In this document: one piece after another, positions 1-64,000 of the stretch | Layout of the letters: every line of letters begins with the position of its first letter | Numbering within the stretch: position 1 is the stretch's first letter | From: Ruminococcus sp. | GTDB taxonomy: Bacteria; Bacillota; Clostridia; Oscillospirales; Ruminococcaceae | Assembly: GCA_017462565.1 (NCBI GenBank) | Contig: JAFTQW010000054.1 | Span: 1 to 64,000 of the forward strand | Direction of reading: 5' to 3' | DNA length: 64,000 bases | Position numbers and translations under genes: made by a program | Notes under the pieces: generated by a model | The model's database searches: none | What the model was told of the DNA's origin: nothing | What the model saw: the letters and a program-made list of their open reading frames with translations, nothing else

Positions 1-70
1 AAGAAATAACAGAAGCCGCAGTCACCACAGCGGTAGATAAGACTGCTATTATTTTTGATTTAATATGCAT
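1..70 (-). CDS. N-terminus of a secreted protein (cut by window edge)
   Basis: Only the first 23 codons are inside the window. A strong ribosome binding site (AAAGGAGG, six bases before the ATG at 70) starts a reading frame that begins with basic residues (MHIKSK) and continues with a hydrophobic stretch rich in Ile, Ala and Val. That is the pattern of a Sec signal peptide or an N-terminal membrane anchor. Nothing can be said about the mature protein. Confidence 0.6.
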   Translation of the reverse strand, partial: MHIKSKIIAVLSTAVVTAASVIS

Positions 71-234
71 AATAATCCTCCTTTACATTGTATTCAGTTT
101 ATGTGCGAATGATTCAAAAAAATTTATAGGTGCCATCCCATGTATACATTATATCATTAAATATTAATTTTGTCTACCGTAATTTTCCACAAATATGTTG
201 AAGAAATTTTGTTTTATCGTAATCTGACATAAGT

Positions 235-264
235 AAAAAGCCGCCGCAAAGTGCGGCAGCTTTT
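235..264 (-). terminator. Intrinsic terminator downstream of serS
   Basis: On the minus strand a GC-rich hairpin (GCTGCCGCA / TGCGGCGGC around a CTT loop, with one G-U pair) is followed by a T run. It lies directly after the serS stop codon and matches a rho-independent terminator. Confidence 0.8.
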
Positions 265-270
265 GAATCT

Positions 271-1560
271 TTACTTAACAGGAACAGAAATAACGTCCTT
301 GCGCATATAAGGTCTGAGAGCCTCCGGAATTCTTATGCTTCCGTCCTCGTTGAGGTTATTTTCGAGGAAAGCAATAAGCATTCTCGGCGGAGCAACGACC
401 GTATTATTAAGAGTATGAGGCAAATACTTGTTTCCGTCGCTGTCCTTTACTCTGATTCCGAGTCTTCTTGCCTGAGCGTCGCCAAGGTTTGAACAGCTTC
501 CGACCTCGAAATATTTCTCCTGTCTCGGAGACCAAGCCTCAACGTCGATACTCTTAACCTTAAGATCGGCAAGATCGCCCGAACAGCACTCGAGAGTTCT
601 TACCGGAATATCGAGTGTGCGGAAAAACTCAACGGTATAGCCGTACATTTTTTTGAACCACTCCATGCTCTCCTCCGGCTTGCAGACAACGATCATTTCC
701 TGCTTTTCAAACTGATGAATACGATACACTCCACGCTCCTCGATACCGTGAGCGCCGACCTCTTTACGGAAACACGGCGAATAGCTTGTAAGCGTTTTAG
801 GCAGTTCCTCCTCAGGAATAATGGTGTCGATAAACTTACCAATCATCGAATGCTCGCTCGTACCGATAAGGTAAAGGTCTTCACCCTCAATCTTATACAT
901 CATGCCTTCCATTTCAGCAAAGCTCATAACGCCGGTAACAACGTCGCTTCTTATCATAAAAGGCGGAATGTAGTATGTGAAACCCTTGTCGATCATGAAA
1001 TCCCTTGCATATGAGAGAATGCAGGACTGGAGCTGAGCGATATCGCCGCAGAGGTAATAGAAACCGTTTCCGCTTGTTTTTCTTGAGCTGTCAAGGTCTA
1101 TTCCGTTGACTTTTTCCATAATATCGACATGATAAGGAACTTCAAATTCCGGAACAGCCGGTTCGCCGAAGCGTTCAACCTCAACGTTTTCGCTGTCGTC
1201 CTTACCGATCGGAACGCTTTCGTCAATAATATTCGGAATCACCAGCATTATTTCTCTGATCTCACCCTCGAGCTGAACTTCAAGAGCCTCCATTTCGGCA
1301 AGCTTGACGCCAAGTCCTGCAATCTCGGCTTTAACCTTTTCTGCTTCTTCCTTCTGACCCTTAGCCATAAATCCGCCGATTTCCTTACTCTTCACCTTAC
1401 GCTGATTACGCAGGCTGTCGCACTCGACCTTTGTTTCCCTGTATTTTTTATCAAGCTCAATAACCTTGTCAACAAGTTCAAGCTTTGAATCCTGAAACTT
1501 TTTCTTGATGTTTTCCTTAACAATTTCAGGATTTGTTCTTATCAATTTAATGTCTATCAT
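271..1560 (-). CDS. serS: Seryl-tRNA synthetase
   Basis: Charges tRNA-Ser with serine in the cytoplasm. The 429-residue protein has the usual plan: an N-terminal antiparallel coiled coil (about residues 25-105, Lys/Glu-rich) that grips the tRNA long arm, then a class II catalytic core. Motif 2 is visible as CFRKEVGAHG followed by RGVYRIHQFEK (about 263-286), and motif 3 as NNTVVAPPRMLIAFLEN (about 385-401) with its Arg kept. The serine-site TSE occurs at about 234-236. Compared with the textbook motifs (NGTALAxGRTLxAxLEN, FRSEAGSAG) it is divergent, so it belongs to a less common SerRS branch. It is last in a minus-strand run behind parB and is closed by a terminator. Confidence 0.93.
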   Translation of the reverse strand: MIDIKLIRTNPEIVKENIKKKFQDSKLELVDKVIELDKKYRETKVECDSLRNQRKVKSKEIGGFMAKGQKEEAEKVKAEIAGLGVKLAEMEALEVQLEGEIREIMLVIPNIIDESVPIGKDDSENVEVERFGEPAVPEFEVPYHVDIMEKVNGIDLDSSRKTSGNGFYYLCGDIAQLQSCILSYARDFMIDKGFTYYIPPFMIRSDVVTGVMSFAEMEGMMYKIEGEDLYLIGTSEHSMIGKFIDTIIPEEELPKTLTSYSPCFRKEVGAHGIEERGVYRIHQFEKQEMIVVCKPEESMEWFKKMYGYTVEFFRTLDIPVRTLECCSGDLADLKVKSIDVEAWSPRQEKYFEVGSCSNLGDAQARRLGIRVKDSDGNKYLPHTLNNTVVAPPRMLIAFLENNLNEDGSIRIPEALRPYMRKDVISVPVK

Positions 1561-1575
1561 TTTAAATCTGCTCCT

Positions 1576-2445
1576 TTATATTTCCTTTGCGAGCCTATTT
1601 GCAAGCTCGGTAAGATCGTCTTTATCATAAAATTCAAGGATAAGCGCACCCTTATTTTTTCCGTAATCAACCTTAACCTTTCTGCCGAGCTTCTCTTTTA
1701 AAGAAAGCTCCACTTCGACAAAGTAGCTGTCAATACGGCTGTCGGAGGCCTTTTCGGATTTTGTTTCATCTTCTGCCTCCAGCGATTTCTGAGCCGCTTT
1801 TTCCACCTGACGAACGGTAAGTCCGCCGTCGGAAGCCTTTACAGCAGTTGCAATAAGTATCTCTTCGTTATCGAATCCAAGCAGCGCACGAGCGTGACCT
1901 GCTGAAATATCACCGTTTTCAAGCATTTTCAGAACTCTTTCCGGAAGCGACAGAAGTCTTACGGAATTTGCAACAGCCGAGCGTGAACGTCCGACCATTT
2001 TTGCGACCTTATCCTGAGTCATGCCAAATTTTTCAATAAGTTCATTGTATCCGGAAGCTTCTTCAACGGGATTCAGATTCTCACGCTGTAAATTCTCGAT
2101 AATAGCGATCTGCATTGTCTCAAAGTCTGAAAGCTCCCTGATGCTGACAGGAACTTCATCCAGACCGAGCATTCTTGCCGCACGCCATCTTCTTTCACCG
2201 GCAACGATCTGATAACCGCCGCTGCTTATCGGCCGAACGAGAATCGGCTGAAGCATACCGTGTTCACGGATAGAATCCGCAAGAGCAGCAATAGCTTCAT
2301 CGCTGAAATTTTTTCTCGGCTGATCACGATTCGGTTCTATTTCCGAAGTCCTGAGCGTTTTTTTAACCTGAATATCGCTCATGTTGTCGTTAAAGAGCGA
2401 ATCCAGACCGTTTCCTAAACCGCCTATAGCCATATTTTTATTCAT
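1576..2445 (-). CDS. parB: Chromosome partitioning protein ParB (Spo0J)
   Basis: A CTP-dependent DNA clamp that loads at parS and spreads to organise and segregate the origin. The frame opens further upstream, but the start was placed at the ATG giving MNKNMAIGGLGNGLDSLF, the GLGxGLDxLF opening typical of ParB, leaving 289 residues. The CTP/arginine-patch motif GERRWRAAR follows the QPR motif of the N-domain. A helix-turn-helix (GMTQDKVAKMVGRSRSAV) reads parS, and a C-terminal dimerisation domain ends the protein. It follows soj in the same orientation, so the two form the usual parAB pair; four parS sites lie within 6 kb. Confidence 0.95.
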   Translation of the reverse strand: MNKNMAIGGLGNGLDSLFNDNMSDIQVKKTLRTSEIEPNRDQPRKNFSDEAIAALADSIREHGMLQPILVRPISSGGYQIVAGERRWRAARMLGLDEVPVSIRELSDFETMQIAIIENLQRENLNPVEEASGYNELIEKFGMTQDKVAKMVGRSRSAVANSVRLLSLPERVLKMLENGDISAGHARALLGFDNEEILIATAVKASDGGLTVRQVEKAAQKSLEAEDETKSEKASDSRIDSYFVEVELSLKEKLGRKVKVDYGKNKGALILEFYDKDDLTELANRLAKEI

Positions 2446-2516
2446 CCTGCATTGCCTTGCTTTTATCGGCAGAACCATATCAAAGCAATCGCTTACGGAC
2501 TACTCCCCTTTCGTCT

Positions 2517-3326
2517 TTATTTTTTAAAGTTAAATATACCTCTTCTTTTTTTCTGCGGAAGTTCAAGCGCTTCGCCGAGCAGTTCATGTCCGAGAAGCTC
2601 ATACGCTTCCGAACCTTTTGAAGATTTATCATAATACATAACCGGTTTTCCGTGGCTCGGAGCTTCGGAAATACGTACATTTCTTGGTATCTTCGTCTCA
2701 AATACCTTATTCGGGAAATATTTTTCGACCTCGGTAACGACTTCATTTGCAACGTTAAGTCTGCCGTCGAACATAGTAAAAAGAATTCCCTCGATATCTA
2801 GCGCAGGATTATAATTGGTCTTAACGATCTTGATAGTGCTTACAAGCTGAGAAAGTCCCTCGAGAGCGTAAAATTCCGCAAGCATAGGTACAATGATCGA
2901 ATCGCAGGCGACAAGACTGTTGATTGTTATCGTTCCGAGAGCCGGAGGACAGTCTATAAAAATGTAGTCGTAGTCCAGCTTACAGGTAAGAAGCTGCATT
3001 CTGAGGCGATTCACTCTGTTTTCAAAATTGACCAGTTCAATCTCGCATCCCGCAAGATTTTCGGTAGCCGGAACAAGCGAAACGTTTTTGAATTCGGTAT
3101 GTATAATAGCGTCCTGAATGCGGGTTTTGCCCGTTATAACGTCGTAAGTAGTAGCTTTGGCGGATTTTTTTCTAACGCCGAAGCCGGTTGTTGTATTTCC
3201 CTGCGGATCAGAATCAATGCAAAGCACTTTGTAATCCCTTGAACCGAGATATGCCGACAAATTAACGACAGTCGTTGATTTTCCTACTCCGCCCTTCTGA
3301 TTTGCCACAGCAATGATTTTTCCCAT
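2517..3326 (-). CDS. soj: Chromosome partitioning ATPase ParA (Soj)
   Basis: A deviant Walker-type ATPase that partners ParB and also modulates DnaA. The 269-residue protein has the deviant Walker A KGGVGKST at residues 11-18, the A' Asp region DSDPQGN at about 38-44 and the DCPP Walker B near 125. The GAAAGGAAG ribosome binding site supports the ATG at 3326. It precedes parB on the same strand. Upstream is a long gap holding a modular repeat and two parS sites. No anomaly is visible. Confidence 0.96.
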   Translation of the reverse strand: MGKIIAVANQKGGVGKSTTVVNLSAYLGSRDYKVLCIDSDPQGNTTTGFGVRKKSAKATTYDVITGKTRIQDAIIHTEFKNVSLVPATENLAGCEIELVNFENRVNRLRMQLLTCKLDYDYIFIDCPPALGTITINSLVACDSIIVPMLAEFYALEGLSQLVSTIKIVKTNYNPALDIEGILFTMFDGRLNVANEVVTEVEKYFPNKVFETKIPRNVRISEAPSHGKPVMYYDKSSKGSEAYELLGHELLGEALELPQKKRRGIFNFKK

Positions 3327-3400
3327 GAAATCTTCCTTTCAAATATATCCTTTATGCACTTTGTCAATTTTTCCGCTTAATGAATTCTGTCTTATGCCCT

Positions 3401-3608
3401 TGTTAAAGAGAAATTACACTATGGGCATTCTGCCCTAATTATTCTTATTACCTCTTCATGAGGTAATAAGAATAATTAATACTGGGTTTCCAAAGGGTGA
3501 TTCCCCACAGTGTGGGGAAATGTCACGAAGTGACAAAGGGGACGGGCGCCTGTTAGGCGGATTCACCCTTTGGCAGGGGCGTGGGGACAGCGTCCCCACT
3601 TAAGCTGA
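3401..3608 (+). repeat. Type A modular intergenic repeat, copy A1
   Basis: Lies between soj and noc. It starts with a TGTTAAAGAG...CTATGGG segment, then a perfect palindrome at 3436-3478 (19-bp arms ending in TACCTC, loop TTCAT), then GGGTTTCCAAAGGG...CCCTTTGGCAGGGG and a terminal hairpin GGGGACAGCGTCCCC. Between the CCAAAGGG and CCCTTTGG arms is an extra insert made of more hairpins (CCCCACAGTGTGGGG and GTCACGAAGTGAC, then a GGGGACGGGCGCC segment). There is no coding frame. The rest of the 3327-3775 gap is AT-rich DNA and two parS sites. Confidence 0.85.
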
Positions 3609-3724
3609 CAACATTAACAATTGCGGCAAGATAATATTATTGTTCTATTTCCTTATAATTATACCACTTTTTCTTACTGATGTAAATACATAATTTCAAA
3701 TTTTATTATTTTTTGCATAAAAAA

Positions 3725-3740
3725 TGTTTCACATGAAACA
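3725..3740. promoter_or_regulatory. parS site (one-base variant)
   Basis: TGTTTCACATGAAACA is one base away from the palindromic parS consensus TGTTTCACGTGAAACA bound by ParB. It lies 11 bases from a perfect copy, just downstream of the noc stop codon. Confidence 0.85.
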
Positions 3741-3750
3741 TTTTGAGAAT

Positions 3751-3766
3751 TGTTTCACGTGAAACA
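3751..3766. promoter_or_regulatory. parS site (perfect)
   Basis: TGTTTCACGTGAAACA is a perfect 16-bp parS palindrome, ten bases from the noc stop codon. It is paired with the variant site at 3725, so ParB could load at two adjacent sites here. Confidence 0.95.
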
Positions 3767-3775
3767 TTATGATTT

Positions 3776-4600
3776 TCATTGATTTTGTCTGTTTTGAATC
3801 GGGATTCTGACTCTGTACTCGATATACTCCTCGTTTTGGATTTTTTTAGAATCGGCTGAGATTCCGGCTGCCTGCATAGTTTCAACGGCTTTATTGATTG
3901 TATTCACGAACATTTTTACATTCTGAAAGACCTTAGACCGCTTTTTATAGCTTGCTTTTTCCTTTTGATGACCTATATATTCATCGATAAGCCGTTCTGA
4001 TTTCTCAACATTCAAGTTGTACTTAATGATTTTTTCAAGAATGCAATAGCGATCCTCAGGACTTGCAAGCCGAAGCAGTGCCCTTGCATGGCGTTCCGTA
4101 AGATTAAATTTCATAATAAGGTCACGTTCTTCAGGCGAAATGCGAAGCAATCTGAGCTTATTTGCAATCGTACTCTGAGCCTTGCCAAGCTTCATTGCAG
4201 CGTCCTCTTGGGTCATTCCGTAGTATGTAATAAGCTGTTCAATAGCGATAGCCTCTTCAAAAAAAGAGAGATCCTGCCGCTGAATATTTTCTACAAGCGC
4301 AAGAATTGCTGAATTTCGGTCGCTTATTTCATGAACGATGCATGGAACTACCGAAAAACCGCACATTTTAGCCGCACGGAGCCGTCTCTCTCCGGCGATC
4401 AATTCAAACTTATCTCCAATACGTCTCACAGAAAGCGGCTGAAGAATACCATTCTGAGCAATTGATTCAGCGAGAGCCGTTATTTCATTTTCCGGAAACT
4501 CAGTTCGGGGCTGATGCGGATTTGGTTTTATCAGCTTTACTTCGACTTCGATGACCTTGTTTACAAGCTTTTCCTTAGTGAAATTTAAAAATCCTGCCAT
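3776..4600 (-). CDS. noc: ParB-family nucleoid occlusion protein Noc
   Basis: A second ParB paralogue, placed beside rsmG as noc is in Bacillus. The start was set at MAGFLNFTKEKLVNKV (274 residues) because GTGAGG lies just upstream and because this short opening could form an amphipathic helix, as needed for Noc membrane contact. It has NPHQPRTEF, the CTP-binding GERRLRAAK, and a helix-turn-helix (GMTQEDAAMKLGKAQSTI) that differs from that of ParB at 1576. In known systems Noc binds its own palindromic sites and blocks septation over the nucleoid. I did not find a Noc-type site by eye. Assignment as Noc rather than a second ParB rests on sequence style and location. Confidence 0.82.
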   Translation of the reverse strand: MAGFLNFTKEKLVNKVIEVEVKLIKPNPHQPRTEFPENEITALAESIAQNGILQPLSVRRIGDKFELIAGERRLRAAKMCGFSVVPCIVHEISDRNSAILALVENIQRQDLSFFEEAIAIEQLITYYGMTQEDAAMKLGKAQSTIANKLRLLRISPEERDLIMKFNLTERHARALLRLASPEDRYCILEKIIKYNLNVEKSERLIDEYIGHQKEKASYKKRSKVFQNVKMFVNTINKAVETMQAAGISADSKKIQNEEYIEYRVRIPIQNRQNQ

Positions 4601-4732
4601 ATTTTTGTCCTCACATATTTTACTTGGGTTACCCCTGTAAAAATATTGTAACATTTCTGGGAAATAATTACCATACAAAAAAACCGCCAATTTTCGGCAA
4701 ATTGGCAGTTTGTTTATCAATACTTAATAATT

Positions 4733-5437
4733 TCAGAGCAATTTCTTTTTGATCTGACTGCTATTTCGAGGATATTTTGTCGGAGTCTGCGATATTTTTT
4801 CAATCTGAACAATACGTCTTTCCTCATTTTCAATTGAATAATTTGTTTCACGTGAAACATTTCCGCCGAGGAGTTTAATTGCATTTAATCCAAGAGAAAT
4901 ATCCTCATTTGGACCTTTCATTGAAATAAACATTCCTCCAACCTTTACAAAAGGGATGCATAGCTCGCTTAAAAGTGACATATTCGCAACAGCTCTTGCA
5001 CAAGAGATATCGAATTTCTCTCTATATTCGGGCTTTTTTGAGTAATCCTCTGCACGTCCGTGAATAAATTCGGCCCGAATGCCGATCTTTTCGCAAAGCA
5101 ATTGAAGGAATGTTATACGTTTGTTCAGACTATCCAAAAGAGTTAAATTAACGTCAGGACGATAAATTTTTAAGGGAATCGAAGGGAATCCGGCGCCCGT
5201 TCCAACGTCGATTATGCAGGCATTTTGCGGTATATCCACATATTTCACCATAATAATGCTGTCAATAAAATGCTTGTAAAGAATATCGGAAGGATCGGTT
5301 ATAGCGGTCAGATTGACGTTTTTATTATATTCAATAAGAAAATCGCAGTAAACTGACAGCTTATCGTAAATATTCCTATCAAGACTTAATCCATATTTTT
5401 CAAAAGCAGAGCAACATAGTTCAAAATTTGGGAACAT
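4733..5437 (-). CDS. rsmG: 16S rRNA (guanine-N7)-methyltransferase RsmG (GidB)
   Basis: Methylates a guanine in the 530 loop of 16S rRNA (G527 in E. coli numbering) with SAM. The start was set at MFPNFELCCSAFEKYG, preceded by AAGGGAG, giving 234 residues, the family's normal size. The SAM-binding motif IDVGTGAGFPSIPLKI and the downstream SCARAVANM segment are clear. It starts two bases after the mnmG stop, so the two are co-transcribed. Near the C-terminus the coding sequence contains a perfect parS site (4844-4859), read as part of NVSRETN. Confidence 0.95.
   Translation of the reverse strand: MFPNFELCCSAFEKYGLSLDRNIYDKLSVYCDFLIEYNKNVNLTAITDPSDILYKHFIDSIIMVKYVDIPQNACIIDVGTGAGFPSIPLKIYRPDVNLTLLDSLNKRITFLQLLCEKIGIRAEFIHGRAEDYSKKPEYREKFDISCARAVANMSLLSELCIPFVKVGGMFISMKGPNEDISLGLNAIKLLGGNVSRETNYSIENEERRIVQIEKISQTPTKYPRNSSQIKKKLL
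4844..4859. promoter_or_regulatory. parS site (perfect) inside rsmG
   Basis: A perfect TGTTTCACGTGAAACA embedded in the rsmG coding sequence. Bacillus also has a parS in this neighbourhood of genes, so placement inside coding DNA is not unusual. Confidence 0.95.
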
Positions 5438-5438
5438 C

Positions 5439-7316
5439 TTAAACTCCCTTCTCATGCTGTAACCAAACCGCAAGCAATGAAACGTCTGCCGGAGAGACTC
5501 CGGAAATCCTTGACGCCTGACCAATTGAAACAGGCTGTACCTTATTAAGCTTTTCAGCCGCCTCAAGTCTAAGTCCACGAATGCGGCTATAATCCGTGTT
5601 TTGTGGAAGTTTTTTCTCTTCAAGATTACGCATTGTTTCAATTTGGGCAAGCTGTTTTGAAATATAACCTTCGTATTTTATTTGTAGATCAACTTGCTCG
5701 CAAATTTCATCCGAAAGATCAGGACGTTCGTCGTCAAACTGAGCAAGAACGTTATAATTAAGCTGCGGACGTCGAATAAGATCAGCAAGTTTGCATCCCG
5801 TAGAAAGCGGAGCGGTATGATTTTCTTCGAGAAAAGCATTTAATTCAGCTGTCGGGGACATATTTTTACATGAAACACGCTTTATTTCATCAGCAGTTTT
5901 ACTGATTTTAGAGAGCAGCTTCTTATATCTTTCAGATGAAATAAGACCAATTTTATAACCAATGGGAGTCAATCTCTGGTCGGCATTATCTTGCCTGAGA
6001 ATAAGACGATATTCACTGCGTGAAGTCATCATTCTGTATGGATCGGAACATCCCTTCGTGACAAGATCGTCGATGAGCGTACCAATGTAAGAACTGGCTC
6101 GGTCAAGAATCATCGGCTCTCTTCCCTTTATTTTTAAAGCAGCGTTAATGCCTGCAACAATTCCCTGAGCCGCTGCCTCCTCGTATCCGGAGCTTCCGTT
6201 AAACTGACCTGCGCCGTAAAGTCCCTCTATTTTCTTAAACTCCAAAGTAGGAAGAAGCTGTATCGGATCGCAGCAGTCGTACTCGATCGCATAAGCCGGA
6301 CGCATTATCTCAACATCTTCAAGTCCCTCTATTGTTTTCAGAAATGCAAGCTGAACGTCTTCCGGCAGTGACGATGACATTCCCTGCAAATAGTATTCTT
6401 CTGTAGTAAGTCCCATTGGCTCAACAAAAAGCTGATGTCTTGGTTTATCAGAAAAACGCACAATTTTGTCCTCTATGGACGGACAATATCTTGGTCCAAC
6501 TCCCTCGATTTTACCCGAGTATAAAGGCGATCTGTCAAGATTATTGAGTATTACTTCATGAGTATTACTATTTGTATAAGTCACATAACAGCTCACTTTA
6601 TTTTCAAGCCCGTCAACAGGAGTTTCAAATGAAAACGGAATAATGTGCTCGTCTCCATTCTGTTTCTCCATTATGTCAAAATTAATACTTCTTTTGTTTA
6701 CACGACATGGAGTACCCGTCTTAAAACGACGAAGTTCAACGCCATTTTCAATAAGACTCGACGATAATTTTTTACTTGGCAGAGCTGAATCAGGACCGCT
6801 TTCATAAGAAACTTCGCCAATGTGAATTTTTCCTTTTAAATATGTTCCGGTTGCAATTATTACAGCTTTGACGGAATATTCCGCCCCCAGCGACGTTCTT
6901 ACTCCGACAATTTTACCTTCTTCAACAATAATTTCAGCAATTTCCGCCTGTTTAACGAAGAGATTTTTTTGCTTTTCGCAAACATTTTTCATATAATTGT
7001 GATACATAACTCTGTCAGCCTGAACCCTAAGACTATGAACTGCCGGTCCTTTTCCTCTATTTAGCATTCGGCTCTGAATAAAGCATTTGTCTGCACCTTT
7101 GCCCATTTCACCGCCAAGAGCGTCGATTTCTCTTACAAGATGACCTTTCGCAGTACCTCCGATTGACGGATTACAGGGCATATTCGCAATTTGATCGAGT
7201 GAAATCGTAAACATGACCGTTTTGCAGCCAAGTCTTGCAGCAGCGAGAGAAGCCTCTACTCCGGCATGACCGGCACCGACAACAGCTACATCAAATTCTC
7301 CCATATTGTAATTCAT
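5439..7316 (-). CDS. mnmG: tRNA uridine-5-carboxymethylaminomethyl modification enzyme MnmG (GidA)
   Basis: With MnmE, installs the carboxymethylaminomethyl group at wobble U34 of certain tRNAs using FAD and a folate carbon. The 625-residue protein opens with the FAD dinucleotide fold GAGHAGVEA (14-22). It has the conserved [21 protein letters not shown] segment and ends in the C-terminal helical domain that contacts MnmE and tRNA. A GAGGG ribosome binding site precedes the ATG at 7316. mnmE lies just upstream across a parS site, giving an mnmE-mnmG-rsmG-noc order. Confidence 0.97.
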
Positions 7317-7334
7317 AATTATCCCTCATTAAAT

Positions 7335-7350
7335 TGTTTCACGTGAAACA
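7335..7350. promoter_or_regulatory. parS site (perfect) between mnmE and mnmG
   Basis: A perfect TGTTTCACGTGAAACA exactly filling the space between the mnmE stop codon (7351) and the mnmG leader. Confidence 0.95.
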
Positions 7351-8712
7351 TTATTTTCCAACACAAAATCTTGAAAACACCTCATCAACAACAGCATTGG
7401 TGATTTTTTCTCCTGTAAGTTCAAGAAGATGCTGCTCGGCTTCGTCTATCAGAACATTTACAGCGTCAAGCAGCTCGCCGTTTTCGAGAGCCGCAATAGA
7501 TTCATTAACACATCCGAGCGCCTTGTCAATACAAAGTTTTTGCCGCTCATTTGCTGCCGAAACCGAATTTATTGTTATTTCATTTATCTTAAAAATCTTT
7601 TCAATCTCACTTTTAAGAGCATCTATCCCCTCATTTTCTTTAGCTGATAAATATACTATATGTTGAATTTTATTGTTCAATTGAGTAATATCCAATTTTA
7701 AATTCTCATCATTTTTGTTAATGACAGCGACTGATTTTTTATTTTTAATTTTATTAATTAAGTAAAAATCGTCCTCCGTAAGCGGACAGCTTCCGTCAAA
7801 AACGGCAATAATAAGTTCAGCGGAATCAATCATTTTTTCGGCAATATCAATTCCTATACCCTCAATAACATCGTCGGTTTCATGAATTCCTGCGGTATCA
7901 GCAAGGCGGAGCGTAATATCCCCCAGTCTGACCGATTCCTCGACCACATCACGGGTCGTTCCGGCTATATCGGTGACAATACTCCTCTCATAACCGCTCA
8001 GGCAATTGAACAGCGTTGATTTGCCTACATTCGGACGTCCGACGATAGCTGTTGCAACACCGTTTCGCAGAATTCTGCCGCAGTCGTAATTTTCGATAAG
8101 GGAAGAAAGCTCCTCCCTCACTTCGCAAAGCTGTGATTTCAGAGAATCCGGTTCAACCTCCGGAATATCGTCTTCGGGATAATCAGCCCAGGCGGCGAGA
8201 TCTCCGAGGATTTTTATAAGCTTAGCGGAACATTTCTCCGCCTTTTTAAAGGCAGCTCCCTCACGGAGATTTTCCGCCATTTTCAGTTCTCTTTCACCCT
8301 TTGCGGAAATAATATCCATAACAGCCTCAGCCTGAGTGAGATCGAGTTTGCCGTTAAGATAAGCACGTTTCGTAAACTCTCCGGCTTCGGCATTTTCCGC
8401 ACCGTTTTTCAGCGCAGTTCTGAGGATTTTTCTTGTAACATAAAGACCTCCGTGACAGGAAAGCTCCGCCGTATCCTCTCCGGTAAAGCTGTGTGGAGCA
8501 CGGAAAATAGTTAAAATACAATCATCAAGACGTTCGCCGTTATCATGAGCGATACCATAAGCGCAAGTGTACCCCTGCATCTCTGAAACCTTTTTATTGC
8601 CATGCGGACTGAAAATTTTTTCAGCAACCGCAACAGCGTCCTCACCGGAAATACGGATAACGGAAATACCTCCCGTAGCATCCGGCGTTGAAATTGCAGC
8701 AATAGTTGACAT
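7351..8712 (-). CDS. mnmE: tRNA modification GTPase MnmE (TrmE)
   Basis: A dimeric GTPase partner of MnmG in U34 modification. The start was set at MSTIAAISTPDATGG because AAAGGAG lies just upstream; the open frame before it is repeat DNA. The 453-residue protein has the N-terminal folate-binding domain, the inserted Ras-like G domain with GRPNVGKST (G1), DTAG (G3) and NKND (G4), and the C-terminal CVGK whose Cys is characteristic. The sequence immediately upstream is type A repeat copy A2, so transcription from jag would have to pass through it. Confidence 0.96.
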   Translation of the reverse strand: MSTIAAISTPDATGGISVIRISGEDAVAVAEKIFSPHGNKKVSEMQGYTCAYGIAHDNGERLDDCILTIFRAPHSFTGEDTAELSCHGGLYVTRKILRTALKNGAENAEAGEFTKRAYLNGKLDLTQAEAVMDIISAKGERELKMAENLREGAAFKKAEKCSAKLIKILGDLAAWADYPEDDIPEVEPDSLKSQLCEVREELSSLIENYDCGRILRNGVATAIVGRPNVGKSTLFNCLSGYERSIVTDIAGTTRDVVEESVRLGDITLRLADTAGIHETDDVIEGIGIDIAEKMIDSAELIIAVFDGSCPLTEDDFYLINKIKNKKSVAVINKNDENLKLDITQLNNKIQHIVYLSAKENEGIDALKSEIEKIFKINEITINSVSAANERQKLCIDKALGCVNESIAALENGELLDAVNVLIDEAEQHLLELTGEKITNAVVDEVFSRFCVGK

Positions 8713-8732
8713 TAAAACACTCCTTTGTTTAT

Positions 8733-8907
8733 GGGGGACGCTGTCCCCCAAATCCCCCTGCTTAAGGGGAGTACATCCCCTTAAGAATCCCAATAATAAT
8801 ATTATAAATAATACCCCTTTTAAGGGGCATTATTTATAATATTTAATACTGGGTTTCCAAAGGGTGAATTCACCCTTTGGCAGGGGGCGTGGGGGACAGC
8901 GTCCCCC
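8733..8907. repeat. Type A repeat, symmetric double copy A2
   Basis: Sits between jag and mnmE. Two half-units point away from a central palindrome (about 8793-8846, arms ending in ACCCCTT / AAGGGG). The left half has GGGGGACGCTGTCCCCC and a CTTAAGGGG/CCCCTTAAG hairpin; the right half has CCAAAGGGTGAATTCACCCTTTGG and GGGGGACAGCGTCCCCC. Confidence 0.85.
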
Positions 8908-8912
8908 ATAGA

Positions 8913-10022
8913 TCAAAGCTCTATTTTACCGTAAAGACCGCCCTCGATGCTGTCTTCCGGCTTAGGTCTTTTATAATCCTTTTCAAAGCTGGTAGAAAGA
9001 TCGACCGACTTTCTCTCCATGCTGACCTCTCTGTCACGATTTCTGGGATTATTATTTCTTCTGCCTCCGTCACGGCGGTTATCACGTCTTCTGCCGCCGC
9101 CGTACTTAGGATTATTTGATGAAACGATAATTTTTCTGTAAGGCTCTTCGCCGACAGAACGTGAAGAAACTCCCTCAATCTGGGAAATAGCGGAGTGGAT
9201 AACTCTTCTTTCATAAGGGTTCATCGGCTCAAGCGGCTGTGAACGACCTGTACGGAGAACCGATCTTGCAACCTTAGCGGCAAGCTGCTCAAGAGTTTCC
9301 TTTCTCTTGCTTCTGTAACCGAGACAATCAATTGTAATTCTGAAGTAATCCTTATCGCCCTTGTTGGCGATGATAGAGCAAAGATACTGAATAGCGTCAA
9401 GAGTTTCGCCTCTTCTGCCGATAACAGTACCGTTATTGTCGCTTTCGATATTGATAACAGCGCCCGTTTCATTCTGATAGATCTGGAACTGTACGTTTAT
9501 GCCTATTGCACGGAGAATACTTGTGATATAATCTCTTGCAAGCTTAACCTTTGGATGTATAAGAGCTTCATCCTCGATAAGAGTAAAGTTCTCGATAGAA
9601 AATTCCTCCATATCGTCCTTGACAAAAGCGTTTTCGGCGGAATTTTTTTCAGTCTTTTCAACAGGCTCAGCCTTTTTTTCCTCAGTTTTTTCAGCGGTCT
9701 CAGTCTTAATCTCAGTCTTGATCTCAGGCTTGGCTTTTTCAGCAGGCTTGCTCACGGGAGCAGATTTCACAACAGCAGCCGCAGGCTCTGACTTTTTTAC
9801 AGGCTGAACATTTGCCGCAGGCTTTGCGGCGGCAGCCGGTTTAACGGGAGCTGCTTCAACAAAGCTTGCCTTTACGACAGCCTCTTTTTTTCCGATTCCG
9901 AAAAGACCTTTTTTGCCTTCTTCGATAACTTCAAATTTAATGGCTCTGATATCCTTGCCAAACTTTTTTGCCGCAAGAGACTTTGCCTCTTCAACTGATG
10001 CGGCCTTAAAAATTTCTGTCAT
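8913..10022 (-). CDS. khpB: RNA-binding protein KhpB (Jag/SpoIIIJ-associated)
   Basis: Binds RNA, in known systems as a heterodimer with KhpA (encoded here at 55037), and affects cell elongation and sporulation. The 369-residue protein has a Jag-N domain (1-52, ending GLFGIGKKEAVVKA), a long Ala/Pro/Lys/Glu linker (about 55-135), a KH domain with IGRRGETL (201-208), an R3H domain (about 235-300, with PYERRVIHSAI) and an Arg/Asn/Gly-rich basic tail. The long linker and basic tail make it longer than the roughly 210-residue Bacillus protein. It follows yidC closely, as in most Firmicutes. Confidence 0.93.
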   Translation of the reverse strand: MTEIFKAASVEEAKSLAAKKFGKDIRAIKFEVIEEGKKGLFGIGKKEAVVKASFVEAAPVKPAAAAKPAANVQPVKKSEPAAAVVKSAPVSKPAEKAKPEIKTEIKTETAEKTEEKKAEPVEKTEKNSAENAFVKDDMEEFSIENFTLIEDEALIHPKVKLARDYITSILRAIGINVQFQIYQNETGAVINIESDNNGTVIGRRGETLDAIQYLCSIIANKGDKDYFRITIDCLGYRSKRKETLEQLAAKVARSVLRTGRSQPLEPMNPYERRVIHSAISQIEGVSSRSVGEEPYRKIIVSSNNPKYGGGRRRDNRRDGGRRNNNPRNRDREVSMERKSVDLSTSFEKDYKRPKPEDSIEGGLYGKIEL

Positions 10023-10041
10023 ATAAAAAACTCCTTAAAAA

Positions 10042-11169
10042 TTAATCGTCGCTTTCGTTTTCATCGTATATATCGCCGTATTTTTCAGCCATTCTTTTTC
10101 TTGCCTCGCTTATTTTATCACGGTTATACTTATTCATTTCAGAACGTGAGATCTTATCTCCGTTTGATTTTTTCTGATTTGAAGCGCCGTTCTGCTGCTG
10201 ATTCAGAAGCTCCTGCTGCTCCATCATTCTCTGCATAAAGGTTTTCTTTTCGGGGTGCTTTTCAGCATAGAGCCTTGCTTTTTCCTTTTCCTTTTCGTTG
10301 ATGGCAGCGGTGCGTTCGGGGGTGAAATACAAATTAAGACCGAGAGTGATCAGGAAAGAGAAAAGAGCCGACCATATCCAATAGAAACCGATACCGGCAG
10401 GAACATTGAATGCGAACCATACTGAAAGAAGCGGCATGAAATACATCATAAATGTCATACAGCCGCCGCCCTGCATATTGGGGTTGGTTTTCTTCTGATG
10501 AATCTGGCTGTAAACAGAAGAAACGAGCTGTGAAAGACCGGCAAGAATCGGAATAAGTACAAGAATTATCGCTTCGCTGTTCCATGTATCAGGATGAAGC
10601 GTAGGCGTTTTGCCGAGATTAGCGCCGAAAACGGTAAAGTTTCCGATAAATTCCTGAACCTGCGAAAGAAAATTATCCGCAAGACCGCCGAATTTTTCCG
10701 GAGCGTCTGAAACGGCTGTCATAATTTCAAGCTCGCTTCTCAGGTCTTTTATTTTAAGGCTTGAACCGGCAATTTCCAGCGCACTTTTTCTTATTTCCTT
10801 AGGAATTCTTAGAATATGGGTAAGCGGCTTATAGATAACGTCGAGAACTCCGAAAAGAAGGAACATCTGAATAAACGCCGGCAGACAGCTTCCCATGGGG
10901 TTCAAGCCCTCCTGAACGTAAAGCTTCTGCTGTTCTTCCTGAAGTCTCTGCGGATTATTCGCATAGCTTTTTCTGAGCTTTTCGAGCTTAGGGTTAAGAA
11001 GCTGCATTCTTGCGGCATTTTTCTGAGTTTTGTAGTTTACCGGAAAAAGCAGTATCTTTGTAACAACCGTAAAAATTATTATCGAAATAGCGTAATTGCT
11101 GCAAACATAGCTTATAAGTTTCATAAGGTATCCGAAAGGAATACCGATAATATCATAAAGTGCGTTCAA
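10042..11169 (-). CDS. yidC: Membrane protein insertase YidC/OxaA
   Basis: Inserts membrane proteins, with or after SecYEG. The 375-residue protein starts directly with a hydrophobic segment (IGIPFGYLMKLISYVC) without the lipobox seen in Bacillus SpoIIIJ. It shows the conserved NYKTQKNAARMQLLNPKLEKLRKSYANN cytoplasmic loop in pieces, several further membrane segments, and a Lys/Glu-rich C-terminal tail typical of ribosome-interacting YidC proteins. The loop between the first segments (about 125-195) is longer than usual. It is packed between yidD and jag. Confidence 0.94.
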   Translation of the reverse strand: MNALYDIIGIPFGYLMKLISYVCSNYAISIIIFTVVTKILLFPVNYKTQKNAARMQLLNPKLEKLRKSYANNPQRLQEEQQKLYVQEGLNPMGSCLPAFIQMFLLFGVLDVIYKPLTHILRIPKEIRKSALEIAGSSLKIKDLRSELEIMTAVSDAPEKFGGLADNFLSQVQEFIGNFTVFGANLGKTPTLHPDTWNSEAIILVLIPILAGLSQLVSSVYSQIHQKKTNPNMQGGGCMTFMMYFMPLLSVWFAFNVPAGIGFYWIWSALFSFLITLGLNLYFTPERTAAINEKEKEKARLYAEKHPEKKTFMQRMMEQQELLNQQQNGASNQKKSNGDKISRSEMNKYNRDKISEARKRMAEKYGDIYDENESDD

Positions 11170-11172
11170 ATT

Positions 11173-11487
11173 TCATCCCTCTTCGTTGTCGTCTTTTTCT
11201 TCATCATTGTGACTGTAATTATTATGCTCGCTGTGAACGGCGAAATAATCTATTTTTTTCGGTCTCAGGGTAAACTTATCCGGAACGGGATCGAATCCTC
11301 CCAAAGACCATGGATTGCATCGGAATATCCTGCAAACGGAAAGCAGAAATCCACGGAAAAATCCGAATTTTCTGAAAGCTTCAAGAGCGTATCCGCTGCA
11401 GGTAGGAGTATATTTGCATTTTGCCGGAAAAAGCGGAGATATAAATTTCCGATAAAATTTTATAAGTAAAACGGCGAGATATTTCAT
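11173..11487 (-). CDS. yidD: Membrane protein insertion efficiency factor YidD
   Basis: A small membrane-associated factor that helps YidC-dependent insertion. The family core CKYTPTCSGYALEAFRKFG followed by RCNPWSLGGFDPVP is intact within 104 residues. It overlaps the rnpA stop codon by four bases and lies three bases from yidC, so rnpA-yidD-yidC-jag is a tight operon. The C-terminal tail is acidic (HNDEEKDDNEEG) and not conserved. Confidence 0.93.
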   Translation of the reverse strand: MKYLAVLLIKFYRKFISPLFPAKCKYTPTCSGYALEAFRKFGFFRGFLLSVCRIFRCNPWSLGGFDPVPDKFTLRPKKIDYFAVHSEHNNYSHNDEEKDDNEEG

Positions 11488-11873
11488 GTTCGTTTTTTCC
11501 CGTAAGAAAAGCTTCTGAACATCCTGTTTATCTCAGCAGCGCCGTATTTTTTCATATATCCGCAGTATTCCTGTGATTTAACGCCGCATATGCAGCTTCT
11601 TGCGACAATAACGATATCCATACCGACGGGAAGATCTATCTCGGCTTGTCTGTAAGCGAGACGGATAAGTCTTTTGGCCCTGTTTCTGCAAACAGCGTTT
11701 CCTACCTTTTTTCCTGCCGTAATACCGAATCTGTTATAAGGTCTGCCATTCGGACGAACATATATTACCGAATATTTGGAAGCCGAATATTTTCCTTTTT
11801 TATAAAGCGTAAGGAAGTCTTTATTATCGTTTAAAATTTCCGTATAAAGCATAATAATAATACCATAAAGCAT
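11484..11873 (-). CDS. rnpA: Ribonuclease P protein component
   Basis: Basic protein that assists RNase P RNA in tRNA 5' maturation. The RNR-type motif GNAVCRNRAKRLIRLAY, preceded by the YNRFGITAGKKVG segment, identifies the family. Two starts are possible: the ATG at 11873 (129 residues) or an internal ATG at 11852 (MLYTEILNDN, 122 residues); neither has a convincing ribosome binding site, but the shorter one matches the usual N-terminus better. A hairpin with GGCAGTT/AACTGCC arms lies just upstream of the start, and a terminator separates it from rpmH. Confidence 0.92.
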   Translation of the reverse strand: MLYGIIIMLYTEILNDNKDFLTLYKKGKYSASKYSVIYVRPNGRPYNRFGITAGKKVGNAVCRNRAKRLIRLAYRQAEIDLPVGMDIVIVARSCICGVKSQEYCGYMKKYGAAEINRMFRSFSYGKKRT

Positions 11874-11922
11874 ACATTTTCAGGCAGTTTTCACAAAAAT
11901 ATCTTCTGTAACTGCCGCTAAC

Positions 11923-11954
11923 AAAAAAGACCACAAAATAAAGATTTTGTGGTC
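11923..11954 (-). terminator. Terminator or attenuator between rpmH and rnpA
   Basis: A perfect 11-bp stem (GACCACAAAAT / ATTTTGTGGTC) followed by six T on the minus strand, right after the rpmH stop codon. It would end most rpmH transcripts before rnpA, which fits a need for much more L34 than RnpA. Confidence 0.88.
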
Positions 11955-11961
11955 AGCCTCG

Positions 11962-12096
11962 TCAGTGAGTTAATCTTGCTCTGCCCTTAGATCTTCTACG
12001 AGCTAAAACCTTTCTGCCGTTCTTAGTAGACATTCTCTTCATGAAGCCATGCTCCTTCTTTCTGTGGAGCTTCTTAGGCTGATATGTTCTTTTCAT
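11962..12096 (-). CDS. rpmH: 50S ribosomal protein L34
   Basis: A 44-residue very basic protein, [20 protein letters not shown]..., ending in [12 protein letters not shown], with the family's invariant opening (KRTYQP) and GFxxRMxTxxGRxVLxxRRxKGR core. AGGAGG lies seven bases before the ATG. It is the first gene of the leftward operon, transcribed from a strong promoter at 12265-12293. Confidence 0.97.
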
Positions 12097-12264
12097 ATTC
12101 AGATCCTCCTCTCTGCGCAAATGTATTATAAGAATGAAAGCTCAGAACAGTTCACGCAAAGCAAAGCTCTGCGGTTTAATTAAAAAAGCTTGTCATTCCG
12201 ATTATTGAACCTTCTCCGGCATAACAGACCAATGCCGTAATACCTGTGGTCATTACACTAAAGC

Positions 12265-12293
12265 ATTATATATTAAAAAAAAAGATATGTCAA
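12265..12293 (-). promoter_or_regulatory. rpmH promoter
   Basis: On the minus strand, consensus TTGACA (12293-12288) and TATAAT (12270-12265) are separated by 17 bases, including a run of T. The leader to rpmH is about 165 bases. Confidence 0.85.
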
Positions 12294-12420
12294 GCAATTT
12301 CCGGAATTTTTTTTAAAAAAAATAAATTTTCAGATTTTTTACCAATATGAATTCAATTACCGGCAATATATTTTTCAGATTCGTCAGTTATCTGCGATGG
12401 ACTCCGTCCCCCACGCAATA

Positions 12421-12630
12421 CCAACAACTTAAGCGGGGACTCTGTCCCCGTACCCCTGCCAAAGGGATATTATCCCTTTGGAAACCCGATATTAATTATT
12501 TCAAATACTAATGGTATTTGAAATAATTATGGCTGCCGCCAAAAATTGAATACTGTTTGGCAAAAGTTCAAGGTACAAAATCTCTTAAATTGTCGGCTTT
12601 ACTAAGAGGGACAGAGTCCCCACTTAAACC
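12421..12630 (-). repeat. Type A repeat, copy A3 (inverted)
   Basis: Reverse-oriented unit in the rpmH-dnaA gap. It has GGGGACTCTGTCCCC, CCAAAGGGATATTATCCCTTTGG, a 37-bp palindrome at 12493-12529 (arms TAATTATTTCAAATAC), then the A-specific flank that reads GGCTGCCGCC...AAAGTTCAAGGTACAAAATC and a final GGGACAGAGTCCC hairpin. Copy A4 downstream of dnaA is the same unit in the other orientation. Confidence 0.85.
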
Positions 12631-12673
12631 GGCGTCATTGCAAATATCTTTCCCCAATATGTGAAATCAAAAA

Positions 12674-12930
12674 TGTTGAAACTTTTGAAAACTGCGTTTA
12701 AAACTTTCCTGAGCGGCGGTTTTCAACATAGATTTTTCTTTTTCGCAGCGTTATTTAAGCAGGTTTTGAACATGGACAATGTTAAATCCACAAAGTTTTC
12801 AACAATATGTCAATTCAGGTGTGGAAAGCGAGCTTATTTTCTCACTCTTTATCAATAAAATCGCTTGCAATTTAAAAATTCATATGCTATAATAATATTA
12901 TATTATTATAGGATAGTGTTGTTTTCAACA
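12674..12930. other. oriC: oriC, left cluster of DnaA-box-like sites
   Basis: Six 9-mers resembling TTATCCACA lie in 257 bases upstream of dnaA: TTTTCAACA at 12720, 12796 and 12922, TGTTGAAAC at 12674, AAATCCACA at 12784, TGTGGAAAG at 12820. Most carry CAACA rather than CCACA. They surround the dnaA promoter, which fits autorepression plus the upstream half of a bipartite origin as in Bacillus. The function is inferred from position and motif density. Confidence 0.7.
12865..12893 (+). promoter_or_regulatory. dnaA promoter
   Basis: TTGCAA, 17 bases, then TATAAT with an upstream TGC that makes an extended -10. It lies about 115 bases before the dnaA start, between DnaA-box-like sites at 12820 and 12922. 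Confidence 0.8.
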
Positions 12931-13008
12931 AATTTTTATGCCTTGATCTGATTTGGACGAAAAAACGTGCCTGAATCAGCGGCAAATATACATACACGGA
13001 GGTTAAAA

Positions 13009-14379
13009 ATGAATTCATTTGAGGATGTTTTCGATAATGTTAAAAAATACTGCCTTGAAAACGATAAAATACCGGAAATCGGCATAACAACATGGATAGA
13101 CCAGATGAAGCCCCAAAGCTTCAACGGAACAGACGCTGTTTTCGGTATCCAGACTGATTTTCAGAAAAATATCGTAATGACCAAATACGGCGATATTCTT
13201 AAAGACGCTTTTTTAAACGTTCTTGGCTTTAACGTAAATATAGTTATCAACGTTGACAGCGACGAACCGGAAAAGGTAAAGGTTCCGACAGACGACGAGC
13301 TTGAACAGAAACACGCCGAGCTTGAAAAATCGTACAAATTCGCAAACTACGATTATACTTTCGATACGTTTATAGAGGGCAGATCAAACGAATTTGCTCT
13401 TGCGTGCAGTAAATCCGTTGCGAAAAACTGCGGAGAAAGAGCCGTTCCGGATTATAATCCGCTGTTTATATACGGTCCTTCCGGAATGGGAAAAACTCAT
13501 CTTATCACGGCTATTGCAAACGAGGTAAGAAAAAAGCAGCCCAGCTTCAACATCACCTATGTTACAAGCGAAACCTTCGGAAACGACCTTGTAAACGCCC
13601 TGAATACAAGCCATATCTCGAATTTTCAGGACAAATACAGAAACTCTGATATCCTTCTTATAGACGATATCCAGTTTTTCGCCGGAAAAGAACGTATGCA
13701 GGAGGAATTTTTCCATACATTCTATAAGCTTCATCAGGAGGGCAGACAGATCGTTATCACGTCCGATAAGCCGCCGAAAGAGCTTCTTACCCTCGAAGAA
13801 CGTCTCAGAACAAGGTTTGAGGGCGGTCTTATTGCCGACATTTCCGCTCCGGATTACGAAACAAGACTTGCTATCATCAACAGAAAATCCGAGCTTTTAG
13901 AACTTAAAATGCCGAGCGAGGTTGCCGAATTTATGGCAAACCGCCTTAAATCCAATATCCGTCAGCTCGAAGGAGCCGTAGTCCGCCTGAAGGCTCTCAA
14001 CCATTTTGCCGGAAGTCCGATAACGATCTCGATGGCTCAGAGCGTTATCAGAGACGTTCTTACCGACGAACAGCCTATTCCGATAACAGTTGAAAAAATC
14101 ATTTCAGAGGTTTCAACCGTTTACGGCGTTTCGCCTGACGATATCCGCTCAAATAAGCGTTCTGCGCAGATATCCATTGCAAGAAAGGTCGCAATTTTCG
14201 TCGTAAGAGAGATAACTCAGATGCCTCTTGCTTCTATAGGAACCGAATTCGGCGGAAGAGACCATTCAACTATAGTTTATTCCGTAACCAGCGTTTCGGA
14301 AGCAATGGAAAAAGACGCAAATCTTAAAAACCTCGTAGAAGATATCATAAAGAATATAAGGGATAAAAGTAAGGTTTAA
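13009..14379 (+). CDS. dnaA: Chromosomal replication initiator protein DnaA
   Basis: An AAA+ ATPase that binds DnaA boxes and opens the origin. The start was set at MNSFEDVFDNVKKYC (456 residues) because GGAGG lies seven bases before it; the frame upstream is non-coding. Domain III has Walker A GPSGMGKTH and Walker B LLIDDIQF. Domain IV ends with the signature GGRDHSTIVYSV that reads the box. The N-terminal domain I is ordinary. The flanking repeats A3 and A4 point away from each other around this gene and its boxes. Confidence 0.98.
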   Translation: MNSFEDVFDNVKKYCLENDKIPEIGITTWIDQMKPQSFNGTDAVFGIQTDFQKNIVMTKYGDILKDAFLNVLGFNVNIVINVDSDEPEKVKVPTDDELEQKHAELEKSYKFANYDYTFDTFIEGRSNEFALACSKSVAKNCGERAVPDYNPLFIYGPSGMGKTHLITAIANEVRKKQPSFNITYVTSETFGNDLVNALNTSHISNFQDKYRNSDILLIDDIQFFAGKERMQEEFFHTFYKLHQEGRQIVITSDKPPKELLTLEERLRTRFEGGLIADISAPDYETRLAIINRKSELLELKMPSEVAEFMANRLKSNIRQLEGAVVRLKALNHFAGSPITISMAQSVIRDVLTDEQPIPITVEKIISEVSTVYGVSPDDIRSNKRSAQISIARKVAIFVVREITQMPLASIGTEFGGRDHSTIVYSVTSVSEAMEKDANLKNLVEDIIKNIRDKSKV

Positions 14380-14416
14380 CAAATACTTTCCCCCGATTTT
14401 ACTTGCAATTACTTCA

Positions 14417-14583
14417 ATTTAAGAGATTTTGTACCTTGAACCTCTGCAAAATAGTATTCATTCATTGGCGACAGCCATAATTATTTCAAATACCAATGGT
14501 ATTTGAAATAATTAATACTGGGTTTCCAAAGGGTTGAATAACCCTTTGGCAGGGGTACGGGGACAGAGTCCTCGCTTAAATTG
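14417..14583 (+). repeat. Type A repeat, copy A4
   Basis: Forward unit after dnaA. It begins with TTAAGAGATTTTGTACCTTG, then GGCGACAGCCA, a 37-bp palindrome at 14478-14514 with 17-bp arms (TAATTATTTCAAATACC), CCAAAGGGTTGAATAACCCTTTGG and GGGGACAGAGTCCTC. The palindrome is identical in sequence to that of copy A15 at 60924. Confidence 0.87.
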
Positions 14584-14632
14584 ACAGCAATGTAAAAACA
14601 GAATATGGTTTAAAACTGGTTGAAAAAATAAT

Positions 14633-15065
14633 GTTTCCACACAGTTTTCAACAGTGTGTTCAAAAGTCTGTGGAATAACTTTGAAAGAGATCATTGCCGG
14701 AAATACTGCGGAAAAAGCTCCGGAAATATTTCTCCGGAAAATATTCTCTTCAACAAATTCAATTTTTCAACACTCAACAGATTTTTGAATGTTGAAACTG
14801 CAAAATGACCGTTTCCACAGATTTGTCCACTTTTCTTAAACTTCAACTCCACAAATCTCAACCAATTCAACACAAAATCGGACAACCCATAAATATTAAA
14901 CATTGCTCCCAAATTTCACAACATACCGTTGTGGACGAGTTTACTGCTATTTACAGCCGTAAAATGCTTGTCCCAACATTTCAACCGCCCCAACAACAAC
15001 AACAATATATATATTCTTATCTTATCATAATTTTGTTTTATCTTTCTTATTTTATTTTTTTATCC
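14633..15065. other. oriC: oriC, right DnaA-box cluster and AT-rich unwinding region
   Basis: Box-like 9-mers at 14633 (GTTTCCACA), 14645 (TTTTCAACA), 14669 (TGTGGAATA), 14764 (TTTTCAACA), 14790 (TGTTGAAAC), 14811 (GTTTCCACA), 14845 (AACTCCACA) and 14930 (TGTGGACGA). They are followed at about 14995-15065 by a very AT-rich tract beginning with CAA repeats and TATATATA. This order (boxes, then AT-rich DNA, then dnaN) matches the unwinding side of Firmicute origins. All leftward genes are on the minus strand and rightward replication genes on the plus strand, which supports an origin here. Confidence 0.75.
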
Positions 15066-15190
15066 GAAACTTTTCTTAACTTAAATTTAAGCTAAGAGAA
15101 AAAATCAGCTTAAATCAACGAAAAAGCTGTCCATGAACCGAGGACAGCGCTCATATATATTATCATATACCTTATGGAGGTAACATATAA

Positions 15191-16297
15191 ATGAAATTCA
15201 TCTGCAATAAAACCGAACTCAGTGAAGCTATCGGACACGTTTCAAGAGCAGTTTCACCGAAATCAACTATAGCCGCTCTTGAAGGAATAAAGGTAAAGGT
15301 TGAAAACAACGAAGTCGAACTTACAGCCTATAACCTCGAAATGGGAATAAGAACTTCCATTAAAGCCGAAACGGAAGGTTCGGGAGAATTTGTTGTAAGC
15401 ACAAGACTTTTCAGCGAATTTACAAGACGTATGTCCGGAGATGATATAACTTTCGATATCGACGAAAATCTTGTTATCAATATTTCATGCAGCGCTACCG
15501 AATGCAGCTTTCCTGCTATGAGCGCCGACGAATATCCGGAGCTTCCGGTCGTTGACTCTGAAAGAAGCTTCACCGTTAAACAGACTACTCTCCGTTCGAT
15601 GATAAATCAGACCAGCTATGCAACTTCAACAAACGAAAGCAAACCGGTTCTTACGGGAGAGCTTTTCGATATCGAGGACGGAAGCTTTAATATGGTCGCT
15701 ATAGACGGATTCCGTCTTGCTATCAGAAACGAAATAACCGAGTGCGGCGAGAAGTATCACTTTGTAGTACCGAAAAAGGCTCTGCTTGAGGTTTCTACCC
15801 TTATAAAGGACGACGATGAAAAAATCTGCACTATCTGCACAAACGACCGTCATATCATTTTTCAGATAGACAACGTCATTGTTATTTCAAGACTTCTCGA
15901 GGGCGCTTTTCATAATTATAAGCTCAGCATTCCTAACGGCTATAAAACAGAAGTAATAATCAGCAAAAGAGAATTTGCAACCTGTCTTGAACGCTGCTCG
16001 CTTCTTATCGACGAGAAAAATAAGTCGCCTATCCGCTGCGAGGTGGGCAACGGAGTTATGAAAATAAGCTGCAAAACCGGAATAGGAAAAATAAACGACG
16101 CAATATCTGCCGATATTTCCGGGGAAACAGTGACTATTGGTTTCAATAATAAGCTTCTTCTTGAAGCTTTAAGAGCTGCCGAGGGCGATAAAATACGTAT
16201 TCGTTTCAGCGGAGCTATGAAGGTTATAGAAATCCTCCCCCTCGAGGGCGAAAGCTATATCTTCCTCGTTATGCCTATTCAGCTCAAAGCAGCGTGA
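15191..16297 (+). CDS. dnaN: DNA polymerase III beta subunit (sliding clamp)
   Basis: A ring-shaped clamp for the replicase. The 368-residue protein has the standard three-domain length and ends with the expected VMPIQL-type segment, here FLVMPIQLKAA. GGAGG lies ten bases before the ATG. The last two Ala codons and the TGA stop (16289-16297) are part of the GCAGCGTGACGCTGC hairpin of repeat B1, so the repeat supplies the end of the gene. Confidence 0.97.
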   Translation: MKFICNKTELSEAIGHVSRAVSPKSTIAALEGIKVKVENNEVELTAYNLEMGIRTSIKAETEGSGEFVVSTRLFSEFTRRMSGDDITFDIDENLVINISCSATECSFPAMSADEYPELPVVDSERSFTVKQTTLRSMINQTSYATSTNESKPVLTGELFDIEDGSFNMVAIDGFRLAIRNEITECGEKYHFVVPKKALLEVSTLIKDDDEKICTICTNDRHIIFQIDNVIVISRLLEGAFHNYKLSIPNGYKTEVIISKREFATCLERCSLLIDEKNKSPIRCEVGNGVMKISCKTGIGKINDAISADISGETVTIGFNNKLLLEALRAAEGDKIRIRFSGAMKVIEILPLEGESYIFLVMPIQLKAA

Positions 16298-16612
16298 CGC
16301 TGCACCCAATCACGGAGTTACTACCCATAAAAGATAAAAAAAACACATCGCTCGTGATTTACTCATAATAATGGGATTCCAAAGGGATAATATCCCTTTG
16401 GTCAGGTCAAGGGCAGAAAGCCCTTGTGGGGTATCGGGGCAACGCCCCGTAAAAAGACAGCGTGGTGAGGAACAGCAGAGCCTAAAATCTAAAAAAATCA
16501 TCAGGAACTAACAATAGAGCATCATTCCACGCTGTCCCGAACCAGCGAGAGAGCGAAGCGTTTCGAGCGGACGGTTTATATAAATCATCCCCTGTGAGCG
16601 CAGAGTGAACAC
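16289..16612 (+). repeat. Type B modular intergenic repeat, copy B1
   Basis: Begins inside the dnaN stop region with GCAGCGTGACGCTGC, then ACCCAATCACGGAGTTAC, CGCTCGTGATTTAC, a short CCAAAGGG...CCCTTTGG unit, GGGGCAACGCCCC, and long-range inverted arms GACAGCGTGG...CCACGCTGTC. It ends TGTGAGCGCAGAGTGAACAC, 34 bases before the next gene. No frame in it is coding. Confidence 0.82.
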
Positions 16613-16646
16613 ATAAAATAAAACTTAAAACTAAAGGAGAAAAATT

Positions 16647-17114
16647 ATGATTTTTTACAGAAACTATCCATATGCGCCGAAAGCAACGTTATTCTCGGTT
16701 CTGATGAGCTGTCTTGCTCTTTGTTCTGCACTGGTATCGTTAGTAATGTTTGCGAAGATGAAAGAAAGCGTTATTATGATAATTCCAGCGCTTCTTCTCA
16801 TTGCGCTGGCGCTGTTTTTCTTTTTCTATTGTTCGCATACAGCCGCTGACAAAATGGCTGAAAAGGAAACAGAGAAGAATATCAAGAAATCGGCAAATTA
16901 TGCTCTTATGTACTGCCAGCAGCATCCGGATATGTATGAAACCCTTCTTGAAGAGAATCCGAAATTTGCCGAGGCAATGAAAGACAATGCGTCGTATGCT
17001 CTTCAGTACTGTAAGGCTCACCCGGAAATGTACGATAAGCTTGCGGCTGAAAACTTTAAATTCGGAGCAAAATATATTGTGAACGACGAAGGAAAAGTAG
17101 TTAAAAATAAATAA
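16647..17114 (+). CDS. Small membrane protein with two tandem C-terminal repeats, unknown
   Basis: Not recognised. The 155-residue protein has two membrane segments (about 14-35 and 42-61) and a soluble C-terminal half. That half holds two copies of one unit: [24 protein letters not shown] (split here as [14 protein letters not shown] and [10 protein letters not shown]) at 84-107 and [17 protein letters not shown]...ENFKF at 116-139. The pattern is YALxYCxxHPxMYxxLxxENxKF. An AAAGGAG site precedes the ATG. It interrupts the usual dnaN-yaaA adjacency and is preceded by repeat B1, so it is probably an insertion into the replication cluster. Confidence 0.75.
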
Positions 17115-17137
17115 TTAATCTGAAAGGCTGTTTTAGT

Positions 17138-17350
17138 ATGGCTAAAAATTCGATAAAAATTACAACAGAATTTATCAAGCTCGACGCTCTGCTTAAATTT
17201 GCGTCGCTTGTAGGTTCGGGCGGAGAAGCGAAAAATCTCATTCAGGACGGACAGGTTCTCGTGAACGGCGAAGTCTGCACTATGCGTGGAAAGAAAATCC
17301 GTCCGGGCGATACCGTTTCTCTTGACGGAGACGAGGTAACTGTAGAGTGA
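17138..17350 (+). CDS. yaaA: S4-domain RNA-binding protein YaaA/RlbA
   Basis: A 70-residue S4-like RNA-binding domain of the kind always found between dnaN and recF in Firmicutes. The S4 core is visible as [20 protein letters not shown]...QVLVNGEV...RGKKIRPGD. In Bacillus the protein is linked to late 50S assembly. Its stop codon overlaps the recF GTG start by four bases. Confidence 0.93.
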
Positions 17351-18471
17351 TCGTCACTTACGCAGACATAGACGGATTCAAAAATCTTTCGGGCATCTCG
17401 TTTGCTCCAGATGAAAAATACAACATAATAGTCGGCTCCAACGCTCAGGGAAAGACCAATCTTCTTGAGGCAATGTGGATATTGTCCGGATGCCGGAGCT
17501 TTCGAGGCTCTAAGGAAAAAGATTATATCTGCATAGACAAGAACAGAATGTCGGCGAAAATCAGAGTGAGAGACAGCGTCCGTGAGCAGAAAATAACTCT
17601 TGAAATGAACAAAGGCGGCAGTAATCCTAAGCTTATCCACCTTAACGGAGTGAAGCAGAAGGGAACAAGAGCGCTTTTCGACGTTTTTAAGTGCATTGCC
17701 TTTATTCCGGACGATACGGAAATTGTGAAAGGCGCTCCGGAAAAAAGACGGAGCTTTATTGACATGGCGGCTTCACAGCTCAATCCGATATTTATAGTCC
17801 ACATCAACAAGCACAATGCCGTTATGAACCAGCGCAACGCTCTTTTGAAAGAGATAATGCAGGGAAAAGCGTTCGCTGCCGAACTCGATATCTGGGACAG
17901 GCAGGCGGCTCATGAGGGAACTCTTATCTCGTTTATGCGAAACGAATACGTTAAAAAAATAAACGAGATATGCGGCAGACTCTACCGGATAATCTCCGGA
18001 GGAAACGAAGAGCTTGAGCTTGAATACAAATCGAACATTTTCCGTCCGGAGGATTTTGAAAAAGAATGCGGAGAAGAGGCTTTTAATCAATATTACCGCC
18101 GGATCCGTGAGACCGAAGAATCCGATATCAGAACAGGTTCGACTCACGCAGGCGTTAACCGTGACGAGATACTCATAAAAATCAACGGTCTGAGCGCAAA
18201 GGATTTCGGTTCTCAGGGACAGATAAAGAGTGCGGCTCTTGTTATGAAGCTTGCGCAGGCGGAGATCTTCATGAAAAAATCAAAGGAAGCTCCGGTCGTT
18301 TTTCTCGATGACGTTATGGGCGAGCTGGACGAAAACCGTCAGCGTTTTGTATTCGACATCATAAAGGATATGCAGGTTTTTCTCACAACTCCCAACGAAA
18401 GCGCTCTTCTTCCCGAAATAAAGGGAAAAATTCTGAGAATAAGCGGCGGAAAAATTACGGAGGAGACTTGA
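17347..18471 (+). CDS. recF: DNA replication and repair protein RecF
   Basis: An SMC-like ATPase that helps load RecA at gapped DNA. It starts with GTG in the overlap GTGA with yaaA and is 374 residues long. Walker A is GSNAQGKTN near residue 30; the ABC-like signature region ([16 protein letters not shown]) and Walker B with D-loop ([14 protein letters not shown]) are near the end. Its stop overlaps the leader of remB. Confidence 0.96.
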
Positions 18472-18473
18472 AA

Positions 18474-18731
18474 ATGTATCTTCACATAGGAAACAATTAT
18501 TCCGTTGACACAAGGGACATTGTTGCAATTTTTGACATAGAAAATACGACTGTCGGAAAATCGACAAAGCTTCTGCTTGAGCGTGCCGAAAAGGAACACA
18601 AATGCGTCTATACCACCTATGAAATGCCGAAAAGCTTCATTATAACCATGAAAAACGGCAGAGAAAGAGTCTATATTTCTCAGCTCTCCGCATCAACCCT
18701 GAGAAAAAGGCTCGAAATTGGCGGTTTCTAA
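18474..18731 (+). CDS. remB: Extracellular matrix regulator RemB (DUF370 family)
   Basis: An 85-residue protein of the DUF370 family (YaaB/RemB), found between recF and gyrB in many Firmicutes. Its opening MYLHIGNNYSVDTRDIVAIFD and the LSASTLRKR near the end are family hallmarks. The ATG at 18474 was chosen over an upstream TTG because GGAGGAG is optimally spaced for it. In Bacillus, RemB is reported to affect matrix gene expression, and its paralogue RemA binds DNA. Function here is by family only. Confidence 0.9.
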   Translation: MYLHIGNNYSVDTRDIVAIFDIENTTVGKSTKLLLERAEKEHKCVYTTYEMPKSFIITMKNGRERVYISQLSASTLRKRLEIGGF

Positions 18732-18734
18732 ACA

Positions 18735-18978
18735 TAATAAAGGGTTTCCAAAGGGTGGATTCACCCTTTGGCAGAGTGCAGGGACAGCGTCCTTGCTGGG
18801 GTATCGGGGCAACGCCCCGTAAAAAGACAGCGTGGAGGAAAAATAGCAGACTCAAAACCTGAAATATAGTTAAAATTACAGTAGCCCTAAGTCCACGCTG
18901 TCCCGAATTAGCGAGAGAGCGAAGCATTTCGAGCGGACGGTTTGCGTAAATCATCCCCTGTGAGCGCAGAGCGAACAC
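18735..18978 (+). repeat. Type A/B composite repeat, copy B2
   Basis: Starts four bases after the remB stop with CCAAAGGGTGGATTCACCCTTTGG, then GGGACAGCGTCC, GGGGCAACGCCCC, the inverted arms GACAGCGTGG...CCACGCTGTC around 18830-18903, and the tail GCGAGAGAGCGAAGC...TGTGAGCGCAGAGCGAACAC. It lies 64 bases upstream of the accessory kinase gene. Confidence 0.82.
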
Positions 18979-19041
18979 GCAGAAAGAATGATGTGTCTGT
19001 TATTTGACTGCCATATGAAATAAAAAGGAATGGTCATAAAT

Positions 19042-19656
19042 ATGAACATATTGGATTTGAAGAATAATATCATAAAAAATCTTGAGGAAAATCAGGTTTT
19101 TATAGTTGGTATAGACGGATTAGGAGGGGCAGGAAAAAGCACTGTTTCAGAGGAATTATGCAAACTTTTCAAAGATGAAAATTACAGAGTTACTGTTTTG
19201 CATATTGATGACTTTATTCATCCGAAGTCTGTCAGATACAATGAGAATTATGAAGAATGGGAATGCTATTATAATCTTCAGTGGCGGTATGATTACTTTA
19301 TGAATGATGTTATCATGCCCATAAAGAATAACGGATATTTCTGCGGAGAAATAGAGCTGTACGACAAAGATAACGATAAATATTATTTCAGTAAAACAGA
19401 TATTTCGTCAGGCGGTATCGTAATAGTCGAAGGGATTTTTTTACAAAGAAGAGAGCTTGAAGGAATTTTTGATTATATGATATTTATGGACGTTACTGAA
19501 GAAGTCCGGCTTAGCAGAGTTCTTAAACGTGACGGATATATTGGAGATGAACAGCAGATAAGAAAAAAATATGAAAACAGATATTTTCCTGCTGAACATA
19601 AATATACCGCTCAATGTTCACCAGTTGAAAGAGCGGACTATGTAATAAATGGGTGA
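19042..19656 (+). CDS. Uridine kinase-like P-loop kinase
   Basis: A 204-residue P-loop kinase of the uridine kinase/phosphoribulokinase type. It has Walker A DGLGGAGKST (about 25-34), the HIDDFIHPKS substrate segment typical of this superfamily, VEGIFLQR and a lid region with RVLKRDGY. The second ATG was chosen because AAAAAGGA would sit too close to the first. Its DNA is more AT-rich than its neighbours. It separates remB from gyrB and is preceded by repeat B2, suggesting acquisition. The actual substrate is unknown. Confidence 0.82.
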   Translation: MNILDLKNNIIKNLEENQVFIVGIDGLGGAGKSTVSEELCKLFKDENYRVTVLHIDDFIHPKSVRYNENYEEWECYYNLQWRYDYFMNDVIMPIKNNGYFCGEIELYDKDNDKYYFSKTDISSGGIVIVEGIFLQRRELEGIFDYMIFMDVTEEVRLSRVLKRDGYIGDEQQIRKKYENRYFPAEHKYTAQCSPVERADYVING

Positions 19657-19726
19657 TAAAGTTATTGCAGTTTTTATACCGCAAAGTATTAGACATATCT
19701 ATAAAAAATGAACCGGAGGTAAATTC

Positions 19727-21650
<1,924 letters not shown>

Positions 21651-21652
<2 letters not shown>

Positions 21653-21775
21653 GGGGACTCTGTCCCCTTAAACCCCTGCCAAAGGGGAGTACATCCCCTT
21701 TGGAAACCCGATATTAGGTCAATCTTAATATCCCATAAAGGGGCATTAAGATTGACTATGAGATATCCATAGAAT
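21651..21775 (-). repeat. Type A repeat, copy A5
   Basis: Begins at the gyrB stop codon with AAGGGGACTCTGTCCCCTT, then CCAAAGGGGAGTACATCCCCTTTGG and a palindrome at 21718-21756 whose arms (GTCAATCTTAAT...) are unrelated in sequence to those of A1 or A4 but still complementary. Confidence 0.83.
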
Positions 21776-21831
21776 GAACTTACCTTTAACAGAATATAAG
21801 GAACAAAATCCTCATAAAAAAGTAATCTTAA

Positions 21832-22228
21832 CTAATAATGGGATTCCAAAGGCAGCGTGACGCTGCTCCCAACGGTCGCCCGTACCCTCTGTCAGCAAGC
21901 TGACATCTCCCTACACTGTAGGGAGTCACCCAATCACGGAGTTACTTCCGAAAAAAGATTGAAGAACACATCGCTCGTGATTTATTTATAATAATGGGTT
22001 TCCAAAGGGTGGATTCACCCTTTGGCAGGGGTTCGGGGACAGCGTCCCCGAGGAGGGCAACGCCCCGTAAAAAGACAGCGTGGAGAGAAAAAGCAGAGCC
22101 TAAAATCTAAAAATCATCAGGAACGAACAACAGAGCATCATTCCACGCTGTCCCGAACCAGCGAGAGAGCGAAGCGTATCGAGCGGACGGTTTATATAAA
22201 TCATCCCCTGTGAGCGCAGAGCGAACAC
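21832..22228 (+). repeat. Type B repeat, long copy B3
   Basis: The longest B unit. It has GCAGCGTGACGCTGC, a CCCTACACTGTAGGG hairpin, GTCAGCAAGCTGAC, ATCACGGAGTTAC, CGCTCGTGATTTAT, CCAAAGGGTGGATTCACCCTTTGG, GGGGACAGCGTCCCC, the inverted arms GACAGCGTGG...CCACGCTGTC and the TGTGAGCGCAGAGCGAACAC tail. It ends 38 bases before the accessory gene at 22267. Confidence 0.83.
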
Positions 22229-22266
22229 GAGAATAAAGCGAACATGGAAAATAAAAAGGAGAATAA

Positions 22267-22842
22267 ATGGAAGAAAATTATAAGCTTGAAAAAGAATATC
22301 AGATAACGCCGGAAATTTTCGATAAGGCTTATCGGAGCTATCAGAAAAAATTCGTTTATCCGAAGAGCTATATTTTTATGACGCTTTTTCTGATACTGGC
22401 GGGAGATTTTGTGTATGCGGCAGTGAAAACGCCTGAAAACCGCCTTGTTTACCTCCTTATCGTGGTTTGTATAGCTCTTGCTTTCAGGGAATGGCATAAT
22501 CCGAAATTCGTAAGAAAAAGACTTAATGAAACGCTTAAAGACATGGGAATGCCCGTTTACAAAATTGGTGTAGGCGATGGCTTTGTCGATATATCGACAG
22601 TTGAAGAGCCTGAAATTTCAGATGAAAAAGAAGAAGAATACGATCCGGCAGATATTCCGGACGAGATAGATCCGCTTCCCGAGAAAACGAGAATAGCGGT
22701 AAATTCGGATTTCAGGCTGCTTGAATACGATGAATATTTTCTTATAATGCAGGGAAAAAGCGTGTTTTATATTCTCCCGAAAGAGGGATTTTCAGAAGAA
22801 GAGCTTGAAACAGTACGCAAAACAGCTCCGGCTGATAAATAA
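22267..22842 (+). CDS. Membrane protein with YcxB-like tail, unknown
   Basis: A 191-residue protein with an N-terminal soluble segment, two closely spaced membrane segments (about 38-54 and 60-77), an acidic stretch (EISDEKEEEYDPADIPDEIDP) and a C-terminal part with DEYFLIMQGKSVFYILPKEGFSEEELE. The last part resembles the YcxB-like domain in which a FILPK/YILPK-type motif recurs; that match is tentative. It lies between gyrB and gyrA, behind repeat B3. No function can be assigned. Confidence 0.68.
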   Translation: MEENYKLEKEYQITPEIFDKAYRSYQKKFVYPKSYIFMTLFLILAGDFVYAAVKTPENRLVYLLIVVCIALAFREWHNPKFVRKRLNETLKDMGMPVYKIGVGDGFVDISTVEEPEISDEKEEEYDPADIPDEIDPLPEKTRIAVNSDFRLLEYDEYFLIMQGKSVFYILPKEGFSEEELETVRKTAPADK

Positions 22843-22888
22843 ACAGACACGGCAATAAAATATAAAATTCTCACAGGAGGAAAAAAAA

Positions 22889-25513
22889 TTGCTTTATCAA
22901 GACAATTCCAAGATAATAAATACCGAGCTTGTCGATGAGATGGAAAATTCCATGCTTCATTACGCAATGTCGGTAATTGTTTCGAGAGCGCTTCCGGATG
23001 TCAGGGACGGTTTGAAGCCTGTACATAGAAGAATTCTGTATACGCTTCACGAAAACGGACTTACTCCGGAAAAGGCTTACAGAAAGTGCGCCGATACGGT
23101 CGGAGCCGTTCTCGGACGTTACCACCCACACGGCGACGCATCCGTTTACGACGCTCTCGTCCGCCTTGCGCAGGATTTTTCTATGCGCTATCCGCTTGTT
23201 GACGGACACGGAAACTTCGGTTCTATCGACGGCGATCCGCCTGCCGCTTACCGTTATACGGAAGCGAAAATGGCTAAGCTTACTCTTGAAATGCTTACCG
23301 ATATCAACAAGGATACTGTCGATTTTACGTCGAACTACGATGATCGTCTTAAAGAACCGGAGGTTCTGCCGTCACGTTTTCCGAATCTTCTGGTAAACGG
23401 CTCGGTCGGAATCGCCGTTGGTATGGCGACGAATATTCCTCCCCATAATCTCGGTGAGGTAATAGACGCTCTCCAGCTTCTTATCGACGATCCTGACTGT
23501 ACTCTTGAACAGCTTATGGAGCATATCAAGGGACCTGATTTCCCTACGGGCGGAATCATCATGGGCAAAGCTGGAATCCGTGCGGCATACGGTACGGGAA
23601 AGGGCAAGATAACTCTGCGGAGCCGTACTCACTTTGAGGAAATAAAGGGAAGAAACTGCATCATTATTGATGAAATTCCTTATATGCTCCGCAAGGAAAG
23701 ACTGCTTAAAAGCATAAATCAGCTTGCAAGAGACAAGAAAATAGATGGACTTTACGATCTGCGTGACGAATCCGATAAAGACGGAATGCGTGTTGTTATC
23801 GAGCTGAAAAGAGACGCTGTTCCGCAGATAGTTCTGAATAAGCTTTTTGCGCTTACCCAGCTTCAGGATACAGTCGGAATCATTATGCTTGCTCTTGTAA
23901 ACGGCGAACCTAAGATACTCCAGCTTAAACAGATGCTCCGTCATTACCTTGATTTTCAGGTTGACGTTATCCAGAGACGTACTCGTTTTGACCTGAAAAA
24001 AGCTCTTGAAAGAGCGCATATCCTTCAGGGCTTTATCCTCGCCGCCGACTATATCGACGAGGTTATAGCTATAATCCGTTCAAGCGCAACTATCGCAGAA
24101 GCAAAGGAAAAAATGATAGAGCGTTTCAAGGATATTGATATGTCGGCTCTCCTCGACCGTGCTCAGTACGATTTTACCGGACTTCATGTGGAAAAACAGA
24201 CCGGATTATCTCAGGAACAGGCAGAAGCCATAGTCCAGATGCGTCTCGGACAGCTCACAGGTCTTGAAAGACAGAAAATTACCGACGAGCTTTACGGTCT
24301 GCTTACAAAAATTTCTGATTTCGAGGATATTCTTGCCGACGTTAACCGTGTATACGCTATCATCATGGAGGATCTTAACAATATCCGCAAAAAATTCAGC
24401 GATAAGAGAAGAACCGATATCGAATCTGTAAGCGGAGAGGTTGACATCGAAGACCTTATCCCCGAAGAAGAATGCGTTGTAACGCTCACCAACAACGGCT
24501 ATATCAAGCGTATGCCCGTGACCGAGTATAAAACTCAGCGCCGAGGCGGAAGAGGCATAACCGGTATGAAACAGCGTGAAGAGGATTTCGTTGAAGAAAT
24601 GTTCATCTGCGGCTCCCATGACAACATACTTTTCATCTCGAACAAGGGCATAATGTATAAGCTGAAATGCTACGAGATTCCGGACGGCTCGAAGGCTTCG
24701 AGAGGCTTTAATCTGATAAATCTTCTCCCTCTTACCGAAGGCGAAAAAATTGCCGCAATGATAAGAGCAACCGATTTCAGCGATGAAAATTATATAACTA
24801 TGGTAACGAAAAACGGCAAGATAAAGAGGACTAATCTTTCGCTTTACAAAAATGTCCGCAAAAACGGTCTTATCGCTATCGGACTTGACGAGGGCGACGA
24901 AATTGCCGGAGTCCGCATGACGGACGGCTCGGAGCAGATCTTTGTTGCTACACGCAACGGAATGGCTATACGTCTGGAAGAGAATAAGATAAGAGCGCTT
25001 TCACGTTCGGCTCACGGAGTTAAAGCAATAAAGCTCCGTGAAGGCGACTACGTTGTCGGAATGGCTAAAATCAGGCCAAATGCGGCTCTTCTTACGGTAA
25101 CTGACAACGGTTACGGCAAGAGAACCGAGGTTGAAAGCTACCGCATTCAGAACAGAGGCGGCTACGGTCTTACCAACTATAAGGTCGACGATATAAGAGG
25201 ACACGTCTGCGGAATCAAGATCGTTGACGAAACCGACGATATTATCCTCGTTTCAAGCGACGGAATAATAATAAGAATTCTCGCAAGCGATATCCGCATA
25301 ATGGGAAGAATCGCAAAGGGAGTTCGTGTTATGCGAGTAAACAGCGGTGCAAAGGTCGTTGCGTTTACAAGAGCGGAACATGACGATAATGCCGAGACCG
25401 AAAAGGTTGAACAGCTTACCGAAGAACAGGCAAAGCAGGCAGATGAAGAAGCCGCTCTCGAAGAGCAGAACGAGGTTGTAACCGAAGCCGAACCGGAGGA
25501 AGCAGATGAGTGA
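22889..25513 (+). CDS. gyrA: DNA gyrase subunit A
   Basis: Breakage-reunion subunit of gyrase. The 874-residue protein starts at TTG after AGGAGG. The catalytic Tyr is Y123 in AAYRYTEAK. The GyrA box QRRGGRG at about 550 marks it as gyrase, not topoisomerase IV. The C-terminal beta-pinwheel is complete, and a short acidic tail (EEAALEEQNEVVTEAEPEEADE in part) closes it. In the quinolone region the sequence is HPHGDASVYD: the position of E. coli Ser83 is Ala84 and Asp87 is kept. The gene downstream overlaps by eight bases. Confidence 0.97.
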   Translation: MLYQDNSKIINTELVDEMENSMLHYAMSVIVSRALPDVRDGLKPVHRRILYTLHENGLTPEKAYRKCADTVGAVLGRYHPHGDASVYDALVRLAQDFSMRYPLVDGHGNFGSIDGDPPAAYRYTEAKMAKLTLEMLTDINKDTVDFTSNYDDRLKEPEVLPSRFPNLLVNGSVGIAVGMATNIPPHNLGEVIDALQLLIDDPDCTLEQLMEHIKGPDFPTGGIIMGKAGIRAAYGTGKGKITLRSRTHFEEIKGRNCIIIDEIPYMLRKERLLKSINQLARDKKIDGLYDLRDESDKDGMRVVIELKRDAVPQIVLNKLFALTQLQDTVGIIMLALVNGEPKILQLKQMLRHYLDFQVDVIQRRTRFDLKKALERAHILQGFILAADYIDEVIAIIRSSATIAEAKEKMIERFKDIDMSALLDRAQYDFTGLHVEKQTGLSQEQAEAIVQMRLGQLTGLERQKITDELYGLLTKISDFEDILADVNRVYAIIMEDLNNIRKKFSDKRRTDIESVSGEVDIEDLIPEEECVVTLTNNGYIKRMPVTEYKTQRRGGRGITGMKQREEDFVEEMFICGSHDNILFISNKGIMYKLKCYEIPDGSKASRGFNLINLLPLTEGEKIAAMIRATDFSDENYITMVTKNGKIKRTNLSLYKNVRKNGLIAIGLDEGDEIAGVRMTDGSEQIFVATRNGMAIRLEENKIRALSRSAHGVKAIKLREGDYVVGMAKIRPNAALLTVTDNGYGKRTEVESYRIQNRGGYGLTNYKVDDIRGHVCGIKIVDETDDIILVSSDGIIIRILASDIRIMGRIAKGVRVMRVNSGAKVVAFTRAEHDDNAETEKVEQLTEEQAKQADEEAALEEQNEVVTEAEPEEADE

Positions 25514-25970
25514 CGACTCAAAAAGCCGCTGTCTTAGCTATAAAGCGAGTCCGTTTACAGCTCTTGTTATAACCGTTATGAGCCTTTTTATGCAGTGGTT
25601 CATCTGGTTTGCATACGAAAAGCTGGATAAAGAGTGGTATTTTAATCTTGTATCTCCGCTTGTGCTTTGCATGATGTACCACTTTGTCCGGCTTGACGCA
25701 GGCAAAAACGGTAATTTTTCGGGGAAATTCCTTTTCGTTTTCTCAATAATAGTACCTCTTGCACTGGGAATTGCGGCAACGCTGCTGATTTACGTCATGA
25801 ATCCGGACATAAGCGTGTTTAACATGGATAAGGACTACGGAGGAACGGCGAAAGAAATCGTTATTACCTATGCCGGAAGATTTATTTATACGTCGCTTTA
25901 TATGCTGATTTTTGCGGTTATAGACATTCCAATTCTGAAATCGACCGGACGTAAAGGAAAAGATAAGTGA
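25506..25970 (+). CDS. Four-segment membrane protein, unknown
   Basis: Not recognised. The 154-residue protein has about four membrane segments (roughly 17-37, 45-60, 74-97 and 122-143) and a basic C-terminus (KSTGRKGKDK). Its start lies inside the end of gyrA with GGAGG upstream, and its stop overlaps the GTG start of the next gene, so gyrA, this gene and the phosphoesterase are translated from one transcript. Confidence 0.75.
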   Translation: MSDDSKSRCLSYKASPFTALVITVMSLFMQWFIWFAYEKLDKEWYFNLVSPLVLCMMYHFVRLDAGKNGNFSGKFLFVFSIIVPLALGIAATLLIYVMNPDISVFNMDKDYGGTAKEIVITYAGRFIYTSLYMLIFAVIDIPILKSTGRKGKDK

Positions 25971-26782
25971 ATAAGATTATACGGAAAGTATTATTTATTG
26001 GAGCGCTGTATGCTCTTATGGAAAATACTGTAATGCTCAGGGTAAGGCATGAAAATCTTGGCGGAGATATAAAAGCGGCTCATATTTCCGATCTTCATAA
26101 AAGAAGCTTCGGGCGTAATAATTCGAGAATTTGCAGAAAAATAGAGCGTGAAGCTCCTGATATAATTCTTATAACGGGCGATCTTGTTTCAAGGAGCAGC
26201 AGGAATTTCGATACTGCTTCAAAAACGCTTGAACAGCTTTGCAGGATAGCTCCGGTGTATATGATACTCGGAAATCACGAGAAAAGTATTCATCGTGATA
26301 ATATATCGGCATTTAAGGACGCTGTAAGAAAATCCGGAGCAATATTGCTGAAAAACGACTGCGTGAGTCTGAATATAAAAGGGAAAAAAATAAAATTATA
26401 CGGTCTTTCCGAAAAATATTCAACATATAAGAAAAATAACGGCTATCATGATCTTGATAAGCTTACGGTTGAAGATCTTGAAAAAAATATGGGAAAATGC
26501 CCGGACAAAGCAGTTGAAAACGAGCAGATATGGCTTATGGCTCATAATCCCCTTTTCGGAAAGGAATATGCCGAATGGGGAGCAGACTATACTTTCAGCG
26601 GACACGTTCACGGCGGAGCTGTAAGGCTTTTCGGTAAGGGAATACTCTCCCCCGAGAGAAAATTTTTTCCTGAATATTCAAAAGGAGTTTATACTATAAG
26701 TAAAATGAAACTCCTTGTATCAGGAGGTCTCGGAAAGCTGAGATTATTCAATCCGCCAGAAATTGTTATATATTATATGTAA
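25967..26782 (+). CDS. Membrane-anchored metallophosphoesterase (YaeI/YkuE type)
   Basis: A calcineurin-like metallophosphoesterase of 271 residues with an N-terminal hydrophobic stretch. Metal and active-site motifs occur in order: ISDLHKRSFG (DxH), ITGDLVS (GDxx), LGNHEKS (GNHE), MAHNPLF and SGHVHGGAVR (GHxH). The set matches the YkuE/YaeI group, some members of which act on lipid-linked substrates. The substrate here is unknown. It starts at GTG, overlapping the previous stop, and is followed by repeat A6. Confidence 0.88.
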   Translation: MNKIIRKVLFIGALYALMENTVMLRVRHENLGGDIKAAHISDLHKRSFGRNNSRICRKIEREAPDIILITGDLVSRSSRNFDTASKTLEQLCRIAPVYMILGNHEKSIHRDNISAFKDAVRKSGAILLKNDCVSLNIKGKKIKLYGLSEKYSTYKKNNGYHDLDKLTVEDLEKNMGKCPDKAVENEQIWLMAHNPLFGKEYAEWGADYTFSGHVHGGAVRLFGKGILSPERKFFPEYSKGVYTISKMKLLVSGGLGKLRLFNPPEIVIYYM

Positions 26783-26792
26783 TGTCGTTAAC

Positions 26793-26978
26793 TTAAGCGG
26801 GGACGCTGTCCCCGTACCCCTGCCAAAGGATGAATCCACCCTTTGGAAACCCATTATTATCAATTATTAAAAATACCTCTTTTTAAGGGGTATTTTTAAT
26901 AATTTTATTACCGGGATTCTTAAGGGGATGTACTCCCCTTAAGCAGGGGGATGGGGGGACAGAGTCCCCCGCTTAAGC
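26793..26978. repeat. Type A repeat, symmetric double copy A6
   Basis: Two half-units around a central palindrome (about 26857-26903; arms with TATTAAAAATACCTC/AAGGGGTATTTTTAATA). The left half has GGGGACGCTGTCCCC and a CCAAAGGATG...CACCCTTTGG hairpin, the right half CTTAAGGGGATGTACTCCCCTTAAG and GGGGGACAGAGTCCCCC. The overall plan matches A2. Confidence 0.82.
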
Positions 26979-27006
26979 TGACGGCAGTACATAAAATTAA
27001 GTACAA

Positions 27007-27618
27007 TTATGAAAAGAATGCGAAAAGGATGAGCATAACTCCGCCTATCCATGAAAAATCGTGTCGGAGCGAGGCGATTTTTCTTCCTGTAAGGTTTCCG
27101 ACAAAAATTGCCAGAAATCCGCACAAAAATGCAAAAACTGACGTTATGAAAGGTCTTATATCGTCAAATCCGCTGCTGAGTCCCATTGCTGCCGAATCAA
27201 ACGAGCTTGCAAGTGCGAGCGCAGCGGCTTCGGCGGCGGAAAGAATTTTTGAATTATCAAAATCAGCGGCAGTTTCATCAAGATAAAGCTTTACGACAAT
27301 AGGATTTTTGCCCATTTTAAGGGACAGCTCTCCCCTTTCCGAAATACGGCGGATAAGAGTTCTTATAAGGCTTTTCATGATGGTAAGAAGTCCTATAAAA
27401 ACAAGAACGGCAATGCCTGCGATGCGGCATATTCCGACGGGAATAAAGCTTCCTAACAGCTCGGAAAATTTCATTGAAATACCAAGAACAGCGGCTCCGA
27501 TAAGATTGATTATTGCTGCCGAAAAAGCCGGAATACGTATTCCGCTGTTGCAGTATGCCGCCGCAGCAAGGTATGTATCTATACTGACTATAAAGGCAAG
27601 GAAAATTTCTCTCTGCAA
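27007..27618 (-). CDS. ytaF: YtaF-like sporulation membrane protein (MntP superfamily)
   Basis: A 203-residue protein with about six membrane segments arranged as two related halves. The first half opens AFIVSIDTYLAAAAYC and the second contains ALASSFDSAAMGLSSGF; each has the Asp in a small-residue context that marks the MntP/YtaF (DUF204) superfamily. The start is a TTG with GGAGGTG seven to eight bases before it. In Bacillus ytaF belongs to sporulation gene sets; the transported ion, if any, is not known. It is transcribed towards repeat A6. Confidence 0.82.
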   Translation of the reverse strand: MQREIFLAFIVSIDTYLAAAAYCNSGIRIPAFSAAIINLIGAAVLGISMKFSELLGSFIPVGICRIAGIAVLVFIGLLTIMKSLIRTLIRRISERGELSLKMGKNPIVVKLYLDETAADFDNSKILSAAEAAALALASSFDSAAMGLSSGFDDIRPFITSVFAFLCGFLAIFVGNLTGRKIASLRHDFSWIGGVMLILFAFFS

Positions 27619-27901
27619 GTTTACACACCTCCGATATATAGTATGATTTATTCGGAAAAAGTGTGAAAGTGAATCGGGCGTTTCAGAGTGAAAAAAATAT
27701 GCCTGTCCGGATAAATTATTACCGGATTGTCATTTTTTTGTGAGAAGATGAATAATAATTTACAAAGCGGAAAACAACCGCTTTTTAACGTAAAATGCCG
27801 TCCGGAGGCATAAACAGCACGAAAAATGTATATAACAATTTGAAAAATAAAGAGTAAATTATACAAATAGTTGTTTATTTTTTGTATCCATTGTAACTAA
27901 A

Positions 27902-27929
27902 TTGTAACTTTTAGAAGTTAAAATATAAT
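27902..27929 (+). promoter_or_regulatory. Promoter with long leader upstream of the SleB-like gene
   Basis: TTGTAA, 16 bases, TATAAT. It would give a leader of about 200 bases, which contains a GTCCCAGAGAAAGGGAC hairpin at about 28087-28103 near the ribosome binding site. The rest of the 27619-28138 gap is AT-rich with no coding frame. I saw no recognised riboswitch fold. Confidence 0.55.
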
Positions 27930-28138
27930 CTTCGTTAATTATGAATTTACTTAATGTTAACAAATTAGAAATATAATATGTGCTGTTTTACACTAATGGC
28001 TGTGAAAAATATCTGCATTTTTGGTTGTAATATGGAAAAATCGCCAAAAGCCTTGATATTTTACGCCAGATGTGTTATCATTTTACAAGTCCCAGAGAAA
28101 GGGACATCATAAACGCTTTAATTTGAAAGGATGAGTTG

Positions 28139-29050
28139 ATGAGAGAAGCTAAATTTGCAGCGAGTGTCGTCGGCGTAATTACTGCTTGTTTATTTGGCGG
28201 TGCGGCTGTTGCATATAATGCAGCGCCACAGGTTAGTACAAGAGATAATTTTGAAATAGTAGAGCCCGCAAGCGACAGACTGACATTTTCTGCTGAAACT
28301 TCTGTTGAAACCACAACTGTTGTAACTACTGCACAGAAAACAGCCCCGAAAAAGACCAGCGTGACAAAAGAAAGAGAACAAAACCTTGCTTATTCGGCTG
28401 ACAACAGAGCCGTTAAGGCAAATATGTCTTACAATAGCAAAGTAACAACTGAACCGGTTTCAACAGTTTATGTAACTACTACTACAACTGCACAGCCTGT
28501 TACAGAGGTTACAACCGCTGCTACTACTGTGAGCGTAACGGAAGCTCCTACAGAAGCGGCAGCAGACATCAATTACGATGAAACCATTTACACAGAGCCT
28601 GAAACAGAAGCTCCTACAGAGTATGTAGAGCCGTCTACAGAGGAAGAAACGACAGAAGCTCCGTCTGTAGATCCGACGCAGCCGCCTTCACAGGCAGTTT
28701 CCGGCGATATAAGCGATCTTCCTATTTCGGAAAGCGATTTCATTCTCCTCTGCAACGTCGTTGGACATGAAGCAGGTTCTTATTGGATCGGCGAGTATGA
28801 AAAAGCTTACGTAGTAGAAGTTGTTATGAACCGTGTGTACAGTCCTCTTTATCCGAATTCGGTTTACGAGGTTCTCACACAGCCGTATCAGTTCTCGGGA
28901 AGCAGCGCATATGTTAATCTCGGAGATTATTCGGGTTATGTTACAGAAAGCGTAAAGAATGCGGTTAAGCTCTATTTCAGCGAGCCGGGTTCGTTTACAC
29001 AGGGATATTTCAGTTTCTACGGCGACGGCTACAGAAACTACTTCCGTTAA
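28139..29050 (+). CDS. SleB-family cell wall hydrolase
   Basis: A 303-residue exported hydrolase. An N-terminal membrane segment or signal (about 6-27) is followed by a long Thr/Glu/Pro-rich low-complexity linker (about 45-185). The C-terminal domain (about 195-303) has ILLCNVVGHEAGSYWIGEYEKAYVVEVVMNRV, here cited as NVVGHEAGSY and VEVVMNRVYS, matching the Hydrolase_2 (SleB/CwlJ) core with its catalytic Glu. Such enzymes cleave cortex or wall peptidoglycan. The linker suggests a surface protein rather than a coat-located germination enzyme. AAAGGATG precedes the ATG, and a strong terminator follows. Confidence 0.85.
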   Translation: MREAKFAASVVGVITACLFGGAAVAYNAAPQVSTRDNFEIVEPASDRLTFSAETSVETTTVVTTAQKTAPKKTSVTKEREQNLAYSADNRAVKANMSYNSKVTTEPVSTVYVTTTTTAQPVTEVTTAATTVSVTEAPTEAAADINYDETIYTEPETEAPTEYVEPSTEEETTEAPSVDPTQPPSQAVSGDISDLPISESDFILLCNVVGHEAGSYWIGEYEKAYVVEVVMNRVYSPLYPNSVYEVLTQPYQFSGSSAYVNLGDYSGYVTESVKNAVKLYFSEPGSFTQGYFSFYGDGYRNYFR

Positions 29051-29056
29051 AAAATC

Positions 29057-29091
29057 AAGGAGTTGATGCAAAATCAGCTCCTTATTTTTTT
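29057..29091 (+). terminator. Terminator after the SleB-like gene
   Basis: An 11-bp stem (AAGGAGTTGAT / ATCAGCTCCTT, one G-U pair) with a GCAAA loop, then seven T after one A. Confidence 0.85.
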
Positions 29092-29115
29092 GAATTTACA
29101 GACGATAATTTCTGA

Positions 29116-29403
29116 AAACCGTCCGATCGCAGACGCTTCGCTGTGCTCCCTGTTTTATGGCGGACAGCGTGAAATGACTTTTATGATAATTTTAATAAGA
29201 TCGTAACTTTGAATTCATTTTGGATTGCTTCACGTTGTCCTTTTCAGGGCTCTGCCCTGAAACCCGCAAGGGCTGTCTGCCCTTGACCCGACCAAAGGGT
29301 GAATACACCCTTTGGAAACCCATTATTATGGTAAATCATGAGCGATGTGTTTTTTTATCTTTTATGGGTAGTAACTCCGTGATCGGGTGCAGCGTCACGC
29401 TGC
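29116..29403 (-). repeat. Type B repeat, copy B4 (reverse)
   Basis: Reverse unit: GGACAGCGTGAAATG arm, CACGTTGTCC arm, CAGGGCTCTGCCCTG, CCAAAGGGTGAATACACCCTTTGG, AAATCATGAGCGATGTG, GTAACTCCGTGATCGGGT and finally GCAGCGTCACGCTGC, which ends three bases before the gpr stop codon. Confidence 0.82.
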
Positions 29404-29405
29404 CT

Positions 29406-30257
29406 TTAAAAAAGTCCCCGTATCTCTTCAAAAGTCAGCCGAGGCTGGAGAGCCATGTTGATTCCGAACGCTATAAGCTGCGAGGCACGCTCTGTAAGGC
29501 GGTCTATATCCCTTGGGGTAACTATCATATTGGGGAGCTTGCTGTCGATGCTGTGACCCGTCAGGCTGCGTACAATAGTGTGCATATCGACAACGGTCGG
29601 AACTCCTACTGCTATAACCGGAATTCCGAAAAGCTTCTCCGAAAGCTCTTTCCGTGCGTTTGAGACTCCGCTTCCGGGAGAAATTCCAGCATCGGAAAGC
29701 TGAATGGTCGTTCCGAGACGGCTTATATCGGAGCAAGCGAGAGCGTCTACAGCTATGATTCCGGCAGGATGAAGCTGTTCAACGATAGCTTTTACCATTT
29801 CGGAAGTCTCAATGCCGGTCTGACCGAGAACTCCGCCTGCAAATGCGCTCACGGGACGGAGAGAAGTGAGAAATTCCTCCTCATCGCTGTCAAGCTCGCT
29901 TCTGAGATGACGTGTGGCGAGGATTTTTGCCGTGACCTGCGGTCCGAGAGCGTCGGGAGTTATATCGTTGTTGCCAAGTCCGACAACAAGCATTTCGCCC
30001 TCGGGAACAAGACGTTTAAGCTCGTCCGCAAGCTCGCACGCCATATCTTCGTAGTCGTCGGAAAAACGGCTCAGACTGTTTCCCTCAAGTGTGATATACC
30101 TCCCCTTTCCCTTTCCGAGGGTTTCAAGGGAGTCGTCGTTGTCGATAATTATTTCCGTTATCTCAAAGGATTCCCCTCGGATATGCCTGTGAACGCCGTC
30201 GGGAAGCCCTTCGGCGGAGAAGCTTTCAACGGCAAGATCGGTTCTTATATTCATCAT
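29406..30257 (-). CDS. gpr: Germination protease Gpr
   Basis: An aspartic-type endopeptidase that degrades small acid-soluble spore proteins at germination. The 283-residue protein begins with the canonical RTDLAVE, which is also the sequence around the zymogen processing site. It contains VVGLGNNDITPDALGPQVT and the IAVDALACSD and GSGVSNAR motifs of the family. It is somewhat shorter than the Bacillus protein. AAGGAGG lies before ATGATG; the first ATG was taken. Its presence points to genuine sporulation capacity. Confidence 0.95.
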   Translation of the reverse strand: MMNIRTDLAVESFSAEGLPDGVHRHIRGESFEITEIIIDNDDSLETLGKGKGRYITLEGNSLSRFSDDYEDMACELADELKRLVPEGEMLVVGLGNNDITPDALGPQVTAKILATRHLRSELDSDEEEFLTSLRPVSAFAGGVLGQTGIETSEMVKAIVEQLHPAGIIAVDALACSDISRLGTTIQLSDAGISPGSGVSNARKELSEKLFGIPVIAVGVPTVVDMHTIVRSLTGHSIDSKLPNMIVTPRDIDRLTERASQLIAFGINMALQPRLTFEEIRGLF

Positions 30258-30349
30258 TATTTCCTCCTTAACGAGAAATCAGAAAGTTTATTGTGCATAA
30301 TGCTTTAATTGTTGAAAAAATTCTGTTGGATAATTTTAGATTTTGCCTA

Positions 30350-30443
30350 TTGAAAAATTGCTGTATTGGTGATATAATTATTATTGTCTCAGTATGATAA
30401 GTGTGCGTTGCACTTATCGGAACACATAAACCCGTATGTGTTC
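30350..30443 (+). promoter_or_regulatory. rpsT promoter and structured leader
   Basis: TTGAAA (30350-30355), 17 bases, TATAAT (30373-30378). The leader then carries two perfect hairpins: GATAAGTG/CACTTATC at 30396-30418 and GAACACATA/TATGTGTTC at 30420-30443, one base apart. They lie about 60 bases before the S20 start and could serve autoregulation; this is inferred. Confidence 0.7.
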
Positions 30444-30503
30444 TATTATCTGTAAAATTCAGCCGTTTATGCGGTTCGGATAATTTCAAGGAGGTGTAAC
30501 GAA

Positions 30504-30764
30504 ATGCCAAACATTAAATCTGCTAAGAAGAGAGTTAAGGTTAACAAAACCAAGGCTGCTGCTAACAAGGCAAGAAAGTCCAATCTTAAGACTATTCTCA
30601 AGAAGGCTGATGTCGCTGTAACAACAGGCGCTGCCGATAAGGAAGCTGCTATCAGAGTTGCTATCAAGAGAGTTGATCAGGCTTGCGCTAAGGGTCTTAT
30701 GCACAAGAACGCTGCTGCAAGAAAGAAGTCTCAGCTCGCTAAGAAGCTCAATGCTGCTGACTAA
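30504..30764 (+). CDS. rpsT: 30S ribosomal protein S20
   Basis: An 86-residue basic protein beginning MPNIKSAKKRVKVNKTKAA and ending with the Ala/Lys-rich helix typical of S20 (GLMHKNAAARKKSQLAKKL). AAGGAGGTG precedes the ATG. It is a single-gene unit with its own promoter, leader and terminator. Confidence 0.97.
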   Translation: MPNIKSAKKRVKVNKTKAAANKARKSNLKTILKKADVAVTTGAADKEAAIRVAIKRVDQACAKGLMHKNAAARKKSQLAKKLNAAD

Positions 30765-30797
30765 TCAGTCTTAATTTAAATAAAACAGCAAAAATTT

Positions 30798-30840
30798 ATC
30801 CCCCTGCGGACAACTCACGGTTCTGCAAGGGGGATTTTTT
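30798..30840 (+). terminator. rpsT terminator
   Basis: A stem of ATCCCCCTGC and GCAAGGGGGAT with one bulged base, followed by six T. Confidence 0.85.
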
Positions 30841-30842
30841 GT

Positions 30843-30872
30843 TTTACAATATGATTTTATCTGTGATATAAT
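30843..30872 (+). promoter_or_regulatory. Toxin mRNA promoter
   Basis: TTTACA, 18 bases, TATAAT, right after the rpsT terminator. The transcript leader (to 30942) includes a CCCTCGGAAACGGGG hairpin just before the small toxin frame. Confidence 0.75.
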
Positions 30873-30942
30873 GAGAGCTCAGGCGCTTGCGTACACGGTA
30901 GGCGGTTCTCTATTCTTCCCTCGGAAACGGGGTTGAGCTGAA

Positions 30943-31020
30943 ATGACAATAATGGAATTATTAACATTACTTATGCTTGTAGTTGAAATTATTAATCTCA
31001 GCAACAATAAAAAGAAATAA
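30943..31020 (+). CDS. Small hydrophobic type I toxin (holin-like toxin family)
   Basis: A 25-residue peptide: MTIMELLTLLMLVVEII, then NLSNNKKK. It has one membrane helix and a basic C-terminus, the plan of TxpA/holin-like toxins of Firmicutes. The region upstream (GGCGGTTCTCTATTCTTCCC and GGGGTTGAGCTGAA) and the downstream inverted repeats are typical of this toxin family as I know it. An antisense RNA is encoded on the opposite strand and overlaps its 3' end. Expected action is membrane disruption when the antitoxin RNA is limiting. Confidence 0.78.
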   Translation: MTIMELLTLLMLVVEIINLSNNKKK

Positions 31021-31135
31021 CCGCCCCCTCGTCAAATGGGCGGTTGTTTCCATTAACAATCAACATCGAGGGTGAACCGCTTATCACAAGCGCCCTCTTT
31101 GTTTATATTATATCTTGTTTAATGAATTTTGTCAA
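31016..31135 (-). ncRNA. Antisense antitoxin RNA with its promoter
   Basis: On the minus strand TTGACA (31135-31130) and TATAAT (31112-31107) are separated by exactly 17 bases. The RNA would begin near 31100, fold a GAGGGCGCTTGTGATAAGCGG...CCCTC hairpin, and end at AACCGCCC...GGGGCGGTT followed by ATTTCTTTTT at about 31050-31010. That stem is shared with the toxin transcript as a bidirectional terminator, so the two RNAs pair at their 3' ends. Confidence 0.75.
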
Positions 31136-31209
31136 GGACTTTTTGAGAAAATAAGTAAAAATTATTGTTTGATTAGTGAATACTTAATATTACAAATATG
31201 AATATGTAT

Positions 31210-31494
31210 TTAAAAAAGTAATTCGTTAAGTCTTTTATAAATTTCCGGATCAACTTCTACCAAACTTTTCTTACCATTTTTAAAATATATTGCAATTTGT
31301 GCTTTACTGTAATTTAAAAAACCTGCTGTTCCTTTAGATTGTTCTATAATTTCAATTCTATCTACATTTTTTTTATTTAGTTCGATGTTTAGATAAAAAG
31401 GAAACGATGTATTTAATATAACTCTTCTTTTTAAACCTTTTATTTTTATCACGCCACCTTTATAATTACCAGCTGTAACAAAATTCAAAGCCAT
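31210..31494 (-). CDS. Small protein of unknown function expressed from an antitoxin-like leader
   Basis: Not recognised. The 94-residue protein starts MALNFVTAGNYKGG with AAAAGGAG upstream; the open frame before it is leader DNA. It is beta-rich by composition, with no membrane segment: repeated short hydrophobic strands such as GGVIKIKG, RRVILNTSF and KAQIAIYFKNGKKSLVEV. The leader contains a consensus promoter and hairpins homologous to the antitoxin RNA 400 bases away. A fragment of a second copy of this gene lies at 31840-31897. Confidence 0.65.
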   Translation of the reverse strand: MALNFVTAGNYKGGVIKIKGLKRRVILNTSFPFYLNIELNKKNVDRIEIIEQSKGTAGFLNYSKAQIAIYFKNGKKSLVEVDPEIYKRLNELLF

Positions 31495-31509
31495 ATTTAA
31501 AATCTCCTT

Positions 31510-31641
31510 TTGTAATAAAATAAATAACCACCCCCTCTGAACAATTGTGGCAGTTATTTTATCAATACATATCAAGGGTGAACCGCTTATCATAAGAACC
31601 CTCTTTGTTTGTATTATATCTTTTTTAATGAATTTTGTCAA
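31510..31641 (-). promoter_or_regulatory. Antitoxin-RNA-like promoter and leader
   Basis: TTGACA (31641-31636), 17 bases, TATAAT (31618-31613), identical spacing and nearly identical flanks to the antitoxin promoter at 31107-31135. The transcript then carries GAGGGTTCTTATGATAAGCGG...CCCTT and a weakened GTTATT-type stem where the antitoxin terminator should be. It continues into the 94-residue gene. No toxin frame exists on the opposite strand here. Confidence 0.7.
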
Positions 31642-31659
31642 GAGCTTTTAAGGGAAATG

Positions 31660-31821
31660 CACGGAAATCAATTTTGTTGATTAGATTATTTACTTTTGAT
31701 ATTTAACATCATTTTTGATTACTTTTAATATCTTTTCAAGTAATTTTCGTGCTTTTAGGATGTTAAAAGTATCAAAAAAGCTCATGCATAATTGCTGAAA
31801 TTTTGAAAATTGATTTCCGTG
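31660..31821. mobile_element. 162-bp MITE with 16-bp perfect terminal repeats and 9-bp target duplication
   Basis: Perfect terminal inverted repeats CACGGAAATCAATTTT (31660-31675 and 31806-31821) enclose AT-rich, partly self-complementary DNA. The element is flanked by direct repeats AGGGAAATG at 31651-31659 and 31822-31830. There is no coding capacity, so it must have been moved by a transposase from elsewhere. A 9-bp duplication fits IS4/IS10-like or IS256-like families, but the family is not identified. Confidence 0.88.
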
Positions 31822-31839
31822 AGGGAAATGTTGCATATA

Positions 31840-31897
31840 GTACAACTTTTATTTTTATCACGCCATTTTTATAATTGCCCGCAGTAACAAAATGAAT
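31840..31897 (-). pseudogene. Fragment of a second copy of the 94-residue gene
   Basis: On the minus strand this stretch encodes HFVTAGNYKNGVIKIKV, matching NFVTAGNYKGGVIKIKG of the intact gene at 31210-31494 in frame. No ATG precedes it, and similarity stops after about 16 codons. It is separated from the intact gene's promoter only by the MITE. Confidence 0.7.
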
Positions 31898-31986
31898 AGG
31901 ACAATATGTCCATAATTCTACACTTTAACAAAAAATATGTTATAATGATATTGAAAAATTAATGTGCAATGAGAGGAGGAATTGAA

Positions 31987-32151
31987 ATGTTTGAGGTAAA
32001 TAAAATATCTGCGACCAATAAGACAGTACGTATGCCGGATCCACTGATTGAAAAGCTTACAAAGCTGGCAAAACAGAATGATATATCATTCAATCAGTTA
32101 GTAATTCAGTGCTGCGAGTACGCTATGAAGCATCTTGACAGAACAATTTGA
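31987..32151 (+). CDS. Ribbon-helix-helix (Arc/CopG-like) small protein
   Basis: A 54-residue protein with a short N-terminal part and a ribbon-helix-helix core: KTVRMPDPLIEKLTKLAKQN followed by DISFNQLVIQCCEYAMKHL. The beta strand KTVRMP would dimerise and contact DNA. GAGAGGAGG precedes the chosen ATG, and a TATAAT lies about 45 bases upstream. Such proteins often regulate mobile elements or toxin genes, but no partner gene is adjacent. Confidence 0.78.
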   Translation: MFEVNKISATNKTVRMPDPLIEKLTKLAKQNDISFNQLVIQCCEYAMKHLDRTI

Positions 32152-32180
32152 ACATTCTTCAAATCCATTAGTTTTAATAA

Positions 32181-32215
32181 AAAATAAGGCTGATACACAA
32201 AAGTGCGTCAGCCTT
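32181..32215 (-). terminator. Terminator of the zinc-ribbon gene at 32228
   Basis: On the minus strand an AAGGCTGA/TCAGCCTT stem, extended internally by CAC/GTG, is followed by TATTTTTTATT. It also ends the plus-strand RHH gene region, so it may work in both directions. Confidence 0.75.
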
Positions 32216-32227
32216 GAAATATATTAC

Positions 32228-33745
32228 TTAGTTATAAGCCGGAACAGCTTCCTGTTTGATAAGATCAATAGTTTTTTCCTTTTTCTTTTTGCTCTTGCCG
32301 ATTTTCTTGAATATGATTCCGAGAATCAACTCGAATGCGCCGGCAGCAGAAGCGAGGATTCCGAACATGAGCAGAACATTCTGGATAAGATAGAATATAA
32401 CGTTTCCTGTTATAGAGTAAGCGATAGCCGAGCCTGCTAAAATCCCGAGACCTGAAACAAACAGAATGATTCCGGAGATGAAAAGAATATTTCCGTAGAA
32501 TCCCATAATATGTCTGCCCTTTTTATCAACGATAATAGCTATCCAGATGAAAAGAACGATGATAAGAGCAAGGAAAACTCCGAGTGTGATGTAAGAAAGG
32601 ATATAGCTTACGTTTTTGAGATCAAATCCTGCCTTTTTATTCCACTCCTTAACTGAAAGAGCGTCGTCGATATTTTCTTCCTCAAGACGGCTTTGAATCA
32701 GCTTCAGATCGTCTTTAGCGAGCGTATATCCGAAAACCTCGTCGGCAACATCATTGTTTGCCTTGAAGAAATCGGTTTTAATCTCGCTTGCGCCGATAGA
32801 AGGGTCTTTTCCTTTTCCGTTGAAGATATACTCAGCGTAATTTTCAGCGTTCTCTCCGATGAAGGAAAGCATATTGGATTTTACAAGAAAATCCTTGAAG
32901 TCGGCTTCCGTTGCATTTCCGTGAGTGATACTTCTGAATCCGATAGTTTTATAGATGTTGTCCGAAATCTCGTCGTCCTCGAATTCTGCGCTGAGGAGAG
33001 TGTTTGCGCTGAGATTTTCAATACGGTTTTTGATTACTTTTCCGGAAGCTCCGAATTTAAAGCAGAGAGCAAAGCTTAAAATAATAAGGAAAACAACTGC
33101 GAAAACCGAAACTGCCGAAGCTCCTATAATGCGTCCTGCGCCTACTTTAGAGGATTTCTGAACCGGAACAGACTCTGACGGGATAAAAGGCGGAGGAGTC
33201 TGCGGCTGAACCGGAATTCCGTTATCGAAAGCAGGCTGAGTATTGAAAACGGGATGCAGTCCGGGAATATTATTCTGCTGCTGATCGTTATTCCGGCTGA
33301 AAGACTGATCATGCTCGGAAAGTCCGCTTGGAATGGTCATAGTATCGTATTTGTCGCCGTTTTTTATCAGTTCCGGCTGAGATATGGTTTCGGGATTTTT
33401 TTGTTCAGGAGAGGTGTTCAGGTTTTCTTCCGGTGCAAAAGCTTTGCCGCTCTCAGCAAAAGTGCTGTCGGGATTTGCCTCGACGGGCGGAGGAGTTTCA
33501 CTGAGTTCTTCGTCATCAGAAATTTCGGCTGTTGAAGCTTCCTGTTCATCATCCTGTATGTATTGATCGTTTATATTGCTGTTTTCGTTTTCTGTTTCGG
33601 GGATACAGACGTTTTTTTCGCTTTCTTCATCAGGGAAAGCAGGCTTTTCCATGAAATTATTATCGTCGCCGTTCACCCTTGTTCCGCATTCCGGACAGAA
33701 CACAGAGCCGTTATCGAGGGGTTTTCCGCAGTTACTGCAAAACAT
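32228..33745 (-). CDS. Zinc-ribbon membrane protein, unknown function
   Basis: The 505-residue protein starts with a zinc ribbon, MFCSNCGKPL...VFCPECGTRV (two CxxC pairs, residues 3-21). A long acidic, Pro/Gln/Ser-rich disordered segment (about 25-205) follows. Then come a membrane segment (about 215-240), an extracellular or soluble domain (about 245-375) and three further membrane segments near the C-terminus. This plan is common in Clostridia and has no established role. Its expression unit is single, with its own terminator. A second zinc-ribbon protein is encoded at 45972. Confidence 0.78.
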   Translation of the reverse strand: MFCSNCGKPLDNGSVFCPECGTRVNGDDNNFMEKPAFPDEESEKNVCIPETENENSNINDQYIQDDEQEASTAEISDDEELSETPPPVEANPDSTFAESGKAFAPEENLNTSPEQKNPETISQPELIKNGDKYDTMTIPSGLSEHDQSFSRNNDQQQNNIPGLHPVFNTQPAFDNGIPVQPQTPPPFIPSESVPVQKSSKVGAGRIIGASAVSVFAVVFLIILSFALCFKFGASGKVIKNRIENLSANTLLSAEFEDDEISDNIYKTIGFRSITHGNATEADFKDFLVKSNMLSFIGENAENYAEYIFNGKGKDPSIGASEIKTDFFKANNDVADEVFGYTLAKDDLKLIQSRLEEENIDDALSVKEWNKKAGFDLKNVSYILSYITLGVFLALIIVLFIWIAIIVDKKGRHIMGFYGNILFISGIILFVSGLGILAGSAIAYSITGNVIFYLIQNVLLMFGILASAAGAFELILGIIFKKIGKSKKKKEKTIDLIKQEAVPAYN

Positions 33746-33881
33746 AATTTATACCTCCTGAGATTTAGAATTTTAAATATTCCTGTTTAATAATTATATA
33801 ACATAAAATAAATTCTGTCAATAAATTTATTGAAAAGAAAAATGACAAAATACGGCGAAAAAAATTTATTTTATATTTTTC

Positions 33882-34014
33882 TTGATTTTTCTGATATTTT
33901 ATGTTATTATATAAGTTAAGAAATTGTGCCATAAGGACGTATATGAAAAAAAGCTTCATTTTCAGACATCCATGGCAAATATATTATCGTGCATTTTATA
34001 TCCGTTTCTATTGA
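33882..34014 (+). CDS. Possible 23-residue peptide with promoter
   Basis: TTGATT, 17 bases, TATTAT (33882-33910) precede AAGGACGT and an ATG at 33943. The frame MKKSFIFRHPWQIYYRAFYIRFY ends at 34014; the piece contains many aromatic and basic residues. It may be a leader peptide or chance. The rest of the 33746-34601 gap is AT-rich DNA followed by repeats A7 and A8. Confidence 0.3.
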
Positions 34015-34028
34015 AAATTCCACATCAG

Positions 34029-34300
34029 CCTAAGAGATTTTGTGCCTTGAACTTTTGCCAAATGTATTCAATCCTTGGTGACAGCCATAATTATTTCAAA
34101 TATTATTAGTATTTGAAATAATTAATACCGGGTTTCCAAAGGGCAGCGTGACGCTGCTCCCAACGGTCGCCCGTACCCTCTGTCAGCAAGCTGACATCTC
34201 CCTACACTGTAGGGAGTCACCCAATCACGGAGTTATTACCCATAGAAGGCAGAAAAACACATCGCTCATGATTTACTATAATACTGGGTATCAAAGGAAT
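34029..34300 (+). repeat. Type A/B composite repeat, copy A7
   Basis: Has the TTTTGTGCCTTGAACTTTTG flank, GGTGACAGCCA, a 37-bp palindrome at 34088-34124, then GCAGCGTGACGCTGC, GTCAGCAAGCTGAC, CCCTACACTGTAGGG, ATCACGGAGTTAT and CGCTCATGATTTAC: an A unit fused to a B unit. Confidence 0.83.
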
Positions 34301-34320
34301 TTAAGGTAATCAATGTCAAC

Positions 34321-34519
34321 AACTTAAGAGATGCTGTGCTTTGAACTTTTGCCAAATGTATTCGATCATTGGCGACAGCCATAATTATTTTAAATACCAT
34401 TGGTATTTAAAATAATTAATACCGGGTTTCCAAAGGGTTGAATAACCCTTTGGCAGGGGTACGGGGACAGAGTCCCCGCTAAGTTGTTGGCATTGTTAAG
34501 GGGACAGCGTCCCCTTAAT
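34321..34519 (+). repeat. Type A repeat, copy A8
   Basis: Forward unit with palindrome 34382-34418 whose arms read TAATTATTTTAAATACC and GGTATTTAAAATAATTA. Compared with A4 (TAATTATTTCAAATACC) the C-to-T change in one arm is matched by G-to-A in the other. Then CCAAAGGGTTGAATAACCCTTTGG, GGGGACAGAGTCCCC and a second GGGGACAGCGTCCCC follow. Confidence 0.87.
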
Positions 34520-34601
34520 AAAGGCGGAATTGACAATAGAGGGGAGCATATATCCGGCAGGTTTTGCTTTTATTTCATAATGTGCGAGTAAGGAGATCAT
34601 T

Positions 34602-37600
34602 ATGCCAAAAAGACAGGATATTAACAAGATTATGATCATAGGTTCAGGACCTATTATTATCGGTCAGGCCTGTGAATTCGACTATTCGGGAACTCAGGCT
34701 TGCAAGGCTCTGCGTAAGCTTGGCTACGAAATAGTTCTCGTAAACTCCAACCCTGCTACTATCATGACAGATCCTGATGTAGCTGATATCACCTATATAG
34801 AGCCTCTTAACCTTGCAAGACTTACTCAGATAATCGAAAAGGAACGTCCCGACGCTCTGCTTCCTAATCTGGGCGGACAGTCCGGTCTTAATCTTTGCTC
34901 CGAGCTTGATAAGGCAGGAGTTCTTGAAAAATATAACGTTAAGGTCATCGGCGTTCAGGTCGACGCTATCGAGCGTGGAGAGGACAGAATCGAATTCAAA
35001 AACGCTATGAAAGAGCTTGGAATCGGTATGCCGAAAAGTCAGGTGGCTTATTCTGTCGACGAGGCTGTTAAAATTGCCGAGCAGCTTAAATACCCTGTTG
35101 TTCTTCGTCCTGCATATACAATGGGCGGCGCAGGCGGCGGCATGGTTTATAATGTTGACGAGCTTAAGGTTGTCTGCGCAAGAGGACTTCAGGCTTCTCT
35201 GGTAGGACAGGTTCTCGTTGAAGAGTGCATCTTCGGCTGGGAAGAGCTTGAGCTTGAGGTCGTAAGAGACGCAGAAAATAATAAAATAACAGTATGCTTT
35301 ATCGAAAATATAGATCCTATCGGCGTTCATACGGGCGATTCATTCTGCTCCGCTCCTATGCTCACCATTCCGGAGGACGTTCAGAAAGAGCTTCAGGAAA
35401 TGTCTTATAAGATCATCGAATCTATCGAGGTTATCGGCGGATGCAACTGCCAGTTCGCAAGAGATCCCGAAACCGGAAGAATCGTTGTTATCGAGATAAA
35501 TCCGAGAACCTCACGTTCCTCCGCACTCGCTTCAAAAGCAACGGGCTTCCCGATAGCTCTTGTTTCGGCAATGCTCGCCTGCGGTCTTACTCTTAAAGAC
35601 ATCCCATGCGGAAAATACGGTACTCTCGATAAATATTATCCGGACGGCGACTATGTTGTTATCAAGTTTGCCCGCTGGGCGTTTGAAAAATTCAAGGGCG
35701 CAGAAGATAAGCTCGGCACTCAGATGAGAGCGGTCGGCGAAGTTATGAGCATCGGCAAAACGTATAAGGAAGCTTTCCAGAAAGCTATCAGAAGCCTTGA
35801 AACAGGCAGATACGGTCTTGGATTCGCTAAGAATTTCCATGAGCAGACCAAGGAAGAGCTTCTTGCACAGCTCAGATTCCCTTCAAGCGAAAGACAGTTC
35901 ATCATTTATGAGGCTCTCAGAAAGGGCGCAACTATTGACGAAATATTCGAGCTTACCAAGATCAAGCGCTGGTTCTTGGAGCAGATGACGGAGCTTGTTC
36001 AGGAGGAAGAGCAGCTTATCGCAATGAAAGGCTCTGTTCCTGAAAAGGACGTTCTTAAACAGGCTAAGCTCGACGGTTTCAGCGACCGTTACCTCAGCTC
36101 GCTCCTTGAAGTTACAGAAGAAGAAATAAGAAACGCCCGTATCGGCTTCGGCATCAAGGAAGCATGGGAGGGCGTTCACGTAAGCGGAACCGAAAACGCT
36201 GCTTACTATTACTCCACATATCATCTTGACGAGGACAAGAGTCCCGTTAATACGGACAAGCCTAAGATCATGATTCTCGGCGGCGGTCCTAACAGAATCG
36301 GACAGGGTATCGAATTCGATTACTGCTGCGTTCATGCAGCCCTTGCACTCAAGGAGCTTGGATTCGAGTCCATTATCGTAAACTGCAACCCCGAAACCGT
36401 TTCGACCGACTATGATACGTCAGATAAGCTCTATTTTGAGCCGCTTACTCTCGAGGACGTTCTCAGCATTCATGAAAAGGAAAAGCCGGTTGGAGTTATC
36501 GCTCAGTTCGGCGGACAGACTCCTCTTAACCTCGCTAACGACCTTAAAAAATACGGCGTAAATATTCTCGGAACAACTCCGGAGACTATCGACCTTGCCG
36601 AAGACCGCGATCATTTCCGTGCAATGATGGACAAGCTCGGTATTCCTATGCCGGAATCGGGTATGGCTGTAAATGTTGAAGAAGCTCTTGAAATCGCTAA
36701 CAGAATCGGTTATCCTGTAATGGTTCGTCCCTCCTACGTTCTCGGCGGAAGAGGCATGGAGATCGTTCACGATGACGAGATGCTGAAGGTTTATATGTCT
36801 GCGGCAGTAGGCGTTACTCCGGACAGACCTATCCTTATCGACCGTTTCCTCAATCATGCTACAGAATGCGAAGCCGACGCTATTTCCGACGGTACAAACT
36901 GCTTCGTTCCGGCTGTTATGGAGCATATCGAGCTTGCAGGCGTTCATTCGGGCGACTCGGCTTGTATTCTTCCGTCAATGAACCTCACTGATAAGCAGGT
37001 TGAAACTATCAAGGATTATACAAGAAAAATTGCCGTTGAAATGAACGTATGCGGTCTTATGAATATGCAGTACGCTATCGAGGGCGACAAGGTTTACGTC
37101 CTTGAAGCAAATCCCCGTGCATCGAGAACAGTTCCGCTCGTTTCAAAGGTTTGCGATATAAACATGGTCAAGATCGCAACTCAGATAATAACATCGTCCC
37201 TTACAGGCAAGGCGTCGCCCGTTCCGGAGCTTAAGGATAAGATCATCACTCATTACGGAGTTAAGGAAGCCGTGTTCCCGTTCAATATGTTCCAGGAAGT
37301 AGACCCTGTTCTCGGACCGGAAATGCGTTCAACAGGAGAGGTTCTCGGTATTGCTCCAACGTTCGGAGAGGCTTATTACAAGGCTCAGGAGGCTACTCAG
37401 ACCAGACTCCCCGAAAGCGGAACGGTTCTCCTCAGCGTTTGCGACAGAGACAAGCCGGAGCTTATCGACATTGCCAAGTCGTTCAATGAGCTTGGATTCA
37501 GAATCGTTGCAACAGGAAAGAGCTACGAGATGATAAAGGAAGCCGGAATCCCATGCGAGAGAATCTTCAAGCTTTACGAGGGCAGACCGAATATTGCCGA

Positions 37601-37823
37601 CGAGATCGCAAACGGCGAGATTCAGCTTATTATCAATACTCCTGCCGGAAAGACCAGCGTTCACGACGACAGCTATATCCGTAAGGCTGCTATCAAGCAC
37701 CGTGTGACATATATCACAACTATGGCTGCTGCAAAGGCAAGCGCAGAGGGCATTAAGGCTCTTAAAGAAAACAAGCACTTCGGAGTTAAGTCGCTTCAGG
37801 CGCATCACGCTGATATCAAGTAA
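34602..37823 (+). CDS. carB: Carbamoyl-phosphate synthase large subunit
   Basis: Makes carbamoyl phosphate from bicarbonate, ATP and glutamine-derived ammonia for pyrimidines and arginine. The 1073-residue protein has the full internal duplication: two ATP-grasp halves, the first starting [22 protein letters not shown] and the second [22 protein letters not shown] (shown in parts), then the C-terminal allosteric MGS-like domain (about 935-1073). AAGGAGATC precedes the ATG. No carA (glutaminase subunit) lies next to it in this window. Confidence 0.97.
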   Translation: [1073 protein letters not shown]

Positions 37824-37869
37824 TTTTAAAAAGCTGTTGTACGAAAGACGGCGCTCATAAAGAAGTTTT

Positions 37870-37914
37870 CGCCATAGCATTTATGATTTTCTGTCAAAAG
37901 TGCTATGGCGTTTC
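37870..37914 (+). terminator. Hairpin downstream of carB
   Basis: CGCCATAGCA and TGCTATGGCG arms (10-bp perfect stem, 21-base loop with its own AT pairing) followed by TTTCT. A probable terminator of carB. Confidence 0.65.
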
Positions 37915-37952
37915 TACTGACAGTGTAACGGCTTTGATGAATAATTATTAAT

Positions 37953-38075
37953 ATTGCTCCGCCAATTAAACCTTGCCGTCAATATTTGTCAAAAATCAAA
38001 TTTCTCTGCGCCTTCATCCTTGATAAATTTGATTTTTGCCTGCATCTTTTGGCAATGTTTAATTGGCAGAGCAAT
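37953..38075. repeat. 123-bp foldback element with nested inverted repeats
   Basis: Outer arms of 25 bp (37953-37977 and 38051-38075) differ at only two positions; they begin ATTGCTC(C/T)GCCAATTAAAC. An inner pair, CAAAAATCAAATTT and AAATTTGATTTTTG, lies at 37989-38039. The element has no frame and sits between carB and a small gene. It looks like a MITE or a large RNA hairpin. Confidence 0.72.
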
Positions 38076-38107
38076 AAGATAAATCAGGATTTGTTAGGAG
38101 GTAAATT

Positions 38108-38296
38108 ATGAGTGATGAAATAGCAAAATATATCGAAAGATTAAAAGAAGTTAAAAACGAACTATTAGAAAATTTTTCTGATAGAGATGAAGCAATAGAA
38201 TATCTTGTAAAAGAAACAAATTTATCAGAAGAAGAATGTTCTAATGCTTATGACATTTTAGTTAAAATTGATTTTTCTAAAAATATACAGCAATAA
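38108..38296 (+). CDS. Small acidic helical protein, unknown
   Basis: Not recognised. The 62-residue protein is predicted from its composition to be helical: EIAKYIERLKEVKNELLENF, then RDEAIEYLVKETNLSEEECSNAYDIL, cited in parts. AGGAGG lies seven bases before the ATG. It has an AT-rich codon choice unlike carB and stands alone between a foldback element and a terminator, suggesting recent arrival. Confidence 0.62.
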   Translation: MSDEIAKYIERLKEVKNELLENFSDRDEAIEYLVKETNLSEEECSNAYDILVKIDFSKNIQQ

Positions 38297-38327
38297 ATTT
38301 TGATTCATTCCGTGATGCTTTAATAAC

Positions 38328-38370
38328 AAGCCCCGAAACAATTTTCAATAATTGCTTCGGGGCTTAAACT
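38328..38370 (+). terminator. Terminator after the 62-residue gene
   Basis: AAGCCCCGAA / TTCGGGGCTT stem with an inner CAATT/AATTG pairing, followed by AAACTTTTT. Confidence 0.7.
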
Positions 38371-38385
38371 TTTTATGATTATCTA

Positions 38386-38536
38386 AGGAATCACTTAATA
38401 AATCACGCCTGAAGGCTCAGCACACATCTTGCACAGAAATTCCTTGACAGGCGCCAGCCTGCCTGCGTCATTTCTGTAAAATCTGACGAAAAATCTGACT
38501 GCGCAATCTGCGCACTGGATTTAATCAGTGCTTCCC
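38386..38536. mobile_element. 151-bp MITE-like element, first of two copies
   Basis: Imperfect terminal repeats (AGGAATCACTTAATAAATC and, reversed, GGGAAGCACTGATTAAATCC) enclose GC-richer DNA with CACGCCTGA...GGCT, TGCCTGCGT and CTGACGAAAAATCTGACTGC. TA flanks both ends (38384-38385, 38537-38538), as for IS630/Tc1-mariner insertions. A related copy lies at 45265. Confidence 0.7.
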
Positions 38537-38608
38537 TAATATAAAGCAGATTTTTATGTGAAAACGCCCTGATAGTTTTCAACGGAAGAGGTTTATTTTC
38601 TCAGTATA

Positions 38609-38931
38609 TGTGGACAAATATAATGAGATTCAGAGCAATATTCGTTAAAACAGAAGAAAAAATAAGATTGGACAAAATGTCTCAAAAATCATTTTTTAAC
38701 CAAAAAAACAGAGCAATATCGTGCTAATTCCTTTCCACAAATAGGTTGATATCTTTTCAACACAGTGTTGAAATAGGTGTTGAGTTCTATATAAAATGTT
38801 GAAAACTATGTGGAAACAGTGGAAAGTAACGTAAAATCCAGTTTTTTACAGGTGGGAAAAGTTGAAAACGTTGTGGATAAACGGGGAAAATGTGTAAACA
38901 ATAAAAATACGTTGTGGAAAAACACTCCACA
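38609..38931. other. Cluster of DnaA-box-like sites outside the origin
   Basis: Includes a perfect DnaA box TGTGGATAA at 38872 and near-matches TGTGGACAA (38609), CTTTCCACA (38731), TTTTCAACA (38754), TGTTGAAAT (38766), TGTTGAAAA (38797), TGTGGAAAC (38809), AGTGGAAAG (38818), AGTTGAAAA (38860), TGTGGAAAA (38913) and CACTCCACA (38923). The same variants occur around dnaA. There is no replication gene here. It lies directly upstream of a lipoprotein gene, so it may titrate DnaA or regulate that gene. Confidence 0.68.
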
Positions 38932-38959
38932 ATAATATTATGTAGAGGATATGATTTGT

Positions 38960-39286
38960 ATGAAAAAGCTTTTAGCAATATGCTCCATATTTTTATCCGT
39001 TTGTGCAACTTTCACAGGATGCGGCTCGGGAGATACACCCTATGACTCCAATAATGACAGTTCAGTTTCTTCCGATGACAGAAATGGGAGAAATGACGAC
39101 AGGAATAGTGATTCCGTTGGAGATTACGTCGATGACGCTGTCGACGGAGTAGGCGAAGCCGGAAAAGATATAATCGACGGAGCAACTGACGCTGCCGATG
39201 ATATCATTGACGGTCTTGACGGTGAAAAGGATCACGATAGAGACGACAAGGATACCAAAACAACTACCACAACCCGCAAAAGATAA
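38960..39286 (+). CDS. Small acidic lipoprotein, unknown
   Basis: A 108-residue protein with a lipoprotein signal: MKKLLAICSIFLSVCATFTGC, with lipobox FTGC. The mature part is almost entirely Asp, Ser, Asn and Gly, with a repeated DxVDxxxDxI pattern (DDAVDGVGEAGKDIIDGATD and DAADDIIDG), ending TTTTTRKR. The second ATG is used because the first is too close to GAGG. Its promoter region is the DnaA-box cluster. Function unknown. Confidence 0.72.
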   Translation: MKKLLAICSIFLSVCATFTGCGSGDTPYDSNNDSSVSSDDRNGRNDDRNSDSVGDYVDDAVDGVGEAGKDIIDGATDAADDIIDGLDGEKDHDRDDKDTKTTTTTRKR

Positions 39287-39323
39287 AAAAAGCTCCCAAG
39301 TTTTCAACACTTGGGAGCTTTTG
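39285..39323. terminator. Bidirectional terminator between the lipoprotein and peptidase genes
   Basis: A perfect 10-bp stem AGCTCCCAAG/CTTGGGAGCT with A runs before and T after, so it can end transcripts from both sides. Confidence 0.85.
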
Positions 39324-39370
39324 CTGTTGGATTTGTAGTCCCCCTTAAATAGAGCAATTAAAGTATAAAT

Positions 39371-40630
39371 TCAACCGCAGATTTCAATGATAGCTTCTGC
39401 CATAATTTCAGCGTTTTTGAGGAGATTTTCAACAGTTATAAATTCGTCGGCGCTGTGCATATTGCCGTCCTCGTTTGGAAATTCAGCTCCGAAAGCGACT
39501 CCGCCCTTGATCTCATGGACGTAAGTTCCGCCGCCGATAGCGATACATCTGCCTTTATCTCCTGTCACACGCTCGTACGCACGCAGAAGCGACCGAACGA
39601 ATTCGCTGTTTTCATCGGTGAAATGAGGTTCTGAACCCTCGCACGAGTCGATTCTGAATCCGGCGGCTTCAAGTTTTCCACATATGATGCTGTTGATTGT
39701 TGAAAACTTACAATCAAGAGGAAAACGAATGTCAATTCCGCCGTAAAGCCTTTTGTTTTCGGTATGCAAAATGGAAAGAACACAGGTCATTTTTCCCGAT
39801 ATATCGTCGCTGAATCCAAGACTGCAGGATTTTCCGTCCGTTTCGCCGTGCGGGAAAAGTTCGGCGAGGCTTTTCAACATCGGGTGGGAATTTTTATTCT
39901 CTGCGAGATATTTCGTTATGGCATTTTCACCTTTTTCCGGAGTCGAAGCATGAGCCGATCTGCCCCTGTATTCGCCGGAATCCGCAGTACAGCTTTCGGG
40001 AACGGCATTGATAACGCTTCCGCCGTGAACGGATTCTCCGCTGTAATCTGTTGAAAAATAGACCCTTATCATGCCCTTTTCAGCGTTGATGACAGGGTAT
40101 TCGCCGTCCGGAGTAAAAACCATGGGCGGGAGCGAGCGTTTTTTTCGGTAATATGCGAGATCGGCGGAGCCGTTTTCTTCGTTTGTACCAAAAATAAGGC
40201 GTACTCCCTTTTTAAGAGGGATTCCGGCCGCTCTGACGGCTTTTGCGGCATAGAGCGCAGCTACGGCAGGTCCCTTATCGTCGCACGTTCCACGCCCTAT
40301 AAGACGTCCTGTAGGCTTGTCGTAACGCAGAGTAAAGGGAGCGGAGGTCCAACCCGTTCCCTCCGGAACGACATCGAGATGAGAGAGAATAGCAAGCTGC
40401 GGTTCAAGATTGTTAAAATCGGCTGAACCGACGTAGTTTTCAACATTTTCCACGGTAAAACCTGACTCCTCACACTTTTCAAGCATTTTCGCAAGAGCCT
40501 CTGCCGGTTTTTTTCCAAACGGAAAATTTTCCTCCGCTTCGCCCTGAATGCTTCTTACTGCGATCAGTTCGGCGAGAAAATCAATCATTTCGTCACGTTT
40601 TTCCTCAAGATATTTTCGTATTTCCGTCAT
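39371..40630 (-). CDS. M20 family dipeptidase (PepV-like)
   Basis: A zinc-dependent dipeptidase of the M20 family, 419 residues from the ATG that follows AAGGAGG. Metal and catalytic motifs are present: LSHLDVVPEGTGW (His and catalytic Asp), GRGTCDDKGP (bridging Asp), FGTNEENGS (catalytic and metal Glu) and HSADEFI near the C-terminus (His). An internal lid domain fits PepV and carnosinase-like enzymes. It likely completes peptide degradation in the cytoplasm; there is no signal peptide. Confidence 0.88.
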   Translation of the reverse strand: MTEIRKYLEEKRDEMIDFLAELIAVRSIQGEAEENFPFGKKPAEALAKMLEKCEESGFTVENVENYVGSADFNNLEPQLAILSHLDVVPEGTGWTSAPFTLRYDKPTGRLIGRGTCDDKGPAVAALYAAKAVRAAGIPLKKGVRLIFGTNEENGSADLAYYRKKRSLPPMVFTPDGEYPVINAEKGMIRVYFSTDYSGESVHGGSVINAVPESCTADSGEYRGRSAHASTPEKGENAITKYLAENKNSHPMLKSLAELFPHGETDGKSCSLGFSDDISGKMTCVLSILHTENKRLYGGIDIRFPLDCKFSTINSIICGKLEAAGFRIDSCEGSEPHFTDENSEFVRSLLRAYERVTGDKGRCIAIGGGTYVHEIKGGVAFGAEFPNEDGNMHSADEFITVENLLKNAEIMAEAIIEICG

Positions 40631-40660
40631 ATTTTCCTCCTTAACGTGAATAATATAAGC

Positions 40661-40690
40661 AAAAAACCGCAGCGTTTCCACTGCGGTTTT
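40661..40690 (-). terminator. Terminator after the sugar ABC ATPase gene
   Basis: On the minus strand AAAACCGCAGTGG...CTGCGGTTTTTT: a strong stem and six T, just past the stop codon at 40708. Confidence 0.88.
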
Positions 40691-40707
40691 ATTAAAATCA
40701 GCGTAAA

Positions 40708-41847
40708 TCAGTTTACGATAGCCTTTTCTGTTTCCTTATCAAAGATATGGATTCTGTTAGGATCAATAGCAACCTTGATATCGTCGCCAGGTCTTGCTGT
40801 TGATCTTGGGCTAACTCTTGCAGTAAGCGGAATGCCTTCGCAGAGGAGGTAGAGATATGTTTCAGCGCCCATCATTTCAGTGATTTCAACGTTACAGTCG
40901 ATAATACCTGTTGAAGCGTTAGAAAGATACATTTCCTCATCGTGAATGCTCTCAGGACGAATGCCGAGGATGATCTCCTTGCCAACGTAGTTGCCGAGTT
41001 CATCGTTGACCTTTGATTCAGGAACGATGATCTGATACTTAACTCCTCTTGAAGTCTTAGTATCTTCAGAGCCGAATTCAACGATATACTGACCGTATTC
41101 TTCCTTAAGAACAGCGTCGATGAAGTTCATCTGAGGTGAACCAAGGAATCCTGCAACGAACTTATTAACAGGGTTCTCGTAAAGATTCTGAGGAGTATCG
41201 ATCTGCTGAACGAAACCGTCCTTCATACAAACGATTCTGTCGCCCATTGTCATAGCCTCAGTCTGGTCATGAGTAACGTAAATGAATGTAGTACCGAGCT
41301 TCTTGTGGATCTTAGAAATTTCGGTTCTCATCTGAGCACGAAGCTTAGCGTCGAGGTTTGAGAGAGGCTCGTCAAGAAGGAATACCTTAGGTGAACGAAC
41401 GATAGCACGACCGAGAGCAACTCTCTGTCTCTGACCACCGGACATAGCCTTAGGCTTTCTGTCGAGAAGATGAGTAAGATCGAGGATCTTAGCTGCTTCT
41501 GTAACCTTTCTTTCGATCTCATCCTTAGGAACCTTACGGAGCTTGAGTCCGAAAGCCATATTATCGAAAACAGTCATATGAGGATAAAGAGCGTAGTTCT
41601 GGAAAACCATCGCAATATCTCTGTCCTTAGGAGCGATATCGTTTACAAGACGGTCGCCGATGTAAAGCTCGCCCTCTGAAATTTCTTCAAGTCCGGCGAT
41701 CATACGGAGCGTAGTAGACTTACCGCAGCCGGAAGGTCCAACGAGAACGATAAATTCCTTATCTCTTATCTCTAAATTAACATCTGAAACAGCAACAACG
41801 CCGCCCGGATATTTTTTATAAATGCCTTTAAGTGTTAAACCTGCCAT
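40708..41847 (-). CDS. msmX: Sugar ABC transporter ATP-binding protein (MsmX/UgpC type)
   Basis: The energising ATPase shared by several oligosaccharide ABC importers. The 379-residue protein has Walker [10 protein letters not shown], the Q-loop ([15 protein letters not shown]), signature [14 protein letters not shown], Walker [13 protein letters not shown] and a C-terminal MalK-like OB domain. No permease or binding protein genes are nearby, as is usual for the MsmX type that serves several transporters. Its own promoter lies at 41910-41938. Confidence 0.92.
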
Positions 41848-41909
41848 TTAATCCAGTCCTCCAGTTCAATTTTCTTGCCGATTATTTATATACTATCAGC
41901 TATAATAAT

Positions 41910-41938
41910 ATAATACCAAACTTTGCTGAATTTTTCAA
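41910..41938 (-). promoter_or_regulatory. msmX promoter
   Basis: TTGAAA, 17 bases, TATTAT on the minus strand, about 65 bases upstream of the start codon. Confidence 0.7.
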
Positions 41939-41962
41939 GATGTTAAATCCACAAAGTTACAA

Positions 41963-42742
41963 TTATTTGTTTATTAAAAATGCCGAAAAATTGCTGAAAA
42001 AAGTGCGGCAAAAGAGCGGAAAATCAGGCTCTGAGAACAAGTTTTCAACATCTTTGTGCAATAATTCCATACACTCGCCTATCCCCAGTTTTTCGGGAAG
42101 AATCAGACTTCCAAGAGAAATTCTCATAAGAACTTCCACATGATTTCCAACGGCGGCAAACATTCTTTTAACCTGATGATATTTACCTTCAAAAAGTTCT
42201 ATAAAAGCCAATTTATCGCAATTTTCAGCGCCAATCACTCTTGCCGGAAGGCAGACCTCTCCGTCCGCTAATTCAATACCATTTTTGAATATGTCAATAT
42301 ATTTATTTTGAAACGGTCTGGCAAGTTTCACAATATAAATTTTGGGTATATGACTTCTTGGGGAGAGCATACGATGAGCAAGCTCTCCGTCGTCCGTGAT
42401 AAGAAGTGCGCCGAGAGAATCTTTATCAAGTCTGCCGGCAGGAAACAAACCTTTCGACCGAAGCTCCGGCGGAATAAGCTCAAGAACGGTTCTGCCGTCC
42501 TTTTCGTTGGTCGAGCATACATATCCCTGCGGTTTGTTCAGAAGAATATATCTGAATCTTTGGGAAGAAATAATTTTTCCCGAAACCGAAACCGTATCGG
42601 AATCGGGATCAATTTTCAGGTCGGATTTTTTAACAGTAGTATTATTAAGCTTTATTTCACCCCTTGAAGCGAGTTGTTTTATCTGGCTTCGGGAATATTC
42701 GGTTCTTTCGGAAATAAATTTATCGAGACGTATCTGGGACAT
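41963..42742 (-). CDS. Pseudouridine synthase, RsuA family
   Basis: Isomerises a uridine in rRNA. The protein has 259 residues from MSQIRLDKFISERTEYSR, chosen because AAAGG precedes it. An N-terminal S4 domain (about 1-60) is followed by the catalytic domain with the motif FPAGRLDKDSLGALLITDDG, whose Asp is the catalytic residue, and GKYHQVKRMFAAVGNHV. The RLDKDSxG wording fits RsuA/RluB/E/F. The exact target base cannot be told. Confidence 0.88.
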   Translation of the reverse strand: MSQIRLDKFISERTEYSRSQIKQLASRGEIKLNNTTVKKSDLKIDPDSDTVSVSGKIISSQRFRYILLNKPQGYVCSTNEKDGRTVLELIPPELRSKGLFPAGRLDKDSLGALLITDDGELAHRMLSPRSHIPKIYIVKLARPFQNKYIDIFKNGIELADGEVCLPARVIGAENCDKLAFIELFEGKYHQVKRMFAAVGNHVEVLMRISLGSLILPEKLGIGECMELLHKDVENLFSEPDFPLFCRTFFSNFSAFLINK

Positions 42743-42818
42743 AATTTTTCCTTTCGGTATATTCTGGCAATATATGGTAATATTATTAGGTGTACAAAAA
42801 ATTTCAGGAGGCTTTAGC

Positions 42819-43247
42819 ATGAAAAAACAAACTATGATTTTCTTCTCTGCTGCGCTTATAATGACCGCCGCAGTTATTATGATCCCCTCGAGAAAAAAAG
42901 CTCCGGAAGAACCGAAAAACGGCAATGTAGCGGCATCCAGCGTGAGCGAGCGTATAGATTATTTTGCATCGCACGGCTGGGAGGTTGAAGAAATAGCCGG
43001 AAAAGATATAACTATCCCGACCGATTTTTCAGCAGCTTACGAAGAATACGCATCTCTTCAGGATAAACAGGGTATGCCTTTAAGGGAATATGCCGGAAGA
43101 AATGCGCAGATATATGTGTATGAAGTAAAAAATTACAGTCCCGAAAGCAAGAAAATGCTGGCAGAACTGCTTGTGTGCGACGATACCGCCATAGCTTCAA
43201 TGGTCTACAGCGACGACGGCGGAAGTCTGCGTCTTGCGGTAAGCTGA
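42819..43247 (+). CDS. DUF4830 family secreted or anchored protein
   Basis: A 142-residue protein with an N-terminal membrane anchor or signal (about 6-22). The following domain, RIDYFASHGWEVEEIAGKDITIP...QDKQGMPLREYAGRNAQIYVYEV, matches what I know as DUF4830, a small domain of unknown function in Clostridia. AGGAGG precedes the ATG. It is divergent from the pseudouridine synthase gene, 76 bases away, and followed three bases after its stop by repeat A9. Confidence 0.75.
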   Translation: MKKQTMIFFSAALIMTAAVIMIPSRKKAPEEPKNGNVAASSVSERIDYFASHGWEVEEIAGKDITIPTDFSAAYEEYASLQDKQGMPLREYAGRNAQIYVYEVKNYSPESKKMLAELLVCDDTAIASMVYSDDGGSLRLAVS

Positions 43248-43249
43248 TA

Positions 43250-43500
43250 AAGGGGGACTCTGCTCCCAACGGTCGCCCGTACCCTCTGTCAGCAAGCTGA
43301 CATCTCCCTACACTGTAGGGAGTCACCCCTTACCCCCTGCCAAAGGGACGTACCCGCCTAACAGGCGCCCGTCCCCTCTGTCGGCAAGCCGACATCTCCC
43401 CACACTGTGGGGAGTCACCCTTTGGAAACCCGGTATTGATTCACTCATATCCCTATTTAAGGGATATGAGTGAATCAGGGCTGGCGCCCATAGGGGCAGT
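43250..43500 (-). repeat. Type A repeat with inserted modules, copy A9
   Basis: Reverse unit containing GTCAGCAAGCTGAC, CCCTACACTGTAGGG, GTCGGCAAGCCGAC and CCCCACACTGTGGGG, then GGGTGA...CCCTTTGG arms and a palindrome at 43438-43476 (arms GATTCACTCATATCCC / GGGATATGAGTGAATC, loop TATTTAA). Two versions of the same inserted hairpin pair are present in series. Confidence 0.83.
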
Positions 43501-43573
43501 ATATCCTGACAGGAAGATAAGAGGAAACAAAATTCTCTTTACAGCTACTGCAAAACAGGCTTTATCGGTTGGT

Positions 43574-43945
43574 TCAGAAAACGTTTATTATGTTTCCGAT
43601 GAAAGGAAGTCTTAAAGCCATGCCCTTAACAGCGCCGATAATGTACATTATCATAACGCCGAGAGCGCAAAGACCGACAAGAGCGGCTATAATTGCGCCG
43701 AGAATCGGTATAATGCCGATAATACCCGTAATAATTCCCACAATTATTAAGGTTATAAACCAAGTAAGCTGCTGGTTTGCATGAAAGCGGCAGAAACTTG
43801 AATTTCTGTCCACAAGTATGGGGATAAAGAAGAGAATAGGTATGATATAGGGAAGAACGGCAACTATCATATTATTCTGAACATCCGCCTGATTAAAAGT
43901 GCTCTGAGCGTCTTTGTCGTTGAAATTTTCAAGGATACCATCCAT
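43574..43945 (-). CDS. DUF4870-like small membrane protein
   Basis: A 123-residue protein with an acidic N-terminus and three membrane segments (about 28-45, 58-80 and 84-106). FCRFHANQQLTWFITLI resembles the conserved RFHAxQ segment of DUF4870/Tic20-like proteins. GGAGG precedes the ATG. It follows nrdR by 23 bases and is probably co-transcribed. Function unknown. Confidence 0.75.
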   Translation of the reverse strand: MDGILENFNDKDAQSTFNQADVQNNMIVAVLPYIIPILFFIPILVDRNSSFCRFHANQQLTWFITLIIVGIITGIIGIIPILGAIIAALVGLCALGVMIMYIIGAVKGMALRLPFIGNIINVF

Positions 43946-43968
43946 TTTGAAATACCTCCATAAAAAAA

Positions 43969-44445
43969 TTAATTATTATCAGAAGATTCATCTTCATTCT
44001 GAACGTCGTTGAATTCACTGATAGCGGCAACAAAGCTGTCGATATCGGTGAAATCCTTATAAACCGATGCAAATCTTATATATGAAATAGGGTCTATCTC
44101 ACGAAGCCTGTTAAGAACAAGCTCGCCTATTTCCTTTGATTTTGCAATGGTTTTAAGGTTATTTGCGTAGTAATTTTCTATATAATCCGCAATTTCGCTG
44201 ACCTGATCGATGGTGACAGGTCTTTTTTTGATAGCGGTGAAGATTCCCTTGATGAGCTTTGATTTATCGAAAGTTTCAAATCCTCCGTCACGTTTTTCAA
44301 CCATAAGGAGAGGAACTTCAACAACTTCGTATGTGGTGAATCTTCCCCTGCACTTTATGCATTCTCTTCTTCTTCTGATTCTGTCGTCGGAAGGACGGGA
44401 ATCAATTACTTTTGAGTCGTCAAAGCCGCATATCGGACATTTCAT
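43969..44445 (-). CDS. nrdR: Transcriptional repressor NrdR
   Basis: Represses ribonucleotide reductase genes according to the ATP/dATP state. The 158-residue protein has the N-terminal zinc ribbon MKCPICGFDDSKV...RRECIKCRGRFTTYE and the ATP-cone domain beginning VEKRDGGFETFDKSKL. Its ATG overlaps the stop of the upstream TIM-barrel gene by four bases. Confidence 0.96.
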   Translation of the reverse strand: MKCPICGFDDSKVIDSRPSDDRIRRRRECIKCRGRFTTYEVVEVPLLMVEKRDGGFETFDKSKLIKGIFTAIKKRPVTIDQVSEIADYIENYYANNLKTIAKSKEIGELVLNRLREIDPISYIRFASVYKDFTDIDSFVAAISEFNDVQNEDESSDNN

Positions 44446-45248
44446 AAATACTGCTCCTTTCCGTTTCGGGGATAATTTCCGACCATTTTGCTGAGAATAT
44501 TATAGCTTGAAACAAGCTCGCTTATATTGCTGAAATTTTTTCTGTAAAGTTCAAGAATAACGCTGCAATCGGGATTAAGAGCATAAAGTTTTTCAAAAAA
44601 CAGCTTGAAATTGAATCTTCCCTTTCCGATAGGAAGACAGTCGCCGAATTCTCCCGAATCGCTTATATGAACGTGAGCGACGCTTTTTCCGGCGGCTTCG
44701 AGAAATTTAAAGGGAGTCTCCCCCGCTCTCACCGCCTGTTTCGTATCGAGAACGAACGAGAATTCATCGCCGAGCATTTTAGCGATATCCTTTATAAAAA
44801 CCGACGAACCGCTCTGACATCGTGAAACGTTTTCAACGGCGACAGTTACTCCGTGTTCTTTTCCAAGACGAAAAAGACGGCTGAAGCGTTCGCAGAAAAA
44901 TTCCTTTGATTTAACGGCTTTCGGACTATGAAGGACGAAAATTTCAGCTCCGGTAATATTCATGAATCTGAAAAATAACTTGCAGTATTCAAAAGCGTCG
45001 AGGGTTCTTCTTTCGTAATCCGAAAAGAACATAAGCTGTTCCATTTCGCTGAAGAAAGGGTGTACGGAAACGCAGTTAACGTCAAAGCGTTCAAGGATCC
45101 TGTTTATTTCATGGGCGAAGCTTTTTTGAAGTTCGGAATGTGAATTAATAAAAACCTCAGCGCACGATATTCCGTTTACTGCAAGATCGTACAAGCTTTC
45201 TTCCACTGGCTTTGGATAAAGACAGGCTGTTGAAACTCCGGCTTTCAA
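44442..45248 (-). CDS. Sugar phosphate isomerase/epimerase (xylose isomerase-like TIM barrel)
   Basis: A 268-residue TIM-barrel protein of the AP-endonuclease-2/xylose-isomerase-like superfamily. Motifs FVLHSPKAVKS, VAVENVSRC, FVLDTKQAVRAGE and VAHVHISDSGEFGD supply the Glu/Asp/His metal ligands. The start is a TTG (first residues MKAGVSTACLYP) because GGGAGGAG sits six bases before it; the longer open frame runs into a MITE copy. The substrate is unknown. It forms an operon with nrdR. Confidence 0.8.
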   Translation of the reverse strand: MKAGVSTACLYPKPVEESLYDLAVNGISCAEVFINSHSELQKSFAHEINRILERFDVNCVSVHPFFSEMEQLMFFSDYERRTLDAFEYCKLFFRFMNITGAEIFVLHSPKAVKSKEFFCERFSRLFRLGKEHGVTVAVENVSRCQSGSSVFIKDIAKMLGDEFSFVLDTKQAVRAGETPFKFLEAAGKSVAHVHISDSGEFGDCLPIGKGRFNFKLFFEKLYALNPDCSVILELYRKNFSNISELVSSYNILSKMVGNYPRNGKEQYL

Positions 45249-45264
45249 AGATGAACTCCTCCCG

Positions 45265-45392
45265 TTGACACAACACCGCACAAAGCACGCCTGACGGCTT
45301 TGCACGTCATATGCCTGCGTGATTTTTATGCGATCTGACGAAAAATCTGACTGCGCATCTGCCGCACAATTTTTGTGAGGTGCTGCCTTAAT
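45265..45392. mobile_element. MITE-like element, second copy
   Basis: Shares CACGCCTGA.GGCT, TGCCTGCGT.ATTT and CTGACGAAAAATCTGACTGC with the element at 38386-38536, in the same order. Its ends are more decayed (GAGGTGCTGCCTT at the right). It sits immediately upstream of the TTG-started TIM-barrel gene and is read through by that gene's open frame. Confidence 0.65.
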
Positions 45393-45508
45393 TATTTTAT
45401 AGGATAATTATAGCATATAACCGTAAAATGTCAAGTGAAAAAATAATAGCGGCGGCATTTGTTTTAAATTTATGTTTATTAATGGGACGCTGCAAATACT
45501 GTTTATGT

Positions 45509-45539
45509 AAAAAACGTCCGCATATGCAGACGTTTTTTA
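45509..45539 (-). terminator. mscL terminator
   Basis: On the minus strand AAAAAACGTCTGCATATGCGGACGTTTTTT: 11-12 bp stem with a G-U pair and a T run. Confidence 0.9.
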
Positions 45540-45549
45540 TATGTATTGA

Positions 45550-45948
45550 TTATTTATTATCTTTAAGAAGATCCCTGATTTCGGTAAGAAGAACTTCTTC
45601 CTTTGTAGGCTCAGGAGGAGCGGCAGGTTTTTCCTCTTCCTTCTTTCTGCCGATAGACATAACCTTATTAACCGCTTTCATCATAAGGAAGATGCAGAAG
45701 GCCATGATAAGGAAGTTGATAACAGCAGTTATGAAATGTCCCCAGTTAAGAGCCTGACCGGTATCGCCGAGTCTGATCTGACCGGCAACCTCTGCTCCGC
45801 CGATACAAGCTATAATAGGATTGATAAAATCCTCGGTAAAAGCTGTAACTATATCTCCGAAAGCAGCTCCGATGATAACGCCGATAGCAAGATCCATTAC
45901 GTTGCCTTTAAGGGCAAAAGCCTTGAATTCTTCAAAAAACTTCTTCAT
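45550..45948 (-). CDS. mscL: Large-conductance mechanosensitive channel MscL
   Basis: A pentameric pressure-release channel of the cytoplasmic membrane. The 132-residue protein has the N-terminal amphipathic helix (FFEEFKAFALKGNVMDLAIGV, in part), the TM1 pore helix with GVIIGAAFGDIV, a periplasmic-type loop and TM2, then a Pro/Glu/Lys C-terminal helix. A 23-base gap separates it from the zinc-ribbon gene upstream, so both may share a transcript. Confidence 0.96.
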   Translation of the reverse strand: MKKFFEEFKAFALKGNVMDLAIGVIIGAAFGDIVTAFTEDFINPIIACIGGAEVAGQIRLGDTGQALNWGHFITAVINFLIMAFCIFLMMKAVNKVMSIGRKKEEEKPAAPPEPTKEEVLLTEIRDLLKDNK

Positions 45949-45971
45949 TTTAACATTCCTTCACTTTCTTT

Positions 45972-47618
45972 TTATATTTCCGGCAAGCCGGGGATTTCAG
46001 GAGTAGATTCTTTAACTGTCTTTTTTGCCTGCATATGATCGGGAAGCTCTATTGCGTCGATCTCGTCAACATATGTAGTTTTTTTCTTTGGAAGAGCCTC
46101 AACAGCGTGATCCGCCTCCGCCATAACGGCTTCTTTATGCTCGTGAACGTATGCTTCAAGCTGATCTGCGTCTGCCTGAGCGGTATTTTCCATAGAAATA
46201 CGTGATTTCATGCGGACGTAAGAATTAAGCCTGTCTGCGTCGACATTCTGAGTAACTCCCATAATATCGTCAGCTTTTGTCTGATCTTTAGTCTGAAGCT
46301 CGTCAGCGTTGACAGCTTCCGTCTGGCGCATATAAAGCTTGTTGTATTTAGGCGAGGTATTGGCTGTAAGCTGAGAAGAATCCACAAGAGGAGTATCTCC
46401 CATATAATCGTTCTTTTTGCGTTCAAACCTTTTAAGACGGCTTGTATCGAGTCCTTCTGTGGAAACGCTTCCCATATCGTGCTTGCCGAAGAAATCGTCG
46501 GCAGGCTCGGCGTGTTCGGTTTTCTTACCTCCGTCAAAAAACGCCCAGAAATCATCGGAAACCTCCACACGTTTTTCCGGCTTTTTTTCAGGCGGAGCGC
46601 TTTGCTGCTGGAACTGCTGCTGCGGCTGAACCGGAGGAACAGGGATTCCCGGAATTCCGCCGGAGAGCTGCATATTGGGCATTCCCTGCATATTTGGCTG
46701 AGCGGGCATACCTGCAAACTGTGGATTCTGCGGATTGGGGCGAGGTTCGTTCATGTCTCCGTAAACCGGCTGAGGCTGACCGTAAACCGGCATACCGCTC
46801 TGGTCGTAGCCGATAATCTGGGGCTGAGCGTACATCATGGGCTGAGGCTGACCGTAAATCGGCATACCGCTCTGGTCGTAACCGATGATCTGGGGCTGAG
46901 CGTACATCATGGGCTGAGGCTGACCGTAAACCGGCATACCGCTGGGGTCGTAACCGATGATCTGGGGCTGAGCGTACATCATAGGCTGAGGCTGACCGTA
47001 AATCGGCATACCGCTGGGGTCGTAACCGATGATCTGGGGCTGAGCGTACATCATAGGCTGAGGCTGACCGTAAACCGGCATACCTCCCGGAGCGGGCTGA
47101 CCCGGCATTGTCTGCATCTGAGGCTGAACCGGCTGGGCAGGCATTGCGCCCATCTGCGGCATAGCGTTCATTTGCGGCACAGGAGCGCCGAAAGCGTTTG
47201 GCTGAGGAGATCCGTACATATTATTGTTCATGCCTGATTGATTGGGGTTAACGGCGTCGGTCTGATGATTTGCCGGACGCTGCTGAACGGCAGGCTGCTG
47301 CGGAAGAGTAACTCTTCCCGTATCAAGCTTAGGAATAAAGGGTTCGTCAAAGCTGCTGAAATCGAATTCCTCATCGTCATCGTTAAGCTCATCTGCCGTA
47401 TAAAGATCGGAGGATGAGCTTACAGGTGCGCTGTCGCTGATAGTGAAGGTTCCGCTGCCTAAAGTAAAACCTCCTGATTTGTTATCATCCTCGGAATGGT
47501 AGTTGCCCAGATCTACCTGTTCATAATTTATTTCCTGCGGATTATCAAGGTTTGCGCCGCATTTCACGCAGAACTTGAGTTTAGGCGGATTCTCATTTCC
47601 GCATTGAGGACACATCAT
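45972..47618 (-). CDS. Zinc-ribbon protein with Pro/Gln/Met tandem repeats, unknown
   Basis: The 548-residue protein begins with a zinc ribbon (MCPQCGNENPPKLKFCVKCG, residues 2-21). A disordered region with many Met, Pro and Gln follows, containing four full 24-residue repeats of the form GMP(V/I)YGQPQPMMYAQPQIIGYD(P/Q)S at about 178-277. The C-terminal third has degenerate repeats with (V/A)DA(D/S)(Q/R/E)L (about 415-500) separated by charged helices. There is no membrane segment or signal. A scaffold or interaction role is a guess only. Confidence 0.75.
   Translation of the reverse strand: MMCPQCGNENPPKLKFCVKCGANLDNPQEINYEQVDLGNYHSEDDNKSGGFTLGSGTFTISDSAPVSSSSDLYTADELNDDDEEFDFSSFDEPFIPKLDTGRVTLPQQPAVQQRPANHQTDAVNPNQSGMNNNMYGSPQPNAFGAPVPQMNAMPQMGAMPAQPVQPQMQTMPGQPAPGGMPVYGQPQPMMYAQPQIIGYDPSGMPIYGQPQPMMYAQPQIIGYDPSGMPVYGQPQPMMYAQPQIIGYDQSGMPIYGQPQPMMYAQPQIIGYDQSGMPVYGQPQPVYGDMNEPRPNPQNPQFAGMPAQPNMQGMPNMQLSGGIPGIPVPPVQPQQQFQQQSAPPEKKPEKRVEVSDDFWAFFDGGKKTEHAEPADDFFGKHDMGSVSTEGLDTSRLKRFERKKNDYMGDTPLVDSSQLTANTSPKYNKLYMRQTEAVNADELQTKDQTKADDIMGVTQNVDADRLNSYVRMKSRISMENTAQADADQLEAYVHEHKEAVMAEADHAVEALPKKKTTYVDEIDAIELPDHMQAKKTVKESTPEIPGLPEI
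46790..47090 (-). repeat. In-frame 72-bp tandem repeat array
   Basis: Four nearly identical 72-bp units, plus partial units at both ends, encode the 24-residue repeats of the zinc-ribbon protein. Units alternate Val/Ile (YGQ context) and Pro/Gln (GYD context), showing recent unit duplication. Prone to length change. Confidence 0.88.
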
Positions 47619-48105
47619 AGAAAAATCACTCCTTAAATTGTAAAAATACAGTATTATAAGCTATATTTCTACACAAATTATTATAACATCAACTGGCATT
47701 CATTTCAAGAGGTTTTTAAAATATTGTGCAATAAGCGTTAAATCAAACGGAAAAACTGTGCAGTTTTAATATGCCATACTATTTAATGATGTATAATATG
47801 TTTAAATTCAACAAAAATATAGAATACAGATGCTGCCGCCGGAGAAAAATATCATATATTGAAAATATACAAATCATAATGCGGTTTCAGGAGGAAAATA
47901 GAGCATAGTTACAAATATTTGCCGAGGGTACTATTTTTTTACGGATAAATGTGGTATAATAAAACCAGATGTATCCGGCGTCTGCCGAACAGACCTGATA
48001 AACAGAAAGACAATGTGAAAAATTACGGGAATTTGTTCCGGATGAAACAGATCCTGAAAGAAGAACAAAAGTATTGCCGGTATTTACGGAGATTGGAGTA
48101 AAAAA
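47619..48105 (+). promoter_or_regulatory. Divergent promoter region upstream of the VanY-like gene
   Basis: A 487-base gap. TATAAT with an upstream GTGG lies at 47955-47960; no good -35 is visible. The transcript leader of about 140 bases (CCGGCGTCTGCCG, then GGGAATTTGTTCCGG) has weak pairing only. The left part, 47640-47900, is AT-rich with no clear feature; A-rich leader DNA of the zinc-ribbon gene is included. Confidence 0.45.
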
Positions 48106-49215
48106 ATGGCAAAAAAGAAAATAAGCAGAGAAAAAAGTATAAGAAGAAGTAAGTTTGTTACAGAATTTATTATATGCCTTGCCATAGTCGGCGCAGGAGC
48201 TTATCTTGTTAAAAGCGCTGCTGACCGTTCTTCCATTGTAGAACAGTCGCCTTATTACGATAAAGGCGATATTGCCGAGCCTTCAACAGATAATTCTGTA
48301 ACCGAACCCGATACCGATAAAGTAATATACGAATCCTCGATAGTCGATACAAAAGATAAGTATAAGGGAAATCTTATTCTTGTAAACGAGGATCATCAGT
48401 ATTTCGGCGGCGACGAAGATCTTGTAAGCATTCTTGAAATGAACGATCAGACCGGCAGGGATTTCTTTACGTCTGTCGATTATACCTACACTATACTTGG
48501 AAACGTTTACGAGCCGATGGCTAAAATGATATCGGATTTCTACGATATCTATCAGAACGATACTCTTACTATTTACGGCTCTTACAGAAGCACCGAATTC
48601 CAGCAGCAGCTTTATGACGAGGATCTTGCAGCAACCGGAGAGGATGATTCTACCCGTGTTGCAAAACCCGGATTCAGCGAGCATGAAACAGGCTACGCTT
48701 TCGATTTCAGCGAAACAGTCAATTATGATTACGACGGAACAGGCGATTTTGCGTGGATAAACGAAAACTGCTATAAATACGGTTTTGTTGAAAGATATGC
48801 CGAGGATAAGGAAGATATTACGAAAATTCAGTATGAACCGTGGCATTTCCGGTTTGTCGGAATCCCCCACGCTTATTATATGACCAAGAATAACCTTTGT
48901 CTTGAGGAATATATCGAGCTTCTGAAAAAATATCCGTACGAGGGCGAACATCTTGAAATTACGGACGATGAGGGAAGAAATTTCGAGGTTTATTATGTTG
49001 CCTCCGACGACGGCTCTGAAACGACGACAGTTCCCGTTCCGGCAGGTATGGAATCCGATATTTCCGGCAATAATATAGACGGATTTATCGTTACCGTTTA
49101 TAAAAGCGGCAAGCCGGAGCTTATGAAATATGAAAAGTCCGCCGAACCGGATAGCTCTGATAACGAGGGCGACAATGCACAGGATACAGGCGAAAACGGC
49201 GGCAGTGAAGAATAA
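48106..49215 (+). CDS. VanY-type D,D-carboxypeptidase (peptidase M15B)
   Basis: Trims the terminal D-Ala from cell wall peptides outside the membrane. The 369-residue protein has a basic N-terminus and one membrane anchor (about 20-38). The catalytic domain (about 85-285) holds YGSYRSTEFQQQLY, the zinc-binding SEHETGYAFDFS and EPWHFRFVG with its His. The C-terminal tail is acidic (SSDNEGDNAQDTGENGGSEE in part) and may span the wall. There are no vanR/S-like genes nearby, so it is a housekeeping carboxypeptidase rather than a resistance cluster. Confidence 0.9.
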   Translation: MAKKKISREKSIRRSKFVTEFIICLAIVGAGAYLVKSAADRSSIVEQSPYYDKGDIAEPSTDNSVTEPDTDKVIYESSIVDTKDKYKGNLILVNEDHQYFGGDEDLVSILEMNDQTGRDFFTSVDYTYTILGNVYEPMAKMISDFYDIYQNDTLTIYGSYRSTEFQQQLYDEDLAATGEDDSTRVAKPGFSEHETGYAFDFSETVNYDYDGTGDFAWINENCYKYGFVERYAEDKEDITKIQYEPWHFRFVGIPHAYYMTKNNLCLEEYIELLKKYPYEGEHLEITDDEGRNFEVYYVASDDGSETTTVPVPAGMESDISGNNIDGFIVTVYKSGKPELMKYEKSAEPDSSDNEGDNAQDTGENGGSEE

Positions 49216-49279
49216 TATATTATAGTTGCAGCATTTATTTTTTCTGTGTTATAAAGAGGATATTTTCCCCTTTATTCTG

Positions 49280-49421
49280 TTGTTAAAGAGGCATTCACTC
49301 TATGGGCGCAGCCCTGATTTATTCAAATTTCCTGAGTGGAATTTGAATAAATCAATACCGGGTTTCCAAAGGGTGGATTCACCCTTTGGCAGGGGGGTAA
49401 AGGGGGACAGCGTCCCCCTTA
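49280..49421 (+). repeat. Type A repeat, copy A10
   Basis: TGTTAAAGAGGCATTCACTC, CTATGGGCGCAGCCC, palindrome 49315-49354 (arms TGATTTATTCAAATT...CC with a one-base bulge), CCAAAGGGTGGATTCACCCTTTGG and GGGGGACAGCGTCCCCC. Confidence 0.85.
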
Positions 49422-49518
49422 ATAACAGCAGAAGGAGTAAATGCTGTTGTTAATTTGCAATAAAATCACAATTTATAAGGTTAAAAATAGGTAAAAACGC
49501 TGAAAATGCATAAAACGC

Positions 49519-49547
49519 TTGACAAAGCGTAATAATAGTGATAAATT
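49519..49547 (+). promoter_or_regulatory. hrcA operon promoter
   Basis: TTGACA, 17 bases, TAAATT. It lies immediately upstream of the CIRCE operator, which would cover the transcription start. Confidence 0.8.
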
Positions 49548-49551
49548 ATAA

Positions 49552-49578
49552 TTAGCACTCAGGGATAGAGAGTGCTAA
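49552..49578. promoter_or_regulatory. CIRCE operator
   Basis: A perfect TTAGCACTC-N9-GAGTGCTAA inverted repeat, the binding site of HrcA, 29 bases before the hrcA start. Confidence 0.98.
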
Positions 49579-49606
49579 AGAAGTATTCTGAAAGGTTGTG
49601 TGAATC

Positions 49607-50659
49607 GTGGACGACAGAAAGCTGAAAATTCTTGCTGCTGTGGTTGACGAATATGTAAGAACAGGCGAACCGGTCGGTTCAAAAGCTATTTCAAAGCTTG
49701 AAAATATCAATGTTTCCGCCGCAACTATCAGAAACGATATGGCTGCCCTTGAACAGCTCGGATATCTTGAACAGCCGCATACCTCGGCAGGAAGAGTTCC
49801 GACCTTTATGGGCTACCGCCTTTATATTGACGAGCTTATGACGCTGCCAGAGCTTTCCGATGATGAAAAATCACGGCTGGATGAAATGCTCGGCGGAGAA
49901 GATACTCCGGAAGAGCTTCTTGTTCAGAATGCCGCAGCAGCTCTTACCGAAATAACTCAGTGCGCAGCCGTTATAACTAATTCAGCGCCGAGATTTTCGG
50001 TTATTTCAAAGGTCGAAGTCATCCCGACTGGAAAACGGCTTTACGTTATCCTGCTTATAACCTCGAACGGAAGCATAAAAAATAAAGCCTGCCGCCTTGA
50101 ATTCGATCTGAATCACGAACAGCTCGATTTCTTTACTCATTATATAGAGGAAAACCTCAACGGAGTTTCGGTCGATGAGCTTTCAGAGGAAATGTTCGAT
50201 AAAATGGTCGCAGCTTTAAGCACATATATGGTTTCTCTTTCACCGCTGGTAAAAGGATTGTGCGAGCTTTCCGAGGATCTTCGTCAGCAGGAACTTATGG
50301 TGAGCGGAAGTGAAAAGCTTCTTTCGTGCGACGAGCTTGATAAAATGGAGGTTGTCCGATTTATCGAGCATAAAAACGGTCTTACAGAAATTCTTGAGGA
50401 CGCTTTCAGCGGTATTCAGGTCAAGTTCGGTTCTGAAAACAACAGTTTCGCAATAGGAAATTCAAGCCTTATTGTTTCAAAATACCGCAAGGGCGGAAGA
50501 GAAGCAGGCTCTCTTGGAGTTATAGGCCCGATGAGAGTCGATTATAAAAAAATAATACCATACGTTGATTACCTGACTCAGAAAATATCTTACCTGATGT
50601 CGGACGACAGCGATGATATAATAACAGGAACGGTTGACGATATCGAGCCGACGCCTTAG
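49607..50659 (+). CDS. hrcA: Heat-inducible transcription repressor HrcA
   Basis: Binds CIRCE and represses chaperone genes until heat ties up GroE. The 350-residue protein starts at GTG. The N-terminal winged helix has GEPVGSKAI and the following NVSAATIRNDMAALEQLGYLEQPHTSAGRVPT segment, cited as SAATIRNDM and HTSAGRVPT. The C-terminal dimerisation domain is complete. It is the first gene of hrcA-grpE-dnaK-dnaJ and so represses itself. Confidence 0.97.
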   Translation: MDDRKLKILAAVVDEYVRTGEPVGSKAISKLENINVSAATIRNDMAALEQLGYLEQPHTSAGRVPTFMGYRLYIDELMTLPELSDDEKSRLDEMLGGEDTPEELLVQNAAAALTEITQCAAVITNSAPRFSVISKVEVIPTGKRLYVILLITSNGSIKNKACRLEFDLNHEQLDFFTHYIEENLNGVSVDELSEEMFDKMVAALSTYMVSLSPLVKGLCELSEDLRQQELMVSGSEKLLSCDELDKMEVVRFIEHKNGLTEILEDAFSGIQVKFGSENNSFAIGNSSLIVSKYRKGGREAGSLGVIGPMRVDYKKIIPYVDYLTQKISYLMSDDSDDIITGTVDDIEPTP

Positions 50660-50675
50660 GAAAGGAGAATCATCA

Positions 50676-51269
50676 ATGGAAAATGAAAGCAACACCGCAA
50701 ACGAACCACAGGTTGAAATAGATGAAGAGCTTATCAAAAAAACTCTTGAAGCCGCAGAAAAAAACAGCGAAGCCGACGCTGAGGCGGATGCCGACGAGGA
50801 TGACGCTGTAAGCGAATACAACGATACGGCTGCTAAGTACACCGAGCTTGAAGAGGCTTTAGAGGATGCAAACAACAAGTATCTCCGTCTTTACGCCGAG
50901 TATGACAACTACCGCAAAAGGACTGCGAAGGAAAAAAACGAAACGTATCAGAACGCTTCGGCAAGATGTATTGAAGAGCTTCTCCCCTTTATCGACAGCT
51001 TTGAACGTTCTCTTGAAGCCGAATGCTCGGACGGGAATTTCAAAAACGGCATGAACATGATCTTTAATCAGCTTAAAGATTTTCTTGCAAAAATGAATGT
51101 GACCGAAATTGAAGCTCTCGGAGCAGAATTCGATCCGAATTTCCATAACGCCATCCAGCAGCTTGAAGGTACGGATTATGCGGGCAATCATGTCTGCGCC
51201 GTTTATCAGAAAGGCTACATGATGGGCGATAAGCTTATAAGACCTGCAATGGTTGCCGTTGCGGTATAA
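50676..51269 (+). CDS. grpE: Nucleotide exchange factor GrpE
   Basis: Releases ADP from DnaK. The 197-residue protein was started at MENESNTANEPQ with GGAAAGGAG upstream. It has an acidic, disordered N-terminus, a long coiled coil (about 50-100) with LRLYAEYDNYRKRTAKE, and the beta domain with VTEIEALGAEFDPNFHNAI, cited as DPNFHNA and GYMMGDKLIRPAMV. Confidence 0.96.
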   Translation: MENESNTANEPQVEIDEELIKKTLEAAEKNSEADAEADADEDDAVSEYNDTAAKYTELEEALEDANNKYLRLYAEYDNYRKRTAKEKNETYQNASARCIEELLPFIDSFERSLEAECSDGNFKNGMNMIFNQLKDFLAKMNVTEIEALGAEFDPNFHNAIQQLEGTDYAGNHVCAVYQKGYMMGDKLIRPAMVAVAV

Positions 51270-51331
51270 CATTCATATAAATAAAGCTTTTTATGAGAAC
51301 TTTGTTCTCTTTATCTCAGGAGGTAATTATT

Positions 51332-53194
51332 ATGAGTAAAATTATTGGTATTGACCTTGGTACAACAAATTCATGCGTAGCAGTTATGGAAGGCGGCAAC
51401 GCCGTTGTTATCCCTAACAGCGAGGGCGCAAGAACTACTCCTTCAGTTGTCGCTTTCACAAACAGCGGCGAGCGTCTTGTCGGTCAGGTTGCTAAAAGAC
51501 AGGCAATAACAAACCACGACAGAACAGTTTCTTCTATCAAGAGACATATGGGTTCTGATTATAAAGTAAACATCGACGGAAAGAATTATACTCCGCAGGA
51601 AATTTCATCCATGGTTCTCCAGAAGCTCAAGTCTGACGCTGAAGCTTACCTCGGCGAGCCTGTTACGGAAGCCGTTATCACAGTTCCCGCTTACTTCACA
51701 GACTCTCAGAGACAGGCAACTAAGGATGCCGGTCAGATCGCAGGTCTTACCGTAAAGCGTATCATCAACGAGCCTACGGCAGCAGCTCTTTCCTACGGCA
51801 TTGATAAGGAAGAAGAGCAGACCGTTATGGTTTACGACCTCGGCGGCGGTACTTTCGATGTTTCTATCATTGAAATGGGCGAGGACGTTCAGCAGGTTCT
51901 TGCAACGGCAGGCAACAACCGTCTCGGCGGCGACGATTTCGACCAGAGAATCATCAACTGGATCGTTGACGAATTCAAAAAGGCAGAGGGCATCGACCTT
52001 TCATCCGATAAAATGGCAGCTCAGAGACTGAAGGACGCTGCTGAAAAATCCAAGATTGAGCTTTCTTCTACAACAACTTCAAATATAAACATCCCGTTCA
52101 TCACTGTTGACGCAACAGGAACTCCTAAGCACCTTGATCTTACTCTTACACAGGCTAAGTTCAATGAGATCACAGCAGACCTCGTTGAAGCTACAATGGG
52201 ACCTGTTCGTCAGGCTCTCAGCGACAGCGGACTCAGCGCTTCCGAGCTTGATAAGGTTCTCATGGTCGGCGGTTCTTCAAGAATTCCGGCAGTTCAGGAA
52301 GCTGTTAAGAAGCTTATCGGCAAAGAGCCTTTCAAGGGCATCAATCCTGATGAATGCGTTGCTCTCGGTGCAGCTTATCAGGGCGGCGTTCTCGGCGGCG
52401 ACGTTAAAAACGGACTCCTTCTTCTCGATGTTACACCGCTTTCACTCGGTATTGAAACAGCCGGCGGCGTATGCACAAGAATGATCGAAAGAAATACAAC
52501 TATCCCGACAAAGAAGTCGCAGGTATTCTCAACATATGCAGACAATCAGCCTGCCGTTGATATCAACGTTCTTCAGGGTGAGCGTGAATTTGCCCGTGAC
52601 AACAAGCAGCTCGGTACTTTCCGTCTTGACGGAATCGCTCCCGCTCCAAGAGGAATCCCACAGATCGAAGTAACTTTCGATATCGACCAGAACGGTATCG
52701 TTCACGTTTCCGCTAAGGACCTCGGAACAGGAAAAGAGCAGAACATCTCAATTACAGCTTCAACAAATATGTCCAAGGACGATATCGACAAGGCTGTTAA
52801 GGAAGCAGAGCAGTATGCCGCAGAGGATAAAAAGCGCCGTGAACAGGTTGACAACAAGAACGAAGCAGAAAACCTCGTATTCCAGTGCGAAAAGGCTCTT
52901 GCTGATTTCGGCGATAAGGTTTCAGCCGATGAAAAGGCAAATATCGAAGCTAAATGCGCATCGCTCAAGTCTGCAATTTCTGCCGACAATCACGATGAGA
53001 TAAAGAAGCTTAAGGAAGAGCTCCAGAAGGCATTCTATGATCTTTCCGCAAAGGTTTACCAGCAGGCTAACCCGAACGGCGGAGAAGCAGGAGGAATTGA
53101 TCCTTCACAGTTCGCAAACATGGGCGGAGCTGCTGCCGACAACGGCGGTAATAACGACGACGGAGTTGTTGACGCCGATTTCACAGAGGTTTAA
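51332..53194 (+). CDS. dnaK: Chaperone protein DnaK (Hsp70)
   Basis: ATP-driven chaperone. The 620-residue protein starts at [15 protein letters not shown], seven bases after AGGAGG. The ATPase domain shows [20 protein letters not shown] and [11 protein letters not shown]. As in other Gram-positive DnaK proteins, the roughly 24-residue segment of the E. coli ATPase subdomain is missing. The substrate and lid domains are complete, and the Gly/Asn-rich tail ends in [10 protein letters not shown], close to the family's EEVKD-type ending. Confidence 0.98.
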
Positions 53195-53208
53195 TTAAAA
53201 TATACAGT

Positions 53209-53237
53209 TTTAGGGCGGAATTTTCTTTCGCCCTAAA
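53209..53237 (+). terminator. Hairpin between dnaK and dnaJ
   Basis: TTTAGGGCG and CGCCCTAAA arms with an 11-base loop, then GGTGTATT. Without a good T run it may be a partial terminator or an RNA stabiliser that lowers dnaJ relative to dnaK. Confidence 0.5.
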
Positions 53238-53310
53238 GGTGTATTAATACACTGTAACTGCGATTATTGTTCTTGTGTTTGTAAGATGATTTTGCCCCCC
53301 TTTTTCCCGT

Positions 53311-53450
53311 TGTTAAAGAGTAATTTGCTCTATGGCTTTCATCCTGATCAATTCAAGTCCCCAGTGTGGGGAGTTGAATTGATCAATTAATGGGTTTCCA
53401 AAGGGGTGATTACCCCTTTGGCAGAGGGTGCAGGGGGACAGAGTCCCCTT
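53311..53450 (+). repeat. Type A repeat inside the dnaK operon, copy A11
   Basis: TGTTAAAGAGTAATTTGCTC, a palindrome at 53345-53385 (arms TGATCAATTCAAGTCCCC with a single mismatch), CCAAAGGGGTGATTACCCCTTTGG and GGGGGACAGAGTCCCC. It occupies most of the dnaK-dnaJ gap. Confidence 0.85.
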
Positions 53451-53510
53451 GCATAAACACAAGAAAAATAAATGCAGTTTCAGTGATATTCACAGGAACG
53501 GAGTATACTT

Positions 53511-54662
53511 ATGGCTGAAAATAAAAGAGATTATTATGAAGTTCTCGGAATCTCCAAGGGAGCGACCGAAGATGAGATAAAAAAGGCATTCCGCAAAAAG
53601 GCAAGAGAAAATCACCCTGATCTTCATCCGGATGATCCTTCTTATGTTGAAAAATTTCAGGAGATAAACGAGGCGAACGAGGTTCTTTCAGATCCCGAAA
53701 AAAGAGCCAGATACGATCAGTACGGTCATGCCGGAGTAGACCCGAGCTACGGCGGCGGAGACGGTATGGGAGGCTTCGGCGGTTTCGGAGATATGGGAGA
53801 TATTCTTGAAAATATTTTCGGCGGTTTCGGTTTCGGCGGCGGTTCAAGCCGTTCAGCGTCCGCAAACGCTCCGAGAAGAGGCGCAGATATACAGGAATCG
53901 GTTTCAATAAGCTTTATGGAAGCCTGCACGGGCAAAAAGCAGGAGGTAAGGATCAATCCTATGACAACCTGCGATGCCTGCAAGGGAACAGGCGCAGACG
54001 GCGGAACTTCTGCCGATATATGTCCTGATTGTCACGGAAGAGGCTCTGTTAAGACGACTCAGCGTACGCCTTTCGGAGCAATTTCCTCGACCAAAGCTTG
54101 TCCGCACTGTAACGGAAAGGGCAAAATTATCAAGAATCCATGTCAGAAATGCCGCGGCTTAGGCAGACTGAGAGTTCAGAAAACGGTTTCTGTCGATATT
54201 CCGGCTGGAATCGACGACGGACAGATCATCCGTGCTTCCGGACAGGGCGACTGCGGTATAAACGGCGGTTCTTCCGGAGATCTGCTGCTTCAGATCAATG
54301 TAAAATCTCATCCTCTTTTCAAGCGCGAGGGATTTGACGTTCACTGCGAAATTCCTGTAACGTACATGGAAGCAGTCCTCGGAGCAGAAATCACCGTTCC
54401 GACTATCGACGGCGACGTTAAATACAACATCAGCGAGGGCACTCAGACCGGAACTGTATTCCGTCTTAAAGGCAAGGGCATAAAGAGACTTCACCGCACT
54501 GACAGAGGAAATCAGTATGTTAAGATAAACGTTGAAGTTCCGAAGAATCTTACCAAAAAGCAGAAAGATCTGCTGAAAGCCTTTGAATCATCGCTCAGCG
54601 AGAAGAATTACGCAAAAAGACAGAGCTTTTTCGAGAAGCTGAAAGCAAAGCTTGACTTATAA
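53511..54662 (+). CDS. dnaJ: Chaperone protein DnaJ (Hsp40)
   Basis: Co-chaperone of DnaK. The 383-residue protein has a J domain with HPD (ENHPDLHPDD), a Gly/Phe region rich in GGFGGFG, four zinc-finger repeats (CDACKGTG, CPDCHGRG, CPHCNGKG, CQKCRGLG) and the C-terminal substrate domains. GGAACGGAG precedes the ATG. It is the last gene of the CIRCE operon. Confidence 0.97.
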   Translation: MAENKRDYYEVLGISKGATEDEIKKAFRKKARENHPDLHPDDPSYVEKFQEINEANEVLSDPEKRARYDQYGHAGVDPSYGGGDGMGGFGGFGDMGDILENIFGGFGFGGGSSRSASANAPRRGADIQESVSISFMEACTGKKQEVRINPMTTCDACKGTGADGGTSADICPDCHGRGSVKTTQRTPFGAISSTKACPHCNGKGKIIKNPCQKCRGLGRLRVQKTVSVDIPAGIDDGQIIRASGQGDCGINGGSSGDLLLQINVKSHPLFKREGFDVHCEIPVTYMEAVLGAEITVPTIDGDVKYNISEGTQTGTVFRLKGKGIKRLHRTDRGNQYVKINVEVPKNLTKKQKDLLKAFESSLSEKNYAKRQSFFEKLKAKLDL

Positions 54663-54691
54663 GCAGAATATATTTACTTTCCATGTTTATA

Positions 54692-54810
54692 AAGGGGACG
54701 CTGTCCCCTTGAACCCCTGCCAAAGGGGAGTACATCCCCTTTGGAAACCCAGTATTAATAAGCCCTGATACCCATAAAGGGTATCAGGGCTTATTAGGGC
54801 AGAATGCTCA
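54692..54810 (-). repeat. Type A repeat, copy A12
   Basis: Reverse unit after dnaJ: AAGGGGACGCTGTCCCCTT, CCAAAGGGGAGTACATCCCCTTTGG and a perfect palindrome at 54756-54796 (arms TAATAAGCCCTGATACCC, loop ATAAA). Confidence 0.85.
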
Positions 54811-54904
54811 TAGGAAAGACAGCCTTTAGCAAAAGAGACAAAGGGGAAAAGGTTCTTTAAAAACAAGGCAAAGCAAATATATCGGCTGATATAAACAAAA
54901 ATAA

Positions 54905-54937
54905 CCGTTCTTCCGTAAAAAAGAAGAACGGCTTTTT
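54905..54937 (+). terminator. Terminator downstream of the dnaK operon
   Basis: A perfect 9-bp stem CCGTTCTTC/GAAGAACGG with a CGTAAAAAA loop, followed by CTTTTTA. It lies beyond repeat A12, so A12 is probably transcribed. Confidence 0.8.
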
Positions 54938-54959
54938 ATATATCCTGTTATAAAGCACA

Positions 54960-55036
54960 ACCACGAGCGAAGTGTTCTGATATCTTTTATCGGAAGTAAC
55001 TTCGTGATCGGGTGCAGCGTCACGCTGCTCACGCTG
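54960..55036 (-). repeat. Type B repeat fragment, copy B5
   Basis: CACGAGCGAAGTGTTC, GTAACTTCGTGATCGGGT, GCAGCGTCACGCTGC plus an extra CACGCTGC; the end touches the khpA stop codon (55037-55039). Confidence 0.8.
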
Positions 55037-55270
55037 CTATTCAATGGTAACGGAAACCTTGAGGTCTTTTTTGGCAGCTCCGGCACGCATAATTGTGCGG
55101 AGAGCCTTGGCAATTCTGCCCTGCTTGCCGATAACACGTCCCATATCATCGGGTGCAACCGAAAGGTGGAAAACGATAACGCCTTCGGCATCCGGTTCGT
55201 CCTCAATAATTTTTATAGCTGTTTTATCTTCAACAAGTCCTGCTGCGATAGCATAAAGTAAATCTTTCAT
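55037..55270 (-). CDS. khpA: KH-domain RNA-binding protein KhpA
   Basis: A 77-residue single KH domain with VIVFHLSVAPDDMGRVIGKQGRIAKALR, whose GKQG loop binds RNA. It is the known partner of KhpB/Jag (8913-10022). It lies in the usual place after rpsP. GGAGG precedes the ATG. Confidence 0.93.
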   Translation of the reverse strand: MKDLLYAIAAGLVEDKTAIKIIEDEPDAEGVIVFHLSVAPDDMGRVIGKQGRIAKALRTIMRAGAAKKDLKVSVTIE

Positions 55271-55346
55271 AATAAATTAACCTCCGAACGCTTTTCGGGA
55301 CAGAGGCAGAGACAGAGAGTCTCACCTCTTCCGTAAAAGCCGTTGA

Positions 55347-55589
55347 TTAAAGAACTCCCTCGTTCTTGAGGATAACCTTTACAGTATCTGTAGGCTGAGC
55401 TCCCTTTGCGATCCAATCCTTAGCCTTATCGGCGTCAACCTTAACAACTGAAGGGTTCTTTGTAGGATCATAGTAACCGATCTCTTCAACGAATCTTCCG
55501 TCTCTTGGGTATCTTGAATCAGCGACAACAATACGATAGAAAGGAGCCTTCTTAGCGCCCATTCTTCTGAGTCTGATTTTAACTGCCAT
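55347..55589 (-). CDS. rpsP: 30S ribosomal protein S16
   Basis: An 80-residue protein beginning [26 protein letters not shown], cited as [14 protein letters not shown], the invariant opening of S16; it ends normally. GGAGG precedes the ATG. It lies between khpA and ffh, separated from ffh by a MITE-like hairpin. Confidence 0.97.
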
Positions 55590-55652
55590 TTGATTTCACC
55601 TCCGGAAATAATAGTTATATATCAAAGCGGGAGACCGCATTGAAAGCTTTTA

Positions 55653-55813
55653 GAACTTGTTCTCATAGGATATTGCACGTATCTTTTCGGCAAATTTTAC
55701 TGATTACTGCGTTGAAAAAGCTTACCATACGACAGTATGCTTTCGCTTTTTCACCTTGTCCTCAGTAAAATTATGCTCGAAAATATACGCACAAATCTTA
55801 TGAGAACAAGTTC
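55653..55813. mobile_element. 161-bp hairpin MITE between ffh and rpsP
   Basis: Terminal repeats GAACTTGTTCTCATA / (T)ATGAGAACAAGTTC, flanked by TTA on both sides as a direct duplication. Nearly the entire element folds into one imperfect hairpin centred on CATACGACAGTATG. It ends five bases from the ffh stop codon. Confidence 0.8.
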
Positions 55814-55818
55814 TTAAT

Positions 55819-57204
55819 TTAAATCGTAGGCAGATTTCCTCCGCCCTTGCCTGTCATTTTATCGAAATTCATGCCAGCGAGCTGTTTTCTTGCCTTACGC
55901 AGAGACATTTTGTTGTTCTTTCCGGTAAATTTCTTCATGATCTGCTGCATCTGGTCGAACTGCTTGAGAAGCCTGTTAACGTCCTCGACCTTAGAACCCG
56001 AACCCTTTGCGATACGTCTTTTGCGTGAGGGATTGATTATCGACGGCTTGGCACGTTCAGCCTTGGTCATGGAAGTGATGATAGCCTCTATCCTGTCGAG
56101 CTGACGGTCGTCAATATCGGCGTCCTTGATCTTATCGCCGACTCCCGGCAGCATACCGATAATGGATTTCATAGAACCGAGCTTCTTTATCTGTTTCATC
56201 TGATTGAGAAGATCGTCCATATCGAATTTATTTTCCTTGAACTTCTGAGTAAGCTTTTCAGCCTCTTTTTGCGACATAACGTTCTCGGCTTTTTCAATAA
56301 GAGTGAGAACGTCGCCCATTCCGAGGATTCTGGAAGCCATACGTTCAGGGTGGAACTGCTCGAAATCATCAAGCTTTTCTCCCATTCCGACGAATTTGAT
56401 CGGCTTGCCCGTTACGGAAAGAACGGAAAGCGCAGCTCCTCCACGGGTATCGGAATCGAGCTTGGACATAAGAACGCTTGTGATACCGACGGAATCGTCG
56501 AAGGCTTTAGCGACATTTACGGCGTCCTGACCTGTCATAGCGTCGACAACAAGCATGATCTCATCAGGCTGTGTGATTTCTTTTATATTTACAAGCTCCT
56601 GCATAAGAGTCTCATCAATATGGAGACGGCCTGCGGTGTCGATAATGAGAATATCGTGACCGTAATCCTTAGCGTGAGCGAGAGCCTGTTTTGCGATGAT
56701 AACAGGGTCAATCTGTCCCATTTCAAAAACCGGAACATCGGCTTTCTGACCGACTACCTGAAGCTGGTTTATAGCGGCAGGACGGTAAATATCGCAGGCG
56801 GCAAGAAGCGGACGGTGTCCCTCTTTTTTAAGGAGCTTGGCAAGCTTTGCCGAATGAGTCGTTTTACCTGAACCCTGAAGTCCGCACATCATAATGACCG
56901 TAGGCGGCTTTGACGAAAAATTTATGCGTGAATTGCTGTTGCCCATAAGAGCGCAAAGCTCTTCGTTAACTATTTTGATAACCTGTTGGGCAGGAGTAAG
57001 GCTTGCAAGAACCTCTTCGCCGACAGCTCTTTCAGTTACTTTTTTAACAAAGTCTTTAACTACCTTATAGCTTACATCGGCTTCAAGAAGAGCGAGACGA
57101 ACCTCCCTCATAGCCTCCTTAACGTCGCTTTCCGTGAGTTTTCCTCTTGATTTAAGCTTTTTAAAGACGTTATTCAGTTTTTCGGAAAGTCCTTCAAATG
57201 CCAT
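55819..57204 (-). CDS. ffh: Signal recognition particle protein Ffh
   Basis: GTPase that binds signal sequences and SRP RNA. The 461-residue protein has the N domain, the G domain with GLQGSGKTT(H), DTAGRLHID and SKLDSDTRGG, and the Met-rich M domain with the RNA-binding SRKRRIAKGSGSKVEDVNRLLKQF, cited as RKRRIAKGSG. It follows ylxM, as in most Firmicutes. Confidence 0.97.
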   Translation of the reverse strand: MAFEGLSEKLNNVFKKLKSRGKLTESDVKEAMREVRLALLEADVSYKVVKDFVKKVTERAVGEEVLASLTPAQQVIKIVNEELCALMGNSNSRINFSSKPPTVIMMCGLQGSGKTTHSAKLAKLLKKEGHRPLLAACDIYRPAAINQLQVVGQKADVPVFEMGQIDPVIIAKQALAHAKDYGHDILIIDTAGRLHIDETLMQELVNIKEITQPDEIMLVVDAMTGQDAVNVAKAFDDSVGITSVLMSKLDSDTRGGAALSVLSVTGKPIKFVGMGEKLDDFEQFHPERMASRILGMGDVLTLIEKAENVMSQKEAEKLTQKFKENKFDMDDLLNQMKQIKKLGSMKSIIGMLPGVGDKIKDADIDDRQLDRIEAIITSMTKAERAKPSIINPSRKRRIAKGSGSKVEDVNRLLKQFDQMQQIMKKFTGKNNKMSLRKARKQLAGMNFDKMTGKGGGNLPTI

Positions 57205-57221
57205 GCGATATCCTCCTTCTA

Positions 57222-57262
57222 TGATGGACGCTGTCCCTCATACTCCCTGCCAAAGGGGAAAC
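57222..57262 (-). repeat. Type A repeat remnant, copy A13
   Basis: GGACGCTGTCC, CTCCCTGCCAAAGGGG only; a truncated unit between ylxM and ffh. Confidence 0.6.
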
Positions 57263-57293
57263 AGAATCCGGTAATAAGTTTAAAAATTAGCTT

Positions 57294-57629
57294 TTACAGC
57301 AGTTCAAGACCGCAGCTTATCTGCTTTTTGACGGAAGCTTTAAGCTGTTCATCGGGGATATTTTCCGCAAGGGACGAGATATTTCCGAAGCAGTCTTTCA
57401 TTTTTTCAAGTCTTTCAGCGAATCTGAGTTTTTTTTCATAATTGAGAAGAATGCTTCCGGTGCGTTTTACAATGCTCATGACCGCCTGACGTGTTATGCC
57501 GAGGGGATCGCCTATTTCAGCAAGCGAGAGATCCTCGCAGTAATAAAGCTCCATAACATTCCGCTGATGATCTGTAAGAAGATCGCCGTAGCAATCAAGG
57601 AGCATAACGAATTTAAGGTCTTTAGCCAT
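57294..57629 (-). CDS. ylxM: SRP-associated putative helix-turn-helix protein YlxM
   Basis: A 111-residue protein of the UPF0122 family: LLDCYGDLLTDHQRNVMELYYCEDLSLAEIG followed by GITRQAV, cited in parts. It is a sigma-70 region 4-like helix-turn-helix. It precedes ffh in Firmicutes and in streptococci modulates SRP GTPase activity. First gene of ylxM-ffh-rpsP-khpA. Confidence 0.93.
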   Translation of the reverse strand: MAKDLKFVMLLDCYGDLLTDHQRNVMELYYCEDLSLAEIGDPLGITRQAVMSIVKRTGSILLNYEKKLRFAERLEKMKDCFGNISSLAENIPDEQLKASVKKQISCGLELL

Positions 57630-57789
57630 AGATATTTCGCTCCTTTACAGGTGTAATCTAAAATCACTTTACACATTATACTACACTCTTTCGGATTTGT
57701 CAAGAGCTTTTGAGAAAAAATTTCAGGACAATAGCATTTACTTTTTGTTATGTTTATCAAGTGGATTTTATTTCTTTAATTCCTTGCTG

Positions 57790-57957
57790 AACGGTGCATT
57801 TCGTCTGGGCAGTCTGCCCTAATCATTTCTGATACCATTTATGGGTATCAGAAATGATTAATAACGGGTTTCCAAAGGGTGACTCCCCACAGTGTGGGGA
57901 GATGTCGGCTTGCCGACAGAGGGGACGGGCGCCTGTTAGGCGGGTACTCCCCTTTAT
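57790..57957 (+). repeat. Type A repeat with inserted modules, copy A14
   Basis: GGTGCATTTCGTCTGGG, palindrome 57820-57860 (arms TAATCATTTCTGATACC, loop ATTTATG), GGGTTTCCAAAGGGTGA, then CTCCCCACAGTGTGGGGAG, GTCGGCTTGCCGAC and GGGGACGGGCGCC. The insert is the same as in A1 and A9. The closing CCCTTTGG arm is missing. Confidence 0.82.
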
Positions 57958-58018
57958 AATTAACATAAAAAGTAAATAACGTTGCCCTGTGAAAAAAATT
58001 TCAGGCGGTGTCTTAAAG

Positions 58019-58321
58019 CGTGTTCGCTCTGCGCTCACAAGAACGGCAGAAGTGAAACTGGTAGTTTTTGGACAGCGTGAAATATGTTCTGCTATGAATT
58101 TTAGCAGGAGGAAAATTTTAATTTCATTTATTTTCCCTTACGCTGTCTTTGCTGGGCTCTGCCCCGTTACCCCGTCAGGGACGCTGTCCCTGCACCCTGC
58201 CAAAGGGTTATCAACCCTTTGAAAACCCATTATTATAGTAAACCACGAGCGAAGTGTTCTTATATCTTTTATCGGAAATAACTTCGTGATCGGGTGCAGC
58301 GTCACGCTGCCGTCACGCTGC
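58019..58321 (-). repeat. Type B repeat, copy B6 (reverse)
   Basis: GTGTTCGCTCTGCGCTCACA, GGACAGCGTGAAAT and TTACGCTGTC arms, GGGACGCTGTCCC, CCAAAGGGTTATCAACCCTTTG, CACGAGCGAAGTGTTC, GTGATCGGGT and two GTCACGCTGC copies. It fills the gap before the GH95 gene. Confidence 0.82.
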
Positions 58322-58403
58322 TTGTGTTTTTGCCTAAAACACGAGTGAAAAACTTTAATGATTTATGTTTTTTTCCTAAAAAATGCGGAAATTGACTGGA
58401 AAT

Positions 58404-58432
58404 TTGCAAATGAAGCGGTTATGTGCTATAAT
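58404..58432 (+). promoter_or_regulatory. GH95 gene promoter
   Basis: TTGCAA, 17 bases, TATAAT with extended TGC, just beyond repeat B6; the same -35/-10 wording as the dnaA promoter. Confidence 0.75.
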
Positions 58433-58481
58433 ATTAGTATTAGAATTTATAAATAAACCTTTTATCAGGAGATCTACATAT

Positions 58482-60800
58482 ATGTCATCAGAAACAATAT
58501 TAAAGTATAACAGTCCGGCGGAAAATTTTGATTGGGCGCTGCCTGTCGGAAACGGCAGGATCGGCGGAATGATTTTCGGCGTACCGGATAATGAGATAAT
58601 AAAGCTTAACGAGGATTCAATCTGGTCGGGCGGACCTCGTCACAGAGTCAATCCCGATGCGAAAGAGGGACTTGAAGAAGTCCGCTCGCTTCTTAAAGAG
58701 GGAAAAATTCCCGAAGCTGAAAAGGTTGCTTTTGAAAAGCTTCAGGGAGTTACGCCGAATATGCGTCATTATATGCCGCTGGGTGATCTTAACATTCGCA
58801 TGAAGCTCGACGGAAAGGCTAAGGATTACTACCGTGAGCTTGATATCGAGGATGCCGTTGCTGATGTGGGATTCACAGTTAACGGACTGAACATAACACG
58901 TTCGGTATTCGTATCGGCTCCGGACAATGTCATGGTGATAAGGGTAACTGCCGATTCTCCGGCTTCTTTAAGCCTTGAATGCTCGATAGACGGAAGAGAC
59001 GACTATTACGACGATAACCGTCCCTGCGGTAAAAACATGATAATGTACAACGGCGGAACGGGAAGCAGAAACGGTATATTTTTTGCGGCAGTTGTCGGAG
59101 CGAAGGCGTCCGGGGGAAAGATTCGCACTCTCGGAGGAAAAATTTCTGTTGAAAATGCCGACGAGGTTATGATAGTTCTTTCGGTAAGAACGAGTTTTTA
59201 CGGAGAAAACTATGAAGAGTCCGCACAGGTAGACGCCGAAATGGCTCTTCAGTGCGAATGGGATGAGCTTTATTACCGTCATGTGTGCGATTATCAGGAG
59301 CTTTTCAACCGTGTTGAGCTTGAACTCAACGATAACAGCGGAGCTGATGTGGAAAAGCTTAATACCGACGAGCGTATTGCACGTCTTAAAGGAGACGAAC
59401 TCGACAGCAAGGACTGCGAACGTCTTATCCACGATAACAAGCTTATCGAGCTTTACTTCAATTTCGGACGTTATCTTATGATATCGGCAAGCCGTGCCGG
59501 AACTCAGCCGATGAATCTTCAGGGTATCTGGAATCAGGATATGTGGCCGGCATGGGGCAGCAAATACACCGTAAATATCAACACGGAAATGAACTACTGG
59601 CCTGCCGAAAGCTGCAATCTTTCCGAATGTCATCTTCCGCTTTTCGATCTGCTGGAGCGTGTTTGCAAAAACGGACGTATCACAGCAAAGGAGATGTACG
59701 GCGTTGAAAAAGGCTTTGTTTGTCACCATAATACCGATATATGGGGAGATACGGCTCCTCAGGATCTCTGGATGCCCGCAACGATATGGCCTGCGGGCGG
59801 AGCATGGCTTGCTCTTCATATTTTCGAGCACTATGAATATACTCTCGATAAGGAATTTCTTGAGGAAAAATATCACATACTTAAAGAAGCGGCAGAATTT
59901 TTCGTCCGTTATCTAATTGACGACGGCAGCGGACATCTTGTAACGTGTCCGTCCGTATCGCCCGAAAATACCTATATGACCGATAAAGGAGTCAAGGGAA
60001 GTCTTTGTATTGCTCCGTCAATGGATTCGCAGATAATCACGGTTCTTTTCAGCGACGTCATAAAGGCTTCGGAGATACTCGGAAAGGACAAAACCCTTGC
60101 CAAAAAGCTCAGGAGCATGATAAAAAAGCTCCCGCAGCCGGAGATAGGCAAGTACGGGCAGATAAAGGAATGGGCTGTCGATTACGACGAGGTCGAGATC
60201 GGTCACAGACACGTTTCACAGCTTTTTGCGCTTCATCCGGCAGATCTCATTACTCCTCACAAAACGCCGAAGCTTGCTGATGCGGCAAGAGCCACTCTTG
60301 TAAGACGGCTTATCCACGGCGGAGGACATACCGGCTGGAGCTGCGCATGGATAACGAATATGTGGGCAAGACTTTATGACGGAAGAATGGTTTATGAAAA
60401 CCTGAAAAAGCTTATAACTTATTCGACAAATCCAAATATGCTCGATTCGCATCCTCCGTTTCAGATAGACGGAAATTTCGGCGGAACAGCGGCTATTGCG
60501 GAAGCTCTTATGCAGAGCTGCGGCGGCGAGATCAATCTTCTTCCGGCTCTTCCGGACGAATGGAGCAGCGGTCATATAAAGGGACTGAGAGCAAAGGGCG
60601 GTTTCGGAGTTGATATAGAGTGGCAGGACGGCAAGCTGAAAACAGCGGAAATAACGTCCGATCACGGCGGAGAGTGCCGTCTGAGAACGAACTGTGTTGT
60701 AAGTATAATATGCCACGGTGAAAACGTAGGCTCGAGAATAGAGGACGGAGTCATCGTATTCAATACTAATAAGGGCAGTATTTATACGGTAAAAGCATAA
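58482..60800 (+). CDS. Glycoside hydrolase family 95 (alpha-L-fucosidase type)
   Basis: Cleaves terminal alpha-linked fucose (or L-galactose) from glycans by inversion. The 772-residue protein starts at MSSETILKYNSPAENFDW after AGGAG and has no signal peptide, so it acts on imported oligosaccharides. It opens with the family's WALPVGNGRIGGMIFG and NEDSIWSGGP. Active-site residues known from GH95 are present: Asn pair in TVNINTEMNYWPAE, catalytic Glu in CPSVSPENTY, Asp in PPFQIDGNFGGTA. It likely works with an importer energised by MsmX; that link is inferred. Confidence 0.93.
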   Translation: MSSETILKYNSPAENFDWALPVGNGRIGGMIFGVPDNEIIKLNEDSIWSGGPRHRVNPDAKEGLEEVRSLLKEGKIPEAEKVAFEKLQGVTPNMRHYMPLGDLNIRMKLDGKAKDYYRELDIEDAVADVGFTVNGLNITRSVFVSAPDNVMVIRVTADSPASLSLECSIDGRDDYYDDNRPCGKNMIMYNGGTGSRNGIFFAAVVGAKASGGKIRTLGGKISVENADEVMIVLSVRTSFYGENYEESAQVDAEMALQCEWDELYYRHVCDYQELFNRVELELNDNSGADVEKLNTDERIARLKGDELDSKDCERLIHDNKLIELYFNFGRYLMISASRAGTQPMNLQGIWNQDMWPAWGSKYTVNINTEMNYWPAESCNLSECHLPLFDLLERVCKNGRITAKEMYGVEKGFVCHHNTDIWGDTAPQDLWMPATIWPAGGAWLALHIFEHYEYTLDKEFLEEKYHILKEAAEFFVRYLIDDGSGHLVTCPSVSPENTYMTDKGVKGSLCIAPSMDSQIITVLFSDVIKASEILGKDKTLAKKLRSMIKKLPQPEIGKYGQIKEWAVDYDEVEIGHRHVSQLFALHPADLITPHKTPKLADAARATLVRRLIHGGGHTGWSCAWITNMWARLYDGRMVYENLKKLITYSTNPNMLDSHPPFQIDGNFGGTAAIAEALMQSCGGEINLLPALPDEWSSGHIKGLRAKGGFGVDIEWQDGKLKTAEITSDHGGECRLRTNCVVSIICHGENVGSRIEDGVIVFNTNKGSIYTVKA

Positions 60801-61040
60801 TAAAGGGATTCCAAAGGGACTGTACGTCCCTTTGGCAGGGTGCAGGGACAGCAATGTCAACAACTTAAGAGATTTTGCACCTTGAACTTTTGTTAAAAAG
60901 TATTCAATCTTTGGCGATAGCCATAATTATTTCAAATACCAATGGTATTTGAAATAATTAATACTGGGTTTCCAAAGGGTTGAATAACCCTTTGGCAGGG
61001 GTACGGGGACAGCGTCCCCGCTTAAATTGTTGGCATTGAT
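60801..61040 (+). repeat. Type A repeat, copy A15 plus partial unit
   Basis: Starts at the GH95 stop codon with a short CCAAAGGGACTGTACGTCCCTTTGG unit, then a full unit with GAGATTTTGCACCTTGAAC, a palindrome at 60924-60960 identical to that of A4, CCAAAGGGTTGAATAACCCTTTGG and GGGGACAGCGTCCCC. Confidence 0.87.
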
Positions 61041-61049
61041 CAGGGCAGA

Positions 61050-61200
61050 GCCCCGAAAGGACAGCGTGAGGGAAAATAAACGAAATTAAAATTTTCCCAC
61101 TGCTAAAAATTACAGTAGAACATATTTCACGCTGTCCGTAAAGTCAGGGAGCAGAGCGTAGCGCATGCGAACGCACGGTTTATTAAAACTATCATCAGTG
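61050..61200 (+). repeat. Type B repeat fragment, copy B7
   Basis: GGACAGCGTGAGGG and TTCACGCTGTCC arms, then GGAGCAGAGCGTAGCGCATGC; a partial unit placed head to head with B8. Confidence 0.7.
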
Positions 61201-61245
61201 ATTTCTTAAGTGTACGTATTATTTTGCTCATGGCAAATTTATGGC

Positions 61246-61557
61246 GTGTTCGCTCTGCGCTCACAAGAACGGCAGAAATGAAATCGGTAATTTTTGGGAC
61301 AGCGTGAAATAATTTCTGCTTTCATTTTTTAGTAACCTCAAGTTTCTGTTCTATTTATCCCCTCACGCTGTCCTTTTCGGGGCTCTGCCCCGATACCCCG
61401 GCAGGGACGCTGTCCCTGCACCCTGCCAAAGGGGAGTATATCCCCTTTGGAAACCCATTATTATAGTAAACTCATAATTATAGTAACCCATGAGCGAAGT
61501 GTTCCTATATCTTTTATCGGAAATAACTTCGTGATCGGGTGCAGCGTCACGCTGCTG
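61246..61557 (-). repeat. Type B repeat, copy B8 (reverse)
   Basis: GTGTTCGCTCTGCGCTCACA, GACAGCGTGAAAT, CTCACGCTGTCC, CGGGGCTCTGCCCCG, GGGACGCTGTCCC, CCAAAGGGGAGTATATCCCCTTTGG, CATGAGCGAAGTGTTC, GTGATCGGGT and GCAGCGTCACGCTGC. It ends one base before the ribosome binding site of the GH26 gene. Confidence 0.83.
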
Positions 61558-61565
61558 GAGGTAAA

Positions 61566-63242
61566 ATGAAAATTTACAGATATATTTCTCTCGCTGTCTG
61601 TGCAGCAATTGCTGCTGTGCCGTTTTCCGGTTGCAGCAAGAGAAAAAAAGAACCTAAAGTTGTAAACGAACCCCCTGTTCCTATTATAGAGCAGGAATCC
61701 GTTTCAGAAGCCGAAACAACTGCTCCGATTACTACGGCTGAAACCTTTCCGGATTATCCGGTCGACGTTCCGGAGATTCAGAAACAGGATACCGGAAATA
61801 TTTATGAAGCCGAAAAGGCAGTATTTCCCGAAAGCCTGAAAATTGCCGCAGATAAGGAAAATTTCAGCGGAGACGGCTATATTACCGGATTCCCAGAGGA
61901 CGGAAGCGCTTCCGTTAAATTTGATGTGAACGCTCCGAGCAATCAGCATTACGATATTTCGTTCAATATTGCTTCCGATAAAGAGGTAAACTGCCTTGTT
62001 ACCCTTGGCGGCAAGCAGCTCATGAATTTTAAAACGGCAAGCGGCGGCAAGTTCACTCAGATAACTATTCCGGGAGTTTTTCTCGTCAAAGGCGGCTCGG
62101 AGATAACTATTTGCCCGACCGACGGCAATATCTGTCTCGATCACCTTAAACTGACCAACAACACCTCGCTCGGCAGTATAAGCTACGAAACAGGCGGAGA
62201 ACTGGTCAATAAAAATGCCGGAGAAGCCGCAAAGGAGCTTATGGGATTCCTTACGGAAAATTACGGAAAATACATCATTTCCGGTCAGTATGCCGCCGAT
62301 GAGGACAATTCCGAGCTTGATCTTATCTATTCGGTAACGGGAAAATATCCGGTTATCAGATTTTCCAATCTTTCAGTACCGAAAGGCTCTTACGACGCAA
62401 GCTTCAAGAATATCGATTCCTGTGCAGAATGGTACAGAAACGGCGGAATATCGTGCGTGAGCTGGTATTGGAACGCTCCGGCGGAAAAAAGCTCGGTAAG
62501 AGCCGATGAAACCGATTTCAAGCTTTCCGAAGCCGTTACCGGTCTCGATATCGCATCGATGACTCAGGAGGAGATAAGAGGTCTTTACGGCGAGGGAAAA
62601 ATTTCCGAAGAATGCTACGACCTCGTTCTCGATATCGACAGCATGGCGGGACAGCTTACCTCGCTGAAAAACAAGGGCGTTCCCGTTTTGTGGAGACCTC
62701 TTCCCGAAGGCGGAGGAGACTGGTACTGGTGGGGAGCAAGCGGAGCTGACGCCTATAAATGGCTCTGGAACCTCATTTATACCCGTATGACCGATTATTT
62801 TGAACTCGATAATCTCATCTGGATATGGAACGGACAAAGCGAATCGGCTCTCGTTGATAAATCAACGTACGATATTGCGGCTGTGGACATTTATTTCAGC
62901 AATGAACACGACTACGGCAGTAAATTTTACGAAAAATTTGCCGCTGTTCAGAAATTTGCCGGAAGCGATAAGCTTGTTGCAATAAGCGAATGCGGAAGCG
63001 TTCCCGATATAGACGGTTCGTTCCGTGATAACGCATTGTGGTCGTTTTTCGGACTCTGGTTCGGCGAGTATGTAGAAGCTTCCGACGGCGGATATTCCGA
63101 AAAATATACGAGCAGGGATAATCTGATCCGCACATATAATTCAGAGGGAACGCTTACTCTTGACGAATATAAGAAGCTCCGGAACGGCGAAGAGCTTTCT
63201 GTAAACGAAGAAAATAAGGAGGCGGCAGATGCAGAGCAGTAA
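61566..63242 (+). CDS. GH26 family lipoprotein with N-terminal carbohydrate-binding domain (probable beta-mannanase)
   Basis: A 558-residue lipoprotein: signal peptide MKIYRYISLAVCAAIAA... with lipobox FSGC, then a Thr/Glu/Pro linker, a beta-sandwich domain resembling CBM35/CBM6 (about 75-200, starting IYEAEKAVFP), and a GH26 TIM barrel (about 220-540). The acid/base Glu is in WRPLPEGGGDWYWWG, where the usual His before Glu is Pro, and the nucleophile Glu is in AISECGSVP. It probably attacks beta-mannan at the cell surface. GGAGG lies directly after repeat B8. It overlaps the next gene by 14 bases. Confidence 0.88.
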   Translation: MKIYRYISLAVCAAIAAVPFSGCSKRKKEPKVVNEPPVPIIEQESVSEAETTAPITTAETFPDYPVDVPEIQKQDTGNIYEAEKAVFPESLKIAADKENFSGDGYITGFPEDGSASVKFDVNAPSNQHYDISFNIASDKEVNCLVTLGGKQLMNFKTASGGKFTQITIPGVFLVKGGSEITICPTDGNICLDHLKLTNNTSLGSISYETGGELVNKNAGEAAKELMGFLTENYGKYIISGQYAADEDNSELDLIYSVTGKYPVIRFSNLSVPKGSYDASFKNIDSCAEWYRNGGISCVSWYWNAPAEKSSVRADETDFKLSEAVTGLDIASMTQEEIRGLYGEGKISEECYDLVLDIDSMAGQLTSLKNKGVPVLWRPLPEGGGDWYWWGASGADAYKWLWNLIYTRMTDYFELDNLIWIWNGQSESALVDKSTYDIAAVDIYFSNEHDYGSKFYEKFAAVQKFAGSDKLVAISECGSVPDIDGSFRDNALWSFFGLWFGEYVEASDGGYSEKYTSRDNLIRTYNSEGTLTLDEYKKLRNGEELSVNEENKEAADAEQ

Positions 63243-64000
63243 AAAAATAAGACGTCCGCTTTCAGAGCCGCAGCTCCAGCTTCGTCAGAAGCTTATTTCC
63301 GAAGTTGAAAACAGCCGTTATAAGGCGGTAAGCTTTAAAATGCAGGATGTTCTTGTTATCTCTCCGTTTTCGGAGGAGTGCGACATTTTTCTGCTTATGG
63401 AGGACGAATTTGCTCTTTTCAACACGGGAAAAAAGTCTTTTACCGAATTGAGAATGTCCGCTCAGGAAGCGGCGCTGAAAAAATGCGGAGTCTATACCCG
63501 TGTTACGCTTGAAATGATATATAAAATATTCGCAAAGCAGAGCGGAATAAGTCCCGAAGGAAAAGAACGGCTGATGAAGCTCGAATGCGAGCTTGCAGAG
63601 CATTTTTATTTCCCGAGAGAATGCGGAAAAGCTCTTTTCAGGGCGGCAAAGAACAAGAATAAAAAGGTGATAATTATTTCCGAGTGGATATATCCGGCGG
63701 AGGTAACGAAAAATGTGCTTGAAAACTGCGGCTACGGCTCTTTCGACGAGCTTATAGCAGTTTCGGATATACCCGAAAGCAACGCTTCGAGCTGGTATGA
63801 TATAACGCTTGAAAAAGCCGGAGTTTCCGCAGAAAGGCTTCTTCATACCGGAAGCAGCGTGGCTTTCGACGTCGAGCTTCCGATAGTTCACGGCTCAAAA
63901 TCGCTTCTTCTTGCTCCGGTAAATCAGCTTATGGAAAAATCGGGCAGACTGAGCGGTTATATCCGCAGGAAGCATATTTATGATTACGATAAGCCGGAAT
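63229..64000 (+). CDS. HAD-like protein lacking the nucleophile Asp (cut by window edge)
   Basis: The first 257 residues resemble the HAD-type domain found in capsule and glycan biosynthesis proteins, whose usual opening is VSFDIFDTLxxRPF and which later has VIIISDMY. Here the corresponding stretches are AVSFKMQDVLVISPF and KVIIISEWIYP: the nucleophile Asp is replaced by Lys, and the later Asp by Glu. The second Asp is kept. So phosphatase chemistry is unlikely. AAGGAGG precedes the ATG, inside the end of the GH26 gene. The C-terminal part is outside the window. Confidence 0.65.
   Translation, partial: MQSSKKIRRPLSEPQLQLRQKLISEVENSRYKAVSFKMQDVLVISPFSEECDIFLLMEDEFALFNTGKKSFTELRMSAQEAALKKCGVYTRVTLEMIYKIFAKQSGISPEGKERLMKLECELAEHFYFPRECGKALFRAAKNKNKKVIIISEWIYPAEVTKNVLENCGYGSFDELIAVSDIPESNASSWYDITLEKAGVSAERLLHTGSSVAFDVELPIVHGSKSLLLAPVNQLMEKSGRLSGYIRRKHIYDYDKPE

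Follow-up and report, generated by a model that had tools for sequence, protein, structure and literature searches.

Hairpin elements of the window and genome

The genome of a Ruminococcus-like bacterium (G000) carries ~150 short elements of mobile type that consist of DNA hairpins. The repeated units form the bodies of these elements, a large non-autonomous, transposon-like family in which one subtype, B, shows IS4-type ends together with target duplications of 10 bp. In the window, the 64,000-nucleotide stretch that was analysed, a sequence-only reading had described many hairpin-repeat units with palindromes that diverge yet stay paired, and the arms that it quoted are present as given. A covariance model (R1, E≤1e-8) gave 19 matches in the window, four of which form two pairs, each pair representing both halves of one double-sided unit (8731–8909 and 26798–26970, neither with an assigned strand). 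Across the genome, at least 149 matches were found with 150 of 1476 candidates scored; the R1 search gave 181 matches, and alignment A2 was built from 150 of them. Another covariance-model search scored ~60 candidates per genome, and its counts are lower bounds.

Whole elements span ~185–260 bp, and the full unit has the order H0-H1-H2-H3. H1 is an AT-rich hairpin of 15–20 bp, H2 is CCAAAGGG...CCCTTTGG, H3 is GGGGACAGMGTCCCC, and constant linkers surround H2. Parts beyond those described from the sequence include H0, a small hairpin before H1, as well as a left domain, terminal inverted repeats, and the double-sided units, which read H3'-H2'-H1-H2-H3. The motif GGGGACAGNGTCCCC with ≤2 mismatches had 33 matches compared to 0.10 expected (palindromic sites counted on both strands), and CCAAAGGG had 39 compared to 1.33 expected. 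A candidate helix would pair the left domain (YTTGYYRAAAG) with CTTTGGCAG, but one side is constant and covariation is therefore uninformative. The family had gone unrecognized in the sequence-only reading, which missed its transposon-like character and the IS4-type ends and 10-bp duplications of one subtype; Rfam gave no matches at gathering score within the window, and we found nothing relevant on the family in the open-licence literature, beyond which we make no claim that it is unpublished.

Units located by the covariance model take several forms. Type B-like cores flank dnaA, one (H0-H1-H2-H3) in the gap before the gene (12434–12543, – strand) and one after it (14464–14574, +). Type A cores lie at 49301–49420 (+), at 54691–54810 (–), and at 3422–3599 (+), the last with a nested module within the H2 loop. 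Other units are partial: H1 and the 5' half of H2 are followed by a nested module at 57806–57917 (+), a type C module interrupts H2 after the H1 at 34074–34191 (+), and H2-H3 halves without H1 occur in type C contexts at 18721–18797 (+), 21969–22052 (+), 58176–58276 (–), and 61401–61490 (–).

Ends, target duplications, and transposase searches

The window contains two complete type B elements. One, of 187 bp (60852–61038, +), has terminal repeats at 60852–60869 and 61021–61038 around an H0-H1-H2-H3 core at 60910–61020. The other, of 185 bp (34311–34495, +), is flanked by the 10-mers TTAAGGTAAT and TTAAGGGGAC, which agree at 7/10 positions. Both are absent at the orthologous location in a close relative (G047, ~92% identical), as subtype B is at some orthologous sites generally, and subtype B copies also sit inside H3 of older copies. 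Type B ends (CAATGCCAACAACTTAAG, with AATG at 2–5 and TTA at 14–16) fit the IS4-subgroup signature -AATR--------WTW---- in Table 1 of PMC2266710, a subgroup with target duplications of 10–13 bp. In a scan of 19 type B elements with no preset duplication length, the best signal was at offset 0 and length 10 (z 8.4), and the duplications agreed at ≥8/10 positions in 6 of the 19. The best signal from 18 type A elements was weak (z 3.4 among 143 combinations).

In line with the earlier observation that the window lacks a transposase, none was found among the 18 of its translations (17 genes) scanned. Elsewhere in G000, IS4 transposase (PF01609) matched two loci, neither of which passed a YREK and ORF check or had type B ends, but a copy could be missed because the assembly breaks at repeats; G047 had no PF01609 loci. 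Elsewhere in the genus, YREK transposases were found in 2 of 11 G051 copies examined, at L222 of G018, and at L149 of G006, and none of these copies had exact type B ends.

Covariation of hairpin arms

In 818 kb of the genome, we identified 121 H2 anchors, 87 of which had an H1 hairpin just upstream. H1 mismatches numbered zero in 64 of these 87, one in 21, and two in 2, but H1 was detected through pairing by a finder that prefers well-paired hairpins and lets badly decayed ones escape, which inflates this perfection. Length and H3 filters were passed by 63 of the 87 units, and leaving out 3 rows of double-sided units and 2 units with nested inserts gave an alignment (A1) of 58 cores. Covariation proved strongly positive, with two-sided change in 24 of 37 pairs, a level reached in 0 of 500 shuffles, and a score of 0.360 compared to 0.089 in shuffles and ≤0.08 when the pairing was slid. 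A matched C-to-T and G-to-A change already noted in the sequence-only reading distinguishes TAATTATTTTAAATACC at 34381–34418 from TAATTATTTCAAATACC in other copies. Short-loop hairpins stay almost perfectly paired even as H1 varies freely in sequence, as do the inner or outer pairs in H2 and in H3.

The far-apart terminal repeats are kept much less well than the short-loop hairpins of the same elements. In eight type B elements with duplications agreeing at ≥7/10 positions, terminal repeats were mismatched at 19/144 positions and H1 at 0/138. Two looser sets with four elements in common gave mismatches at 122/540 and 92/468 end positions and at 6/537 and 4/453 H1 positions, although some of these ends may be false because up to 6 mismatches were tolerated in finding them.

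Inversions and the tempo of change

Loops and whole interiors occur in both orientations. Among H1 loops, TTTAT was found 25 times and its inverse, ATAAA, 6 times; among H2 loops, TTGAATAA was found 28 times and TTATTCAA, its inverse, twice (in orthologs of each other); the loop TGGATTCA was found 13 times and its inverse, TGAATCCA, once. No inverted form accompanied the 11 copies of loop TTTAC. At 4 of 12 chosen loci, including the double-sided unit at 8731, the unit interior is oppositely oriented in G000 and G047. Insertion, nesting, and local inversion by this family rewrite the intergenic DNA around oriC.

Between copies, two-sided changes affected a fraction of 0.054–0.318 of H1 positions and one-sided changes 0.006–0.031, at left-domain divergences of 0.09–0.38. 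H1 pairs change at roughly 0.5–0.9 of the left-domain rate, and two-sided changes are ~10 times commoner than one-sided ones. The closest divergence bin (17 pairs) contained no two-sided H1 changes.

Locus-by-locus comparisons covered 398 kb of G047, and 42 of 92 gaps were placed. Counts in orthologs were mixed, and one-sided changes are not rare. Ratios of one-sided to two-sided changes were 31:19 in element hairpins, 20:13 in other intergenic hairpins, and 47:1 in coding sequence; setting aside 4 rows from opposite-orientation loci and moving 2 element-like H1 rows by hand gave 19:18 and 17:4 for the first two classes. Between orthologs, an H1 usually shows either no change or changes at 3–6 pairs at once. 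Many are unchanged, and two retain their G·T mismatch in the ortholog (L112:353 and L119:8384), which indicates that any correction between arms is not instant. In the type A core at 43317–43491 (–; nested module in H2), the H1 at 43431 differs from its G047 ortholog at six pairs, all changed on both sides, next to a left flank identical at 60 of 68 bases. Units at the same place can also differ in kind: a type A core (53331–53451, +) corresponds to a double-sided unit in G047, and another (21650–21772, –) has an H2 inner block unlike that of its ortholog.

Models for matched change

We favor, with roughly even confidence, a model in which the hairpins are maintained by arm-to-arm copying (template switching) within non-autonomous transposable elements that need a hairpin but can use any sequence for it. 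The elements would be moved, or would once have been moved, by an IS4-family transposase supplied in trans. An element exposed as single-stranded DNA during replication or repair could fold into a hairpin, and one arm might then be recopied from the opposite arm by intra- or inter-strand template switching. Any fresh single-arm change would then be erased or transferred to the partner arm, and copying could flip the loop or the entire interior. What the element would require is hairpins plus the linkers that stay constant on either side of H2, and the sequence of H1 itself would be free. The sequence-only reading had left selection for structure and copying side by side. Both survive, with the addition that symmetry is far tighter in short-loop hairpins than in terminal repeats, and the loop inversions, interior inversions, and two-sided tempo favor copying over selection. 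Counting against this model are the uninverted TTTAC loops, the lack of two-sided changes in the closest bin, the mixed ortholog counts, the many unchanged orthologous H1s with two retained G·T mismatches, the detection of H1s through their pairing, and the failure of the searches in G000 and G047 to find a transposase with matching ends.

Compensatory evolution is a possible but less probable account, in which function depends on the hairpins in RNA form, or in one strand as single-stranded DNA, and selected second mutations follow single-arm ones. It would fit the strong covariation, the constant linkers, the unrelated H1 hairpins that relatives can have at the same place, and the RNA folding of all four window units folded (z –6.2 to –9.9). 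Leftover mismatches in 91 distinct H1s also favored G·T over A·C (25:7, p 0.002; 15:4 in an initial count), as they did among well-paired, distinct H1 stems in G000 (21:8) and G047 (22:5). This lean, initially taken for decisive evidence of RNA selection, was weakened by a control: among substitutions at unpaired positions of the left domain, counted on that strand, 457 were C/T and 182 were A/G, and the lean may reflect mutational strand bias; H2 stems in G047, selected in the same way, lean oppositely (3:6). Moreover, units show no orientation preference relative to genes, loop inversions would be unexpected, and evolution at 0.5–0.9 of the left-domain rate is fast for paths that pass through harmful intermediates, with the caveat that constraint may act on the left domain too.

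Exchange of whole hairpin blocks among dispersed copies, through recombination in the constant linkers or through ectopic gene conversion, would change both arms because they travel together. The small recurring set of H2 inner blocks, which switch between orthologs, suggests such exchange, as do the simultaneous changes in orthologous H1s and an ortholog H1 arm (L118:17226) that also occurs elsewhere. We nevertheless consider it unlikely, as it creates no new arms and inverts no loops, the 87 H1s comprise 48 distinct arms, 38 of which occur once, and neither H1 version at 43431 recurs at another locus within the allowed mismatches, their nearest counterparts being two mismatches away in the parts of both genomes read base by base.

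A role in host gene expression, with the hairpins retained as mobile terminators or as regulatory structures of another kind, is improbable: H2 and H3 are G+C-rich and none of the 87 units lies inside a gene (by a crude gene caller), but units are not enriched in convergent-gene gaps (11/82 units compared to 38/248 gaps ≥150 bp), have no sense preference (++ 21, –– 31), and carry ATACYGGG rather than a T run after H1, a position and sequence that do not fit intrinsic terminators. A REP/BIME family mobilized by a Y1 (RAYT) transposase, a parallel drawn earlier that would suit dispersed extragenic hairpins, some in inverted pairs, is very improbable given the terminal inverted repeats and 10-bp duplications of B elements and zero PF01797 matches in G000 (completeness 99.99), compared to matches in 5 of 14 control genomes.

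Relation to known systems and significance

REP/BIME sequences with RAYT transposases are also extragenic hairpins in many copies, some as inverted pairs; the present elements differ in their terminal inverted repeats, in their target duplications, and in the lack of a Y1 transposase in the genome. ERIC and NEMIS are examples of bacterial MITEs with hairpin RNA, likewise short intergenic elements that can fold in transcripts. We know of no covariation of divergent arms to this extent in ERIC or NEMIS.

A close parallel is with IS4-family MITEs and the IS4 and IS231 subgroups (PMC2266710): type B ends match the signature of the IS4 subgroup, and the duplications its 10–13 bp range. Our elements differ in that no cognate transposase was found in the host and in having a body of covarying hairpins strung together, a feature outside the definition of that family. 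PMC8794818 proposes template switching as a way of maintaining hairpins, shown there in rRNA histories; it names compensatory change with an inverted loop as the strongest support for the mechanism, and finds the combination extremely rare in rRNA, with only 6 cases. Two-sided changes, several at once, and loop inversions are shared with those hairpins, whereas the hairpins here belong to dispersed mobile elements whose terminal repeats serve as an internal control.

The H2 motif was multicopy in 15/15 further genomes chosen for having a match (2 to 173 copies each), from Alphaproteobacteria, Lentisphaerae, Chlamydiae, and Clostridia, and the reversed pattern was found in none of these 15. A phage origin was rejected, as the exact H2 pattern occurred in 0 viral contigs. 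More tentatively than the copying model itself, we suggest that a shape-mobile hairpin code, consisting of constant linkers and any perfect hairpin, extends across several phyla, and that active copying from arm to arm may make its arms evolve together, fast enough for paired positions to drift near the unpaired rate.

These elements touch the question of how long stems acquire matched changes without persisting mismatched intermediates, which concerns the evolution of both RNA and repeats. A family with ~150 copies in a genome, orthologs in a ~92% identical relative, and terminal repeats that act as an internal control for the hairpins makes the question testable by counting. Covariation, even when strong, need not prove RNA selection, and this family may show how cells keep inverted repeats matched.

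The repeat family and its genomic setting

The family of modular intergenic repeats described by the sequence-only reading proved to be real, with 33 matches to its first signature motif in the window against 0.10 expected (palindromic sites counted on both strands) and 39 matches to the second against 1.33 expected. The window is an oriC-type region of the 2.63 Mb host assembly (G000), as indicated by a gene content that includes dnaA, gyrB, dnaN, parA/parB-like genes, mnmE, mnmG, dnaK, dnaJ, a jag-like gene, the large carbamoyl-phosphate synthase gene, a gyrA-type gene, and a gene for a RecF/SMC-type protein; searches of the window for tRNAs and Rfam families found none. Genome-wide, GGGGACAGMGTCCCC occurred in 92 copies and the reversed sequence in none. 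A covariance model of the repeat unit gave at least 149 matches in G000 (150 candidates scored) and, with G000 counted, matched at least 39 of 60 genomes in the genus.

Two palindromes, TGTTTCAC(A/G)TGAAACA, lie at 3722-3768 beside the parA/parB-like genes and presumably resemble parS sites. An AT-rich near-perfect palindrome directly ahead of dnaA (12882-12915), with one change in the close relative G047, is possibly part of the origin. The stretch at 58482-60800, upstream of nested units at 60801, encodes a glycoside hydrolase family 95 protein.

Anatomy of the unit

Across 818 kb of G000 there were 121 anchors for the H2 hairpin, and an H1 hairpin lay upstream of 87 of them. The unit runs from a left domain through a small hairpin, H0 (for example GGGCATTCTGCCC), to H1 (TAAT-variable-ATACCC-loop-mirror), the linker ATACYGGGTTT, H2 (CCAAAGGG-variable-CCCTTTGG), the linker CAGGGG, and H3. 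Terminal inverted repeats outside the unit define two subtypes, type A (near CAACAGCATTTACTTTTT) and type B (CAATGCCAACAACTTAAG). None of the 87 H1-bearing units fell within genes as called by our own crude gene caller, and the gene context of the 82 units scored (-- 31, ++ 21, -+ 19, +- 11) was near that of larger gaps taken as background. At 8731-8909 and 26798-26970, at locus L128 of G000, and at L201 and L203 of G047, the units are double-sided around H1; mirrored units in the relative G018 have H2 as their centre.

The H2 loop holds a nested second module (TCCCCACAGTGTGGGGAAATGTC...GGGGACGGGCG...) at 3490-3573, 43340-43425, and 57872-57960; at 43431 this module is missing from the ortholog in G047. 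Type C repeats (CAGCGTGACGCTGCACCC ... GGACAGCGTG; 16298-16703, 18721-18900, 29150-29400, and 61100-61500) have the H2-H3 half in common with the units and a different left half.

Distribution beyond the genus

The GGGTTTCCAAAGGG...CCCTTTGGCAGGG half also occurs outside Ruminococcus, as seen in the loci inspected, 20 from Clostridia and 12 from Acidomonas, Methylobacterium, Falsiroseomonas, Roseomonas, Pararhodobacter, Asaia, Devosia, Lentisphaerae, and Chlamydiae, usually with a G+C-rich hairpin next to it in the position of H3. A shorter H2 pattern was present in 2 to 173 copies per genome in all 15 genomes counted, which were picked for having a match, and the reversed pattern in none; the inner pairs of H2 vary by genome. 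No viral contig holds the pattern. Common descent, transfer, or convergence may account for it; contamination of MAG records is possible, though some of the records are titled as isolates of Acetobacteraceae and Methylobacterium. The genome with 173 motifs is a Clostridiales MAG (G087), where many of those listed have an identical inner block, CGATCGGAAAG, and the locus printed (L013) is a string of hairpins with G-rich linkers between them.

Mobility of subtype B

Mobility of subtype B is well supported. First, a direct-repeat scan of the 19 type B elements with both ends found (offsets 0-12, lengths 4-14) gave its best signal at offset 0 and length 10, with an identity of 0.57 (z 8.4) compared to 0.25 for flanks of different elements. 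Agreement over these ten bases was complete at three loci (L126, L139, L146) and 9/10 at L121, and fell below 7/10 in 11 of the 19. Second, the B element at 60852-61038, a ~550 bp segment at 33677-34601, and L120:10474 correspond to empty sites in G047, in a comparison at ~92% identity that covered the fetched part of that genome and placed 42 of 92 unit-bearing gaps. Third, H3 of older copies holds B copies (L126, L121). Finally, the B ends and duplication length match the IS4 subgroup as given in Table 1 of PMC2266710. For type A, no clear target duplication was found. Contigs C13, C14, C26, and C50 of G000 start at or inside the same type B element, indicating that the assembly breaks at near-identical copies.

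A search with PF01609 found no transposase with B ends in G000 (two loci, neither with these ends) or G047 (no matches). Within a 12-genome set, four genomes had matches (G051, 11; G018, 2; G061, 2; G017, 1). The YREK motif is present in two G051 copies and in one G018 protein of 446 aa, whose element ends in CCACTATCCACAACTTAA, with ACAACTTAA common to the B end. In G051, the 11 copies (L221-L236) are of an IS, and the two examined copies that have YREK carry long terminal repeats ending GGGTAATGTCATTAAGCTAA.

Both arms of the hairpins change together

The proposal that the palindromes diverge between copies and stay paired was strongly upheld in an alignment of 58 unit cores, where both sides change at 24 of 37 pairs. 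In this alignment, 99.0% of cells pair, the covariation score is 0.360 versus 0.089 in shuffles, and two-sided cells number 255 versus 51. Five covariation measures were reached by 0 of 500 shuffles, counts that are not probabilities because the copies are related. Two results carry the weight: a shift of the 3' arm by one to three columns lowers pairing to 34-58%, and up to four Watson-Crick pair types occur at a single position.

What keeps the arms symmetric

We give about even chances to arm symmetry being produced by copying, in which one hairpin arm is recopied from the other by template switching. First, copying is favored because symmetry is local, being kept in the short-loop H1 and much less in the far-apart terminal repeats. 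In the eight B elements with duplications of at least 7/10, terminal repeats had 19/144 mismatches and H1 had 0/138; for all 19, the counts were 59/342 and 3/331. Looser element sets gave 22.6% and 19.7% for ends versus 1.1% and 0.9% for H1; these sets allowed up to 6 mismatches to the end consensus, so that false ends may be among them, and the two lists have four elements in common. Detection of H1 relied on pairing, which inflates its perfection.

Second, arm-to-arm correction would predict that paired positions change at about the rate of free DNA. Over 1292 copy pairs, which are not independent, two-sided H1 changes track divergence of the left domain, itself perhaps constrained, at about 0.5-0.9 of its rate and are zero in the closest bin (17 pairs); one-sided changes hold at 0.004-0.031.

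Third, loops are found inverted on kept arms. The H1 loop reads TTTAT in 25 copies and ATAAA in 6 (as at L109:5878 and L111:2952, whose arms are identical), and the H2 loop TTGAATAA in 28 and TTATTCAA in 2, orthologs of each other, or TGGATTCA in 13 and TGAATCCA in 1. No inverted form of TTTAC (11 copies) was found among the loops counted. According to PMC8794818, loop inversion with compensatory change, extremely rare in rRNA, is the strongest support for template switching. Fourth, some interiors face opposite ways in the two genomes, G000 and G047, while their outer ends stay in place; this holds at 8713-8912, L114:7329-7776, L118:1556, and less clearly 3327, four of 12 printed alignments that were chosen rather than random. 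Fifth, at 43431 six H1 pairs differ between G000 and G047, all two-sided, beside a left flank identical at 60 of 68 bases; each genome's arm occurs there alone within 1 mismatch, the G000 arm having two other places at 2 mismatches.

Comparison of orthologs is mixed and in part counts against copying. Several orthologous H1s are identical in G000 and G047, and two retain the same G.T mismatch. One-sided to two-sided ratios for ortholog hairpins were 31:19 in elements, 20:13 in other intergenic DNA, and 47:1 in coding DNA, with four element rows contributed by opposite-orientation loci (L114:7375, L114:7596, L118:1601, L118:1665) and element-like H1s among the other intergenic rows (L123:9463, L129:3944). 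After correction by hand the ratios became 19:18 in elements and 17:4 in other intergenic hairpins, and the two-sided excess comes from a few loci with 3-6 changes each; the mixed counts imply that intermediates exist at this distance. Selection for structure by compensatory change is the next account, and we regard it as unlikely. Residual H1 mismatches lean to G.T over A.C (25:7, p 0.002; 21:8 and 22:5 in another count), which suggests strand-specific folding, but this lean could largely be attributed to a strand mutation bias, as unpaired C/T versus A/G changes on the same strand number 457:182; H2 in G047 leans the opposite way (3:6).

Exchange of whole hairpin blocks between copies, which we consider improbable, could likewise yield a few loci with 3-6 two-sided changes each. 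Copying, compensatory selection, and exchange can operate jointly.

These transposon-like elements, IS4-ended in one subtype and carrying short hairpins with concerted change of both arms, are real and unusual, and their interest lies in what holds the hairpin arms symmetric.
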